A stretch of DNA of 64,000 nt from Owenia fusiformis (lineage: Eukaryota; Annelida; Polychaeta; Sabellida; Oweniidae): assembly GCA_903813345.2 (NCBI GenBank), contig CAIIXF020000001.1, positions 1,550,001-1,614,000 on the forward strand, in the 5' to 3' direction. The position numbers were made by a program, and so were the translations under genes. The notes beneath the pieces were generated by a model. That model saw only the letters and a program-made list of their open reading frames with translations, did not search any database and was not told where the DNA came from. Every line of letters starts with the position of its first letter. Positions within the stretch are counted from its first letter, which is position 1. Positions 1 through 64,000 of the stretch are shown here, piece by piece.

Positions 1-1300
1 TCACAAGAAATATGATGAATTTCTGCCAAAAAATAATTCCCTTTAAAACGGTTGGTTGGTAAGTCTGGATCCTATGGCAGGACAATTACAATTTTGGGAC
101 GGTCCTGCCCAATTTGTTTTGTTTGCCTTTCGTTAAAACGGGTAATAACAAAATGGGTAAAATTTGAAAAAACATTGAATACGATTGACATGTAGGTATT
201 CAAGGATTCTATAAATATATAGTTTAAGGTTACATTTATAGTTGGTCTTTTATACACATGGTCGGTTTTGACCCATTTTTCTCCAACCTTTCTCTGAGGT
301 GGGACTGGTCTTTTTCTATTTGTCCAACACTGGCCCTGTATATTCACTACATACATTTTAATGTACACTCCCCTCAATAAGTTTGGCAACATTTTCCCTA
401 TACGTTTAACACATTATGTATTTTTTATTCAAATTTAAACAAATAGAGATATGAAAACATCCAGGTACACGACATTGTAATATGAATATTTATTAGGGAC
501 CACATATATCCATAGGCATAGTAAATAGCCTAAATAAGATTAATATAGGAAATATATTAATATATAAGTTGAAAAATAAAAAATAAAGTGTGACAATACT
601 GAAACTTTGTCATAACATTTTGATTGTATGTTAATAAGGGAGTTACTGTATAGCCTAATAGATAGATGTCTGCACTTGTTTTATTTGTTTTGGTGGGGTC
701 TGCCTGCCATAGGCTTTCATGGAAAAATTCATAATTTTCATTTAATTCATTATAAAAAGGTGTTGGTTGAATCTATCTAAAACTCGAATGGCATACTATC
801 TATGGGATGACATGCATAAATTGCTACTATTCATGAAAATGTTGGTCATTGAACGATGAGAATTAACGACATTTCAAAGCTAGGAAACTCATCTATGGAT
901 CGTCAATCTAAAGGACGAGTGTCTTTATACCCTATATTAGCCCCCAAGATATTTAGAATAAAGGATATCAAAGGAGGGACTTTGTTTGGTAACCAAATCC
1001 CAAAATCAGGTCATTCTGATCCTTATATTTCAAATTATAGGTCATTCTATTGACATGTAGAAAATGGCCTTTTGAAGGAAACTTCAGTCTTTTCACATCA
1101 TCATTGTCACTCTGTTACTATTTATTTTCAAAATAATTACAATTTACTGTATTTTATGACTTTTTAATTGCCTTTCTTTGTATTTTCTTACATCATAAGG
1201 AAGCACAAAGGGCAGCATTGGAAAACACATAAAATATAATAAAAAGTGTGTATCAAACTATTGAATATTGATCTTCCTTAATTCTCAGCAATAAGGATCA
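1..1300. other. AT-rich stretch, no gene recognised
   Basis: I see no coding region with family resemblance here. Short open frames on both strands (up to about 106 codons) have low-complexity composition and no recognisable domain. No RNA gene or clear transposon end is visible before the target-site duplication at 1301. It could be intergenic DNA or an intron of a gene that starts outside the window. Confidence 0.5.
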
Positions 1301-1637
1301 TTGGTCACGCCTTACTATCGACAAAGTACAGTGACAAAATATACCGTAGTACAATTTTGATGTACGATGTCATTTCCGCCATTTTAAATGTAGATCGCCA
1401 TTTTCTAGAATGAGGAAGCGAGGTAAGAAATAGCATTGATTTGATCAGTATTGTGTCAATTCAACACCAGGTAGTCGGTGCATTCGTTTTGTAATTAAGT
1501 TGCAAATATGCATATCTACTTGAAATGATCCTCAGCAACTTCAATATCTTGTTTTTGATTTTTTAAATTATACCAAATGTATGAATATCTATTAAATCTT
1601 CACCCATCTTAAACTGTGTAGTTTAGGGAAACATATT

Positions 1638-1967
1638 CACTCTTAAAAATGAATTACTTGAGTATTTCCCAAGTATTTCCCAAGTATAAAAATTACTTAA
1701 AGTTAAATACTTAGTTTTACTTCATTTTACTTAGGTTTAACTTATATTGTCATTTTGAGTTTTTTAATTGATGTAATGATGATGTAAATGAGTATTACAA
1801 TTACTACAGTAAGTATTTCAATTTCTCTCCTTGCATTAGTAAATTCACCATAAATGAATTACTTAAAAATTATTCAGTAGTTCAAGATTATTTAAGTAAT
1901 TTTTGACTTAAAATGAGTAGTACAATTTCTCAATATAAGGAAATCCAAGAAATAATTTTTAAGAGTG
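1638..1967. mobile_element. 330-bp MITE-like inverted-repeat element
   Basis: The left end CACTCTTAAAAAT (1638) is matched by its reverse complement ending at 1967. The interior is AT-rich and contains repeated AAGTATTTCCC and ATTACTTAA motifs, several palindromic. No coding capacity. The five bases flanking each end do not match, so no target duplication is claimed. It lies between the left TIR at 1306 and the start of the plus-strand LINE. Confidence 0.6.
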
Positions 1968-2358
1968 TTCTCATAAAAATATTCGACACTCTGGGACGTC
2001 AGGGGAGAAAATTATCAAAGGAAATGTGTAAAAAACAGTTTTCCAACCGAACAATTACATGGGTAGATTAACAACGAAATAAATCGAGCACTGCTCGAAG
2101 ATCTTTTAACGTAATTAGAAAAATAAATATCTTTGAAATCGAATACACGCGAAATCAAACATGAAATCCTTTATGCATTCCTCAAATTTATTTTTGAGAA
2201 CCTGCATCAAACCTACATCATAGTCTTTGCTTAAAATCAGTCAATAGTGACATCGTACATCGAAAGTGCACTACTCATTCAACATGAGTGATTCTACCCA
2301 GAACACAAATGTCATTCAGGGACCATCTCAAAATACTGTTATTGACACTGATGTTACG

Positions 2359-5300
2359 TTTTTTTTTCATCAAGAGATTTTATTGCCATATCATACATGA
2401 GGGACCCAATCGCCAGTGGCATTATAGGTGTCCCTCAATGTAGTAATTACAATTCGTAAAACATGGTTTATACACAATTATGTAATATGAAAAAAATAGA
2501 AAAGAAAGCATCTGCATTTTAATTGGAGTGTGGGGGGCTGCTGCCTCTGCCTATAGGGTCCTGGAAACAAAGATATAGTAGTATGAGTAGGGAAAAGAGG
2601 TTCACGCCATAGTCTCCCATGGCTAAATGGCTGATCTGTACTTTCTATGTGGCACAAAGAAGACTTCATGTTGCTACAGTATAATGTAAGAGAATGAAAC
2701 AAGGGGAGAAAAGCAGTAGAGATAAGGAGTGGTATGGCTGAGGACAAAAGTAGACCAGCTTCCAACTACATGTAACTATGCGTGCTCAATAAGATATAGG
2801 CTCACCACTGATAAAAGATTGTCAATTTGTTCCTGAGTAAGTAAAGGGTGAGCAAATAAGTAAAGATTTATTTTGTCCATCTGGGTCCTGAACTGAGATT
2901 GGTTTCCAGTGATTAGTTCAATATCTCTATTAAAGAACAGGTCCATTTAACAGACTATTGGTCAACTTAGACTTTTTCCAAAAAAACTCATTCTTCTATT
3001 TACTTTCAAAAACCGATTGCAAGTTGTAGATAAACCTTTTTTTCTTGGGGTGTGCAATTTCAAAAAGTGGCATTAGTTTTCAGTTTCTTTGAAAAATTGG
3101 CACTAAGAACCCCTATCACAAGACTGTCTGAATATGGGTACACACTATGTTTACCATCAAAATAATATCAAAACTTATCATTAGATAGAATTTATTATAT
3201 GGAACATATGGCATACGAACATTCGGAGTACAACATTAAAAAAATCAAGCTATGTATGAAGTTTACCAATGCAAATCTGGAAAACATTGTCATTTTTGTT
3301 CACTTTGTTATCAAGTTTTAGCATGGTGCTCATTTCCTTTCGTTGAAAATTAAACCATCAGCCCATTCTCCCACAAAAAAAGATATTGAAACTGTATCAT
3401 GCAGAGAGTATAAAGTAGCTTCCCTGCAAATATCATTCTTGTGGGAGTTTGGGCTCACCACTAAAACTCAACTTTTGTGATGAAAATTAGGCTGACTGGT
3501 TTATGTTTTCAATATGGCTGCTAACCTGGGCAAACATGTACACTACATAACTGCATGTACAGATTAGGCCATTCAAAATTAATTATATGTTGGCATTCTG
3601 ATGAAGGGCCTTATATTGAAAACTACAAAACCTTTATTTATTTACAGGGTTTTATATATTATTTAATAGTGAAAATGCAATAACACATAGTGGAAAAGCA
3701 AATAACACCTCTTGATTCAGATGACCTTGTTAATGAAGATAATACTAAAGCTTATATACATGTAGTTTTTAATCAATCTTGGAACTCATTTCAATACAAT
3801 ATAATTCATGATCACAATTCCCTCTGTCATTAATATGCATTACAAGTACAGAGTACATGGGGCCATTTTGTTTTTTCTGAAAACATAGAATTTAGTGACA
3901 TTAATTATAAAATTTTTTTGAATGGCCTAAGTGTTTTTCTAAACAGGGAATAAGTAGAAATTATTTTAAGCAATCTTTTGAGTGTCATGCCATATATACA
4001 TGATGCTGCCTTATATTTTATGATATATATTGAAATTCAAATATGGGAACTGTAAATTGGCAAATAACTTTAAAACTAAGTCTCCATACAGACATTTAAT
4101 TTCAAATTCCAATGTAGATGCCAATGGGCATCTACATTTGAAATGCCCACGTCATGGGCATTTAAATAATAATCACATCCCAACTCTTAAAACATGCTTA
4201 TATTAGGATACTGTTAGAGTCTCAAAAGGCAACAAGAACATTCATTTTTGAAACAGGAAAATTTAGTCCCCCCAAAAATTCCCATATGGGGATTTATTCT
4301 CAAGATTTTCATGTAATTGCCCGTGAGAATTTATCAAAAATATTTTTATTTCCATTCACATGTCTTGTTATCAGTCAAAATCAAAATTAAGTCAATTGCT
4401 TTCATTTCTTGTATTAGAAAACGGCAAAATTTTGACAAAAATAGCATCTTTCAAAGTTGACCTTTAAACCACCCTAATGTCAAGGTCAAATGTCTAAATT
4501 CTCAGAAATCACATTTTAAGTAATAAGTCATACTTCCTCTTCAATTCCATGTCAATATATACTTGTTTTGTAGGGGGGGTTAAAAGAGGGGTTTACCGCC
4601 ACCTGTCCTTTAAGAATTTGTTCGGTTTTCAATGGGCGCATTTAAAAAACAAATGGCGGAAAGTCTCAGGGGCTCCGCATTCGCAGTTTGGAGAGTCAAC
4701 AGTTGTCCAGTTGTGGGCCTTGAGTTGTGATTTGAGAATGAGATCTGATCTGGCACGATTTAGAATAATTTCTTGTTTCCTTGTGAGTTTTAAGGTCATT
4801 GTTGAAATTGTGCCTTGGAAGAGTAATTTTTTCAAGTTGTATTTGAATGATGCTATACTTGGTAATGATTTTAGCTCTCTTGGAATTTTATTCCATATAT
4901 TCATCATATTATAAACAGGTGATTTCCTTGGCATTGTAATTGGTATACTATAGTCCAGTGTATCTCGCAACATTCTATTGTTTATCTTTTTAAAAGGATG
5001 AAGTATGTCGCTAATGTATGATGGAGTATTTTGATTAAATATATTATACATTTGCTTTTTGAAATGAAAAATTCTTCTTTCATTTAGACTTGACCAGTTT
5101 AGCAAATCAAGGACTTTCTTTGCATTAGATCCTGGTAAGCAACCAGAGACAATCAATGAAGCTTGGTATTGGAGCTTGTCCAGTCTCTTTAGATTGGCCT
5201 GTGTTGCACAGTGATAGAGTATGTCACAGTAATCGAAAAGTGATTGGAGATAAGAATTGTACATGATGTTGAGCTGTTTAGATTTAAGTTTGCTTTTGAG

Positions 5301-6372
5301 TGGTTTCATTGGATTTAGAGCTTTTTGAATTTTGTCAACAAGATAGTTTATATGTTCAGAGCCGCTGAGTTTACTGTCAAAGTAGAAGCCTAGATGTTTA
5401 TGCTGATTATGCCTAGATATTGGCTGATCATTCAAAAAGACTTGTTCATAATTATGGGTGTTTTTCTTAGAAAAAATGACTTCTTTACTTTTTTCAGATT
5501 TGAAATCTAACTTCCAGGATTTAGACCACTGTTCAATGGTCTTCAGGTCATTTTGTAGCAGTTGATGAGATTCTCTATCATTTGGAGTACATGGGACAAA
5601 AATAGATGTATCGTCAGCGTAAATAAAACATTTTGAGGTCAGGTTGTCTGGGAGATCATTGATATAAATCAGGAAGAGCAAAGGTCCGAGGATACTTCCT
5701 TGAGGGACTGAGGTGTTTATGTAGTTGTCTGGTGATACTGAAGAGGATGATCCGTTAATAGTAACCCTAACTTTTCTATTAGTTAAATATGATTCGATAA
5801 ATTTTAAGAGATTTCCTGTGATACCATAAGATTTAAGTTTATGAATAAGCAAGTTATGCGGAACCTTGTCGAACGCAGCCGAAATGTCAAGGAAATTTGC
5901 TCTAGTGTCGAAGTTATTGCTAAAATTGGTCCATAAAAGATTTTGAATGGCTAAAAGCTGAATTTCATTACTGTGCCCTTTAAGAAAACCAGACTGGTAT
6001 TTGTAAAGTAAATTATTTTGGTCAAAGTGAGCGTACATTCGATTATAAACAACCCTTTCAAGAATTTCTGATATTATCGACAAAAGTGAAATTGGTCGGT
6101 AATTCTTGATGTCATTCTTACTTTTTTTGGTTGGAGATAGGGCAAATATCGCCCAGTTTCCATATATCTGCAAAAGTATGTTTTCCTAAAATCTTATTGA
6201 ATAAAATACAAAGTGGGACTACAATTGAATCAGGGCACATTTGGATAATTTTGATTGTGATACCATCTGGTCCACTTGCTTTGGATGGATCAAGGTTTTT
6301 TATTATTAGTAGGATTTCATTTGATTCACATTCAACTGATTCAAGTTTCAGATCACATCTGGAGGGGAATTG
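2359..6372 (-). mobile_element. 5'-truncated minus-strand LINE (LINE B) inserted in LINE A ORF1
   Basis: The 3' end is the T run at 2359-2367, a poly(A) tail on the minus strand, preceded on that strand by an AATAAA-type signal. The 5' end at about 6372 starts inside the reverse transcriptase. TGATGTTACGTTTT occurs at 2349-2362 and again at 6373-6386: a target-site duplication of 10-14 bp, its last Ts ambiguous with the tail. The coding part is 4629-6534. The rest (about 2.37-4.6 kb) would be an unusually long 3' untranslated region and may hide a further insertion. The insertion splits ORF1 of LINE A and so is younger than LINE A. Confidence 0.85.
4096..4165. repeat. Short double hairpin
   Basis: ATGTAGATGCC...GGGCATCTACAT is followed directly by AAATGCCCA...TGGGCATTT, giving two adjacent stem-loops. 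It lies in the long non-coding part of LINE B. Possible RNA structure or the remnant of a small insertion. Confidence 0.45.
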
Positions 6373-6534
6373 TGATGTTACGTTTTCCCCTGGGTCTGTA
6401 CAAGAAGCTGACACTCTTTCTACTACTCCAAGCACACCACTTGGACCGTTCACGCAAGAAACACCATCCCCGGCGCAAAACAAGGTTAGACACGCAACTC
6501 TAAAAATGCTCCAAAGACCTCCAAAATTCTTCAA
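4629..6534 (-). pseudogene. LINE B reverse transcriptase
   Basis: A 514-codon open frame (6173-4629) covers the RT core. It shows YRPISLLS, an AAFDKVPHNLL block with the first catalytic Asp, VPQGSILGPLLFLIYINDLP, the YADD catalytic box (FIYADDTSIFV), and a C-terminal tail ending in a CxC...H...C cluster (CECGAPETFRHLFFKC). The preceding RT motif NLDPSKASGPDGI lies in a neighbouring frame at 6373-6534, so there is a frameshift near 6120-6170. Endonuclease and ORF1 are absent because of 5' truncation. The motif set fits the Jockey/CR1 group broadly. Confidence 0.85.
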
Positions 6535-7766
6535 TCTAATGCCAAAATCAAAATAACTAAAGCCAAAACAACAAGAGGTCGTCCCTCAAAGTCTTTGCTA
6601 CCCCCTTCTCCCTCCATTGACCGCTTGGTCGAAGTGATATCTACACTGACAATAAAGATTGAGGACTTATCAACCACAACAGCTTGCCTTCAAGACAAAT
6701 TTGATATTATGGAAACCAACCTCAATGCAATTCAGGTTACCAATACTGACCTCGTATCACAACTAGCTGCGAAAACTTCCAAATGCAAGGATCTTGATGA
6801 GGAATGCATCTACCTACGTAAACAGTTAACCGATAGGAAATCTGCCATTGACAATCAATCTAAGACCCTAGTAATTGGAAGTTCGATAATTCGTGACTTT
6901 GACCATACCAAAATACGTAACACTGATGTCACCTGTATCAGAGGAAGTAAAATCAAAAACGTCCATAAAGAGATAACAGAACTCGGGGAAAAAAACAGGA
7001 CCAAAGCCCTACAATCGTGTTATTCTTCAGATTGCCAGCAACGATTCCTCCCAAATGACGCCAGTGCTGAATCAATTTGTCAAAGACTATAAGCTAATGG
7101 CAACTGGGGCAAAAAACATTTCTGATGAAATTCATGTGTCAAACATCACCCCCCTCGTACAGATAACAAACAGGCCCAAGAAGTCATCGAAGCTGTTAAT
7201 GCTGAACTGCAAGTAATGTGCGACAATGATAACCAATTTACATATATAAACAATGACACAATATTTCGTCTCCAGGATGGCTCTATAAATGACGGTTACC
7301 TTGATTCATGGGGACTGCATCTAACAAAGGCTGGCTCAAATAAACTTGCTCATAATATGAAACTAGATAAATCTCTGATCAATGACATCACTAAGCCACG
7401 CCAATTTAACCGCCCCCGTCCATCCCCTAACAACCACAATGGGTATATCCCCATCAAATGATGGATGGCAAACATAAAACACAACAATAACAGTTCATGT
7501 GACAATAGTAGTAGTACCTGTCAGTCATCCCATTCCAATGCACCGAACAAAAAGGGGAATAAGCCAGCATGTTTTAAATGTGGTGAAAGTTTCCACTTGG
7601 CAAGCTCTTGCTGGCATCCCCATTCTGTAAGGCGTTACCTGTGTAATTCTTTAGGACATAAACAAACCAAATGCCCTAAGTTCAATGTTGCAAATTCTAA
7701 CTAGATTCTTGGCTATGATATAGCCTATTACCCCCATTCCATTCTAAATGTCAGCCAAAACGCAAT

Positions 7767-8395
7767 GTGGTAAACAAATGTCATAAAAAACATAGGCGAG
7801 GTGGTCATACGGTTAAAAAGTCGAATAAAGCAGCTGTTAAATTTGGCTATAACAATGTCCAAAGGCTTGGAATAGCCAAACAAGCAGAACTTAATAAACT
7901 TCTCACAGATAACCATTATGACCTCTTTTCCCTAGCAGAAACGTTTTTCAATGATTCCAATTCACTAATACACTTGGATAATGAGTATGTCTGGCGAGAA
8001 AAGAATAGAAAAGGCAAACTCGGTGGTGGGTTAGGTTTTTTTTCACAAAGATGTTGTTTTGCTTGACGATAATCCCTTTGATTCGAAATCTGATGATTAT
8101 GAACGGCTTTGGTTAAAACTGAAGATTATCATTGAGATGATATATGTACATGTATGTGTAGTCTATTTCCCTTGTGATGGTCGGGACATGGTCAAAACCC
8201 AGGAATTATATGATGAACTAGAGCAAAATGTAGCATCTATTAATGATGGTAATAACATCCTTATAATGGGTGACTTTAATGGTAAGATACCTGGTTTTAA
8301 AAATGATGGACATCATAGCCCAAATGGTGACCTGTTAAAACTATTTAGTGAAGTGTCAGACTTATCTATTCTTAAAGCTGGACTACGCTCTTGTT
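7767..8395 (+). pseudogene. LINE A ORF2 endonuclease domain (AP-type)
   Basis: Two overlapping open frames (7767-8066 and 8059-8397) resemble the N-terminal APE-like endonuclease of LINE ORF2. The conserved pieces are SLAETFF, a YVWREK stretch with GGGLGFF, VVYFPCDGR, and ILIMGDFNGKIPG (the catalytic GDFN motif). A frameshift lies at about 8060. In an active element this domain nicks target DNA for target-primed reverse transcription. Confidence 0.75.
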
Positions 8396-8501
8396 AGCCA
8401 ATGACCATTTCAGCAATCCCATTTTGTAAATATGGTTATTGATGAACATAAAGAACTCTCAGTTGGTATTGATAACAATGTCATTACTATAAATAGTAAG
8501 A

Positions 8502-8555
8502 TTGTCCCTGTTTTTAAAAAAAAAAAAAAAAGATTGTCCCTGTTTACAAACCTGA
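8502..8555 (+). repeat. Short tandem duplication with an A16 run
   Basis: AAGATTGTCCCTGTTT occurs twice in direct order, separated by a run of about 16 A. It lies inside LINE A ORF2 and probably arose by replication slippage or a small insertion with a poly(A) tail. Confidence 0.5.
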
Positions 8556-8559
8556 TTCA

Positions 8560-10459
8560 GAGTCGATATAGATCAAATTCCCAATGAATTCTTGAAAATT
8601 TTTAAAGAAGTTCTCTCGCAGCCTATTTTAGATCTTTTTAATGCTATCAGAATGTTTGAAATAATTCCATTTGATGGGCAACAAGGTATTGTCAAACCCC
8701 TCCATAAGGAAGGTGATCCAGAAGTTTTCGATTAATTATCGTGGAATAACGATTACATCCAATATGTCTAAATTATTCTCGAATCTGTTGGAAAACCAGA
8801 TACTGGACTTTCTTCATTGTGGGATCCACAGCGTTTACTATCCTTTTGGAATAGTTCAGACTGTGGGATACTGAATGTAATAAATGTTTCCTTTAACTCT
8901 AAAATGTACTGACCAATTAAATTATTTACAGAGTTCTATTGACCATGAGTATCATGGGAAGGCATTACCTGCAGTTGCATGATTAACATAAGCAGACAAA
9001 GCCTAATGAGTGTGGCCAAACACAATTCCCTCCCAAATAATCCAAGTGTTGACATTTGCATGATAATTATTGTTTAAAATTCTAAATTGGAAAACAATAT
9101 GAAAAAGAAGTATGTCAATATTATCCTAGTTATTATCATCAATATAAAAACAAGAACCATCAAGATAAATAAGTTTTCCACAAAATGAATTCATTGAATT
9201 AAAGTTTACAAAGGGAAAACAGGACAGTGCATTCTTAGGCATTGATTTATTCCTCCATACACTGATTTACTTGGAGAATGCACTGGCTGGGAACATGTTC
9301 TGCCTCATGATATATCAGAGTCTCTCAAAAGCGTTAGGTAAAGAGGGGCTCTGATAAATCAGAATGGACTTTCTTCGTGAAAACAATCTTTTAGGTGACC
9401 TTCAAGGCGCATTTCAAAAAGGCAAAATATTAGAAAATCATATCTTTTCCCTTAAAGGACTATGTAGCCTTCGTAAAGATAAGAAACTCAAATCCTATTT
9501 AGCTTTTATTGACATTTCTCATGATTTGCTATTTCTAAAACTTTGGGAAAGGGGAATCCAAAGTAAAACTTGGAGGATTTTGAAATCACTATACTCTAAC
9601 ACTTCAAACAAGGTCATCTTTGGACAATATGAAACTGACTGGTTTGACTCCTCATCTGGAGTGAAGCAAGGTTGTATTTTATCCCCGACCCTTTTCTCCA
9701 TAGTAATGACAGACCTTGAAGACAGTTTAAAAATGTCCAGTTTTGGTCTGCCCTTTGAAGATAAAAAAATCCCCTGTCTTCTTTATGCCGATGACATTGT
9801 ATTAATGGGTCAATCTGAGAAAGAACTCCAGTCAATGTTAACAATCACTAATAATTTTGGACTTAAATGGGGATTTCAGTTCAGTGACAAAAAGTCTAAG
9901 ATAATGATAATAGGGAAAAGACTTGATTCGGAAAAGGTGGTCATTAGGGAATTTGAGACTGCCAGAGGTAAATTAGTACAAATATCTTGGAGTAATGTTC
10001 AATAGAAGTCTCAAAGAAAAAGCACATCTGAAATATTTATATGAAAAGGCCAGGAAAATGAAAAATTATTTAAGTTCTACTTTGACCAAACATTGTAATG
10101 TCAAGCGCATTGAATTTGGAAGTACAATTTACAACTCTATGATGGCACCTGCTATCCTGCATGGATGCCCGACCTGGGTACTCCCAAAGTCAAGCCTTGC
10201 CAAAATTACCTCATTTCAATATGGTGCTGCCCAAGCCATTTTTCAAGTTAAAAGTATACCCGCCATTGAATCTATTTTGGGGGATTTAGGCTGGAAAGCG
10301 ATAGCAGAGGTGATTGAAAAAAGACAAATTGACTATTTGAACTACCTTAATTTTAATGTACCAACTACATCCCTCCCTCATAAAATCCTACAGAATTTGC
10401 TAAAATTATTAAAAGTCGGCAAAATTTGCATCAAATGCACGGAATATTTTAAGAGATAA
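8560..10459 (+). pseudogene. LINE A ORF2 reverse transcriptase, broken
   Basis: The N-terminal RT motifs are legible across frames at 8560-8810 (GIVKPLHKEGDP, NYRGITI, SKLFSNLLENQI). The core is open at 9364-10005: LRENNLLGDLQGAF, FIDISHDL (expected Asp plus aromatic context), SGVKQGCILSPTLF and the catalytic LLYADDIVLM. A further 9995-10459 continues the thumb and connection region. The stretch 8880-9360 interrupts the motif order. Non-functional. Confidence 0.75.
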
Positions 10460-10655
10460 AGGTTTAGATGATGTCATTTTTCGGAATGACAGCGAATGGT
10501 ACCCCTCATTTTTAACTATATCTCAATCCCAAAGTATATATAATTTCCACACTAGGGTAGCCGAACACCCCTTCCTTGAAATATATAAGGAGGTTAAAAC
10601 CCATAACCGCTCCGAAAGGTACCTTAAGAATGACCTCAATTTTTATGGATCTAAA

Positions 10656-11006
10656 ATGAAATTTCTAGCAAGATATAATAATTTCTGGCTTGAGACAAAT
10701 TATGAAAAGTGGGAAAAAAGTGATGGTATATGTATAATGTGTAATCCTAATTTGAGAGATACACTATCACGCAGATTAATGGTGTGTCCCCATTTTGCCA
10801 AAGCCAGTTCCAACTTTTACAACGATGTAGAGAAATATGTTTCTCCCATTTTAAGTAGCAGTTTATTGTCTTCGAACATTCATGATAGGTTAATTGCACT
10901 ACTTGGTGATAAGGTTTTTATAGAATGGGGGCATGACATTTTTTATATGTTTGACAAATATGTGAAGATGCTTTTAACAACACTTTTTAACCCTAGAAAA
11001 CTGTAG
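10656..11006 (+). pseudogene. LINE A ORF2 C-terminal tail
   Basis: An open frame of 116 codons contains ICIMCN and a later CPHF, matching the cysteine/histidine tail (CxxC...H...C-like) that follows the RT in many LINEs. It lies immediately before the non-coding end and the TAAA-rich tail at about 11100-11127. Confidence 0.6.
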
Positions 11007-11169
11007 TATTTTATGTAAACATTTTTAGTGCTCATAAAATATATATGCAGATTACAAATACTGACGCACCTAATAATAGTGAGCCGCTGTTAAAAAAGCG
11101 TATGTAAAAATAAATAAATAAAAATAAATATTTTGTCACTGTACCTTGTCGATGGTAAGGCGTGTTGGT

Positions 11170-11405
11170 ATGATCAGCAAATCAACTGTCACAGTGATAA
11201 TATAAAAACACTATTCATTGACAAAACTGACACCTGCTCGGGAGGATTACATGATTGTGCAAAAATCCCCTCAATTTTGCATGTACATGTTTATGAATGT
11301 ATTGAAAGGAATTACATGTTATTACGTTGCTTAGACCCATGGTAATGATATATGCTTCTCAAGAGGTCATACTCCAGTGCAGATATACATATTACCCTAC
11401 TATCA
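11170..11405. other. Short spacer, nothing recognised
   Basis: This is the sequence between the right target-site duplication of the TIR element and the GAACG-periodic array. No coding or structural feature seen. Confidence 0.4.
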
Positions 11406-12150
11406 CACCAAACTAGTTTTCACTACGTTCTCGAAAACGGGCTTCAACTGTGTACGAACGGACTGGACGTACTTAGAACCGTTTGGGGTCTATTACAAAC
11501 GTCATCGAACGTACTCGAACGGGTAGGTCCTCTAGAACTTAGAGCATGCTTAAAATGTTCTCGTGGTCGATACGTTCTTCAATTAGAACGCGTGACAACG
11601 TACTAACGACGAGCTGGACGTACTACGAACGGAACCGTCGAACTTCAATCCTACTAGGGACGTTTTAACAAGAGTTGAACTGTCTGAGGACGTATTGCGA
11701 ACGAGGTTGAACGTATTGCAAACGGGTTTAAACTGATTAAGAACGTATTTAAGACTTCTTATGAACGAGTTAGCAAAAGTATAGCTATCAGACCAAACAA
11801 GTTGCCACTGCGTTCTTCAAAACTGGTTTTAAACTGTGTTTGAACGGAATGAAAGTACTGCAACTTTCTAAGGTCTATTTACGAACTTCATGAACGTTCT
11901 CAGACGGGAAGGTGATTTTAGAATTGGCGACCATACCGTTCTGTAATCAGGTCATGATGACCTTCTAGACTAAGGGACGCGTTATACGACGTTGCACACC
12001 GATGTGGTGCGACCTGAACGAACTGCGAATGAGATGGACGTATTGAAGACTGTTTATGAACGAAGTAGCTAATTATTTTAGACATATTTCCCGACCACAG
12101 CCAGATTGAGCCCGTTTTAGGACGTTTTCGTAGGACTGGCAAAAACGGGT
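11406..12150. repeat. Degenerate array of GAACG words spaced about 10 bp
   Basis: Words of the type GAACG/AAACG/GGACG recur along about 740 bp, usually 9-11 bp apart. For example, around 11690-11775 they read GAACG-5-GAACG-6-AAACG-5-AAACT-6-GAACG. Some spacings are about 21 bp, as if one unit had decayed. An approximate unit is GAACGTAYTN. No long open frame follows it. This looks like an old 10-bp minisatellite that has diverged. The period is close to one helical turn, so protein-binding or curvature effects are possible but unproven. Confidence 0.6.
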
Positions 12151-12296
12151 AAGAACTAGTTGTGTGTGATATGGGGGTAAGTTCATGAAAAGATCATATG
12201 AATAAAGAAAATATACTTGAATATATAAAACACAATTGTCACAATCATTCTAAGGATTTTCAAAATGGCTGACAGCATTTTATTTCATGCAGAAAA

Positions 12297-12419
12297 GTTC
12301 CATATTTGCACAACGCCTGGTCCTTACCTAGATTTTTATATATCTCAAGTGGTACCTTAGAAGTACACTATTCCCTCACTACATATAACTTTCTAGGTAA
12401 GAACCAGGCGTTATATGAA
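12297..12419. repeat. Inverted repeat / hairpin, about 120 bp
   Basis: ACGCCTGGTCCTTACCTAGA at 12313-12332 is matched by TCTAGGTAAGAACCAGGCGT at 12392-12411, with weaker pairing continuing outward. The loop is about 60 bp. No coding content. Probably a small MITE or foldback remnant. Confidence 0.6.
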
Positions 12420-12425
12420 CATAGC

Positions 12426-13042
12426 AAGAGTTCATCATGACTTTCCTCTCTCAAAGAATAAGTAGGTCAACACAATTACAAACATATTTCATCCCTATTC
12501 AATGGCTATACATGAGTGTATAGAGTGACACAATTAAGCAATTGGAAATCTGCCAAGTTGGGTTTATACATTCTGGAGACTTTTTCTGAAACTGATAAAA
12601 ATTCTCATTTTCACAGGAAGTGATACATACCTCCTAAATCGACCAAAATATACGTATTTGAGTAATGTTGAATGCTTTTTATTGCTATTTCTTTAAAATA
12701 TACATATTTATCTGCAATTTGATTCTACATATCATTTTTCTAAAACTTTTAAGTGACCCCAGGGGTGTCTATAGCCATTCGTTCTTTTAGAATTTTGGGA
12801 ACATTTTTTAGCCAGTACTGTACCTTAAGACCATATCTTACCTCTCGAACTCAATTTATGTATTACGAAGTATGAAAAAATGTCCTCTTGAACATTGAAC
12901 TCATTAAAATTCATAGCTAACAGTATTAGTGAACCTTGCTTATGAGTGAGCGTGGGACGCAGCGACGATATCACTGTGGTGATTTTATAATTTCAATACG
13001 AAAAAACATATAACAATCGTAAGTGCAGTGACATTTCCGAAG
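12426..13042. other. Upstream region of the Toll-like receptor gene
   Basis: No gene seen. It must contain the receptor's promoter and 5' untranslated sequence (or the end of an upstream intron), but I see no TATA box or splice signal strong enough to mark a start site. Confidence 0.4.
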
Positions 13043-15634
13043 ATGTTCCTTAAAGTTGGCGTTATCGTATCCCTGTGTATATCAGGTATATTGTTGAAGA
13101 AAGACCAAAAGATAACAATCGCAGAAATTGGGGAAAACGAAAACTGTGATTTGTGTGAACTTGATACTCATCGCGATGTAATTGTCACCTTTCAATGTCA
13201 CCAATATTTGTCACCTAACAAGACGAAGACATTTACAACTATTGATGAACTTTTCTCCTGTCTTCCGAATTTCACTCAAAGGATCTTACAGATCAGGGTT
13301 AACATTTCCGGATTTAACTTTGGAGTCGTACCAAATGGATCATTTAGCCGCGTACCGTATATGGCCAAATTAACATTAAGAGAATGTAACATTACGAGAC
13401 TAGAACCAAATGCTTTCAATGGCTCCGAAATAATTAAGCTTGCAATTGTGGACGTTGGCAAAGATAAGGAAGGTATCTCGATCCTGAATCGTCGTTTGTT
13501 ACAGCAGTTTCACACAATTGCGGAATTAAATCTAGGAAAAGTGAGAAGCATTGAAAATGAAACATTCACTGCTCTTCCAGACCTTTATCGACTTACTTTG
13601 GAACACAAAAGTATCTTGGACCACAACCAAGTATTCAGACATATGCATAAATTGCGAATTCTTATTCTCGATGGGATAGGATTAAAACAAATCCCTGGTG
13701 TCATTTTGCCCTATATCCCAACCTTGCAAGAACTCAATTTAGCCAACAATGCTATAACAAGCCTTCGATTTAATGGAACGCTTGGAACCCGTTGGAACTT
13801 TAGGCTTGACGTTTCTGGAAACAGTATCAAATCAGTGACACAATCTGATATGATACAGTTCAAAGATGTTGGTACCTTGTCACTTGATCTAGGTGGCAAT
13901 GATTTAGAAGAAATCGAACGATATTTTCTTAGAGACATCAATACAATAGATAAGCTTTTGTTTAACCGAAACCTTAAATTGGGAAAAACAAATGCATTTA
14001 TGAACTTGCTGAAAAGCTCGAAGGGCAAGCCTATTAAAAGGCTGGGATTATCGGGTTGTGGCATTGTAATTGATAGCTTTAATTCGTCTATCCTCAAGCC
14101 CCTCGAGGATTCCGACCTTCAAACTCTATGGCTTGGGAACAACTTGATAGATACTCTTGAAAGTGATGCATTTGAACCAGTGAAATCGTTGTACTATCTT
14201 GAGATATCAAACTTTATGCACATTTCCAATGAGACATTTTCCCCACTGCGTAACTTAGGATCTCTTGAGATTCATGACATGTCTGTGCTTCAAACAAGAA
14301 AAGAGCATGTGAATGTTCGTTTGAATCAACTAAGAGAATTGGACACACTCTGGCTGCACAAACTGGATTACTCTCGCATCTTTTTTACTTTCGGAAATGA
14401 TCAGCCAAATCTAAGAAATTTAACATTAAACAATCTGGGTGAGTTATTTGAAGTATATCGTGGTCAAGTTTTGAATTTGATCACAAAACCATTCTCATAT
14501 TTCTCATCCCTCGACTTATCTGGAAATTTATTGTTTCGCTATCCTGACACTTCTCTTTGTCAACTATTTAATGGAGTCGAAACTCGTCGATTGTATTTAC
14601 GTGAAAACTATTTCAAAATGCTCCCGGATTGTATATTTCAAAATATTTCCACAGGTTTGATAGATTTGAGCCAAAACAGAATAACTTATATTCAAGATGA
14701 TTTGTTTAAAAAGATCCCTAAATTAATCAATTTATACTTAGTCGGGAATAGCATAAGCTTGATTGATGGAACAGCACTGAGTCGAGTCACGCGTTTCATA
14801 CATCTTGAAAATAATTTGATTGAATGTAACTGTGCAGCGCAACCCTTTACAAATTGGCTACGACGAAGAAAGCATCAAAAGGGAAAAGTCTATCATGACA
14901 AACTTTGTAGTTCATCTGAAGGACCAACAAATCAAGAACTGTTGAAATTTGAATTAACATGGTTGGAATGTAACATGGAAGTCTTTATTAGAATCATTGC
15001 TCTATCAGTTAGCAGTGTTGTTCTGGTTGGGATAATAACTGCTTCACTTTTGAAATATTTCTGGCAAGACATAAAGTACATGCAGCTGGTCAGGAGAGCA
15101 AAACGCCACCATGGATATATTCGAATTCCAGTTGATGATCCAAATGCTATCCAAGATGATATTCCAATGGATGGTGGCAACCCAGAAGATGAAATATATG
15201 ATGCTTTCGTCAGCTACCATTCTGAGAAGCGCATATGGGTACGTGACGTGATGACGCCAGAACTGACGAAAGGAGAAGTTCCATTCTCATTGATACATGA
15301 TGATAACATTATACCAGGACAAGAGTCATACTTTGGTGGACTAATGTCCCACATGGACCGTAGCCGCCATATTATATTCCTGGTTACTCGAGGCTGGATG
15401 AAGGAGGGATGGAATGAGTTTGAAATGGACTCTGCTATAGATATGCTCACTCAGACCAAACGCCACACACTCATAGTTATTCTGTTGGAGCACATACCAC
15501 AAAAAGAGATGTCGCACAAGCTTAAACTGATGGTAAGACACAATGTCTGCCTGAAATGGAGCGAAGAAGAAGGAAAGCAGCGGACATTTTGGAGAGATCT
15601 GAAACTGGAACTCGGGAAAAAGCGATATGAGTGA
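13043..15634 (+). CDS. Toll-like receptor (LRR ectodomain, one membrane span, TIR domain)
   Basis: The start chosen is ATG 13043; the open frame extends 5 codons upstream but has no ATG there. This gives 863 residues in a single exon. Residues 1-20 (MFLKVGVIVSLCISGILL...) are a signal peptide. Residues about 40-640 carry leucine-rich repeats, clear ones being LTLRECNITRLEPNAF, LQELNLANNAITSL and LINLYLVGNSISLI. They end in a single LRR C-terminal cysteine cap (NLIECNCAAQPFTNWL ... LTWLEC). Residues about 646-672 are the membrane helix. The TIR domain spans about 716-862, with box 1 YDAFVSYH, a box 2 region HDDNIIPGQ and box 3 RTFWRDL. Family role: ligand sensing at the membrane and signalling through TIR adaptors to NF-kB. 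One C-terminal cap next to the membrane is the vertebrate-type (single cysteine cluster) layout. Box 2 lacks the usual RD before xxPG (here DDNIIPG). The ORF is intact. The ligand cannot be inferred. Confidence 0.95.
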   Translation: MFLKVGVIVSLCISGILLKKDQKITIAEIGENENCDLCELDTHRDVIVTFQCHQYLSPNKTKTFTTIDELFSCLPNFTQRILQIRVNISGFNFGVVPNGSFSRVPYMAKLTLRECNITRLEPNAFNGSEIIKLAIVDVGKDKEGISILNRRLLQQFHTIAELNLGKVRSIENETFTALPDLYRLTLEHKSILDHNQVFRHMHKLRILILDGIGLKQIPGVILPYIPTLQELNLANNAITSLRFNGTLGTRWNFRLDVSGNSIKSVTQSDMIQFKDVGTLSLDLGGNDLEEIERYFLRDINTIDKLLFNRNLKLGKTNAFMNLLKSSKGKPIKRLGLSGCGIVIDSFNSSILKPLEDSDLQTLWLGNNLIDTLESDAFEPVKSLYYLEISNFMHISNETFSPLRNLGSLEIHDMSVLQTRKEHVNVRLNQLRELDTLWLHKLDYSRIFFTFGNDQPNLRNLTLNNLGELFEVYRGQVLNLITKPFSYFSSLDLSGNLLFRYPDTSLCQLFNGVETRRLYLRENYFKMLPDCIFQNISTGLIDLSQNRITYIQDDLFKKIPKLINLYLVGNSISLIDGTALSRVTRFIHLENNLIECNCAAQPFTNWLRRRKHQKGKVYHDKLCSSSEGPTNQELLKFELTWLECNMEVFIRIIALSVSSVVLVGIITASLLKYFWQDIKYMQLVRRAKRHHGYIRIPVDDPNAIQDDIPMDGGNPEDEIYDAFVSYHSEKRIWVRDVMTPELTKGEVPFSLIHDDNIIPGQESYFGGLMSHMDRSRHIIFLVTRGWMKEGWNEFEMDSAIDMLTQTKRHTLIVILLEHIPQKEMSHKLKLMVRHNVCLKWSEEEGKQRTFWRDLKLELGKKRYE

Positions 15635-15809
15635 GGCCATCCTCTTAAAAAGGAGGATAAATATTGTAAATAGCTGATTGCCTTCTGTTTATCATTATCT
15701 TCAAAAAATGTTACATGATTTAAGTACACATATTTCCCCTTGAAAATAAGGATAAATGATAAACAAAACTTGTTCCTTTCTGTTTATCCTCATATTGAAA
15801 AAGTGATTT

Positions 15810-15815
15810 AATAAA
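15810..15815 (+). terminator. Likely polyadenylation signal of the Toll-like receptor gene
   Basis: AATAAA lies 176 bases after the stop codon and is the first good hexamer downstream, giving a short 3' untranslated region. Confidence 0.55.
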
Positions 15816-16540
15816 ACAAACCTTAACGTTTCCTTCTTTCTATGGAAAACGTTACGTTAAGTTATGTTTCCTGGTGCCTAGTCAAGGGAATAATACTTTT
15901 AAACGTGACACGGGTATTTATTGGTTCAATCATTCAGTATTACTAATGCTCATTCTGTAGCATATCATATATCATTAGCATAGCTTCAAATATTGGTGGG
16001 TCAAAGAAATAATGTATTGGACATATTCACACTTCAACCCCAAGTTCTCGAGAGTGTAAGGGGGGAATATATATACGAGTATATCTACAATGAAAGTCAT
16101 GTGACTCCTGTTGATCCAATTACAGAATGAGTAACATGACAGTGAGATTCATGTAATTCTTGTATAATACTTTTTGTAAAATACAAACGGTTCTGATTAT
16201 AAGTTATTGTATATTCATAGTCTCGATATTCTGTATTGGCACTCGACTACGTCTCGTTCCAATACGGGATTTCTCGAGCAGAATATATATATATCCTGTA
16301 TTGCACTTCAAATCATTCTAATAACGTTTTTATCGTGTGATCCTCTGTATTGCTACTGAGAATGTCCCCTCCGTACCAATATTTTCTGTATTGCGACGGA
16401 GATGATCAATGGGGATAATCTCAGTAGCAATACAGATTGGTACAGCACAAGAACTGACAAATCAGAAGGCTTCATTATACACAGATTATACGATAAGAAA
16501 ATGTATTAATACTATGATCCACATAAATTACTTGTAATGA
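15816..16540. other. Intergenic, with a hairpin at 16346-16435
   Basis: No gene seen. CTGTATTGCTACTGAGA (from 16346) pairs with TCTCAGTAGCAATACAG (to 16435) around a 50-bp loop. Further TATTGC/GCAATA words from 16230 onward suggest a small palindromic repeat element of uncertain limits. Confidence 0.45.
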
Positions 16541-16543
16541 CCA

Positions 16544-16754
16544 AGGCCCGTAGCCAGGATTTGCCAGGGGGTTCACTTTTATAAAAATTCCAGGGGTGGT
16601 TCACGACAATTTTGGTCCAAAATGGCCAAAATCACTTGAAAAGCCTCGGAATGGTCAGAATGGTCGGAAAACTGCATGATTTTGAACTTGATTTTTTGGC
16701 CGGAGGGGGGGGGGGTTCGCTCGAACCCATCGAACCCTCTATGGCTACGGGCCT
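16544..16754. mobile_element. 211-bp MITE with AGGCCCGTAGCCA terminal inverted repeats
   Basis: AGGCCCGTAGCCA at 16544 is matched by TGGCTACGGGCCT ending at 16754. The interior has a G-rich tract (GGGGGGGGGG near 16707) flanked by TTCG-rich sequence, and no transposase. No clear target duplication is visible. The short ORF over it (67 codons) is not a gene. Confidence 0.65.
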
Positions 16755-17546
16755 GTTATGCAAAATATATTTCTTACACCCAATCTTGTACATACATGTG
16801 TACATAGCTACCTAGGATAGCTACAGATTCAGGTCGACTGCTCATGACTTCTTTTCAATACTTTTGGCTTTTTTATTTGTCAGACAGTTGTGAAAATTGC
16901 ATATAATATCCTGCTTTATAATTGGAATATATTTTATATCGTATCAACACAACCTTGTACTGTTACTTGTTTTCCACTGGTTCAAAATCTGGAGGACGCG
17001 ATATCTCACTGGGAGGATTTACATCCTCCAGACCAGAGACATGTTTTATATGTCTCTCTGTCCATACTAAAATACATTTACCAATTTGCAGTGATAACAA
17101 ACACATATCTAATATCTATACATTATAACATATTTAAATATATAACTATTATTCAAGGGTAAAAAATAAGAACTTAAATACACAATGTTTGCCAAAGTAA
17201 TCCATAACACTGTCACTTTTGACGCACGTCAAATTATCCGCCATTTCGTCTGATTCTGATTGAACGAAATGCAATGGTACTTTCAGACCCTTGTGACTGC
17301 TATTTGGATGTGTTTATTTTTTCTGATTCAAAATCGTGCAAACAAAACAAAGAACCTTCTTATGGCCTCAAGCAAGGTTATTATTTAGAAACCAATATTT
17401 CGATTCACATAAAAGTTTCAAAGTTCAGCATCTAGTTAACACTCAAACTTTCGACCAATCAGCAATCAGAAAACAATTTTGGTGAGAGAGGGAAAATGAA
17501 AAGTTTTGAATTTCTTCATAATTTCCTGTTTTATTGACCATTCAGA
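16755..17546. other. 5' flank of the Ubl/B-box/MUS81-like gene
   Basis: No coding sequence recognised. It separates the receptor gene from the first coding exon at 17547 and should hold the promoter and leader of the large gene. No decisive core promoter element seen. Confidence 0.4.
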
Positions 17547-20030
17547 ATGCGAATTTTTATTCGTAATAAGTCCAGGTATAGCCCCGAGTTCCAGGAAGAT
17601 GACATGATGTACATTGACGTGCAGGACTATGCCGGAACTACAATAAATGAGCTGAAAGAGGTAAATTGATTAATTTTGGTGGGTGATAATAGGCTACAGT
17701 GCTCAGTTAGACTATATCCTATTTAGTCTGAATTATATTCAGACTATAAGGCACCTATGTTAAAGTTTGGTAATTCTAAATATTTGTTTACATAGGAAGT
17801 GCTATTCAAAATGGCCGATTGGGTAAAATTAATTTGCACATTTGTTACTTCAATTAGCTTTATTTCCACTTGACAATATGCTGTGTAGTCCAACAACATT
17901 AGACCTAGCCCGGGCCTCGTTTCTTATCTGACATGTGTTATGGCCCGGCTAGGTCTAACCTCCATGACCATTTTGCCTTTGATGCGTTAATTTAATCGTT
18001 CAGCAGGTTTCGACATGCGGAACTAATTGAACCCTGAAAACATGGCAATATTACACAAAGAATGTGATTCAAGCATGCATACATACCTTATAAACACATA
18101 CACCCCGTCCCGTATCCCCCTTAGACCCTATTGATGCATAATTACGAAAATATTGGAGACAGGTTTGGAATATGACGAAAATGTCGGTCAGTTTCGGTAA
18201 CATCGAAATTGCAAATCGTTTCAGGAATTAACCGTCATCAAGGCACTGCATTAACGAACAGTTGGTTTGCAATTAATAACTATTTTGCGTGTATATACGC
18301 GCTATATAAATTAATCAAAGATACCTGTTATCCTCAAAATTGATCTTTTTATCCCGAGTAATCACGATAATAATTATCAATCTATTTGACAACAATTTCG
18401 TTTCGCTGGTAGTTTAATTTTACGATCCGGGACACTCAGACGAACAGACACAATGACGGACATGCGGGAATGTCACTTTAGAGATTGGTAAGTGTAGCCT
18501 CATTTTACTCGTATAAATGAACATTTAACACAATAATATTGTGTTAAATCGCTTGATATTATGTGTTTTTATATTATTGTCAAGTATCAGTTGCACGTTA
18601 TCGCGGAAAAATGGTTTCGATGGATTCAGAACTTGCATCAAAGGAAAGAATAGTAAGGAGGTTAAACTCAATAATGGCCCCAAGAAAATTCCTAATAATA
18701 AAGAACGCCGTTATTGAGTTTAACGACGTTGAACTATATGCTGTGTTACTTTTTATTGCATTTAATTGTACCTTACTATTTAATTGAAATTTTGTAATGT
18801 TTATTTTATTGAAAAAATGGTTGCTCCAATTGATAATTTTGTGCAAAAAAATTCACTGCAATTTCCACAGGAAAGTAGTACATCATAATAGACTGACTTC
18901 TAGTCAGTCTGTTGGATACATACTAAGTGCTCAGTGGCATCTTGATTTTCTATCACCATTCCCAGATCATGGTGATTTGAGACTTCATACTTTCCAATAA
19001 TGTCTAGATACACACATCCCTTTGGTTTTGTATATTTTACATTTTGTATACTCTCAGTCTCAACTAAAGTCTAGTTTTTTATTTTGGAAACCAGTTCATA
19101 AATCCATGGGCTCTAATTGAAAGCCCATGATAAATCATGTGGTTAAAATAAGGAAATGTTGTGATGTAACCACGTATCTACTAACTTACCAGTTTGTTCT
19201 ATGTCATCTATTGGACTAAGTTGCATTGTGGAACTCGGCTAAACACCAGACTGAAGGCAGTATTCTGAGGTTATAAAATATGAATCAAGATACTTTTATG
19301 TTTTGTAGCACTGTAAAAGAAAGTCCCCAGCAAAGATTGATGAACTGTTTTACCGCAATGAGGCCCTAGCAGATGACAGGTATGTCAACCAATCCATTAA
19401 ATCTATAATGTACCCATAGAAATAAATTAGATGAAAACTAAATATTTATATAAATCCCAGCACTGTTGTTATAATACATAGAAATGTGTATTATTTTCTT
19501 GCTCTTTTTGCTCTTTGACAACAAATAGAAGACTGGATCCAAAAAAGAGTTGTCAGGAAATTTTTTCTGTCAGTCATGGACTTAGCATAATAGATGGTGA
19601 TCATCAAAGTCTCAAAATCAGTTAAAAGTTTCACAATGAATACCTCCATATTTAGTCTTCCATTGAGTCTCTTATCATCCCCCCCCTCCATGTCACCCTT
19701 ATTTGATTCACCTCCTGACCAGAGGTGGGATGTGTAGGGGGCACCCTATCTTGATGTGTGAATTCTTACATATCAACATGAAATGTTCTTATTTACTGAA
19801 TCTGTATTTTTTTATATTTTGTTTAGGTCTGTAGCACACAACAATCTGCATGACAATGTCATCCTGGAAACAACTTCTAATCCATTCTTCCTGGCCTGTA
19901 TGAATATCCTCTTAGTGAAGGCAGAAAGGAACATGTCCGACTACCCCGATAAATCCCCCGAGTATTCCCGTTTCAAAAGATCAAAGATACACAAAATAAC
20001 AATCATTGGTGTGCTTACCAATTCGAAAAA
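17547..20030 (+). CDS. Exons 1-3: ubiquitin-like domain
   Basis: Residues 1-130. The start is ATG 17547 (AGAATGCGA). The pattern follows the ubiquitin fold: strand MRIFIRN, strand MMYIDV, helix TTINELKEHC, strand DELFYRNEAL, and ADDRSVAHNNLHDNVILE, which aligns with the ubiquitin stretch EDGRTLSDYNIQKESTLHL. No C-terminal Gly-Gly follows, so this is an integral Ubl module and not a conjugated modifier. Exon 3 continues with SNPFFLACMNILLVKAERN and a basic segment (residues 81-130) that I do not recognise. Donor and acceptor sites are GAG^gtaaat, ttgtag^CAC, GACAG^gtatg, tttag^GTC and AAAAA^gtaagt. Confidence 0.8.
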
Positions 20031-23000
20031 GTAAGTTTACCTACTCTTCAATATTTAGAAATTGTGGATATTCTGAATGAAAGTACATGTTATGTTGTAC
20101 TGTACTATACTGTATTAATATACTGCACTATACTGTACTGTACTGTACTCTAATATACTCTCATGTACTGTTCTATACTGTACTCCCTATGATATCCTCA
20201 TTGTACATACGGTACTTAATTACTTTTCACCAATTCTGAAATTCTGATTGTGTCCAAAACTGGTCAAACTATCACAATTTTTATTTCTTTTTGCTCAACT
20301 ACTGTATGCAGGTTTTTTTTTAGCAGCAGTCAACAGGCGATCTTCACCAGTTGTTATCACAAAATCGCCTGTTGTTTTTAAGGTCTTTTCAACTTTTCCA
20401 TGTTAAATTATGATTTCCATTGATTTTGCCTCTTGTTTTCATTTATTTAGCCTGTTGTTAGAAATTTTAGTGAAACCCCTGTGTATGTATGAGTAATTGG
20501 GCATGTTGGTAACTTGTTTTAAAACACAACTGCTGTAGAAAGCACTGGATTATGTCATCTTCAATTAAATTTGCTATTATTGTTATTTTTAGAGAGAGTG
20601 ACAGACAGCCACCTCACATGAGCAATGTGAATGCATTCATAGCCTACATAGACAGATTAGGCAAGAAAGGTGCTTCAATGAGTTATTTCACAAGAGATGC
20701 TTTGCATGAGTTCTATGAGGAGTTTGAACAGCTTGATATGCAGAAACCAGACCCTGTTGGATCATTCCTAAGACGCCATGCTATTCAGTTGGGATTCATT
20801 GATCCAAAAGATGGAGGTTTGTTCATTATTTGTTTAACTTTCAATGCTAGTCAATGTCGTTACAATAAGAAATGGATAAAAATAAAGATTCCATGAAAAA
20901 TGCTAAAATATATTAATATAGAAATAGGTTGATAATAAGTTGATCACGGTGTTGCCCTTTGAGTTCTCTAATTAAGAATGACAAGATGCCCCAAATCACA
21001 ATATAAATTAATAAATAAGAGGCTGTTCACAAAGTTATGAAAGGGTCAGGGGTGCTATTAAATCTATGAATTGGAAAGCAAGCATGACATCACTATTTTT
21101 CTAATTTTACGAAACGTTAGTAACTTTGCAAATCTTATGAAAATGCAACTTTATGAAATTCGCAAATTATACAATGGACTTACGAATGTTTGTTACGACA
21201 AACTGTACAAAAATGGGTCTCTGATTGTAACAGGTCGTTCAATAAGTTCATGCAAAAATATTCTCTTTTTTTTTTATTTTTCAATGCTTATCCTTGAAAC
21301 TTTCACAAACCATAGAAAAATACCTACTAATTGAAAAACAAAAAATAAAATACTTTGTTTTGATTGGTCAAAAGTTATGGTTGCTAAGGTAACCCATGTT
21401 TTGGTCACGCGGGCAATTTATGACATGAAAAAAGTTTAATTTTAATTGAATTCTTGTGATTTATTAGTTGCACATTAGATACACTCTCTATAAAACATTG
21501 TCTTTTTAAATTGAAGTTCCTATCAAGCATGTCACTTCATTAATTAAATGCCTAGCTCCTGGTGCTTCACCTATTCTTCGTATTGAGCCCTAAAGTCACA
21601 AGGGATTTTAGTGCGTCACCCTAAGCGAGCTCTACAAAAGAAACGGCCTGAAATTACCCCCTTCTCCAAGCTATTTCACCAAGACAATGCCCCATGGTCA
21701 TGAGCAAAAAATATGGTTCAGGATACCATCAGAGGTACCCTACAGATGGAGATTTTAGGCCAGGCTGCATACTCCCCTGATGAGGCTGTATTGGACTTTT
21801 GGGTGTTCAATAGGATGAAAGATGAACTGAGAGGTGGTCGTATGCAAGCATGACAGAGCTCAATGCAGCTGTGCAGAGTGCAATGCGTACTAAATTCCCT
21901 TGTGGCTTTAGGGCTCAATACGAAGAATGGGTGAAGCGCCAGGAACTATATGCATCCAGTATAAAGGAGATACAGTATGATGAGAATATCTTGAGCATTT
22001 AATGAAGTGACTTGCTTGCTTGGAGAGATAGTTATTCAAAAATTAGAAAGAGTGTGTATGTACTGTTCATTTAATTTGTAGTTTTGCATTTCTAATTTTA
22101 TGATTAGATGATGTTGGAGGGGCTGTTGTACATAATGGGCCAGGCCATACTGCAGAGCTTAACCACCAGCATGATATCAATGTCATTAATCCTAACAACA
22201 GAGCTGGTAAAATTAAGAATAACAAAGCTGGTGTCACCCCTACAACTAGAAGAGTGAAAGCAATTAAGGTAAGTTTACAATTTACACTACTATTCTAGTA
22301 TTTTAAATGAACTATATAATGTGCTATCCTGGAGTTGGTTTGTGGTGGATAAAAGCACGAGACTTAAATGTTCCAGAAACACTTTCATGTTAGCTTATGT
22401 GGTAATTTCAACCATTAATGATCATCTAATTTTACATGGGTGCCATTATATACAGTTGAAACAATAGAACAAAAGATAGCAAAAACATGTCTTATCTCCA
22501 GATGTCTTTTCCAATACATGCACAGCTAGTTATGTGGACTTACATTATGATAGTATTGGTACAGCTGATAGGATTGGTACAGCTGATAGGATTGGTACAG
22601 CTGATAGGATTGGTACAGCTGATACTGTTGGTATAGCTGATAGGATTGATACAGCTGATAGGATTGATACAGCTGATACTGTTGGTACAGCTGATACTGT
22701 TGGTACAGCTGATAGGATTGGTACAGCTGATAGGATTGGTACAGCTGATACTGTTGGTATAGCTGATAGGATTGATACAGCTGATAGGATTGATACAGCT
22801 GATACTGTTGGTACAGCTGATACTGTTGGTACAGCTGATAGGATTGGTACAGCTGATAGGATTGGTACAGCTGATAGGATTGGTACAGCTTATACTGTTG
22901 GTATAGCTGATAGGATTGATACAGCTGATAGGATTGATACAGCTGATACTGTTGGTATAGCTGATAGGATTGATACAGCTGATAGGATTGATACAGCTGA

Positions 23001-26000
23001 TACTGTTGGTACAGCTGATACTGTTGGTACAGCTGATAGGATTGGTACAGCTGATAGGATTGGTACAGCTGATACTGTTGGTTTAGCTGATAGGATTGAT
23101 ACAGCTGATAGGATTGATACAGCTGATACTGTTGGTACAGCTGATAGGATTGGTACAGCTGATACTGTTGGTATAGCTGATAGGATTGATACAGCTGATA
23201 GGATTGATACAGCTGATACTGTTGGTACAGCTGATACCGTTGGTACAGCTGATACTGTTGGTACAGCTGATACTGTTGGTACAGCTGATAGGATTGGTAC
23301 AGCTGATACTGTTGGTACAGCTGATACTGTTGGTACAGCTGATAGGATTGGTACAGCTGATACTGTTGGTACAGCTGATAGGATTGATACAGCTGATACT
23401 GTTGGTACAGCTGATACCGTTGGTACAGCTGATAGGATTGATACAGCTGATACTGTTGGTACAGCTGATACCGTTGGTACAGCTGATAGGATTGGTACAG
23501 CTGATAGGATTGGTACAGCTGATAGTAAATGACTCTACACTCAAGATTTACTTATTGTTTGCCGTAACCTAGCCTACTAAATCTTAAGCTTGATACCTTC
23601 TGAATATTCTGCTAAAGATATTTATCCAATTTTTATTTTTTTTATTTGCACTGCCCTTATATAATGTACATGGCAAAGGGTGATTATTTCACCATTGTAG
23701 AAATGCTCTATGGGCATTAGTGTCACCATTGCAAACTGGTCAGTAGAACAGGTTGTCACACCATTTAGCAGGATTGTTGGAAGATTTATTTACTTCACAG
23801 AACCACGGGGGATAAGCAAAACGAGGGCGAAGCCACGGACTGCGACTCGCGTAATTCAAAACGAGGTTACAACGCATTATAGCTGAACAATGGCGGTAAG
23901 TCCAAACTTAATTTGGAAGGCATGTTAGGATTTGGGGTAGATTATTGGTTTGGACATTCTACAGAATAGCTAGTATATTCCAGTCGGTGATCAACATATT
24001 CATACTCCACCTGCAATGGCATTCTTGGTGCTCGGCTGTCCAATAGTTAAGCATGAACACAAATGAATTCAAAATCTGCCACAAAAAATGTAATTTTGTC
24101 AATATTTGTCCCTAATATACCGATTTAAACAAAGGAATCAGAAATGACATCGAATTAATATAATTATTCATGTTCTGTTGTTACAATTACATCTTCGTGT
24201 GATATTTGGTAAGCGGAAAACGTACAATTACATAGAAAATTGGAATTTATAATAGTCGCAGTCCATCCATCTGCCCAACGCAGTCCGCGACTCAGTGTTG
24301 CTTTATATCTGAAGCTGAACGCAATCACAGCCAAAGGTAGATAGCACAATGTGTGTACAGGTGTGGCCGAAATGGAGCAACTTTGGACAAAATTGAATAT
24401 AAAGGGCTATTTTAATAGACCTACATCGTGTCTCAATCCATTCTGCAAATATATACAAGCTGTCAAATACAGCTGAAATCATGAATTTATGGTAGCTAGC
24501 AATATTGATGGACTGTTGGAAAGATCATCCAAAATTACATTAACTCACCAACTCTCCAATTATTTGATATTTTCCTGATCTCTTCCTGAAACAATAATAG
24601 CGTAGGAATATAGTTTACACTATCTTATTTATTTCGTGTTCGCGCCTGGACTGCGTTGCTTAGAATATCAATGGAGGCTGTGTTGCGTTGTTGAAATAGC
24701 TTTGTTTACTGGACTGCGTCCACTATGGATGCGCAGTTTGAATCTAATTTTCTCCTCATGAACACATTCTATTATCAAATCATTTTCACGAAATACACTC
24801 GGAGCCTCAACTAACCTTTAGATATCAGAAACGTGTTAAAAACTCCTTTCAAATGTATAGTAAATTAAATAATATGCACATATTTTACAGGTAAAATCAG
24901 AACTTTGCTACTGTTTTAGCTTGATCTGGACAACTGCTTATTTTCTTATCTACAGACCAACAGTAGATACAGAGTAATATTTCAGTCACCGACTAGACAC
25001 TACGATAGCATTTAAAATACCTGGATTTCTCTATTTTGTCGGAAGAAGCAGAAGGCACTGCCGGATGTCCCTCCATTTTGGCGCTGGGCTGCGGTGTAAA
25101 GTTACGCGAGTCGCAGTCCGTGGCTTCGCCCTCGTTTTGCTTATCCCCCGTGAGAACTGATGAAGAGATAGTTACTCCAATATTATGTTACTTTGTTTAA
25201 TTTTTTCCTTTCTCATTAATTAAGAATGTTTGTTAAGTATTCGCTAATTAATTAATTAGTTAAATCCTGAATTTTTGGTTGCTAAAGTAAGTAAGTAAGA
25301 AGTAAAACTTCAGTCACTGTGCACAAAAGTTGATGTAATTTGTTTTTATTAATTTTAATATTATTCCCATATTTCACTTATATTTGCTTAGAACAAAACT
25401 GGCAAAGTGATTCTAAGGATTTAGAATGAATTTCCAAATGCATATTTATTTATTCCATGAAGGCGATACTATAATACTAAATACATGTTTAGTTAACATT
25501 TCCAAAGTGAGAATCTTTAAAATAGATGTCATGGGTAATTTCAGGGAAACCAAACTTTAAGACAAAGGGATGTTCTCATGACTTCTAAATTGAATAGTTC
25601 TTCCAAGTGATTGAATCACAAATCTTTTAGATAAGAGGGGCAAGTTTAAATGTTCATTAAATAATACCAGATTTAATCAGTTGTGTCTCAATCTGCTTTA
25701 TATGTATGTTAACAGTCAGAGTGACCTGGATTTAGGGACAAGTATGAAAGATCCCTTGTTTTTTTTCAAAAATGGCCACCATTTACATGTGTTATTTTAT
25801 GTTTTTTACTATAGCTCAAAAAGTAATGGAGCAATTTTGTTGAAATTTTATAGGTCGCTACTAAGAAGCATTTTATACTTTCTATTGATAATTTGTCAAG
25901 TGAGTGGCTATTTTGAAAAATGGTGCTGATTTTTATGTGTTATTTTTTGATTTAAGCTATCACTGAAAAGTAGTGAATGGCAGTCATGGCTGTTCAATGG

Positions 26001-29000
26001 GATTTGCTCCATTATGGCATTGCCATTATTTAGTTGTGATTGGTATAACTTAAATAAAGAAATATAATGCAGAAAAAAATATCTCTGGGTCTTGAAACAA
26101 CAGCTTGCCCAAGATTGTCAGCGTTTGTCAGCCATCGTATTTTCTGATACTGCATGTAGTTGAATTAGGTTTCTTAATAAATAGATCTATATGTATCTTA
26201 ATGTTATTATACAGCTGAAATAGCCTCCGGTCCAATATAGAAGGTGTTACTATAATTGAATGGTAGCGTGACTAGGACCAGGTGTCATTTTTTATATAAA
26301 TCTCAGTTTTAGATATTTGTGTTGTGATACCATCTGAACCACTAACTCGAACTCCCGTGCAGTGATATATCACTGCGGCGGGCAGGTATCTCATCGTAAG
26401 CATGGTAACATCGTAATAAACAACTGACGTGATTGGTTCTAGTCCCATGCTCAGGTCGCGTGATTGTTAAATTTAGACAATTTCATTGGTTGAATTGCGC
26501 GTATTAACTAATAAACAACACGTGCGGTAAACTTTTATCAACACAACTTTTATTCAGAATTCCTTCCGCGGGGATTTCCTCTTATATTTCATTGATTTTG
26601 GAATATTTTGACAAAATAATTTTGGTGAACATAAAAGAACATATGTTTTATAAGTTGTGTGAAAAACAAGTACATCTGTGAGAAAAAGGGGGGACTATCT
26701 TCCCCAAATTTTGGGGATTCCATAATCTGCCCGCCGCAGTGTCTATCCCGAGACACTGCATAGGAGTTCGCCACTAACTGAAGTATTGTATGGTCTGACT
26801 CGTGCTGCCCCCTTTTAAAGGTGACTAACCTAAATGTACATAAAGCTTGAGTCTGCAATAATGTGACCAAGGGAAAAATCAATATCCGTTGATTTCAGCG
26901 GGAAGTGGCGTTTTGTTCAGTGGATGAGCTGCGCGCGCACGCACAAATGTGATTATCCTATATTATTTAGGGGAGGGCTATTTGAAATAGTTTTTGGTCT
27001 CAGGCGCGACCCAGGGCTGTTGTCTTAAGGACATTTCGTTGAAAATGAGCCATTCGGCTGATAATTGGCAAGAGTTTGCGATCTTATAATGTATAACTGT
27101 TACTCAGACACATATTTTGACACGATTCTGTTGGAAATAAGCTTTGAACCGAGAGATATTCACGATTGATATGCACATTTTTGATTGTGCCATTGCTTTT
27201 CCATTGCACAATCCATGTATTGATAGAACTAACATTAATAATGCAGATTGTTTTACCTTCAATACATGGCAGACACTACATATCGGTCTATTAAATACCA
27301 GTTTGTGCTTTAAATAAGTTATATTTCCATCCACGGCCTGGAGCCTGGGTGTGTTTGTCTCGTATGTGTATGCTTGTGAATTGGTGGGGCTGGTAGGGCC
27401 ACCAATCCCCTGGCCCCGTCCATCCTTTATTCTACCTCCCACTTACTCGAGTCTCTATAGCCAATTACCAGAATTTCCAGAGGGCTTGGAAGAAGATAAC
27501 TGTGCCACCAGGTACCTCTGGGGGTCAAGATTGGATTAGACATTTGAAGTAAGACTGATCTATGACTGTGGAACGAACCCCCAACCCCCAGGTCCCAATC
27601 TATCATACCTCCGGGCATACCTCACTTATGAATCAGCAAGGGGTAAAGGTCGGGGGTAAAGTAAGTATCATGAAGGGGGGGGGGCGTTGCAGAATTTAAC
27701 ATGATGCAAACTCGACATTATAACTCATGCTGTAACATTTTGACTTCGCTGGAAAACAATAGGAATTATTTTTCTTGCCGATCAAATAATTGTTCAAAAA
27801 CAATAATTGAATCACAACATGGGCTTTCTCTATTGAATGCCCATGATCACAATCAAAATTTCAAAATAATCAATCAGGCAATGACTAGGATGAAGAAAAG
27901 AACAATGGTCCAAATCAGGTTATGACATTATATGATATTCAGCAAGTTAAAACGTGAAAGTTAAAAGTTTATCTGTCAATTTTCTGTCTGCAAAAGAGTG
28001 TTTACATTTGACACAATAACAGACTGAGGCTTTGAGATCTAGGATTCCCCAGGAAAATATGACGTCATACTAATTAGCATAAGGATTTCCCTATTGGTCT
28101 GGGTCGAGCCTTGTTCGAAAACACAATCCATAAATACATGCTAATTTCTAAGGAGATAGGAAGTGTATAACGTGTTTATCGATTTTGTTTATAGATTTAA
28201 TCAATTATCAAATTGTTTAAGTGGATAAAGTGGGCACATTTGCTTCAATTCATAGCGTAATCGACGGATAGAAAATGACCGAATTCCCGATATCCTACCC
28301 CGTATTACTGTATGCTATTAAGCACAGTGACCTACAGAGGGCGCTATCACAAACAAGTACTGCACGAACCGATACATTCCCGGGTATTGTAACGCCCTTG
28401 ATGTGACTGGCCATCAATGTTGAGATTAAAACAACCAGCGATGTAACTTTAATGTGAAATGGTAGCCTCTCTTGTGTGATTTTAGTATTTTACCAAATAT
28501 TGTGCTCACCATGTAGAGTATGATGATCATTCCTACTGATTGATCAGAAGACACTTGCGAAGACCACGAACTTGCAGAGAAATTGACAATTCAACCCTCA
28601 GCAGAACCATCTGAATAACCCTGTTTTCTGATTTTCAAATTATACTAAAGATGTCACTCGGTACTAATTGCAAGTTTCTATTAAAAAACAGAAGACCAGA
28701 AAATCCTCAAAAACCCAATCGTGACCCAACCCTATGCAATATTATCGCTTTTCATTATTTGTAAACACTTGGGGTAAGACAAAATAATGGAACAGAGATC
28801 TCAAAACGTTGAAAGTAAGAAAAATAAATGATGCACTAAAGTACTGAACGCCGATGAAAATACGACGTTAAAATTGCGAATGTTAGACCTCTGGTTCGTT
28901 AATCATCTTTATTCTACACCAGAGTAACATGTAAAGGGCCAAAAAGTAGTAGAAAATTATCTCTGTCACAAGCACTGTGTCACTGATATAACATTCTGAG

Positions 29001-32000
29001 ACTATATCATTTTTTCATTCTGATTATTTATTTCAAGCATAAACTTATATAAAATACACCTACTTATTGTCAAGTTTGTAATATGTAACCAAGGTCACCA
29101 TATTTGTATCACTTACTGTTGATACCTTTAGGTTACTTTAGGACATTTTCAATGAATTTAAGTGATACATGTACTTGTTAAAAGCTTGTTAACTTTTTTA
29201 CAACACCCGATATATCTGATCTGATTTATTGGTTATTAATGATAAGTGTGACAGTTGAAGAGGTAATATATTATCCATGCATGAAACAAATACTCCCAAG
29301 GACCTCCCTGCATAACATATAACATTGAAATGGTGTTTGTATGTCATTGAAAATCAGAATAATTGTAATGTGAAAACATCGTTGACAGAATCGCTACTAT
29401 CCTCCGATCACAGGGCTTCAAAATCCAGAATATATTCTTTCTTTTTACCCCCTGCGATAAGCTGTTAGCATTTCCCCAATTAAGAACTCGCAATCTGTTT
29501 GGCTGTTGCAACACTGCAACAGAAATCATGTATAAGTCATTGCGCATAATTAGATCATGTGATTCAGTTTAATCGGGTGCTTCCAAATTGGTTATAGCAA
29601 GGGGAAGAAGGAGGTACAGATTCTGGATACCTGTTTAGGGGGATGAATCGTTACATGCCTGTGTATTTGACATGTGACATGTGCAAAACCAAATAAATGT
29701 GAATCTTATAAATAATTCTAAAATGTACCTTTATGCAAAGATCAGCCAGTAAAAACAACCATATAATCACTTCGCTTGCCCTATCAAGAGTGCCACTACA
29801 TATATGTAGCTGTAGCAAAGAAAAGATAATTGGCTTGATTGCCTTGAATTCACTGACTGTACAATAAAGTTGACTGGCTTGCTTCCAAAGCTTTTAAAGA
29901 TCAGCCAGTAAAAACAACCATATAATCACTTTGCTTGCCCTATCAAGAGTGCCACTACATATGTGTAGGTGTAGCAAAGAAAAGATAATTGGCTTGATTG
30001 CCTTGAATTCACTGTGGGCTATTTGACTGTACAAATAAAGTTGACTTGCTTACTTCCGAAGCATTTAAAGGCTAATGTTCTTAAATCATTAAAGGGTGAT
30101 GGGTTTCATATGCATCAAGATTAGGAGCAATGACTCAAGCAGAAAAAGTATGACAGTAATAATAAGGCGGCTTTGTAAAAGTCTGCTGTTGGGTAGATGT
30201 CCCCTTCATTAAAGGCCCACTTTGCGTATTTTCAACATTTTGTGGCAAAATAAAGTCTTACATTTGAATTTCATAGTATTTCCAATGGATTGATAAGTAC
30301 CTTTTCAGTTTCGTTCATTTGACACTCAAAACAGCTCAAACAAGCCACACCCTATCTTGCAATATGTTATCAAAAAAATATTTTTGATCTGTCAAGCTTT
30401 ATATATCAAGTTTTCATCAATGTCAATGAAAGATGGCGAAGATGTTTGTATTATATGATACATTCATTCTTATAGAAGTGTCGCCATCTTTTAAACCAAG
30501 AGTAATTTGTTAAAAAAATGTGCATGCACTACTTACGATCTCTGAACTTCAAATGTTGTTTTCTACGTGAGCTATTTTTTCCTTGGTTTAATACTACTGC
30601 AAATAAAACTTTGTATCATATTTAGTTGAGTGTGTGAGTTACATGTTTCAATGATTGATTTTTTACTTTTTCTAAATTAAGCATAGTGGGGATTTAATTC
30701 AGTTAATTAATTATAATTAGTATTAAAATCATTATTTCAATCAATGATAAATAATTAGTCATTAATTCAATCAAATATATAACTGACAAAGCTTCTTTGT
30801 ATTGATATTGAAGTGAAAAACAAGTGGTAAGTACATTTTTTTCATACTTTTGTACAATTTCCATTCCTTAAGGATGTTATTTTGTGCATAGAAAATATCA
30901 ATTGTTGTATCAGGTTGATGTTGTAAATCCTTGATTTCCATCTGTTTTTATAAGTTTTTTGTCCATAGTTTTGCACAATTTGACATGTACGGTAATCAAT
31001 ATAACTGAAACTATGCATACATCAATCAACTAGAGGTAACAATTATAGGCTGTCTTGGAAGGGAGTTTTGCCTGTGATGAATACAAGTTTTAACGGTGGT
31101 CTGTTCAAGAATTCAAAATAAAGATTTATTAATAAATATCTTTTTTAGATGGCAGGGAGGTAAATCATTATTATTGCTCAACTTAGGGTATTATATTAAG
31201 ACACAATAAGAAAAAAAGATTCTATGGTTTTTATTCAATTTAAGGGGCTTGAAGCCCCCGTATAAATTTTGAACCACTAATTTAGCTTATATTTTAGTCT
31301 TACCCAATGTCATCAAAGTGTGATTTTTTTTATTCTTTGAAGCAAGTTTGATAAGCAATAATTCAAACTAATGCATAGTGTGCATCCTCACATGTTTTTT
31401 GTCAAAATAATTAGGAAATTTGTTCATAAGTAAGCAAGAAATGAATTCATCCATTCATGAAAATGTTTCAGAGAAAAATGCATTTCAAAATTTTAGTTCT
31501 CATAAAAGGTAAATTTTTGTCCTACTATTGGAGTTCCTGGTAGCCTGGCCATTTGTGTATTGTGGGAAATGAATTAGCCGATAAATATGCCTAGACTGCT
31601 GCGGCGGAAGCAATAAATATAGTTACCTCCACAAGGCCAATCACAAAGTCTTTTAACAACTCAAGTTCCAAATGGCAACCAGTGTATGAATTCTAAAATA
31701 ACTTTAAAAGTCATGACACACAGTAAATGAATAATAGAAATATATTTTCAAACTTTACATGGGGACTTTAATATTAAGGGGTAAAGGAGTTTATGTACTT
31801 ATAGGTAAACATGAGGTTAGCTGTAACATTCGCTATTTTGACTCTGCTTATTGGAGTGCCTGGTTCAGATGCAGTTGGCTTTGGATCTGTTCGCAAGTTC
31901 TATGGCAATATAAATCGGAAAGACTGGTTTGATTTACTATTTGAACCCAAAAAAACTCGTACCGATTCGGATGAAATCCAAGAGTTCTTTAAAAGTAAAC

Positions 32001-35000
32001 AAAAGGGAAAGGGGAAGGGAAGAGGCTTTGATGCACCGATCAATTATGAAGTTGATTTTGATATAGTTGCATCTTCATTTGATAACAAGTGTCTGGATAT
32101 CACAGATTACGAGGAACAAAGACCAGAATGTGAAGAACGTGAAGGTTAGTTGTTATGTCACTACCAAAAAGTGGTGACATATTGTTATGGTCTCTGTTTT
32201 TTTACATCGGTTGGTGGTTGGCGATCGCTGGTTAGTGGTCCTGTCTGTAACAAATTCTTACAGCTTCCAATAACTTAACAAATACTGTTTAGACTGACTT
32301 CACTTTTTTTAATCATTTACAAGTTTCAGAAGTTCAAATCTGTCAAAAATGTCTTTTTTCGACTTGCTTCAAATTGACCTCTTTTTCAAAATCATCTACA
32401 AGTTATCAAATCTGACTTGAGATTTTACCTTCAATGACCTTCTCAAGGTCAATAAGAGGTCAAAAAGGTATTCTTCAACATGCTTCAAATTGACCAACAT
32501 TTTAAAAATCATCTACACGTTCTCAAGTTTAGACCTGATTATAAATTTGACCTTCAATGACATTCTCAAGGTAAAAAAAAGTTGACCTTCAATGACCTTC
32601 TTAAGGTCAAAAAGGTCTTTTTTCATCTTGCTTCAAATTGACCAATTTATTTTTTCAAAATCATCCACAAGTTCAAATCTGACTTAAGATTCAGAACTCA
32701 TGATATTGTGAGCAACTAAGGTGGTGACATTTTGTCATGTTAATGCTTTGTAATTATAAATTGATTTTAAAATGTCTTTAAATGTTAAAGTCCATAGTGG
32801 ATGACTGAGTTATTAAGATTTGTTTGAGTTGCCTTTTTGGCTTACCCTGAATGACAAATTAAAAATGGTTTAACTGCACCCTATGCAGACAGAGCCTATG
32901 GGAAATATTGGGTGCGGCGCAAATGAGCGGAGGGTGCGGAGCTAACGGTCATTTTTGAATTTAGAATTGGGGTATTTCTGAAACTAAGCCGTTTTGGGAC
33001 TTCAGATATACCAAGATATGTGTATTTGACACCAAATATCAATAAAATTGTGAAAATAGTAGTGCAATTCATTTTATAGCGACGCAGTATGCTTTAAACA
33101 TTTCCCAGACCTATATATTTTGAGACTATCCTTTTAATACTGCGTCCCCAGCATTCATAAAAAATGATGTTCAAGATACACTACCCATGCAAATTATTTT
33201 TGCATCTTGGAAGCCAGGCAGTATCTGTGTGATTTTATAAAAATTCGGAAATGTTCTTCAGATATGAGCCCCCTCTAAATATTGGGTGCGGAGCTACGTT
33301 TATGGAGCTGCTCCACACCCAATATTTAGAGGGGGCTCATATCTGAAAAACATTTCCGAATTTTTATAAAATCACACTGATACTGCCTGGCTTCCAAGAT
33401 GCAAAAATAATTTGTATAGATAGTGTACCTTGAACACCATTTTTTATGAATGCTGGGGACTCAGTATTAAAAGGATAATTTCAAAATATATAGGTCTGGG
33501 AAAGGTTTAAGGTACACTGCATCGCTATAGAATGAATTGCGCTACTATTTTCACAATTGTATTGATATTTGGTGTCAAATACACATATCTTGGTATATTT
33601 GAAGTCCCAAAACCGGCTTAGTTCCAGAAATATCCCAAATTTAAATTCAAAAATGACCGTTAGCTCCGCACCCTCCACTCATTTGCTCCCCACCCAATAT
33701 TTCCCACAGGCTCTGTCTGCATAGGGTGAACTGATTGCTATCTATTGTTTTTGTGAATTCCAATAACATCTTAAACACAAATCATTCTTTATTTTTTGCT
33801 ATAGGGCCTGTTGATATTTGCTTCATTGTGCAGATATCATGCAGGTGCACTTGTGGTGAGACATTAATCCTCCTTGATGGAATAACATCAGATATAAACA
33901 AAATCATCCGAACTGTTGGTAACGATAGCTCCTACATGGTTGTCACATACAGCAAGGATGCCAAACAGATAATAAACTGGTCATCCACTGCCAGCAGCCT
34001 ACCAAGAGACCTCATAGTTGGAGGTGAAACATGTGATGACTGCAAAGCTAGGACACAAGAGGCTCTGAGTAAATGCAAGGAACTACTGAAAGTCAACAAT
34101 GAGAATAACAACAGAGAATGGGTGCCAGATGTCATTGTAACCTTCACTGATGGACTGAGTTGGAGCGATAAGTATGATGTGGGATACAACTACCGACAAG
34201 ATACAATACAAGCCATACTGAATATAAGAAGGGATTGCAACTACACAGCAGTTAGACCCTTTAAGATACCAGATTGTGAACAAAATTATTTTGAATCTGA
34301 TGAATGGTCCTTATTAGAATATACACCAGCATCTATGGCAGATTTTGTTAAGGTTGAAGTTAAAAATCTACATACAAATCCTTATGAGACAAATATTCCA
34401 GTGATTCAGGCAGAATTAGACGAAAGTTGCAGTAAGTTGCAGTTACATTTTGGCAAACATAAGGCAAATCAAAAAATAAGATAAGTCTGTTATACTTTTT
34501 TTAAAGGAACAACAATGGCAACAATCATCTAACAATATTTTTGCTCGCAAATTGCACATCAAGCCAGTTGTTCTGACTGTAATATCATGTAATATTCCAT
34601 GATAATCATTTGGTTTTAATTTTGATAACATTTCTGCATCTCCAATAACTTTCATAATTGATTACATATCTCAATTCCTGTTTCATATTATGAATTATTA
34701 TATACCTCATATGTAGATGCTCATTGGCTTATTCATGGTCACATGATATGAAATAGATGAATGATGATTCCCTGGAAAGTCCTTAATTATTGGTATCAGG
34801 GAAGATGAAATGTACTTATCACCAGTTAGGTCAGTTATTAGTATGTTTTATCTTCCCTGATAGGTAAGATTATAGGAGTTGAAAGGCAAAATGCCTTAAA
34901 TGCCAATAAGAACCTGTAAACATTAAATGTTGAAAAAAAAAGACTTCTTTTACAGAGTTTTACAGTCTTTGTTTGTATAGTATGTATGGGGTATATGATA

Positions 35001-38000
35001 AAACAAATTGTGACTGCCGCATATTTTGGAAATAGGGTAAAGATTTTCCACCTGGAGAATATCCTGTCCACTGACATGTTCCCTGCAGCCTCTTGAACAT
35101 GTCAGTGGACAGGATATTCCCCAGGGGGAAAAATATTTTTCACTATTTCCCTCGATGGCAGTCACTATTTGTGTAATAAGGTCAGGAATGTAATGAAAAT
35201 TTTTAATTCTATTTTTGGGAGGAATGTTTCCAACATTTTACATTTTCTGTTCGTTGTTGTCGTTAAAATTTTATAATTATAGAGTTTTATTATTTTTCTT
35301 TAGGACTCTGTTGTAATGCGGATATTGTTTTGGTGATTGATCGTTCTAACAGCATCACAAATCAAGACATCAATATTGTCTTGGAATTTTATCGTGACTT
35401 CATTGCTGCACAAGAGCACATACTTGACCCTCATGACCCTGCAACACTTCCGACTGATGCTGGTTTGCGCTTTGCTATCATATCTTACAATAGAAGAGTT
35501 TTTGTTCATGCAAATCTTGGCTTTCATAATAAGGCAGAACTGATTGACATTATTGATGCAATTCCAAGAACAACAGCCAAATACACACACACACATGAGG
35601 CATTAATTGTAGCCAAAAGACAATTGGACAAATTTGGTAGACCAGATTTACATGTGCGAAAAATTGTCTTTGTTGGAACTGATGGTAGAACTTGGATAGC
35701 ACCAGACAGGAATGTTTACACTGGTCCCGCTACAATAAATGCTGCAAATGCAATTAAGGATGATGGGGGAGAAATGTATATGCTTGGTATGTCTTGTTCA
35801 CGCAATTATTGTATTAAAATTGGTGATATTAGTTTATTGATATTTACATGTACGTGTGTGTGATTTTGTTAAAGCTTTATATGTGAATACTTAGAAGCAT
35901 ATTACACTTTCTGATGACAATTTGGCTAGTGAGCAACCATTTTTGTGTGTTATTTTATGATTTTTGCTATATATTTAGTTTGTAAAAATGCCAGCCATGG
36001 CTGTGCGATTGGATTTGCTACACTTTGGCATTGCTGTTGTCTAGTTAAACCAGTGTACAATCACAAGGGGTAGATTTGAGTTTTAGTTATTAGTTTATCA
36101 ATTTGATCTTTTAAAGTGCTCAGTGATCTCCCCAGCATTAAAGCAAGTGGGCGCAGCACCCACCTGAAAATCCATTTGCACCCATTTAGAATGAGAAAAA
36201 TTATTAAAAAATTGGCATATTTTGACCAATTTTTGTTTGAATTGTGGAAATGAGAATTTTGCACCCACCTGAGAAAAATCCTGGGGAGATCACTGGTGCT
36301 ACTTTTCAATGAGACATTATCAAAAAACTAGGAAATATTTGTAGGTGATCTGATGAACACTAACATGCCTTTGTTTGTTTTATAAGGTTTGCCGAATAAA
36401 AACAACAGAACTGATGGATATGAGAGAGAATGGATATACCTAGCAAGCGAGCCAATTAATTGCACAATTCTTGACTTCAACAAAGGTGGAGGACAATACC
36501 TTAAGGAACATTTGGAATATGCTGCCTTGCATTTCACTACACAATTTTGTACCCAAGGTATGGTTGTCAATTTTACTCATTTTATCTCATTTACATCTAT
36601 TCAGTCCCTCAAGGACAGAATTATTGAGAAGTGAAATTCATTGTCTCAACAGCATAGTACCCCGGACAGGTTGTATGATGCAGTCGTTTTTTTAGTCTAT
36701 ATTTGCAATAGAATAACCATTCTTATTAAAATTTTCATATATTATTCTGGAGACAATTTCCAACATGGAAAAAAAATTTTTTAACGAAATTCCCAATTTT
36801 ATGATTTTGACGGGCTTTTTTCGAAAACACTACACTGTCAATAAAATACAGGTATTGCTTGAACAATTAAACTTTTAACGTCATTTCAAAGATTGTCTGG
36901 CTACTGAATTTTTGGCCGCCTAAAGTCTTTCCAGATGTATTTGATGCCATATTAATTATGGCTGATTATTGTTATTCATTTTTGTCATATTCAATAGGCC
37001 TAATATTATTACAGTGCATTAGGCCAATAAAAAACTTGTCACTCTGGGTCACGTTTCCTCTGAAAACGCACCTTTTTCTCCACTTGGTTTTTCTGCCACC
37101 ATCACTCAGCATGCAAGCCTGTGGCACGTAAATTGTACCATGCTTTTAAAATGTCAGGTCTCCCTGACAATTTCATGATAACATTTGACACAGCTATATT
37201 AACATCTTTGAAGGATCTAATGCCAAGAATACTTGAAATTGGAGATTCGTAATGTTTTACTTCATTTTGGACAGTATTGAACAGTTTGATCGGGTTGAAC
37301 TCATGTCCGTTGACAAGAAGATTGACCTCCTCTATCTGGGCTCAATCTAGGGAACACTTCACAAAACGAGACCCAGAGCAACAAGTTTTTATTGGCCTAA
37401 TGCACTGTAATAATATTGAATATGACTCAAGTGAATAACAATAATCAGACATAATTATTAATATTGCAACAGATATATCTGGAAAGACTTTAGGCGGCCG
37501 AAAATTCAATAGCCAGACAATATTTTAAATTACGTTAAAAGTTCAATTGTTCAAGCAAAAACCTGTATTTTATTGACAGTGTAGTGTTTTTGAAAAAAGC
37601 CCGTTAAAATCATAAAATTGGGAATTTCGTTAAAATATTTTTTTTCCATGTTGGAAATTGTCTCCAGAATAAAATATGAAAAGTTTAATAAGAATGGTTG
37701 TTCTATTGCAAATATAGAGTAAAAAAATGACTGCATCATACAACCTGTCCGGGGTACTATCAATGATGCTATTGACCAGTTCAGGCCAAAACTGAGGGCT
37801 AAAATTGATCAAAATGGTGGACATATTGAACTTCTCTTTATGTAAATAAAGTTGACAATAAAACTTGGCTTTTGCAAGTTTTTGGAAACCTGTTTTGAAA
37901 CGAAAATTATGTCATTTATTTATATTATGGACGCTGGTTGACAGACATAATAAATTTGAAATTTTGAAATTAAAGATGAATCAATTTCTGATCCACTGGT

Positions 38001-41000
38001 ATATAATATGAAATTATTTTGCACCACTCTGAACTCTGTACAGTTATCTGGCGCTAGAGCAATAGTCCTGACAACGTCCCTATAGTTGCTTCATCTGATT
38101 ACAACATAGTAGATGTTTCCATGCCTTACAAGTTACAAACTTCAATGGCCTATGGACTTAGAGACTTGATTTTGTCTATCCCACATAATTAGAGATTGAA
38201 TGCTCAATCCTTTATGAGTACCAGTACCATTTTTGATGTTTTGAGTATTGGCTATTAATTTTTTCTTCAACATGACATGTAATGTAATGACTTTAGCTAT
38301 AAATGAAATGTGCCTTTGTGTTCTGTTCCTGGATTGTGATATCGGTTCTCCATTGGAGGGGGAAAGGAGTGTTAGACATTATTTTTTATATTGGATGTCA
38401 ATATCATGGTTTTGGGATATACAGGGTCTATTTTTCTTATGACTGGTATACACTAGACTTTGTTTTTCCTGCTAGGTTTCTTTAGTTTTTGGTCCTTTTC
38501 CTTTGGAATTTGTGCTTAGATATTTAGGGTTCTTTTTATTATATTTTTGAATACCAAATTGTATGGATTGATCGGCAGAAAATTTTGCAAGTTGTTTAAC
38601 TTATTTCAGCCATCAAAATTCCTCCATCTATTGGTATATCAAGACTCTACAGCTCTAGACCCTGATGATATCACAGGGATTTCCCTTCTAAAACACACCG
38701 ACGTCCGACATCTTGAAAAGAGGTGCGATATTTCTCGATAAAAAATGAAAATGTCCTTGTTCTGCTGATGACCCCATACGATTGGGGATTCAACTACATA
38801 AATACAATGCTAAAATACTCAGAAATTCATTGAAGCGGATCATTTAAGTTTGAACTAGTGGTAAATTTTCCCATATTGTAATCAGACAGACAAACTATAG
38901 GGACATTCTCAGGACTATAGTCCAGTCATTCTTCAGTACATTCAACCTGAGAAAATGGATTAAATCCTTCGTTATTTTACAACATTTGTATTGAGTTCTT
39001 TGATCATTTTTGAGTGCCTTTTCATTTTTTTGTCACTATGAAATATTTATATTTTTCCAAGGTCCTGGAGCTGTGTGTCTTCTTCCTGAGAATTAGGGAA
39101 AACCAAAACTTCCGAGAGGGCTATTAATATGCAAATGCTTGTACGATGGATATATATTGCAAAGCAAAGAGAGAAAAAGTTTATATGTATCAATATGAAC
39201 TGTACATTACATAAAAGTGTTTCATCAAATATTTTGCCTTGCTATTTCTTTAATTCTGTTTTGCAACACTTGCTAGTGTGGATGGAGGGGGGGAGTAACG
39301 TGTATATAAGACATGATAAGACATGCTACTTGAATTTATTCTTATAACTCCAAATTTTCCCATTTTTCATTCTCCAGAGATATAATATCCTGTTTCTTAC
39401 TGGGGTACTGAGTTTAGTTTTTACAAATACACAAGTTCTTGTGAATTTGTTCCATCCCAAAGACATATAACTCCCCCCCCCCCCTCCATCCACCCCCCCC
39501 TCCATCCACCCCCCCCCCTCCATCCAATATGTATTTATTTCGATTATTTTTTGCATAACGCATCGGAACTAACTTAAAAGTGAGCAATGTCATTAGTGTT
39601 GTGATAATAACGTCCCTTATACCTATTTATTATGTGTCGTGTAGACCATTGTTGCCTGATTTATAGCAAAAACATTGACTTTTGCATGTTGATGATGATG
39701 CGCCTTTTTTAATAGATCTCATATCTTAGAAGCTTATCAGTTTAAAAAAATACTAGAAGATCTAACATATTTTGCCATGCACTGCGCCTATTCATTTGGC
39801 AATTTAGTTGTAAATTTTCTCTTGAAAAATAAATCTTCCAAATTTGTTGAATTTTCTTGCAGAAATCACCTTCTCCCCCCCCCCCCCTCCATCCAGTTTG
39901 ATGATCACCGGGCATGGTTATATTATACTCAATTTGAAGGAATTTTAGAGTAGATTACACTTATGGTGTTGTTTTTCTGAAATGTGCTTCAGAAAATTCA
40001 AAATGACTGCCTAGTGCAAGTATTCAATATTACTTAGAGATCTCTTCAAAATATGGTAACATTATACTATATTAGATTTCAAATATTGTATTGTCTTTGT
40101 GAGTAATTGAGTCTGACCATGGCAATCAAGGGAAAACCCTGTAAAGTGACACAAGCATATGAGCAGTAGCAAACTGAGCGTGTGCCTTGAGCCAGGCAGC
40201 CAATCAGATTCAACGCCAAATTTTAATTTCTTTTAAAATTTTCACAACCTTTGGTCATGTGACCATACTGATAAACAAATTTAACAATTTCAAGTTTCAG
40301 ATAATTAACTTCGGCGAAAATAATTCAACCCATCAGCACAATTGCAATATTAGCACATGAAATGTTGGATTTGGGGCTTCTTCATTGGTAAGTAGATGAA
40401 TAAGTAAGGTGAATACATGTGTTACATATCGTAACTGTAAATTTCGGGATCTTGTGGTCATTCGGTACTCGCGAGGTTCCTTCCTTCTAATCTAACACGA
40501 CTCATTCAGATTCGTTTCCTAATTTTTTTATTTTGTATTCCAATTCTTCTTATCCTTGAGATCGATTCGGTCAGCAGAGTTTCAGCAGGCTTGTTTGTTG
40601 TTTCTCCTTTCATCGATTATGTAGCATTGTTGTGAGTGAGAGAAACTTACTGAATTGTTGATGTTGTTGTTATCGAGTAAAAGTTACTGAATAATCAGAT
40701 TTTGCTGTGCTCTTTATATACCAGGTAAAATGCATTACATGTCAAAATTGTGCAAATATAAGTAAGAATATTGCTGATATCATGCTTATGTAAGCAAGAT
40801 TCAAATCATAATTCCGAGTCGTGATTGGTTGTTGAAAGTAACGTCAGAATAACATTGATATATCTCTATTTTAGCTCAATATAGTAACGTAGGGATTCCC
40901 CTGTACTAGAACAAACTGAGGTCTAAATAGTCATTAATCATAAAAATACAGCAAGATAATATTCATATTGGATATAAATAATAAAGTAATGAAGTAATTA

Positions 41001-44000
41001 TATATAATTAATATAATTACGCACTGACCGAATCATAACACATGGTATGGCTCAACATGCAACAAAATCAAGGGGGTCTTGATTGTGCTTTTGTATCGCA
41101 ACATCCCTTTTTAAATTGCAAAAAAATCTGATATGGTAATGGAGTCAATAATCTTAAATAATACATTTATCTCTTGGTATTATTACTAAACATTAAAATC
41201 TTTTCCTTGTACATTTTTGAATATTAATGGATATCATTTTCAACTAACATGCATGCTTTTAAATGTAATGAGTTATTGGAACTATATAAATACATTTATA
41301 CTTACTGTTATTTTATTAGATAGCAGGGAGGTAAGTCATTATTAATGCTCAACTTCTTAGGGTATTATATTAAGACACAGTAAGTAACAAAGATTACATG
41401 GTTTTATTCCATTCAAAGACCTCAATGGATAAAACAGTTTATGTTCTTTTAGGTGAACATGAAGTTAGCCGTAACATTTGCTGTTTTGGCTCTGCTTATT
41501 GGAGTGCCTGGTTCAGATGCAGTTGGCTTTGGGTCTATTAGAGACTACTATGGCCAAATTGCTGAGGAAGCCTGGCTTGATTTAATATTTGAACCAAAAA
41601 AAACGCGTACTAATCCAGGTGAAATTAAAAGGTTCTTGAAAAGTAAACAACCGGGAAGAGGTTTTGATGCACTAAGTAGTGGAGTTGATTTTGATAAAGT
41701 TGCAGCATCATTTGATAAGAAATGTCTGGATATCACAGATTACAAAGAACAAAGACCAGAATGTGAAGAACGTGAAGGTTAGTTGTAATAATAAATTTAT
41801 TTTTTATATTTACTGCGAGATAATTTTGTGAAGTATTGTCTTTTATGGACAATGTGAGGTGACTTTATGAGTTGATTTCTCACCATTTGATAAATCTAGT
41901 GGATCATCATTTGGAATATTGGATATTTGTTTCTCTTTTTACTAAATTATGTAATAATTTTTGATCTTCTCCTTTTTGACATCTATGTATACACAAACAG
42001 TTCACAAACCCCTTTTAGTACATACATTAAGTAAATTTTTAATGGAAATCACAGGAAAAAATTTGCATGCAAAAAACAAAACATGAATACTGTATAGTCT
42101 TGTTATCAAATCAAAATATTACATTAAAAATGGTTAAATTTAATTTATTGCTTTCTAATTACATCTTAAGCACGAAGCATCTTTTATTTTGTTTTAGGGC
42201 CTGTCGATCTCTGCTTCATTGTGCAGATATCATGCAGGTGTACTTGTGGTGAGACATTAATCCTCCTTGATGGAATAACATCAGATATAAACAAAATCAT
42301 TGGATCTGTTGGTAACGATAGCTCCTACATGGTTGTCACATACAGCAAGGATGCAAAACAGATAATAAATTGGTCATCCACTGCCAGCAGCCTACCAAGA
42401 GACCTCATAGTTGGAGGTGAAACATGTGATGACTGCAAAGCAAGGACACAAGAGGCTCTGAGTAAATGCAAGGAACTACTGAAAGTCAACAATGAGAATA
42501 ACAACAGAGAATGGGTGCCAGATGTTATTGTAACTTTCACTGATGGACTGAGTTGGAGCGATAAGTATGATGTGGGATACAAGTACCGACAAGATACAAT
42601 ACAAGCCATACTGAATATAAGAAGGGATTGCAACTACACAGCAGTTAGACCCTTTAAGATACCAGATTGTGAACAAAATTATGTTGAATCTGATGAATGG
42701 CCCTTATTAGAATATACACCATCATCTATGGCAGATTTTGTTAAGGTTGAAGTTAAAAATCTACATACAAATCCATACGAGACGAATATTCCAGTAATTC
42801 AGGCGGAATTAGATGAAAGTTGTAGTAAGTTGAAAATGTTTGCAAACATAACGGAAATCAAAAAAAAATATTAACATGGTTATTAGAATGTTATACATGT
42901 ACTTTTTCAAGCAGAAAATAATGACAATATGAGAGAAGCTTTCTAAAAAAATCAATTTTACGGTATATTTTAACAATCACAACATTGCATGTCATGCCAG
43001 TAGTTCTGACTGTAATTTTTTGATATTCCATGATTCTCTTTTGATTTTGCAAAAAGGTCCCTTTCAATTTTAATAACATTTCTGCATCTTAAATCTCCAA
43101 CTTTCATATTTTATTAGGTATCATAATTCTTGTTCCAGATTATGAAATAAGCAATGTGAGGGGCACATTTAAATGCTATTTTTGAGACGAATGTTTCCAA
43201 CATTTTACATTCTTTATTCTTTTCTCTCATTTTTTTCTTTAGGGATCTGTTGTAATGCTGACATTGTTTTGGTGATTGACCGTTCTAACAGCATCACACC
43301 TGAAAACATCAATATTGTCCTGGAATTTTATAGTGACTTTATTGCTGCACAAGAGCACATACTTGACCCTCACGACCCTGCAACACTTTCTACTGACCCT
43401 GGTCTGCGCTTTGCTATCATATCTTACAATAGAAGAATTTTTATTCATGCAAACCTTGGCTTTCATAATCAGACACAACTAATTGATATTATTGCTGCAA
43501 TCCCAAGAACAACAGACAAATACACACACACAGACGAGGCATTAATTGAAGCCAAAAGACAATTTAACCAATTTGGTAGACCAGATTTACTTGTGCGCAA
43601 AATTGCCTTAGTTGGAACAGATGGTAGAACTTGGAAATATCCATCCAGGAGTGTGTACACTGGTCCCGCTACAATAGATGCTGCAAATGCGATTAAGGAT
43701 GATGGGGGAGAAATCTATATGCTTGGTATGTCTTGTTCAATTGCTGTTTACTTATTATATTAAAAATAGTGATATTAGTTCATTAATGATTAAGTTGATT
43801 CCTTTGTTGGACCAGTGTACAATCACAAGAAGAACATTCTAGTTATTTCAGTCATTAAATTATCTTTTAATATGTGATATTTTAAACAGACATTATCAAA
43901 TACTTATATTTATATCTTTATATACAACTCTTCACTGATTAACACTAACATGCATTTGTTTTAAAAAGGTTTGCCAAATAAAAGCAACAGAACTGATGGA

Positions 44001-47000
44001 TATGAGAGAGAATGGATATACCTAGCAAGCGAGCCAATTAATTGCACAATTCTTGACTTCAACAAAGGTGGAGGACAATACCTTAAGGAACATTTGGAAT
44101 ATGCTGCCTTGCATTTCACTACACAATTCTGTACCCAAGGTATGGATATCAATTTTACTCATTTACTCTTAAAGATGAAAAAATTGCAGAGAAGTATTTT
44201 TACAAAGCACAGAAAGATAATGTGTCTGGGTCGCACCTGCATTAGAATGTACAGTAGTACATTTAATCTGAGGGAATCAATTAAATCCTTCATTATTTTG
44301 TAACGATAGTATTCTTAGAGTTCTTTGGTCATTATAGGACATTTATTTTTTCTAGGTCCTGGAGCTGTGTGTCTTCTTCCTGAAAATTAGGCAAACCAAC
44401 AACCCCACAACCTTAAGATGACTAAGGTCCAAATGCATTTGATGGATATATGATCCAAAGTAAAGAGAGAAACAATTTATATGTATTGATTTGATGTGTC
44501 ATTTAATAAAAGTGTTTCATCAAATAATTTGCCTAAGTTGATCTTTCTTTAATTCTTTCACATCATTTCCAATGCATACTAGTACCTTTATTATCCCGAT
44601 AATTTAAGTTTAATAGGGATATATAGTGAATCAATCCATCTGTATGTTCCTCAGTAAAGCTTCCTTAGAGTCTAGTGAAATTTCAGTTTTAGACATTAAA
44701 GTTATTTTATAATCTGCATTAAATCTTTGTCACCAGTAAGCATCATAAAATTTTCAATATTTCTTGTAATATAATTATGACTTTTTTTACACTTGCAACT
44801 TCATCAGTAAATATATACACAATTGCTTTGTTTATCTTAATTTAATATTAAGTTGGAAGAGATCGAATTTCCTATAGTATATATTTGGCTCCACATAATG
44901 GTGATGTTTCAAATTTTGGAAACTTGTTAAATTTGAATAAAATACAGTTAAAGTGGTCAAAAATACATTTTATTTTGATTTTTCTTATTTTGAAAGAGGT
45001 AATATGGAGCTATTCTTTTGTGAACTAATAATCAACTGAAACCAAAATAAAATATTTGATATTTTCCCAATATTGGAGAACAATGGATATTAGGTAAAAC
45101 AAGATAAATCTTCAAAATATCCAACATTAGGGTTTTCTGAAGCAATTGACACTACGTATGGCTCTTTATTTTGTTCTTAATTTTTCTTGTGGAATTTCAG
45201 TAATTCTTGAGATGAGCATTTAACATGCCTTTGAAAATATTCACACATAACTAAGCTAGGCATGATAAATCCCATCCAATCAGAATACTGGTTAACATAT
45301 CTGGACTTGTTTTTGCACCTTCAATCTTGATATATGGAAGCAACAATCCACTTGTGAATATTATACAAAGCATTAAGTTTAGTGATTAAGTCCTTTATAA
45401 TATCAGATGTTATAATATAACATCTTTGTTACTCAGACTAAACCAGTAAGTCTGAAGTCTTCATTCAGTCCACTGACCTATAGCTCAGAGGTAGTGCATG
45501 TACCTCTTACACATTAGGTCCCGGATTCAATCCAAAGTTCAGGCAAGACTTAATTTGCCTGTTTGCGTAAAGTACTCCAAGGTGTTTGAAGTGGTCCACA
45601 GCTTGTACAAAAGGCTGTGGTGTGTACTTGTAAATCTATGTACATTGCACATAAAAGAACACAGGGCTCCTTCAAGGAGGGGTTTCTTGGTCTTTCCTCT
45701 AGGCTAAGTATATAAATTGCGACCATATATATACAGGATATACCCAAGAGGTATTGCTCACCTTCATTGGTAATAAACAAAATACAATACAATATGACAC
45801 ACCCTGGGTGGCATCAGCATATTTCAGGTCGTCATTTGGCACTTTATGACTTAGACTGTACAGAATAGATCAGAGCTAGACTTTGATAGCAATGTTCATG
45901 AATAAATAGAAATACTTTGAGGAGAGCGTTGATCAGGTTTCCATGAACTGCCATAACAGGCGACATTAACATTGAATAAAATATTTAATTCATTAAACAG
46001 TTGAACTTCAATAAATAAAGTTAATCAATTAATTTTCATATTCATTTGTGTATTTTTAGGATAGACCCTGTGAGGACTGTGGAGAAGATGGTAAGGTGGC
46101 TGTAATTTACTGCCCCGACTGTGAGGGTGGCCTTGCCCTGTGTCAGGACTGTTCTGATCTTACACACAGAGGTGCGGCCAGGAGACACCATCAATTGAAA
46201 GGTACATGTATATGCCTGTTCTATTCCTTAAATGACACTATTAAGTGGTTGATTTTAACTTGAATATTAGATTGATTTTCAGTCACATTGGGATCATCGG
46301 GCCTCTAAAAAAAGAAAATCGTCAAATTTAATTAATTTGAGTATGTCAGATGTTTATGCTGATTTATCTATGCTCTTGTCAATTGAAAATTTAACTCAGA
46401 CATCTTCTAAAAAATAGGGAACGACTCTGTCCATCCTTCTGTACGTACATCTGTTCGTCTGTGCGATAACTCAAATACTGTTGGCCCAAAGGACCACGAG
46501 TTGTTTGTAGAATGAATCTGGGGAGCTTTTTCATGCATTTCGCTTGTGTTTTTCATCTAAAAAATATCAATACACTTTTAAACATTTTATTGACTATAAG
46601 ATTGCACTTTATAATCCTAAAAAATATTTCTCATTTTCAAGGATTATCTATTGATTAACACCCAGGTATTGTAATTTTTCAAACTTCAGAGGGCTGGGAA
46701 TCATTATTACGATCGCTTTTGAATAATTAAATGCTGGTTTAAATAGGCTTCATGGATGCCAATAATTCCTCTAATTGTGTAAATGGTACCTCTTCCTTTA
46801 TCCCAAGAATTTTCTCTTTGATGAATTTCCCATAGTTATCCAATGGTATAGTTCCAAGCAGATTTTGAGATAACAGGAAAGTTAATCACACCTTATTGGG
46901 CCAATGAGGTGTATTAATGATTCACTTTCCTGTTATCTCAAAATCTGCTTGGAACTATACCATTGGATAACTATGGGAAATTCATCAAAGAGAAAATTCT

Positions 47001-50000
47001 TGGGATTAAGGGAGGGGTACCATTTACACAATTTGAGAAATTATTGGCATACATGAAACCTATTTAAAACAGCATTAATTCATAAGCGATCGTAAAAATG
47101 ATTCCCAGCCCTCTGAAGTTTGAATAACAAAAATACCTGGGTGTTAATCCATAGATAATCCTTGAAAATGAGAAATATTTTTTAGGATTATATGGTGCAA
47201 TCTTATAGTCAATAAAATGTTTTAAAGTGTATTGATTTTTTTAGATGAAAAGCACAAGCGAGATGCATGAAAAAGCTCCCCAGATTCATTCTACAAACAA
47301 CTCACGGTCCTTTTGCTATAACTTGAAAAGTATCAGAGCGATTCTGTTCATATAGACTGTAAGCCATTCTGTAGAAGTGCTCTAGAAATGCAACCTTCCT
47401 TACATGAAAGGTTACACATTCCAACCTATTTCAAACCATCTGTATGATTATACTGGACACTTTCTGGGTAGTTGGACTTTCTATAGGGGTGGCAGACGGC
47501 CCTCAGACCAATTAATACCCCTACCCCCAAAAAACCATGGGGGTACTTTAATACCACCCAATAAAAAGAATACTAATGCATGTCAGATATTCATTGTTTT
47601 ATATTGGGTAGGGCATGTTATGGTTAATAAGTGCCAGAAATTTCCAATCTCTAACTTATATGGTTACCATAGAAACAGTATTTATATCTCGAAATATTCT
47701 CAATTTGACCCCCTCCCAAATGTGTCCCTTTGTACTCTAAGTGAAATATTTGCAAATCTGTTTGGATTTTATGGCTGCTACTTTGTCAAAATGTGTAATA
47801 TTATATCTATATTAACATTAAAACACTTAAAAGTTGATATAATGATCCTATAAATCAATAATATTTATCAAATATAGTCACACATAGCTGCTTTAGGGAA
47901 AAGTGGGCGTGGCACTTTTTGGTACTTGTGCGCTTGTTGCAGCATTAAATGAAAAATGCAGATTACACTAACAATAATTGACATTTAATTAGCATCTACT
48001 AATGTTGTGTAACATTGTAATATGTTCATTATCATTATTAGACACTTTAAATATTTTATACATGTGTTATCCTGACCCTTCCCTATCATAGGTCATCAAT
48101 GGTCAAATGAACTTTTAGTTTAAGTCTTATAGGGTCCTCGGTCTTTTAAGCCTGTCAAGAGTCAAGTCTTACTTATTCATTGACTTGTTCCTAGAATATG
48201 AATGGATACGTTCAAGTCATCTAGAGCTATTCAAGTCATCTATGCTTGTTCAACAATGTTCAATATTTAGAACCATTTTACCATGTTTACTGCAATTGAA
48301 AAGTAATAAACAGTTCAATCCTTTTGGTATGATATTTGATGCTAGTGTGAATTGCATAACATTTATGATTAAACTTAAATGAACTAATTTAACTCTGGCT
48401 ATTAACCCTTCCCTAGTATCCTTCACATAACCTCTAAATCATCTTCATATCCATGGCCTAAATGGGGAAGGAGGGAGGGGTTACAAATAGTGACCGAGGA
48501 TAATTTGAATCAAAGCAAGAAGACGTAATACTCAAAACTAGAAAGATTGGAGACCATTTATACCCTTCCTAACATTTTGCCTAATACATAACACTAAAAT
48601 CTATTTTGACACTTCTTTTATCAATACCTCAACATCAGTCAATGCATGATCTATCCAATGGATTAAAGATTATACTTGATTCTAATATGGCAAAATTTAT
48701 TTTTCGTATGAATTGCATAGAGCATCATTTTGCAGTTATAATAAAATGCATCCATTCATTCATTGGCTCATAGTTAACAAAAAAGCTATTCTCTGGAAGG
48801 TACAGTATAATTTCTATTAGTATTTAGCAAAATAATTGCAAGATAAACAATTTACACATGTTTCTGATATGCTGTATTTTCAATGATTCCTAGATCCTTC
48901 AATAGTGGTTCGGTATATGTTTTTGAAATACTTCATATAATTCCTAAACAAATCTGTTTAGTGTATGCAATCAAAAAAAGTAGATACATTTGTCCCATAC
49001 TTGGATATGTTTCAGATACATACAAGGGCCGAGCAATATATTCGCTACTTTTTGCTTTATTTTCTTTTATATTTGTTTATTTCCATTGAAATTTGGTACA
49101 GACATAGAGTGTAGATTTCCGCATCTTTTGATTCCATTTTCAAGCCCATTGCCAAATATGGCAAAAAATTATGGTTGTCATAGCAACGGAAGGTATGAGC
49201 TTCCAGAGCTGCCCATAATTTTACTGCAATTGCACATGCAACAATATCTTTATATGCCCATTTCTCATAACAAAAACATTCAGTTTGGGTAATTTTTATA
49301 AACATTGTTTACTGGACATTGATCCAATATTCAGAACAATGGTTGTGATGTCATAGATGTTCTTTTCAAATAATAAAGAGGTCACAATTGATCCGCATAT
49401 GCATCACAAAAGGGAGACTCTGCTTCCTGAGTTGCAGGTCTTGCGAAAGAACTTCATGGATGCAGTTCGTAAAAAGCGCCCAGTATTGATCAACCATATG
49501 ATATATCATCAAGATAATGCTCCATCACACAGGGCCCGTGAGGTAACTGATATATTAGCAGCTCTAAACATTGAGAAATTTGATCATGCACCATACAGTC
49601 CAGACCTTGCATTGTGCGACTTTGAAATTTTCGGCAAACTGAAGAATGAGCTACGTGGGCAGAGGTTTGGTGACCGTGAAGAAGTGGTTGAGGCCGTCCA
49701 TAAGGCCCTAAAAGACCTATATGGAAATGGAAACGGACTGCAACAGGCCTATCAAGACTGGCTTTCCCGATGTAGAAAATGCATAGCTGCAGATGGACAC
49801 TATTTTGAGAATGAGGCATGGAATGAGGAGTAACTGTCTTAATTAACAAAAAGGACATTTTGTATAAAAGTTGTTTTCTGAAACATTGTCACAAATGTCA
49901 GCTCCGGTGGTCACTATCAACCAATATTCAATGCCATGTAAAATATTACGGATGTAACCAAATAAATGCACATTTGGGGATATTACAGAAAAATGTTTTT

Positions 50001-53000
50001 TCTATTATTCTGGAAATTTTCAGGTAAGATACTTTATTATTAACAATTTGAGAGCAAAAAGTAGCGAATATATTGCTCGGCCCTTGTATAGCAGGTTTAT
50101 AAATACTTATATTTTCATCAGCGGGCAGATATAGCTAATGTCCCTGCCTGAGAGGGCAGATATATTACACCTGCCCACTAAGTCATAACCATCATTTGTG
50201 TATGATTAGCAATGAGGGAAGTAGCATACTTAATACGTTAATAATCAATGATTCGAGAATATGTGGATGAATACTTAAAAAACAGGAGAATCCTCCTAAG
50301 GCCAAGAAAACAAAATTAGTCATGAATACATTTATGTGGTTGTATTCTTTCTAACTCTGGCCAATTTAACAATGTGAACCAGATAAGAAAGATTGATATG
50401 GGATAAACAGATAATCCTATAGTCAGTTCATGCTATTAGGATTATCCCTTGGCGAATATAATATATTTTCCCCCAGGACCTAAGGCCTTTGGCCAATAGA
50501 AAATATCTTCCCTCGGGACCTACGACCCTCGGCCAGATATATTATATTGGCCTCGGGATAATTCTAATACGCTGAACCTCATAGAGGATAATCTCTATTC
50601 GTCTTCATCAATTATTATTATACATATAAATCGGGATATAAATATAACCTAAAGTAAGAAATCACATTCTCTAACCAGTAATATTTAATTTTAAAATTGG
50701 TAAATGATGATTATGTCACAATAGAATTGATGACCATGATTTATTTGAGAATAAAACAGACAAAACAAAGGCTAACAAAAATCGTAAATATTTAAATATT
50801 TTAAAATTGCTTGTTTTTCATCATTATTACTTTGATCTCCAAACCCCAAAATTTGAGTGTTACAAATTGTTTCAAGTTAAAGTATGCCTAATTTCATGAG
50901 CAAACTAGTAATCTTGTTGGATATTTTTCCTCGACAATGCCTTATCTAATTCATCGATATACAAACTACTGGATTCAAAATGCTATTTTACAGGATGGGT
51001 GTTCATGAAAGTAACACTAAACATCAATTTTGTCATAAACTGAACAATGCAGCTTATTGATTCTCCCATCTAAGCAACAGAGCCTCTTTTAATATATTGT
51101 AATTTCAAAATTGCCTCTAATGAAGTTCTTCAATCAAATCTAAAATGGACACAACTGGTAATATCTTTATACCATATGAGTAGAATGTTTGTTTCTTTCA
51201 AATTCATGCTTTCGTTAGAAACATGGATATCACTAATTCATAGTTTTGATTTATACTTCAAATGGTGTGCATTATATATGAGGTTTAATTAATGGGAAGT
51301 TTTTAATACAGGGAAATACAATATATCTGAGGGAAATACAATATACCTCCCCGAGGGGTTGAGGGTAGAATATTGTATTTCCCAAGGGTTATACCTTGTA
51401 ACCAAAATTATTTATCATATACGAAAATATGAGAAATTGCACAGAATGAAATTCCTGCAGGGGATTACTGAGCGGGTGATAAACCTGGCGATACATAGAG
51501 ATTATCCTATATGAGGTTCAGGATATTGGAACTATCCCGATTCAAATATAATATATCTGCCCAAGGGCGATTATGACGGAGTGGGCAGATATACTATATC
51601 TGCCCGCTCGCAACAGAATGTAAAGCTATATCTGCCCGCTGATGAAAATATAAGTTTTTACAAACCTATTTTATGTACCTGAAACACGACCAAGTATGGG
51701 ATAAAGCGGGATATGCAGTACATGTATATCCCCACTCACCTAAGGTATCAATTATATTCATGCATTTTATTTACCTATAACACTAAGTATAGGATAAATA
51801 ACTTTTACTGACAAATTGTATAAGTGCATGATTACATGAGTCACAACTACTCACTAAAAGGTTAACTTATTGCATGAAGAAATGTAATTCTTCATGAAGA
51901 TTTCATCACTTATTTGACTGAATTTTGAATTTTTAATGATGTAAAGCAAAATTATTTCTACTTGCATCTAAATCTATTTCATTGTATAAGTCAACAATTA
52001 ATAAGGCATATACATATCACTGGCTTCCTTGATTCATTTAGATTCCTTGCACTTTTAAAATCATCAATAATTCATATAGGGTTGAACTATCGAATAATGA
52101 AAACATTGCAAATGATGTGATCGAAATTTTTATACTATTTAGCTTGGAAATGTTGCTGATATAGTTTTAATGTGATTTTAGGAGATTAAATGTTCTACTG
52201 AGGAACTTTGATTATGTTCAATTTTCTATGATCTTTAACTTTCTGAAAAAGGTCACACTAAATTCTCATTGAGACGATGTTAAAAATCTTAATGTTGACT
52301 TCCTAAATGTTGAATTCTTTTGATCGTCATGAATTTAAGGTTCACACAAAATCTGAAGATCATATAGTTTCAAACACAATCTGAATCTCATTAAGTTTGG
52401 TGCGAAAGCAGTTTTACTTTAATCCAAAATAACAAATATGGTAAATCAATATGTGTCTATGGTAGATGCTAGCGTGTAGTCCAACCAGCATAAGTGCTGC
52501 CATCTACCTATCCATTCATCAGTTTAGCACCTAATAAGGTCAGTACTCATGGTAAAGCTTTTGTACCTTGTCTATGGTAAAAATAAATCAAACAGAAATG
52601 TTAACTTTACACGATTGGTAATGCCCACCTTGAAGGGTGTAGGGATAAAGGGAAGGGTCAGGATAACACTTATATAAAATATTTAAAGTGTCTAATAATG
52701 ATAATGAACATATTACAATGTTACACAACATAAGTAGATGCTAATTAAATGTCAATTGTTGTTAGTATAATATGTATTTTTCATTTAATGCTGCAACAAG
52801 TACACGCGTACCAAAAAGTGCCACGCCCTCTTTTCCCTAAAAGCAGCTATGTGTGACTATATTTGATAAATATTATTGATTTATAGGATCATTATGAACA
52901 CTTTTCAGTGTTTAAATGTTAAAATATACATATTGATACAATTTTTGACAAAGTAGCAGCCATAAAATCCAAACAGATTTGCAAATATTTCACTTTGAGA

Positions 53001-56000
53001 ACAAAGGGACACATTTGGGAGGGGGTCAAATTGAGAATATTTCGAGATATAAATACTGTTTCTATGGTAACCATATAAGTTAGAGATTGGAAATTTTTGG
53101 CACTTACTAACCATAACATGCCCTACCCAATATAAAACAATGAATATCTGGCATGCATTAGTATTCTTTTTATTGGCTGGTATTAAAGTACCCCCATGGT
53201 TTTTTGGGGGTAGGGGTATAAATTGGTCCGAGGGCCGTCTGCCACCCCTATAGAAAGTCCAACTACCCAGAAAGTGTCTAGTATCATCATACAGATGGTT
53301 TGAAATAGGTTGGAATGTGTAACCTTTCATGTAAGGAAGGAGTTACAATTATCAGAGTGGGGCGTAGTCGACTGTAAGCCATTCTGTAGAAATGCTCTAG
53401 AAATGCAACCTTCCTTACATGAAAGGTTACACATTCCAACCTATTTCAAACCATCTGTATGATTATACTGGACACTTTCTGGGTAGTTGGACTTTCTATA
53501 GGGGTGGCAGACGGCCCTCAGACCAATTAATACCCCTACCCCCAAAAAACCATGGGGGTACTTTAATACCACCCAATAAAAAGAATACTAATGCATGTCA
53601 GATATTCATTGTTTTATATTGGGTAGGGCATGTTATGGTTAATAAGTGCCAGAAATTTCCAATCTCTAACTTATATGGTTACCATAGAAACAGTATTTAT
53701 ATCTCGAAATATTCTCAATTTGACCCCCTCCCAAATGTGTCCCTTTGTACTCTAAGTGAAATATTTGCAAATCTGTTTGGATTTTATGGCTGCTACTTTG
53801 TCAAAATGTGTAATATTATATCTATATTAACATTAAAACACTTAAAAGTTGATATAATGATCCTATAAATCAATAATATTTATCAAATATAGTCACACAT
53901 AGCTGCTTTAGGGAAAAGTGGGCGTGGCACTTTTTGGTACTTGTGCGCTTGTTGCAGCATTAAATGAAAAATGCAGATTACACTAACAATAATTGACATT
54001 TAATTAGCATCTACTAATGTTGTGTAACATTGTAATATGTTCATTATCATTATTAGACACTTTAAATATTTTATACATGTGTTATCCTGACCCTTCCCTA
54101 TCATAGGTCATCAATGGTCAAATGAACTTTTAGTTTAAGTCTTATAGGGTCCTCGGTCTTTTAAGCCTGTCAAGAGTCAAGTCTTACTTATTCATTGACT
54201 TGTTCCTAGAATATGAATGGATACGTTCAAGTCATCTAGAGCTATTCAAGTCATCTATGCTTGTTCAACAATGTTCAATATTTAGAACCATTTTACCATG
54301 TTTACTGCAATTGAAAAGTAATAAACAGTTCAATCCTTTTGGTATGATATTTGATGCTAGTGTGAATTGCATAACATTTATGATTAAACTTAAATGAACT
54401 AATTTAACTCTGGCTATTAACCCTTCCCTAGTATCCTTCACATAACCTCTAAATCATCTTCATATCCATGGCCTAAATGGGGAAGGAGGGAGGGGTTACA
54501 AATAGTGACCGAGGATAATTTGAATCAAAGCAAGAAGACGTAATACTCAAAACTAGAAAGATTGGAGACCATTTATACCCTTCCTAACATTTTGCCTAAT
54601 ACATAACACTAAAATCTATTTTGACACTTCTTTTATCAATACCTCAACATCAGTCAATGCATGATCTATCCAATGGATTAAAGATTATACTTGATTCTAA
54701 TATGGCAAAATTTATTTTTCGTATGAATTGCATAGAGCATCATTTTGCAGTTATAATAAAATGCATCCATTCATTCATTGGCTCATAGTTAACAAAAAAG
54801 CTATTCTCTGGAAGGTACAGTATAATTTCTATTAGTATTTAGCAAAATAATTGCAAGATAAACAATTTACACATGTTTCTGATATGCTGTATTTTCAATG
54901 ATTCCTAGATCCTTCAATAGTGGTTCGGTATATGTTTTTGAAATACTTCATATAATTCCTAAACAAATCTGTTTAGTGTATGCAATCAAAAAAAGTAGAT
55001 ACATTTGTCCCATACTTGGATATGTTTCAGATACATACAAGGGCCGAGCAATATATTCGCTACTTTTTGCTTTATTTTCTTTTATATTTGTTTATTTCCA
55101 TTGAAATTTGGTACAGACATAGAGTGTAGATTTCCGCATCTTTTGATTCCATTTTCAAGCCCATTGCCAAATATGGCAAAAAATTATGGTTGTCATAGCA
55201 ACGGAAGGTATGAGCTTCCAGAGCTGCCCATAATTTTACTGCAATTGCACATGCAACAATATCTTTATATGCCCATTTCTCATAACAAAAACATTCAGTT
55301 TGGGTAATTTTTATAAACATTGTTTACTGGACATTGATCCAATATTCAGAACAATGGTTGTGATGTCATAGATGTTCTTTTCAAATAATAAAGAGGTCAC
55401 AATTGATCCGCATATGCATCACAAAAGGGAGACTCTGCTTCCTGAGTTGCAGGTCTTGCGAAAGAACTTCATGGATGCAGTTCGTAAAAAGCGCCCAGTA
55501 TTGATCAACCATATGATATATCATCAAGATAATGCTCCATCACACAGGGCCCGTGAGGTAACTGATATATTAGCAGCTCTAAACATTGAGAAATTTGATC
55601 ATGCACCATACAGTCCAGACCTTGCATTGTGCGACTTTGAAATTTTCGGCAAACTGAAGAATGAGCTACGTGGGCAGAGGTTTGGTGACCGTGAAGAAGT
55701 GGTTGAGGCCGTCCATAAGGCCCTAAAAGACCTATATGGAAATGGAAACGGACTGCAACAGGCCTATCAAGACTGGCTTTCCCGATGTAGAAAATGCATA
55801 GCTGCAGATGGACACTATTTTGAGAATGAGGCATGGAATGAGGAGTAACTGTCTTAATTAACAAAAAGGACATTTTGTATAAAAGTTGTTTTCTGAAACA
55901 TTGTCACAAATGTCAGCTCCGGTGGTCACTATCAACCAATATTCAATGCCATGTAAAATATTACGGATGTAACCAAATAAATGCACATTTGGGGATATTA

Positions 56001-59000
56001 CAGAAAAATGTTTTTTCTATTATTCTGGAAATTTTCAGGTAAGATACTTTATTATTAACAATTTGAGAGCAAAAAGTAGCGAATATATTGCTCGGCCCTT
56101 GTATAGCAGGTTTATAAATACTTATATTTTCATCAGCGGGCAGATATAGCTAATGTCCCTGCCTGAGAGGGCAGATATATTACACCTGCCCACTAAGTCA
56201 TAACCATCATTTGTGTATGATTAGCAATGAGGGAAGTAGCATACTTAATACGTTAATAATCAATGATTCGAGAATATGTGGATGAATACTTAAAAAACAG
56301 GAGAATCCTCCTAAGGCCAAGAAAACAAAATTAGTCATGAATACATTTATGTGGTTGTATTCTTTCTAACTCTGGCCAATTTAACAATGTGAACCAGATA
56401 AGAAAGATTGATATGGGATAAACAGATAATCCTATAGTCAGTTCATGCTATTAGGATTATCCCTTGGCGAATATAATATATTTTCCCCCAGGACCTAAGG
56501 CCTTTGGCCAATAGAAAATATCTTCCCTCGGGACCTACGACCCTCGGCCAGATATATTATATTGGCCTCGGGATAATTCTAATACGCTGAACCTCATAGA
56601 GGATAATCTCTATTCGTCTTCATCAATTATTATTATACATATAAATCGGGATATAAATATAACCTAAAGTAAGAAATCACATTCTCTAACCAGTAATATT
56701 TAATTTTAAAATTGGTAAATGATGATTATGTCACAATAGAATTGATGACCATGATTTATTTGAGAATAAAACAGACAAAACAAAGGCTAACAAAAATCGT
56801 AAATATTTAAATATTTTAAAATTGCTTGTTTTTCATCATTATTACTTTGATCTCCAAACCCCAAAATTTGAGTGTTACAAATTGTTTCAAGTTAAAGTAT
56901 GCCTAATTTCATGAGCAAACTAGTAATCTTGTTGGATATTTTTCCTCGACAATGCCTTATCTAATTCATCGATATACAAACTACTGGATTCAAAATGCTA
57001 TTTTACAGGATGGGTGTTCATGAAAGTAACACTAAACATCAATTTTGTCATAAACTGAACAATGCAGCTTATTGATTCTCCCATCTAAGCAACAGAGCCT
57101 CTTTTAATATATTGTAATTTCAAAATTGCCTCTAATGAAGTTCTTCAATCAAATCTAAAATGGACACAACTGGTAATATCTTTATACCATATGAGTAGAA
57201 TGTTTGTTTCTTTCAAATTCATGCTTTCGTTAGAAACATGGATATCACTAATTCATAGTTTTGATTTATACTTCAAATGGTGTGCATTATATATGAGGTT
57301 TAATTAATGGGAAGTTTTTAATACAGGGAAATACAATATATCTGAGGGAAATACAATATACCTCCCCGAGGGGTTGAGGGTAGAATATTGTATTTCCCAA
57401 GGGTTATACCTTGTAACCAAAATTATTTATCATATACGAAAATATGAGAAATTGCACAGAATGAAATTCCTGCAGGGGATTACTGAGCGGGTGATAAACC
57501 TGGCGATACATAGAGATTATCCTATATGAGGTTCAGGATATTGGAACTATCCCGATTCAAATATAATATATCTGCCCAAGGGCGATTATGACGGAGTGGG
57601 CAGATATACTATATCTGCCCGCTCGCAACAGAATGTAAAGCTATATCTGCCCGCTGATGAAAATATAAGTTTTTACAAACCTATTTTATGTACCTGAAAC
57701 ACGACCAAGTATGGGATAAAGCGGGATATGCAGTACATGTATATCCCCACTCACCTAAGGTATCAATTATATTCATGCATTTTATTTACCTATAACACTA
57801 AGTATAGGATAAATAACTTTTACTGACAAATTGTATAAGTGCATGATTACATGAGTCACAACTACTCACTAAAAGGTTAACTTATTGCATGAAGAAATGT
57901 AATTCTTCATGAAGATTTCATCACTTATTTGACTGAATTTTGAATTTTTAATGATGTAAAGCAAAATTATTTCTACTTGCATCTAAATCTATTTCATTGT
58001 ATAAGTCAACAATTAATAAGGCATATACATATCACTGGCTTCCTTGATTCATTTAGATTCCTTGCACTTTTAAAATCATCAATAATTCATATAGGGTTGA
58101 ACTATCGAATAATGAAAACATTGCAAATGATGTGATCGAAATTTTTATACTATTTAGCTTGGAAATGTTGCTGATATAGTTTTAATGTGATTTTAGGAGA
58201 TTAAATGTTCTACTGAGGAACTTTGATTATGTTCAATTTTCTATGATCTTTAACTTTCTGAAAAAGGTCACACTAAATTCTCATTGAGACGATGTTAAAA
58301 ATCTTAATGTTGACTTCCTAAATGTTGAATTCTTTTGATCGTCATGAATTTAAGGTTCACACAAAATCTGAAGATCATATAGTTTCAAACACAATCTGAA
58401 TCTCATTAAGTTTGGTGCGAAAGCAGTTTTACTTTAATCCAAAATAACAAATATGGTAAATCAATATGTGTCTATGGTAGATGCTAGCGTGTAGTCCAAC
58501 CAGCATAAGTGCTGCCATCTACCTATCCATTCATCAGTTTAGCACCTAATAAGGTCAGTACTCATGGTAAAGCTTTTGTACCTTGTCTATGGTAAAAATA
58601 AATCAAACAGAAATGTTAACTTTACACGATTGGTAATGCCCACCTTGAAGGGTGTAGGGATAAAGGGAAGGGTCAGGATAACACTTATATAAAATATTTA
58701 AAGTGTCTAATAATGATAATGAACATATTACAATGTTACACAACATAAGTAGATGCTAATTAAATGTCAATTGTTGTTAGTATAATATGTATTTTTCATT
58801 TAATGCTGCAACAAGTACACGCGTACCAAAAAGTGCCACGCCCTCTTTTCCCTAAAAGCAGCTATGTGTGACTATATTTGATAAATATTATTGATTTATA
58901 GGATCATTATGAACACTTTTCAGTGTTTAAATGTTAAAATATACATATTGATACAATTTTTGACAAAGTAGCAGCCATAAAATCCAAACAGATTTGCAAA

Positions 59001-62000
59001 TATTTCACTTTGAGAACAAAGGGACACATTTGGGAGGGGGTCAAATTGAGAATATTTCGAGATATAAATACTGTTTCTATGGTAACCATATAAGTTAGAG
59101 ATTGGAAATTTTTGGCACTTACTAACCATAACATGCCCTACCCAATATAAAACAATGAATATCTGGCATGCATTAGTATTCTTTTTATTGGCTGGTATTA
59201 AAGTACCCCCATGGTTTTTTGGGGGTAGGGGTATAAATTGGTCCGAGGGCCGTCTGCCACCCCTATAGAAAGTCCAACTACCCAGAAAGTGTCTAGTATC
59301 ATCATACAGATGGTTTGAAATAGGTTGGAATGTGTAACCTTTCATGTAAGGAAGGAGTTACAATTATCAGAGTGGGGCGTAGTCTAATGAAATTCCTATG
59401 ACAATTTGGCTAGTGAACGACCATTTTGCATATGGTGGCAATTTGTGTGTGTTATTCTACGATTTTTGCTATAACTGAAAAAGTAGTAAATGGCAACCAT
59501 GGTTGTTCAATGGGATATGCTACACTTTGACATTGCTATTATCTAGTTCTAGTGTGTGCTTTCAGGTATATTAGAAGCGCCCAAAGTGCACAAGCCATAC
59601 TCCCCAAAGGCATACAGGACCCCATTTGCATTATTGATTGGCTTACATAGGTATGAATTATCATAAGCTTTTAACAGAGCTAGCTAGTTGAAATTTGAAA
59701 GATATTTACTATAAAAGAGACTAAATTACTAAATTACTTATAGTTATAATTGTAAGTTATGAATATATGTGAAATGATTTTTTGCAACAAATCATGATTA
59801 CTTGTATGATTCTGAAAATGTCTTGCATAGTAGAAAGTAATATTGAGGAAATACGAAATTAAGTGGGTCTAGCCAGTCTATGAGGCAAGCAGGGCAACTG
59901 ACTCACCAAAATTTTAAAATATATCAGGCAAGAAATGTGGAATGAATCCAATGTTATATATTCTTTAGCCCTAATTTGCCTCATTTTTTATTTTGCTTCA
60001 TCTGTTCATTTTTGCCTCATTTTTTATTTTGCTTCATCTGTTCATTTTTGCCTCATTTTTTATTTTGCTTCATTTGTTCATTTTTGCCTCACTTTTTATT
60101 TTTGCCTCGTCTAATTTAAGATCCTGGCTATGCCCTTTTGATTTTCAATAATTCAAAGTTCTCAATATTGCATTATGAAATATCATTATATTACATTAAT
60201 ATTGTAGGACTAAGAGTAGATACTTGTATCTATGGTAATACTTTCATGGTGATTTTTCTTTTTGCCATAATAATAATTTAAGAACAGCAATACATAATTA
60301 GTATTTTAGATTTATTACATGCCTCAGTCTTGTATTCATGTTTGCTTTAATGATCTCCATAATGAAGTGCTTAATAACAGGAAACTAATGTTTACAGGAA
60401 GTTAATTTACATGATATATTTTTTTGAATCTCATAATCTCATTTTTAATTAATATTTCTTTAAATGATAATCTATCCTTGTCATGTTTTGAATATTCTTT
60501 TTATATAGTAACCTTATCTTTTTCAGTGGTCTCCATTCTGACCCTCCTATGCTTAGTATGAATGAGCGAAATGTGAAGGATCTCTCCCAACCTCACACAG
60601 ACACTGACCTTGACAGCAAAAATCCAGGTAAATTTCTTGGGTGACAATTAGAAATTATTTGTACATTTTTTCAACTGTGAGTTTACTAGCTTATGCAAGG
60701 ATAAGTGTCAAAAGAGAAAACAAAAAGCAGGAATCAAAACAGACAAGAGAACAACCTGACATCAGTGAATCAAGACCATAATATCCCAAACTATAATCTT
60801 AACCACAATGACACATATAATATTTCAATAGGATAAAGATATACATTGTTCCATGGTCATACTTACTGTGATATTGCGTTTGATATCTTGTCAAAACAAA
60901 TATTTTGTAATCAGTTGAAAAATATGTTACAGTGTCATATCTGATTTTTAACAGATTTTTGTTGCTTAACCAGGCTGACACTAACAATGGCTGTTAAAAT
61001 AGTCATTTGGAAAGCTTATTTACCTATTTTAAAGTCATCATATCCATTCATGAAGAATATCTTCAAATGGTAACTTCTATCAAATAATTACATTTAAGGC
61101 AAGTTTTTTGGTGGATTTGACAGTATGGAGAATACTCTGATAATGAAGAATCTTGTGCTAAAGGAAGCTGCCATCAACCCAAGGTATGACTGCACTTAGC
61201 TTAAAAGTACAATATTAAGATTAGTACTGCACTAAGATTAATAACATTTCACGAAGATGAATAGCACTACACTAAGATTAATAGCACTACACAAAGGTTA
61301 ATACCACTACACTAAGATTAATAGCCCTACACTAAGATAAGATAACTAAATCTAGTGCTGCACAAAAATACTGCTCTAAGTTTTAAGTACTGCACTAAGA
61401 TTAATAGAAACGTGTTAAAATAAATGGCACTGCACTCAAATTATTAGTACATGTTCTGCACTTAGATTAATAGTATGTACTGCACTAAGATGAACAGCAC
61501 AGTAAAATAATGGCACATTTATAACACTTAGGTCAATAGTAAGATTAATGTCACTGTGCTAAAAATAGTTCTTTACTTGTTTATTTAAGTACATTATAAA
61601 TTGTTTAAGTGTCATTGTTGTTTTCTTTAACTTAATTATTCAGTGTTTGTGATATTAAATAAAAAAGACAAATAAAAAAAGATTCATTTCATGTTTTGAA
61701 TCAATTACTGTCATCAATAGAAGTGATCTATATACAATTGAAAGCTAGTTAAGTATTAACATGTGCTTTGACAATTGAAAAACATTTATTTCATAAATGT
61801 TTCATTATTGTTAATGACTGCCACTAATCATTTCCTGTCAAATGGACCATGATATAGGAAATGATGGACTATTTAATGAATTGTAGGTATATAGGTCACT
61901 CAAATCTTTAAAGGAGTATTATACCTAAAAAAATTGCCCTGATGTTAAAGCTTATTTATTTTGTATTTTAACAACATATTAAAATGTGTGAAATTTCAGA

Positions 62001-63009
62001 AGTGCAGTTACTACATATTTCATTAAGGAAATGTTCTGAACCTTTTGTTCGCATTTTGTGAATTTTCCATATTATCAAAGGCAATTGGAATATAAAGTGC
62101 AGAATGGTGGGCAGATTTAAAATATGAAAATTGAATGATTCAAATATCCGGGTGAAAGTTTTATAACAAGAAACCTTCCAGGTAGTTTCAACCATATGTA
62201 TCACTAAGTATATAGATTGTTCAGCATTGATTTCTATATACTATAGTGTTAATATGACTCTATGTTTCAGCTATGCCTTGACTGTCTCTGGAAGACACTT
62301 GGCTGAGAAATGTTCAGACTTTGCCCAAGCTTATTACAACTTCAGTTCTGTAAGAGGAATACCTAAAATACCAGAAGCATCAAGGTAAGTACATACATGT
62401 ATTTTATATTCTTGTATTCTAGTCATGATTACTGTGTGTATTATAGTTACCAACTAACACTACCTGCAGTAGGAAGTTAAGAATAGTATCCTATCCTATC
62501 TTAGGAAATAAATCATACAAATGTAGGGCTACACCATGCCCAATAACAGAAAATAGGCAATTGGCTGTACAATGCATGAAAGAATTGTTATATATGCAGG
62601 TTTACATTCCCTCATACTAGGGCTCATAGGGAGATGTTGTTTGAATCTCATAATGATAGCTATCCATTGTGTCGCATGTAGGCATTAATTCAAGTGCATT
62701 ATACTATAGTATATATGTAAATGAAAATAACATAACAACTTGTATGCCTTAAGATCTGTGTTGTATGTGTCTTGCTTTAATGCACCTACCTATGTTTATG
62801 GTTGGCTATATTTTAGTACTCAGATAGGTGCAGAAAGGCTGTGTTTGGTGATAGATTCACAAGAGAAAGAGAGGGAGAGGCTGATAGGGTTTGCTAGACA
62901 GAGGGGAATTGTCACAAAAGTGCGAGAGCTACCTGCTGGCGACTATGTGTGGCTTCTGCTGCCCCCTGGTGCTGATGGGAGCCAGGATATACCTAGTAAT
63001 AGAGAAATG
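17547..63009 (+). CDS. MUS81-like structure-specific endonuclease with N-terminal Ubl and B-box (3' part outside window)
   Basis: Eleven exons are read from GT/AG sites: 17547-17660, 19309-19379, 19827-20030, 20593-20816, 22108-22268, 46060-46201, 59566-59650, 60527-60627, 61099-61183, 62271-62384, 62817-63009. Phases match at every junction, and the 1,494 nt encode 498 residues with no stop. Domains: ubiquitin-like (1-80), unassigned helical part (81-258), B-box (259-305), MUS81-type winged helix (about 310-412), start of the ERCC4 nuclease (441-498). MUS81 with EME1 cuts branched DNA at stalled forks and recombination intermediates in the nucleus. Retained residues are the D447 and E450 pair (VIDSQE) and D476 in AGDYVW; the ERK and later acidic residues must lie beyond the window. 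The link across the 23.8-kb intron 5 rests on phase 0/0 plus the absence of a stop on one side and of a start on the other. It could instead be two genes. Confidence 0.8.
17898..17962. repeat. Hairpin in intron 1
   Basis: TTAGACCTAGCCCGGGCC pairs imperfectly with GGCCCGGCTAGGTCTAA across a loop of about 30 bp. Intronic, no coding content. Confidence 0.5.
18661..18722. repeat. Hairpin in intron 1
   Basis: TTAAACTCAATAATGGC pairs with GCCGTTATTGAGTTTAA, with a 28-bp loop. Intronic. The overlapping short ORFs on both strands arise from this palindrome. Confidence 0.5.
20093..20195. repeat. Imperfect TACTG/TATAC simple repeat
   Basis: Words TGTACTG, TATACTG and TACTCTAATATACTC recur every 5-10 bp in intron 3 of the MUS81-like gene. 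Low-complexity microsatellite. Confidence 0.6.
20326..20376. repeat. Small hairpin in intron 3
   Basis: CAACAGGCGAT and ATCGCCTGTTG form an 11-bp perfect stem with a loop of about 20 bp. Confidence 0.5.
20593..22268 (+). CDS. Exons 4-5: unassigned linker region of the MUS81-like gene
   Basis: Residues 131-258. Exon 4 (20593-20816) is probably helical (SNVNAFIAYIDRLGKKG, DALHEFYEEFEQL, VGSFLRRHAIQLGFI); I do not recognise a named domain. Its donor, GGAG^gtttgt, is weak but is required by the frame. Exon 5 (22108-22268) is polar and basic (NRAGKIKNNKAG, TPTTRRVKAIK) and ends AAG^gtaagt in phase 0; it may be a flexible linker or nuclear-localisation-type segment. A decayed mariner lies in the intron between the two exons. 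Confidence 0.7.
21545..21985 (+). mobile_element. Decayed mariner (DD34D) fragment with inverted duplication of its 3' end
   Basis: Across frames at 21615-21880 mariner transposase words can be read: KKRPEITPF, LFHQDNAPWS (second catalytic Asp region), YSPDEAVLDFWVFNRMKDELRGGR (third Asp). Stops and frameshifts interrupt it. About 60 bp of the 3' coding end (right arm 21890-21951) reappears inverted at 21551-21612, giving a snap-back structure. N-terminal half missing. It sits in intron 4 of the MUS81-like gene. Confidence 0.7.
22549..23526 (+). repeat. 18-bp minisatellite, about 54 copies
   Basis: The unit is ATTGGTACAGCTGATAGG, alternating with variants carrying CTGTTG in place of GGATTG, GATACAG in place of GGTACAG, and GGTATAG. 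Variants follow a higher-order order that repeats over several units. Because 18 is a multiple of 3, frames stay open on both strands (332 codons forward reading IGTADR/TVGTAD, and others); these are by-products, not genes. Nearly every unit holds CAGCTG (an E-box palindrome) overlapping GATA. It lies in intron 5 of the MUS81-like gene, about 280 bp after exon 5. Confidence 0.95.
23804..25152. mobile_element. 1.35-kb non-autonomous element, CAC...GTG ends, 5-bp target duplication
   Basis: The left end CACGGGGGATAAGCAAAACG and its reverse complement at the right end continue for about 50 bp (through GCCACGGACTGCGACTCGCG). AGAAC flanks both sides (23799-23803 and 25153-25157). The interior has no transposase. 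Same end type and duplication length as the elements at 1306, 32877 and 63028, though the interior sequence is unrelated. Confidence 0.85.
25770..26045. repeat. Dispersed non-coding repeat, copy 1
   Basis: Shares its order of words (CTAGTGAG-type start, GTGTTATTTTATGATTTTTG, AGTAGTGAATGGCAG, CATGGCTGTTCAATGGGAT, CATTGCCATTATTTAGTT) with copies at 35890-36046 and 59394-59551. This copy also contains an earlier degenerate half-copy (25770-25860). No coding capacity or clear TIRs. Confidence 0.6.
26348..26770. mobile_element. 423-bp MITE with 9-bp target duplication (Mutator-like)
   Basis: The ends CGAACTCC...GCAGTG and the reverse complement (CACTGC...GGAGTTCG) are imperfect TIRs. An inner stem joins CACTGCGGCGGGCAG and CTGCCCGCCGCAGTG. 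CCACTAACT lies just outside both ends (26339-26347 and 26771-26779), a 9-bp target duplication, which is the length typical of Mutator-like elements. No transposase. Confidence 0.75.
26780..29736. other. Intron 5 interior, no gene recognised
   Basis: Nothing codes convincingly. The short ORFs at 27.1-27.6 kb and 27.7-27.9 kb have no domain. A TGACGTCA (CRE-type) octamer occurs near 28060 and an ACAGAGGGCGCTAT word near 28333; either could be a regulatory site by chance. Confidence 0.4.
29737..30062 (+). repeat. Two-copy tandem duplication, 159-bp unit
   Basis: AAAGATCAGCCAGTAAAAAC... begins at 29737 and again at 29896. The copies match closely through TTGACTGTACAATAAAGTTGACT, the second with an extra GGGCTATT segment of about 12 bp. 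Non-coding, within intron 5. Confidence 0.8.
30063..31110. other. Intron 5 interior upstream of the first vWA gene
   Basis: No gene. TTAATTAA-rich low-complexity sequence at 30690-30780. A near-palindromic pair of words, AAAGATGGCGAAGATG and ATCTTTTAAACC, lies around 30430-30500. Confidence 0.4.
31149..31159 (+). other. Candidate non-coding first exon or 11-nt microexon of vWA gene A
   Basis: ATGGCAGGGAG is preceded by a pyrimidine tract plus AG and followed by a GTAAAT donor. The same arrangement, with the flanking intron conserved, precedes gene B at 41320-41330. The ATG-containing exon then starts at 31805 after ATAG. It could be a microexon, or the 3' end of a short first exon driven by the AT-rich box just upstream. 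An ATG falls within it in gene A but not in gene B, so it is unlikely to be the true start. Confidence 0.4.
31520..31696 (+). pseudogene. RNase H fragment from a LINE
   Basis: One frame reads W-stop-PGHLCIVGNELADKYA, then a stop, then TAAAEAINIV. This is the C-terminal RNase H signature (WxPGHxxIxGNExADxxA) found in RNase H-bearing LINEs such as the I/R1/LOA group. Only about 60 codons remain, with internal stops. It lies inside the intron between the leader exon and the first coding exon of vWA gene A and is absent from gene B, so it arrived after the gene duplication or was lost from B. Confidence 0.65.
31811..39096 (+). CDS. Secreted protein with two vWA-like domains, paralogue A
   Basis: Five coding exons: 31811-32144, 33805-34431, 35304-35786, 36387-36557, 39062-39096, in frame for 549 residues. 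Residues 1-21 (MRLAVTFAILTLLIGVPGSDA) are a signal peptide. The N-terminal part (22-111) is basic and unassigned. Exon 2 (112-320) is a vWA-like domain with a degenerate metal site: VQISCRC where DxSxS is expected, but VTFTDG retained. Exon 3 (321-481) is a second vWA with a complete DRSNS site and VGTDG. Exon 4 holds NxT/NxS glycosylation sites (NRT, NCT). The last exon ends GAVCLLPEN. Many cysteines and no membrane helix suggest an extracellular protein binding ligands through vWA metal sites. Gene B is a tandem paralogue; both lie inside intron 5 of the MUS81-like gene on the same strand. Transposons have enlarged its introns. Function unknown. Confidence 0.85.
32340..32700. repeat. Degenerate 130-140 bp tandem repeat with AAGGTCA motifs
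   Basis: CTTGCTTCAAATTGACC (or a close variant) recurs at about 32358, 32482 and 32628, each followed by TTTTTCAAAATCATCTACAAG and then TGACCTTCAATGACCTTCTC plus AAGGTCA. It lies in intron 1 of vWA gene A. Gene B's equivalent intron lacks it. Confidence 0.65.
32877..33728. mobile_element. 852-bp foldback element, CAC...GTG ends, 5-bp target duplication
   Basis: CACCCTATGCAGACAGAG at 32877 is matched in reverse complement at the right end, and the arms pair along almost the whole length (about 400 bp each) around a centre near 33300. AACTG flanks both ends (32872-32876 and 33729-33733). No transposase; the ORF on its minus strand comes from the palindrome. It is inserted in intron 1 of vWA gene A just before exon 2 and is absent from gene B. 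Confidence 0.85.
34788..34862. repeat. Hairpin in intron 2 of vWA gene A
   Basis: TATCAGGGAAGAT and its complement ATCTTCCCTGATA flank a loop of about 45 bp. Non-coding. Confidence 0.5.
35049..35131. repeat. Strong hairpin in intron 2 of vWA gene A
   Basis: CCACCTGGAGAATATCCTGT...ACATGTTC pairs with GAACATGTCAGTGGACAGG...CCCAGGGGG over about 33 bp, with a loop of about 15 bp. No equivalent in gene B, so it is probably a recent palindromic insertion. Confidence 0.65.
35890..36046. repeat. Dispersed non-coding repeat, copy 2
   Basis: Same family as 25770-26045 and 59394-59551. It lies in intron 3 of vWA gene A. Directly after it, CCAGTGTACAATCACAAG matches gene B at about 43812, so the repeat inserted into the ancestral intron of A. 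Confidence 0.6.
36121..36295. mobile_element. 175-bp MITE with CAGTGATCTCCCCAG ends
   Basis: CAGTGATCTCCCCAG at 36121 is mirrored by CTGGGGAGATCACTG ending at 36295. GTGCT flanks both ends (36116-36120 and 36296-36300). A second inner pair, CACCCACCTGA, occurs directly repeated. CAGTG-type ends are common in hAT MITEs, but hAT duplications are 8 bp and only 5 bp match here. Intron 3 of vWA gene A. Confidence 0.7.
36654..37760. mobile_element. 1.1-kb foldback element with about 400-bp arms
   Basis: ATAGTACCCCGGACAGG at 36654 is matched by its reverse complement ending at 37760. The arms extend to about 37058 and from about 37361, leaving a loop of about 300 bp. No target duplication recognised and no transposase. 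It sits in intron 4 of vWA gene A, where gene B has only about 216 bp of intron. Confidence 0.8.
37765..39060. other. Rest of intron 4 of vWA gene A
   Basis: No coding sequence seen. The last 150 bp (around 38900-39060) is recognisably homologous to the short intron 4 of gene B (CTGAGAAAATGGATTAAATCC versus a similar stretch at 44268), so the remaining sequence was inserted. Confidence 0.5.
39280..39528. repeat. Inverted repeat with C-tract/TCCATCC arrays
   Basis: GGATGGAGGGGGGGAG at 39280 is matched in reverse by CTCCCCCC...TCCATCC from 39471, where C8-C13 tracts alternate with TCCATCCA three times. A related tract recurs at 39873-39896. On the minus strand these are G-runs spaced by short loops, a G-quadruplex-compatible pattern. 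Lies between vWA genes A and B. Confidence 0.65.
39900..41280. other. Region between the two vWA genes
   Basis: No gene seen. AT-rich, with TATATAATTAATATAATTA near 41000. It should carry upstream control sequence of gene B, but nothing specific stands out before the TATA-like box at 41283. Confidence 0.4.
41283..41290 (+). promoter_or_regulatory. TATA-like box upstream of vWA gene B
   Basis: TATATAAA lies about 30-37 bp before the conserved leader segment at 41320-41330, the spacing expected of a TATA box to a start site there. Gene A has a weaker ATTAATAAATA at the corresponding place. If this is the promoter, the leader exon is very short (about 15 nt). Confidence 0.4.
41320..41330 (+). 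other. Candidate non-coding first exon or microexon of vWA gene B
   Basis: ATAGCAGGGAG is followed by a consensus GTAAGT donor and preceded by TTATTAG. It is the counterpart of 31149-31159 in gene A. The coding exon starts after TTTTAG at 41453, six bases before ATG 41459. Confidence 0.4.
41459..44390 (+). CDS. Secreted protein with two vWA-like domains, paralogue B
   Basis: Exons 41459-41777, 42198-42824, 43243-43725, 43969-44139, 44356-44390: 544 residues in frame, with splice phases and exon lengths identical to gene A except exon 1. The start is ATG 41459, the counterpart of gene A's. Signal peptide MKLAVTFAVLALLIGVPGSDA. The first vWA-like domain again has VQISCRC at the metal site and VTFTDG. 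The second has DRSNS and VGTDG. Exons 2 and 4 are almost identical to gene A, while exons 1 and 3 differ strongly. Introns are compact, so B resembles the ancestral state. AATAAA follows at 44505-44510. Expected to be extracellular; the binding partner is unknown. Confidence 0.85.
44505..44510 (+). terminator. Polyadenylation signal of vWA gene B
   Basis: AATAAA lies 115 bases after the stop, in sequence conserved with gene A, where the matching word is ACATAAA (about 39209). Gene A may therefore use a weaker signal. Confidence 0.55.
44520..45469. other. Intron 5 interior downstream of the vWA genes
   Basis: AT-rich, no coding region or clear repeat recognised. Confidence 0.4.
45470..45794 (+). 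mobile_element. tRNA-derived SINE
   Basis: The head is tRNA-like: TAGCTCAGAGG at 45481-45491 fits an RNA polymerase III A box and GGATTCAATCC at 45523-45533 fits a B box, at tRNA-like spacing. A tRNA-unrelated body of about 240 bp and an AATAC-type short repeat tail (AAAATACAATACAAT) follow. It does not fold as a complete tRNA gene. It lies about 265 bp upstream of the B-box exon. No clear target duplication was found. Confidence 0.7.
46060..46201 (+). CDS. Exon 6: B-box-type zinc finger of the MUS81-like gene
   Basis: Acceptor TTTTTAG^GAT, donor AAAG^gtacat; phase 0 in, phase 1 out; 47 codons. The spacing is CxxC (DRPCEDCG), then CxxC (YCPDCEGG), CxxC (LCQDCS), then H-x(6)-H-H: a zinc-binding B-box. 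B-boxes act in protein interaction and assembly, typically in TRIM ubiquitin ligases. None of the MUS81 proteins I know carries one. Placed between a Ubl and the MUS81 winged helix. Confidence 0.85.
46460..47345. mobile_element. Near-perfect palindrome (foldback), arms about 420 bp
   Basis: CCAAAGGACCACGAGTTG at about 46486 is mirrored by CAACTCACGGTCCTTTTG at about 47299-47315. Pairing runs inward through CTTCAGAGGGCTGGGAATCA, and inside that CAAGCAGATTTTGAGATAAC, to a centre near 46900. Outer limits decay gradually. No coding content. Intron 6 of the MUS81-like gene, immediately before the 6-kb tandem duplication. Confidence 0.85.
49023..50086 (+). mobile_element. Mariner (DD34D), internally deleted, copy 1
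   Basis: The 34-bp TIRs are identical in the two ends (CAAGGGCCGAGCAATATATT... and its complement) and are flanked by the TA duplication at 49021-49022 and 50087-50088. Perfect TIRs suggest recent movement, though only part of the transposase remains, so it must have been mobilised in trans. Confidence 0.9.
49357..49833 (+). pseudogene. Mariner transposase, C-terminal part, copy 1
   Basis: 158 codons cover the second half of the catalytic domain: HQDNAPSHRA with the second Asp, and YSPDLALCDFEIFGKLK with the third Asp 34 residues later (DD34D). The DNA-binding half and the first Asp are missing; the sequence before about residue 20 does not match the family. Not a working transposase. Confidence 0.85.
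50140..51620. repeat. Stem-rich GGGCAGATAT/CCTCGGG interior of the nested foldback
   Basis: GGGCAGATATA and its complement occur several times at both ends of the nested foldback (50123, 50155, 51564, 51589, 51615). Paired words such as GGATTATCCC, CCCTCGGGACC, GGCCTCGGGATAA, ACCTCATAGAGGATAAT and CCTATATGAGGTTC lie within it. The set suggests several older palindromic insertions. Confidence 0.5.
55038..56101 (+). mobile_element. Mariner (DD34D), internally deleted, copy 2
   Basis: Identical to the copy at 49023-50086, including TA flanks. Copied by the tandem duplication, not by transposition. Confidence 0.9.
55372..55848 (+). pseudogene. Mariner transposase, C-terminal part, copy 2
   Basis: Residue-for-residue the same 158-codon frame as at 49357-49833, with HQDNAPSHRA and the DD34D third Asp. 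Incomplete. Confidence 0.85.
59394..59551. repeat. Dispersed non-coding repeat, copy 3
   Basis: Same family as the copies at 25770 and 35890 (ACAATTTGGCTAGTGAACGA ... CATTGCTATTATCTAGTT). It starts within 10 bp of the tandem-duplication end and finishes about 14 bp before the acceptor of exon 7, so it may supply the branch point or pyrimidine tract of that exon. Confidence 0.6.
59566..62384 (+). CDS. Exons 7-10: MUS81-type winged-helix region
   Basis: Residues 306-433 from exons 59566-59650, 60527-60627, 61099-61183 and 62271-62384, phases 1/2/1/2/2 all compatible. The order of words follows the MUS81 winged helix: HKPYSPKAYRTPFALLIGL (MUS81: YxPxxxSGAxxILLxLY), MENTLIMKNLVLK (MUS81: LRSLLHRNLVL), and SYALTVSGRHLAEKC (MUS81: RYSLTPEGLELAQKL). 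This domain contacts DNA and influences cleavage in MUS81. The segment between (LSMNERNVKDLSQPHTDTD) is the variable part. Confidence 0.8.
59977..60112 (+). repeat. 36-bp tandem repeat, about 3.5 copies
   Basis: TGCCTCATTTTTTATTTTGC plus TTCATCTGTTCATTTT repeats with few changes in intron 7 of the MUS81-like gene. Confidence 0.8.
61198..61520 (+). repeat. Degenerate minisatellite of about 20 bp (CACTAAGATTAATAG)
   Basis: CTGCACTAAGATTAATAG and variants (CTACACTAAGATTAATAG, CTGCACTTAGATTAATAG) recur at 18-30 bp spacing through intron 9, decaying to the right. Confidence 0.7.
62817..63009 (+). CDS. Exon 11: first half of the MUS81-like ERCC4 nuclease
   Basis: 64 codons after acceptor ATTTTAG^T, ending ATG^gtaggc in phase 0. 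The sequence aligns with the start of the MUS81 nuclease: ERLCLVIDSQE against LCVDIGE, RQRGIVTKVRELPAGDYVWL against RLHVTHTVRKLHVGDFVWV. D447, E450 and D476 are present where MUS81 has metal-binding residues. The ERKx3D half and any helix-hairpin-helix domains must lie to the right of the window. It is closer to MUS81 than to XPF or EME1, in which the catalytic set differs. Confidence 0.85.
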
Positions 63010-63027
63010 GTAGGCACCTACTTGTAT

Positions 63028-63887
63028 CACCCTTGGTATACGCAGCTAACGAAAATTGACCGGTACGGGTCAAAAGCTGGACCGGTACGGGTTAACGGTT
63101 TTATTTGAATTTAAAATAGCCATAACTTGCTCAATATTGACTTCCTTGTGTCTAATTTGAAATATATGATGCCTCCCGATGCTTTTAAGTACCCCAATTT
63201 TTACAGATTTGTAAACGGACCAAAACTCTCTAAATGCGCATTTTTGCTCTTTTCTCTCGAGAACGACTGTCTCATTTTCACGATAACTTTTATTTAGTAC
63301 TTCTAACATATAAGATCTATTTTTCCCCATCAAGGTATGATGTAAATGACATGCTATTTACATCTTGTGAGTTTCAATGACGCGCGTTTGATTTTATAAA
63401 AAATGCCAAACTTTGTGACAAAGAATTTCATCCTGCTTGCAGCGAGAAGACGGACCGGTTCGGGGCAATCTGCTTGCAGCGAGAAGACGGACCGGTTCGG
63501 GGCAATAGCTGATGAAATTCTTTGTCACAAAGTTTGGCATTTTTTATAAAATTAAACGCGCATCATTGAAACTCACAAGATGTAAATAGCATGTCATTTA
63601 CATCATACCTTGATGGGGAAAAATAGATCTTAGAAGTACTAAATAAAAGTTATCGTGAAAATGAGACAGTCGTTCTCAAGAGAAAAGAGTATAAATGCGC
63701 ATTTAGAGAGTTTTGGTCCGTTTAAAAATCTGTAAAAAATTGGGGTACTTAAAAGCATCGGGAGGCATCATATATTTCAAATTAGACACGAGGAAGTCAA
63801 TATTGAGCAAGTTATGGCTGTTTTAAATTCAAATAAAACCGTTAACCCGTACCGGTCAATTTTCGTTAGCTGCGTATACCAAGGGTG
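63028..63887. mobile_element. 860-bp foldback element, CAC...GTG ends, 5-bp target duplication
   Basis: CACCCTTGGTATACGCAGC at 63028 is matched by its reverse complement ending at 63887. The arms pair over about 400 bp with a centre near 63470, where GACGGACCGGTTCGGGGCAA occurs twice in direct order. TGTAT flanks both ends (63023-63027 and 63888-63892). No transposase. Size and end type resemble the element at 32877. It begins only 18 bp after the splice donor of exon 11. Confidence 0.85.
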
Positions 63888-63892
63888 TGTAT

Positions 63893-64000
63893 GGAAGACA
63901 TTGTTGAGCTTATCTGTCTGGTTCCATAAATCCACCATCCCTTTATTTACAATGTCAGTTCATTGAAATATTGATCCCTAGGATAAACATTGAAGTCGTG
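63893..64000. other. Intron 11 sequence to window edge
   Basis: No exon recognised. The next MUS81-like exon (expected to encode the ERK motif) is not visible before 64000. Confidence 0.5.

What the first reader, a model, noticed from the sequence alone, without database searches (positions are those of the whole stretch)
17547..63009. A MUS81-like nuclease fused to a ubiquitin-like domain and a B-box
Eleven phase-compatible exons join a Ubl fold (MRIFIRN..., ADDRSVAHNNLHDNVIL), an unassigned helical part, a B-box zinc finger, and a MUS81 winged helix plus nuclease start. Family knowledge: MUS81 normally begins with a helix-hairpin-helix domain and has neither Ubl nor B-box. If real, a structure-specific nuclease carries built-in ubiquitin-pathway modules, which could target it to proteasome, segregase or ubiquitin-marked damage sites, or serve nucleic-acid defence. 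I do not recognise this architecture as described.
Basis: partly seen in the sequence, partly recalled or inferred. Interest (0 to 1): 0.88.

Follow-up and report, generated by a model that had tools for sequence, protein, structure and literature searches.

The report
MUS81-like nuclease with ubiquitin-like, B-box parts
An animal genome window carries eleven exons that read as one gene joining a ubiquitin-like domain and a B-box zinc finger to the start of a MUS81-type DNA-cutting enzyme, an unusual combination, but two complete unrelated genes sit between its two halves, so transcript proof is needed.

Summary
The exon chain is as described: 11 exons, 17547-63009, 10 of 10 junctions GT/AG and in phase, 498 codons open. 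Domain matches are weak singly but in order: Ubl (15.9 bits, below cut-off, only when searched alone), B-box (27.1, at cut-off), ERCC4 start (19.8; human MUS81 cut alike 24.8). Exons 7-11 match human MUS81 (BLASTP 3e-4). Against a split: the B-box exon cannot be a first exon, the 1.67 kb before it has no start exon with a phase-0 donor of 4 bits or more, exon 5 ends in a perfect donor, and GC3 agrees. But a strong-donor candidate start exon lies between the vWA genes (41253-41330). One gene remains more likely than not (0.55). Proposed mechanism: a MUS81-type nuclease whose Ubl acts in cis as Esc2's SUMO-like domains act in trans. Catalytic ERK motif and C-terminal HhH lie off-window; no animal genomes were available to seek orthologues.

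The parts
17547..17660 (+). exon 1: ATG, first part of ubiquitin-like domain
   Evidence: PF00240 15.9 bits over residues 29-76 of the N-terminal 79 aa
19309..19379 (+). exon 2: ubiquitin-like domain, middle
19827..20030 (+). exon 3: end of ubiquitin-like domain, then unassigned segment
20593..20816 (+). exon 4: unassigned helical domain (three helices in a low-confidence model)
   Evidence: pLDDT 64; no Foldseek match with E<=0.001; no Pfam family
22108..22268 (+). exon 5: low-complexity linker, ends AAG|gtaagt, phase 0
46060..46201 (+). exon 6: B-box zinc finger (Cx2C-x10-Cx2C-x6-Cx2C-x4-H-x6-HH), phase 0 in; in-frame stop at the acceptor and no Met, so it cannot start the gene
59566..59650 (+). 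exon 7: start of MUS81-like winged helix region
   Evidence: not within the aligned part, placed by eye
60527..60627 (+). exon 8: winged helix region
   Evidence: placed by position between exons 7 and 9
61099..61183 (+). exon 9: MUS81-like winged helix (KNLVLKE)
62271..62384 (+). exon 10: end of winged helix (YALTVSGRHLAEK)
62817..63009 (+). exon 11: ERCC4/MUS81 nuclease start with VIDSQE and GDYVW; rest lies right of the window
31811..39096 (+). context: complete two-vWA gene A (5 exons, 549 aa) inside 'intron 5'
41459..44390 (+). context: complete two-vWA gene B (5 exons, 544 aa), tandem copy of A, inside 'intron 5'
   Evidence: dN 0.061, dS 0.171
47355..59384 (.). context: two identical head-to-tail 6015-bp units, each with a long-inverted-repeat element, filling most of intron 6

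Best explanation
One gene of an animal (lineage not determined) whose 17547-63009 part codes for Ubl, helical domain, low-complexity linker, B-box, MUS81-type winged helix and nuclease start; its fifth intron hosts a tandem pair of vWA genes. The product would be a MUS81-type catalytic subunit, probably paired with an EME1-like partner, that cuts 3' flaps or branched DNA. In place of the N-terminal helix-hairpin-helix of MUS81 it has a Ubl, a helical domain and a B-box. The Ubl would act in cis as the SUMO-like domains of yeast Esc2 act in trans on Mus81-Mms4: stimulating the nuclease and coupling it to SUMO/ubiquitin-dependent recruitment and turnover; the B-box would be a protein-docking or self-assembly module. 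Shown: exons, phases, domain matches, the GD of the nuclease motif. Inferred: one transcript, activity, partner, roles of Ubl and B-box.
For: Exon chain and phases. Domain matches in order; BLASTP 3e-4 and 0 of 500 shuffles for exons 7-11 against human MUS81, while the controls (N-terminal half, B-box) are reached by 65 and 81 of 500 shuffles. Exon 5 ends AAG|gtaagt; reading through it gives a stop after 9 codons, with no AATAAA until 26053. Exon 6 cannot be a first exon, and in 44391-46055 there is no ATG exon with a phase-0 donor of 4 bits or more. GC3 0.434 and 0.421 for the halves against 0.32 for vWA gene A and 0.371 for the TLR gene. Similar flanks of the vWA copies (31141-31243/41312-41416 and 39132-39257/44430-44556) suggest that one ancestral vWA gene, later duplicated, stood there. 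[quoted passage not shown]
Against: Two complete same-strand genes lie within the 23.8-kb intron 5. Same-strand nesting is uncommon: of 158 human protein-coding nested genes 53 were tandem and 31 of those were judged truly nested (PMC3192792, passages). The 5/6 phase match has a 1 in 3 chance. The lack of a start exon in 44391-46055 is itself found by chance in 2 of 12 comparison stretches at 4 bits, and one weak candidate (2.6 bits) appears at 2.5 bits; between the vWA genes three candidates reach 4 bits, one with a very strong donor (41253-41330, 26 codons, 12.4 bits), which would split the gene with only vWA gene B nested. Ubl, ERCC4 and winged-helix scores are below Pfam cut-offs. PDB searches gave no MUS81 hit. 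13 AATAAA sites lie in 22269-31810, so a 3' end there is not excluded. No orthologue or transcript is available.
Confidence: 0.55

Rival explanations
1. Two genes: a Ubl-helical protein gene (exons 1-5 plus an unseen 3' exon) and a separate B-box-MUS81-like gene (an unseen 5' exon plus exons 6-11), with one or both vWA genes lying between them as neighbours.
For: Two complete same-strand vWA genes lie between; vWA gene B has an AATAAA 115 bp after its stop; the phase match is 1 in 3 by chance; a candidate start exon with a 12.4-bit phase-0 donor lies at 41253-41330, and extra small exons would escape that scan.
Against: No start exon with a phase-0 donor of 4 bits or more in 44391-46055; candidate terminal exons after exon 5 (one search lists those of 25 codons or more) show no Pfam domain, and codon scoring is too weak to judge them; perfect donor on exon 5; similar GC3 of the halves. 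The 41253-41330 candidate has no domain or homology support and still needs vWA gene B to be nested.
Confidence: 0.36
2. The N-terminal half or the whole chain is a decayed or misassembled locus, so no such protein is made.
For: A perfect 6015-bp tandem duplication in intron 6 could be an assembly error; domain scores are low.
Against: 498 codons without a stop and 10 of 10 intact junctions; 11 of 11 exons score best in the predicted frame.
Confidence: 0.06
3. On the nature of the nuclease half (not exclusive of the above): it is this species' only, canonical MUS81, with a changed N-terminus, rather than a diverged paralogue.
For: The nuclease start scores near human MUS81 cut at the same place, 19.8 vs 24.8 bits; VRELPAGDYVW aligns with VRKLHVGDFVW.
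Against: Winged helix 14.4 bits against 153.3 for human, whose score may profit from being close to the model's own sequences; 0 PDB hits at E<=1 for exons 7-11.
Confidence: 0.15

Closest known systems
MUS81 (animal structure-specific endonuclease subunit)
   Same: winged-helix match followed by ERCC4 nuclease start with D..E and GD(Y/F)VW
   Different: no HhH family listed for the N-terminal pieces; Ubl, helical domain and B-box instead; winged helix strongly diverged
Esc2 / Rad60 (SUMO-like-domain proteins acting with Mus81)
   Same: a ubiquitin-fold domain working with MUS81 (proposed role only)
   Different: there a separate protein with SUMO-like domains; here a ubiquitin-type Ubl proposed to be in the same chain
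TRIM / B-box proteins
   Same: one B-box with eight candidate ligands
   Different: no RING found; followed by nuclease parts
UHRF1
   Same: N-terminal Ubl (recalled); needed to recruit MUS81-EME1 to damage (PMC6316474 passage)
   Different: no PHD, SRA or RING listed; separate protein

Membership tests
MUS81 | ERCC4 nuclease N-terminal part with conserved acidic residues and GD | tested here: met
   19.8 bits, below cut-off 24, but human MUS81 cut alike scores 24.8; BLASTP 3e-4; 0 of 500 shuffles for exon 11; VIDSQE and GDYVW present. Against: no MUS81 hit in PDB
MUS81 | MUS81-like winged helix before the nuclease | tested here: inconclusive
   14.4 bits vs cut-off 27, model positions 49-85 of 86 only; human 153.3; 0 of 500 shuffles, z 4.1
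MUS81 | N-terminal helix-hairpin-helix domain (feature recalled) | tested here: not met
   no HhH family listed at E<=10 for the N-terminal pieces (HMMER filters drop most matches above 0.1)
MUS81 | catalytic ERK...D of the ERCC4 motif and C-terminal HhH2 (features recalled) | not testable with these tools
   would lie right of base 64000
Ubiquitin-like domain | ubiquitin-fold sequence profile | tested here: inconclusive
   PF00240 15.9 bits, E 0.011, cut-off 25.4, only when the N-terminus is searched alone; designed ubiquitin 9m9g E 0.78
B-box | B-box profile and eight Zn ligands | tested here: met
   PF22586 27.1 vs 27, PF00643 23.9 vs 24.1; ligands. PDB search of the exon: 11 rows, best E 0.16 (a ZZ finger), TRIM2 0.19, XNF7 0.44
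TRIM | RING before the B-box | tested here: not met
   no RING in the 498 aa nor in the + strand stretches 17550-22540, 23570-31801, 36601-41402, 44298-47359
Esc2/Rad60 | SUMO-like domain family | tested here: not met
   only PF00240 listed at E<=10 for the N-terminus

The most novel reading that the evidence does not exclude
A MUS81-type nuclease with a built-in Ubl and B-box, i.e. the nuclease and its SUMO/ubiquitin-pathway regulator fused in one chain, in a gene that also hosts a pair of vWA genes in an intron.
Probability: 0.5. Interest if true: 0.75.

Novelty: new variant of a known kind. Interest (0 to 1): 0.57.

Why it matters
In yeast a separate SUMO-like-domain protein, Esc2, stimulates Mus81-Mms4 and takes part in its turnover (passages). 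A natural fusion of a ubiquitin-fold domain to a MUS81-type nuclease would make that link testable in a single protein, and would show a MUS81 relative whose N-terminal docking domain was replaced.

Tried and rejected
No own genome is held. Scans of viral contigs and of bacterial/archaeal genomes found no relative; these are not animal collections, so this says nothing about orthologues. PDB searches: no MUS81 hit for exons 7-11 (0 rows at E<=1) or exon 11 (1 row, an adenylate kinase at E 0.49); Ubl only at E 0.78. Exon 4: low-confidence three-helix model, 4 Foldseek matches, all with E above 4; my guess of a winged helix-turn-helix stays a guess. B-box exon model poor, pLDDT 58, not searched further.

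Pfam scans for missed exons, all frames of a strand: 23570-31801 and 36601-41402 and 44298-47359 on both strands, 17550-22540 and 59359-63999 on the + strand. They listed the B-box with related zinc-finger families, ERCC4, and DUF6318 at E 0.43. They did not show the Ubl or the winged helix, so split domains can be missed. Not scanned whole: 22541-23569, 31802-36600, 41403-44297, 47360-59358. Codon scoring is too weak to find short exons. A bacterial promoter scan was uninformative.

Literature: (all four terms) 0 papers; with fewer terms: I saw listings of 15 of 30, 12 of 87, 5 of 5 and 12 of 30 papers and recognised none on this architecture; 10 of 146 listed, none of the ten holding MUS81; 8 of 8: 6 of 28 listed. 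Passages only were seen of PMC3192792, PMC3503706, PMC6316474 and PMC7665200.

Full report
What was checked. Eleven exons between 17547 and 63009 join with GT/AG at 10 of 10 junctions and consistent phases into 498 codons without a stop. The start codon at 17547 follows an in-frame stop. The chain leaves the window with a donor at 63009, so the gene continues.

Domains. The first three exons give a ubiquitin-like domain: PF00240 at 15.9 bits, E 0.011, when the first 79 residues are searched alone; it is not listed for the whole 498 residues, and the score is below Pfam's cut-off of 25.4. Against the PDB the only row is a designed ubiquitin at E 0.78. Exon 4 is helical in a low-confidence model and matches nothing convincing. 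Exon 6 is a B-box: PF22586 27.1 bits at a cut-off of 27, PF00643 23.9 at 24.1, better than the ZZ families at 16.2-17.5, with candidate ligands C262, C265, C276, C279, C286, C289, H294, H301/302. The aligned part is exons 9-11; exons 7-8 fit the winged helix by eye only. PDB searches with the window sequence found no MUS81. Human MUS81 cut at the same place scores 24.8 bits for ERCC4 against 19.8 here, so much of the weakness there is truncation; the winged helix, 14.4 against 153.3, is strongly diverged. The GD that opens the nuclease motif is present; that it belongs to a GD-ERK-D motif is recalled knowledge, and the ERK part would be off-window.

Inside 'intron 5' (22269-46059) lie two complete genes on the same strand: vWA gene A 31811-39096 (549 aa) and vWA gene B 41459-44390 (544 aa). 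Each has five exons, a hydrophobic start that looks like a signal peptide (by eye), two vWA matches, the second strong (57.8 and 58.0 bits) and the first just below cut-off (21.6 and 21.2 vs 23.8), and a stop. They are 88% identical in protein over 544 codons with dN 0.061 and dS 0.171, so selection has acted on at least one and probably both. Both flanks of the two copies are alike, so one ancestral gene stood there and was duplicated.

One gene or two. For two genes: the intervening genes; same-strand nesting is uncommon (PMC3192792, passages); the 5/6 phase match has a 1 in 3 chance; and between the vWA genes there is a 26-codon ATG exon candidate, 41253-41330, with a 12.4-bit phase-0 donor, without domain support, which would split the gene with vWA gene B still nested. 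For one gene: exon 5 ends in a perfect donor; its read-through stops after nine codons and the next AATAAA is at 26053; exon 6 has an in-frame stop at its acceptor and no methionine, so it needs an upstream coding exon ending in phase 0, which exon 5 offers; the 1.67 kb between vWA gene B and exon 6 has no ATG exon with a phase-0 donor of at least 4 bits, where 12 comparison stretches, some overlapping, average 1.5 by chance and 2 of 12 have none. At 2.5 bits there is one candidate; 2 of 19 real donors score 4.0 or less in the leave-one-out test, and extra small exons are not excluded. GC3 is 0.434 and 0.421 in the two halves against 0.32 in vWA gene A. I weigh this at 0.55 for one gene.

Mechanism. 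[quoted passage not shown] A Ubl fused to a MUS81-type nuclease would put such a regulator in cis. The B-box is taken as a docking or assembly module by analogy with TRIM proteins. None of these steps was tested.

Verdict. The architecture is unusual and I recognised no paper on it in the listings, but those listings were partly capped, only open-licence texts were searched, and no animal genome collection was at hand. It is a variant of a known nuclease family, not a new kind.

Noticed in passing
window 12983-15634 +: Open single-exon Toll-like receptor frame: LRR_8 73.5 bits and TIR 30.6 bits.
   Followed up: partly
window 31811-39096 and 41459-44390 +: Tandem two-vWA genes, 5 exons each, dN/dS about 0.36.
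   Followed up: yes
window 47355-59384: Two identical 6015-bp head-to-tail units, each with an element bearing about 700-bp inverted ends (94-95% complementary) and a mariner-like transposase piece (DDE_3 23.4 bits, below cut-off 28.6); a recent duplication or an assembly error.
   Followed up: partly
window 22548-23525: 54-copy 18-bp minisatellite that is open in several frames on both strands.
   Followed up: no
window about 21570-22001 +: Decayed mariner-like transposase remnant in intron 4, recognised by eye.
   Followed up: no
window 63080-63857; 32877-33728; 36654-37760; 46488-47313: Long inverted repeats (fold-back elements), 90-98% complementary.
   Followed up: no
window 4632-6185 - and 9358-11003 +: Reverse-transcriptase-like frames of LINE type, recognised by eye.
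   Followed up: no
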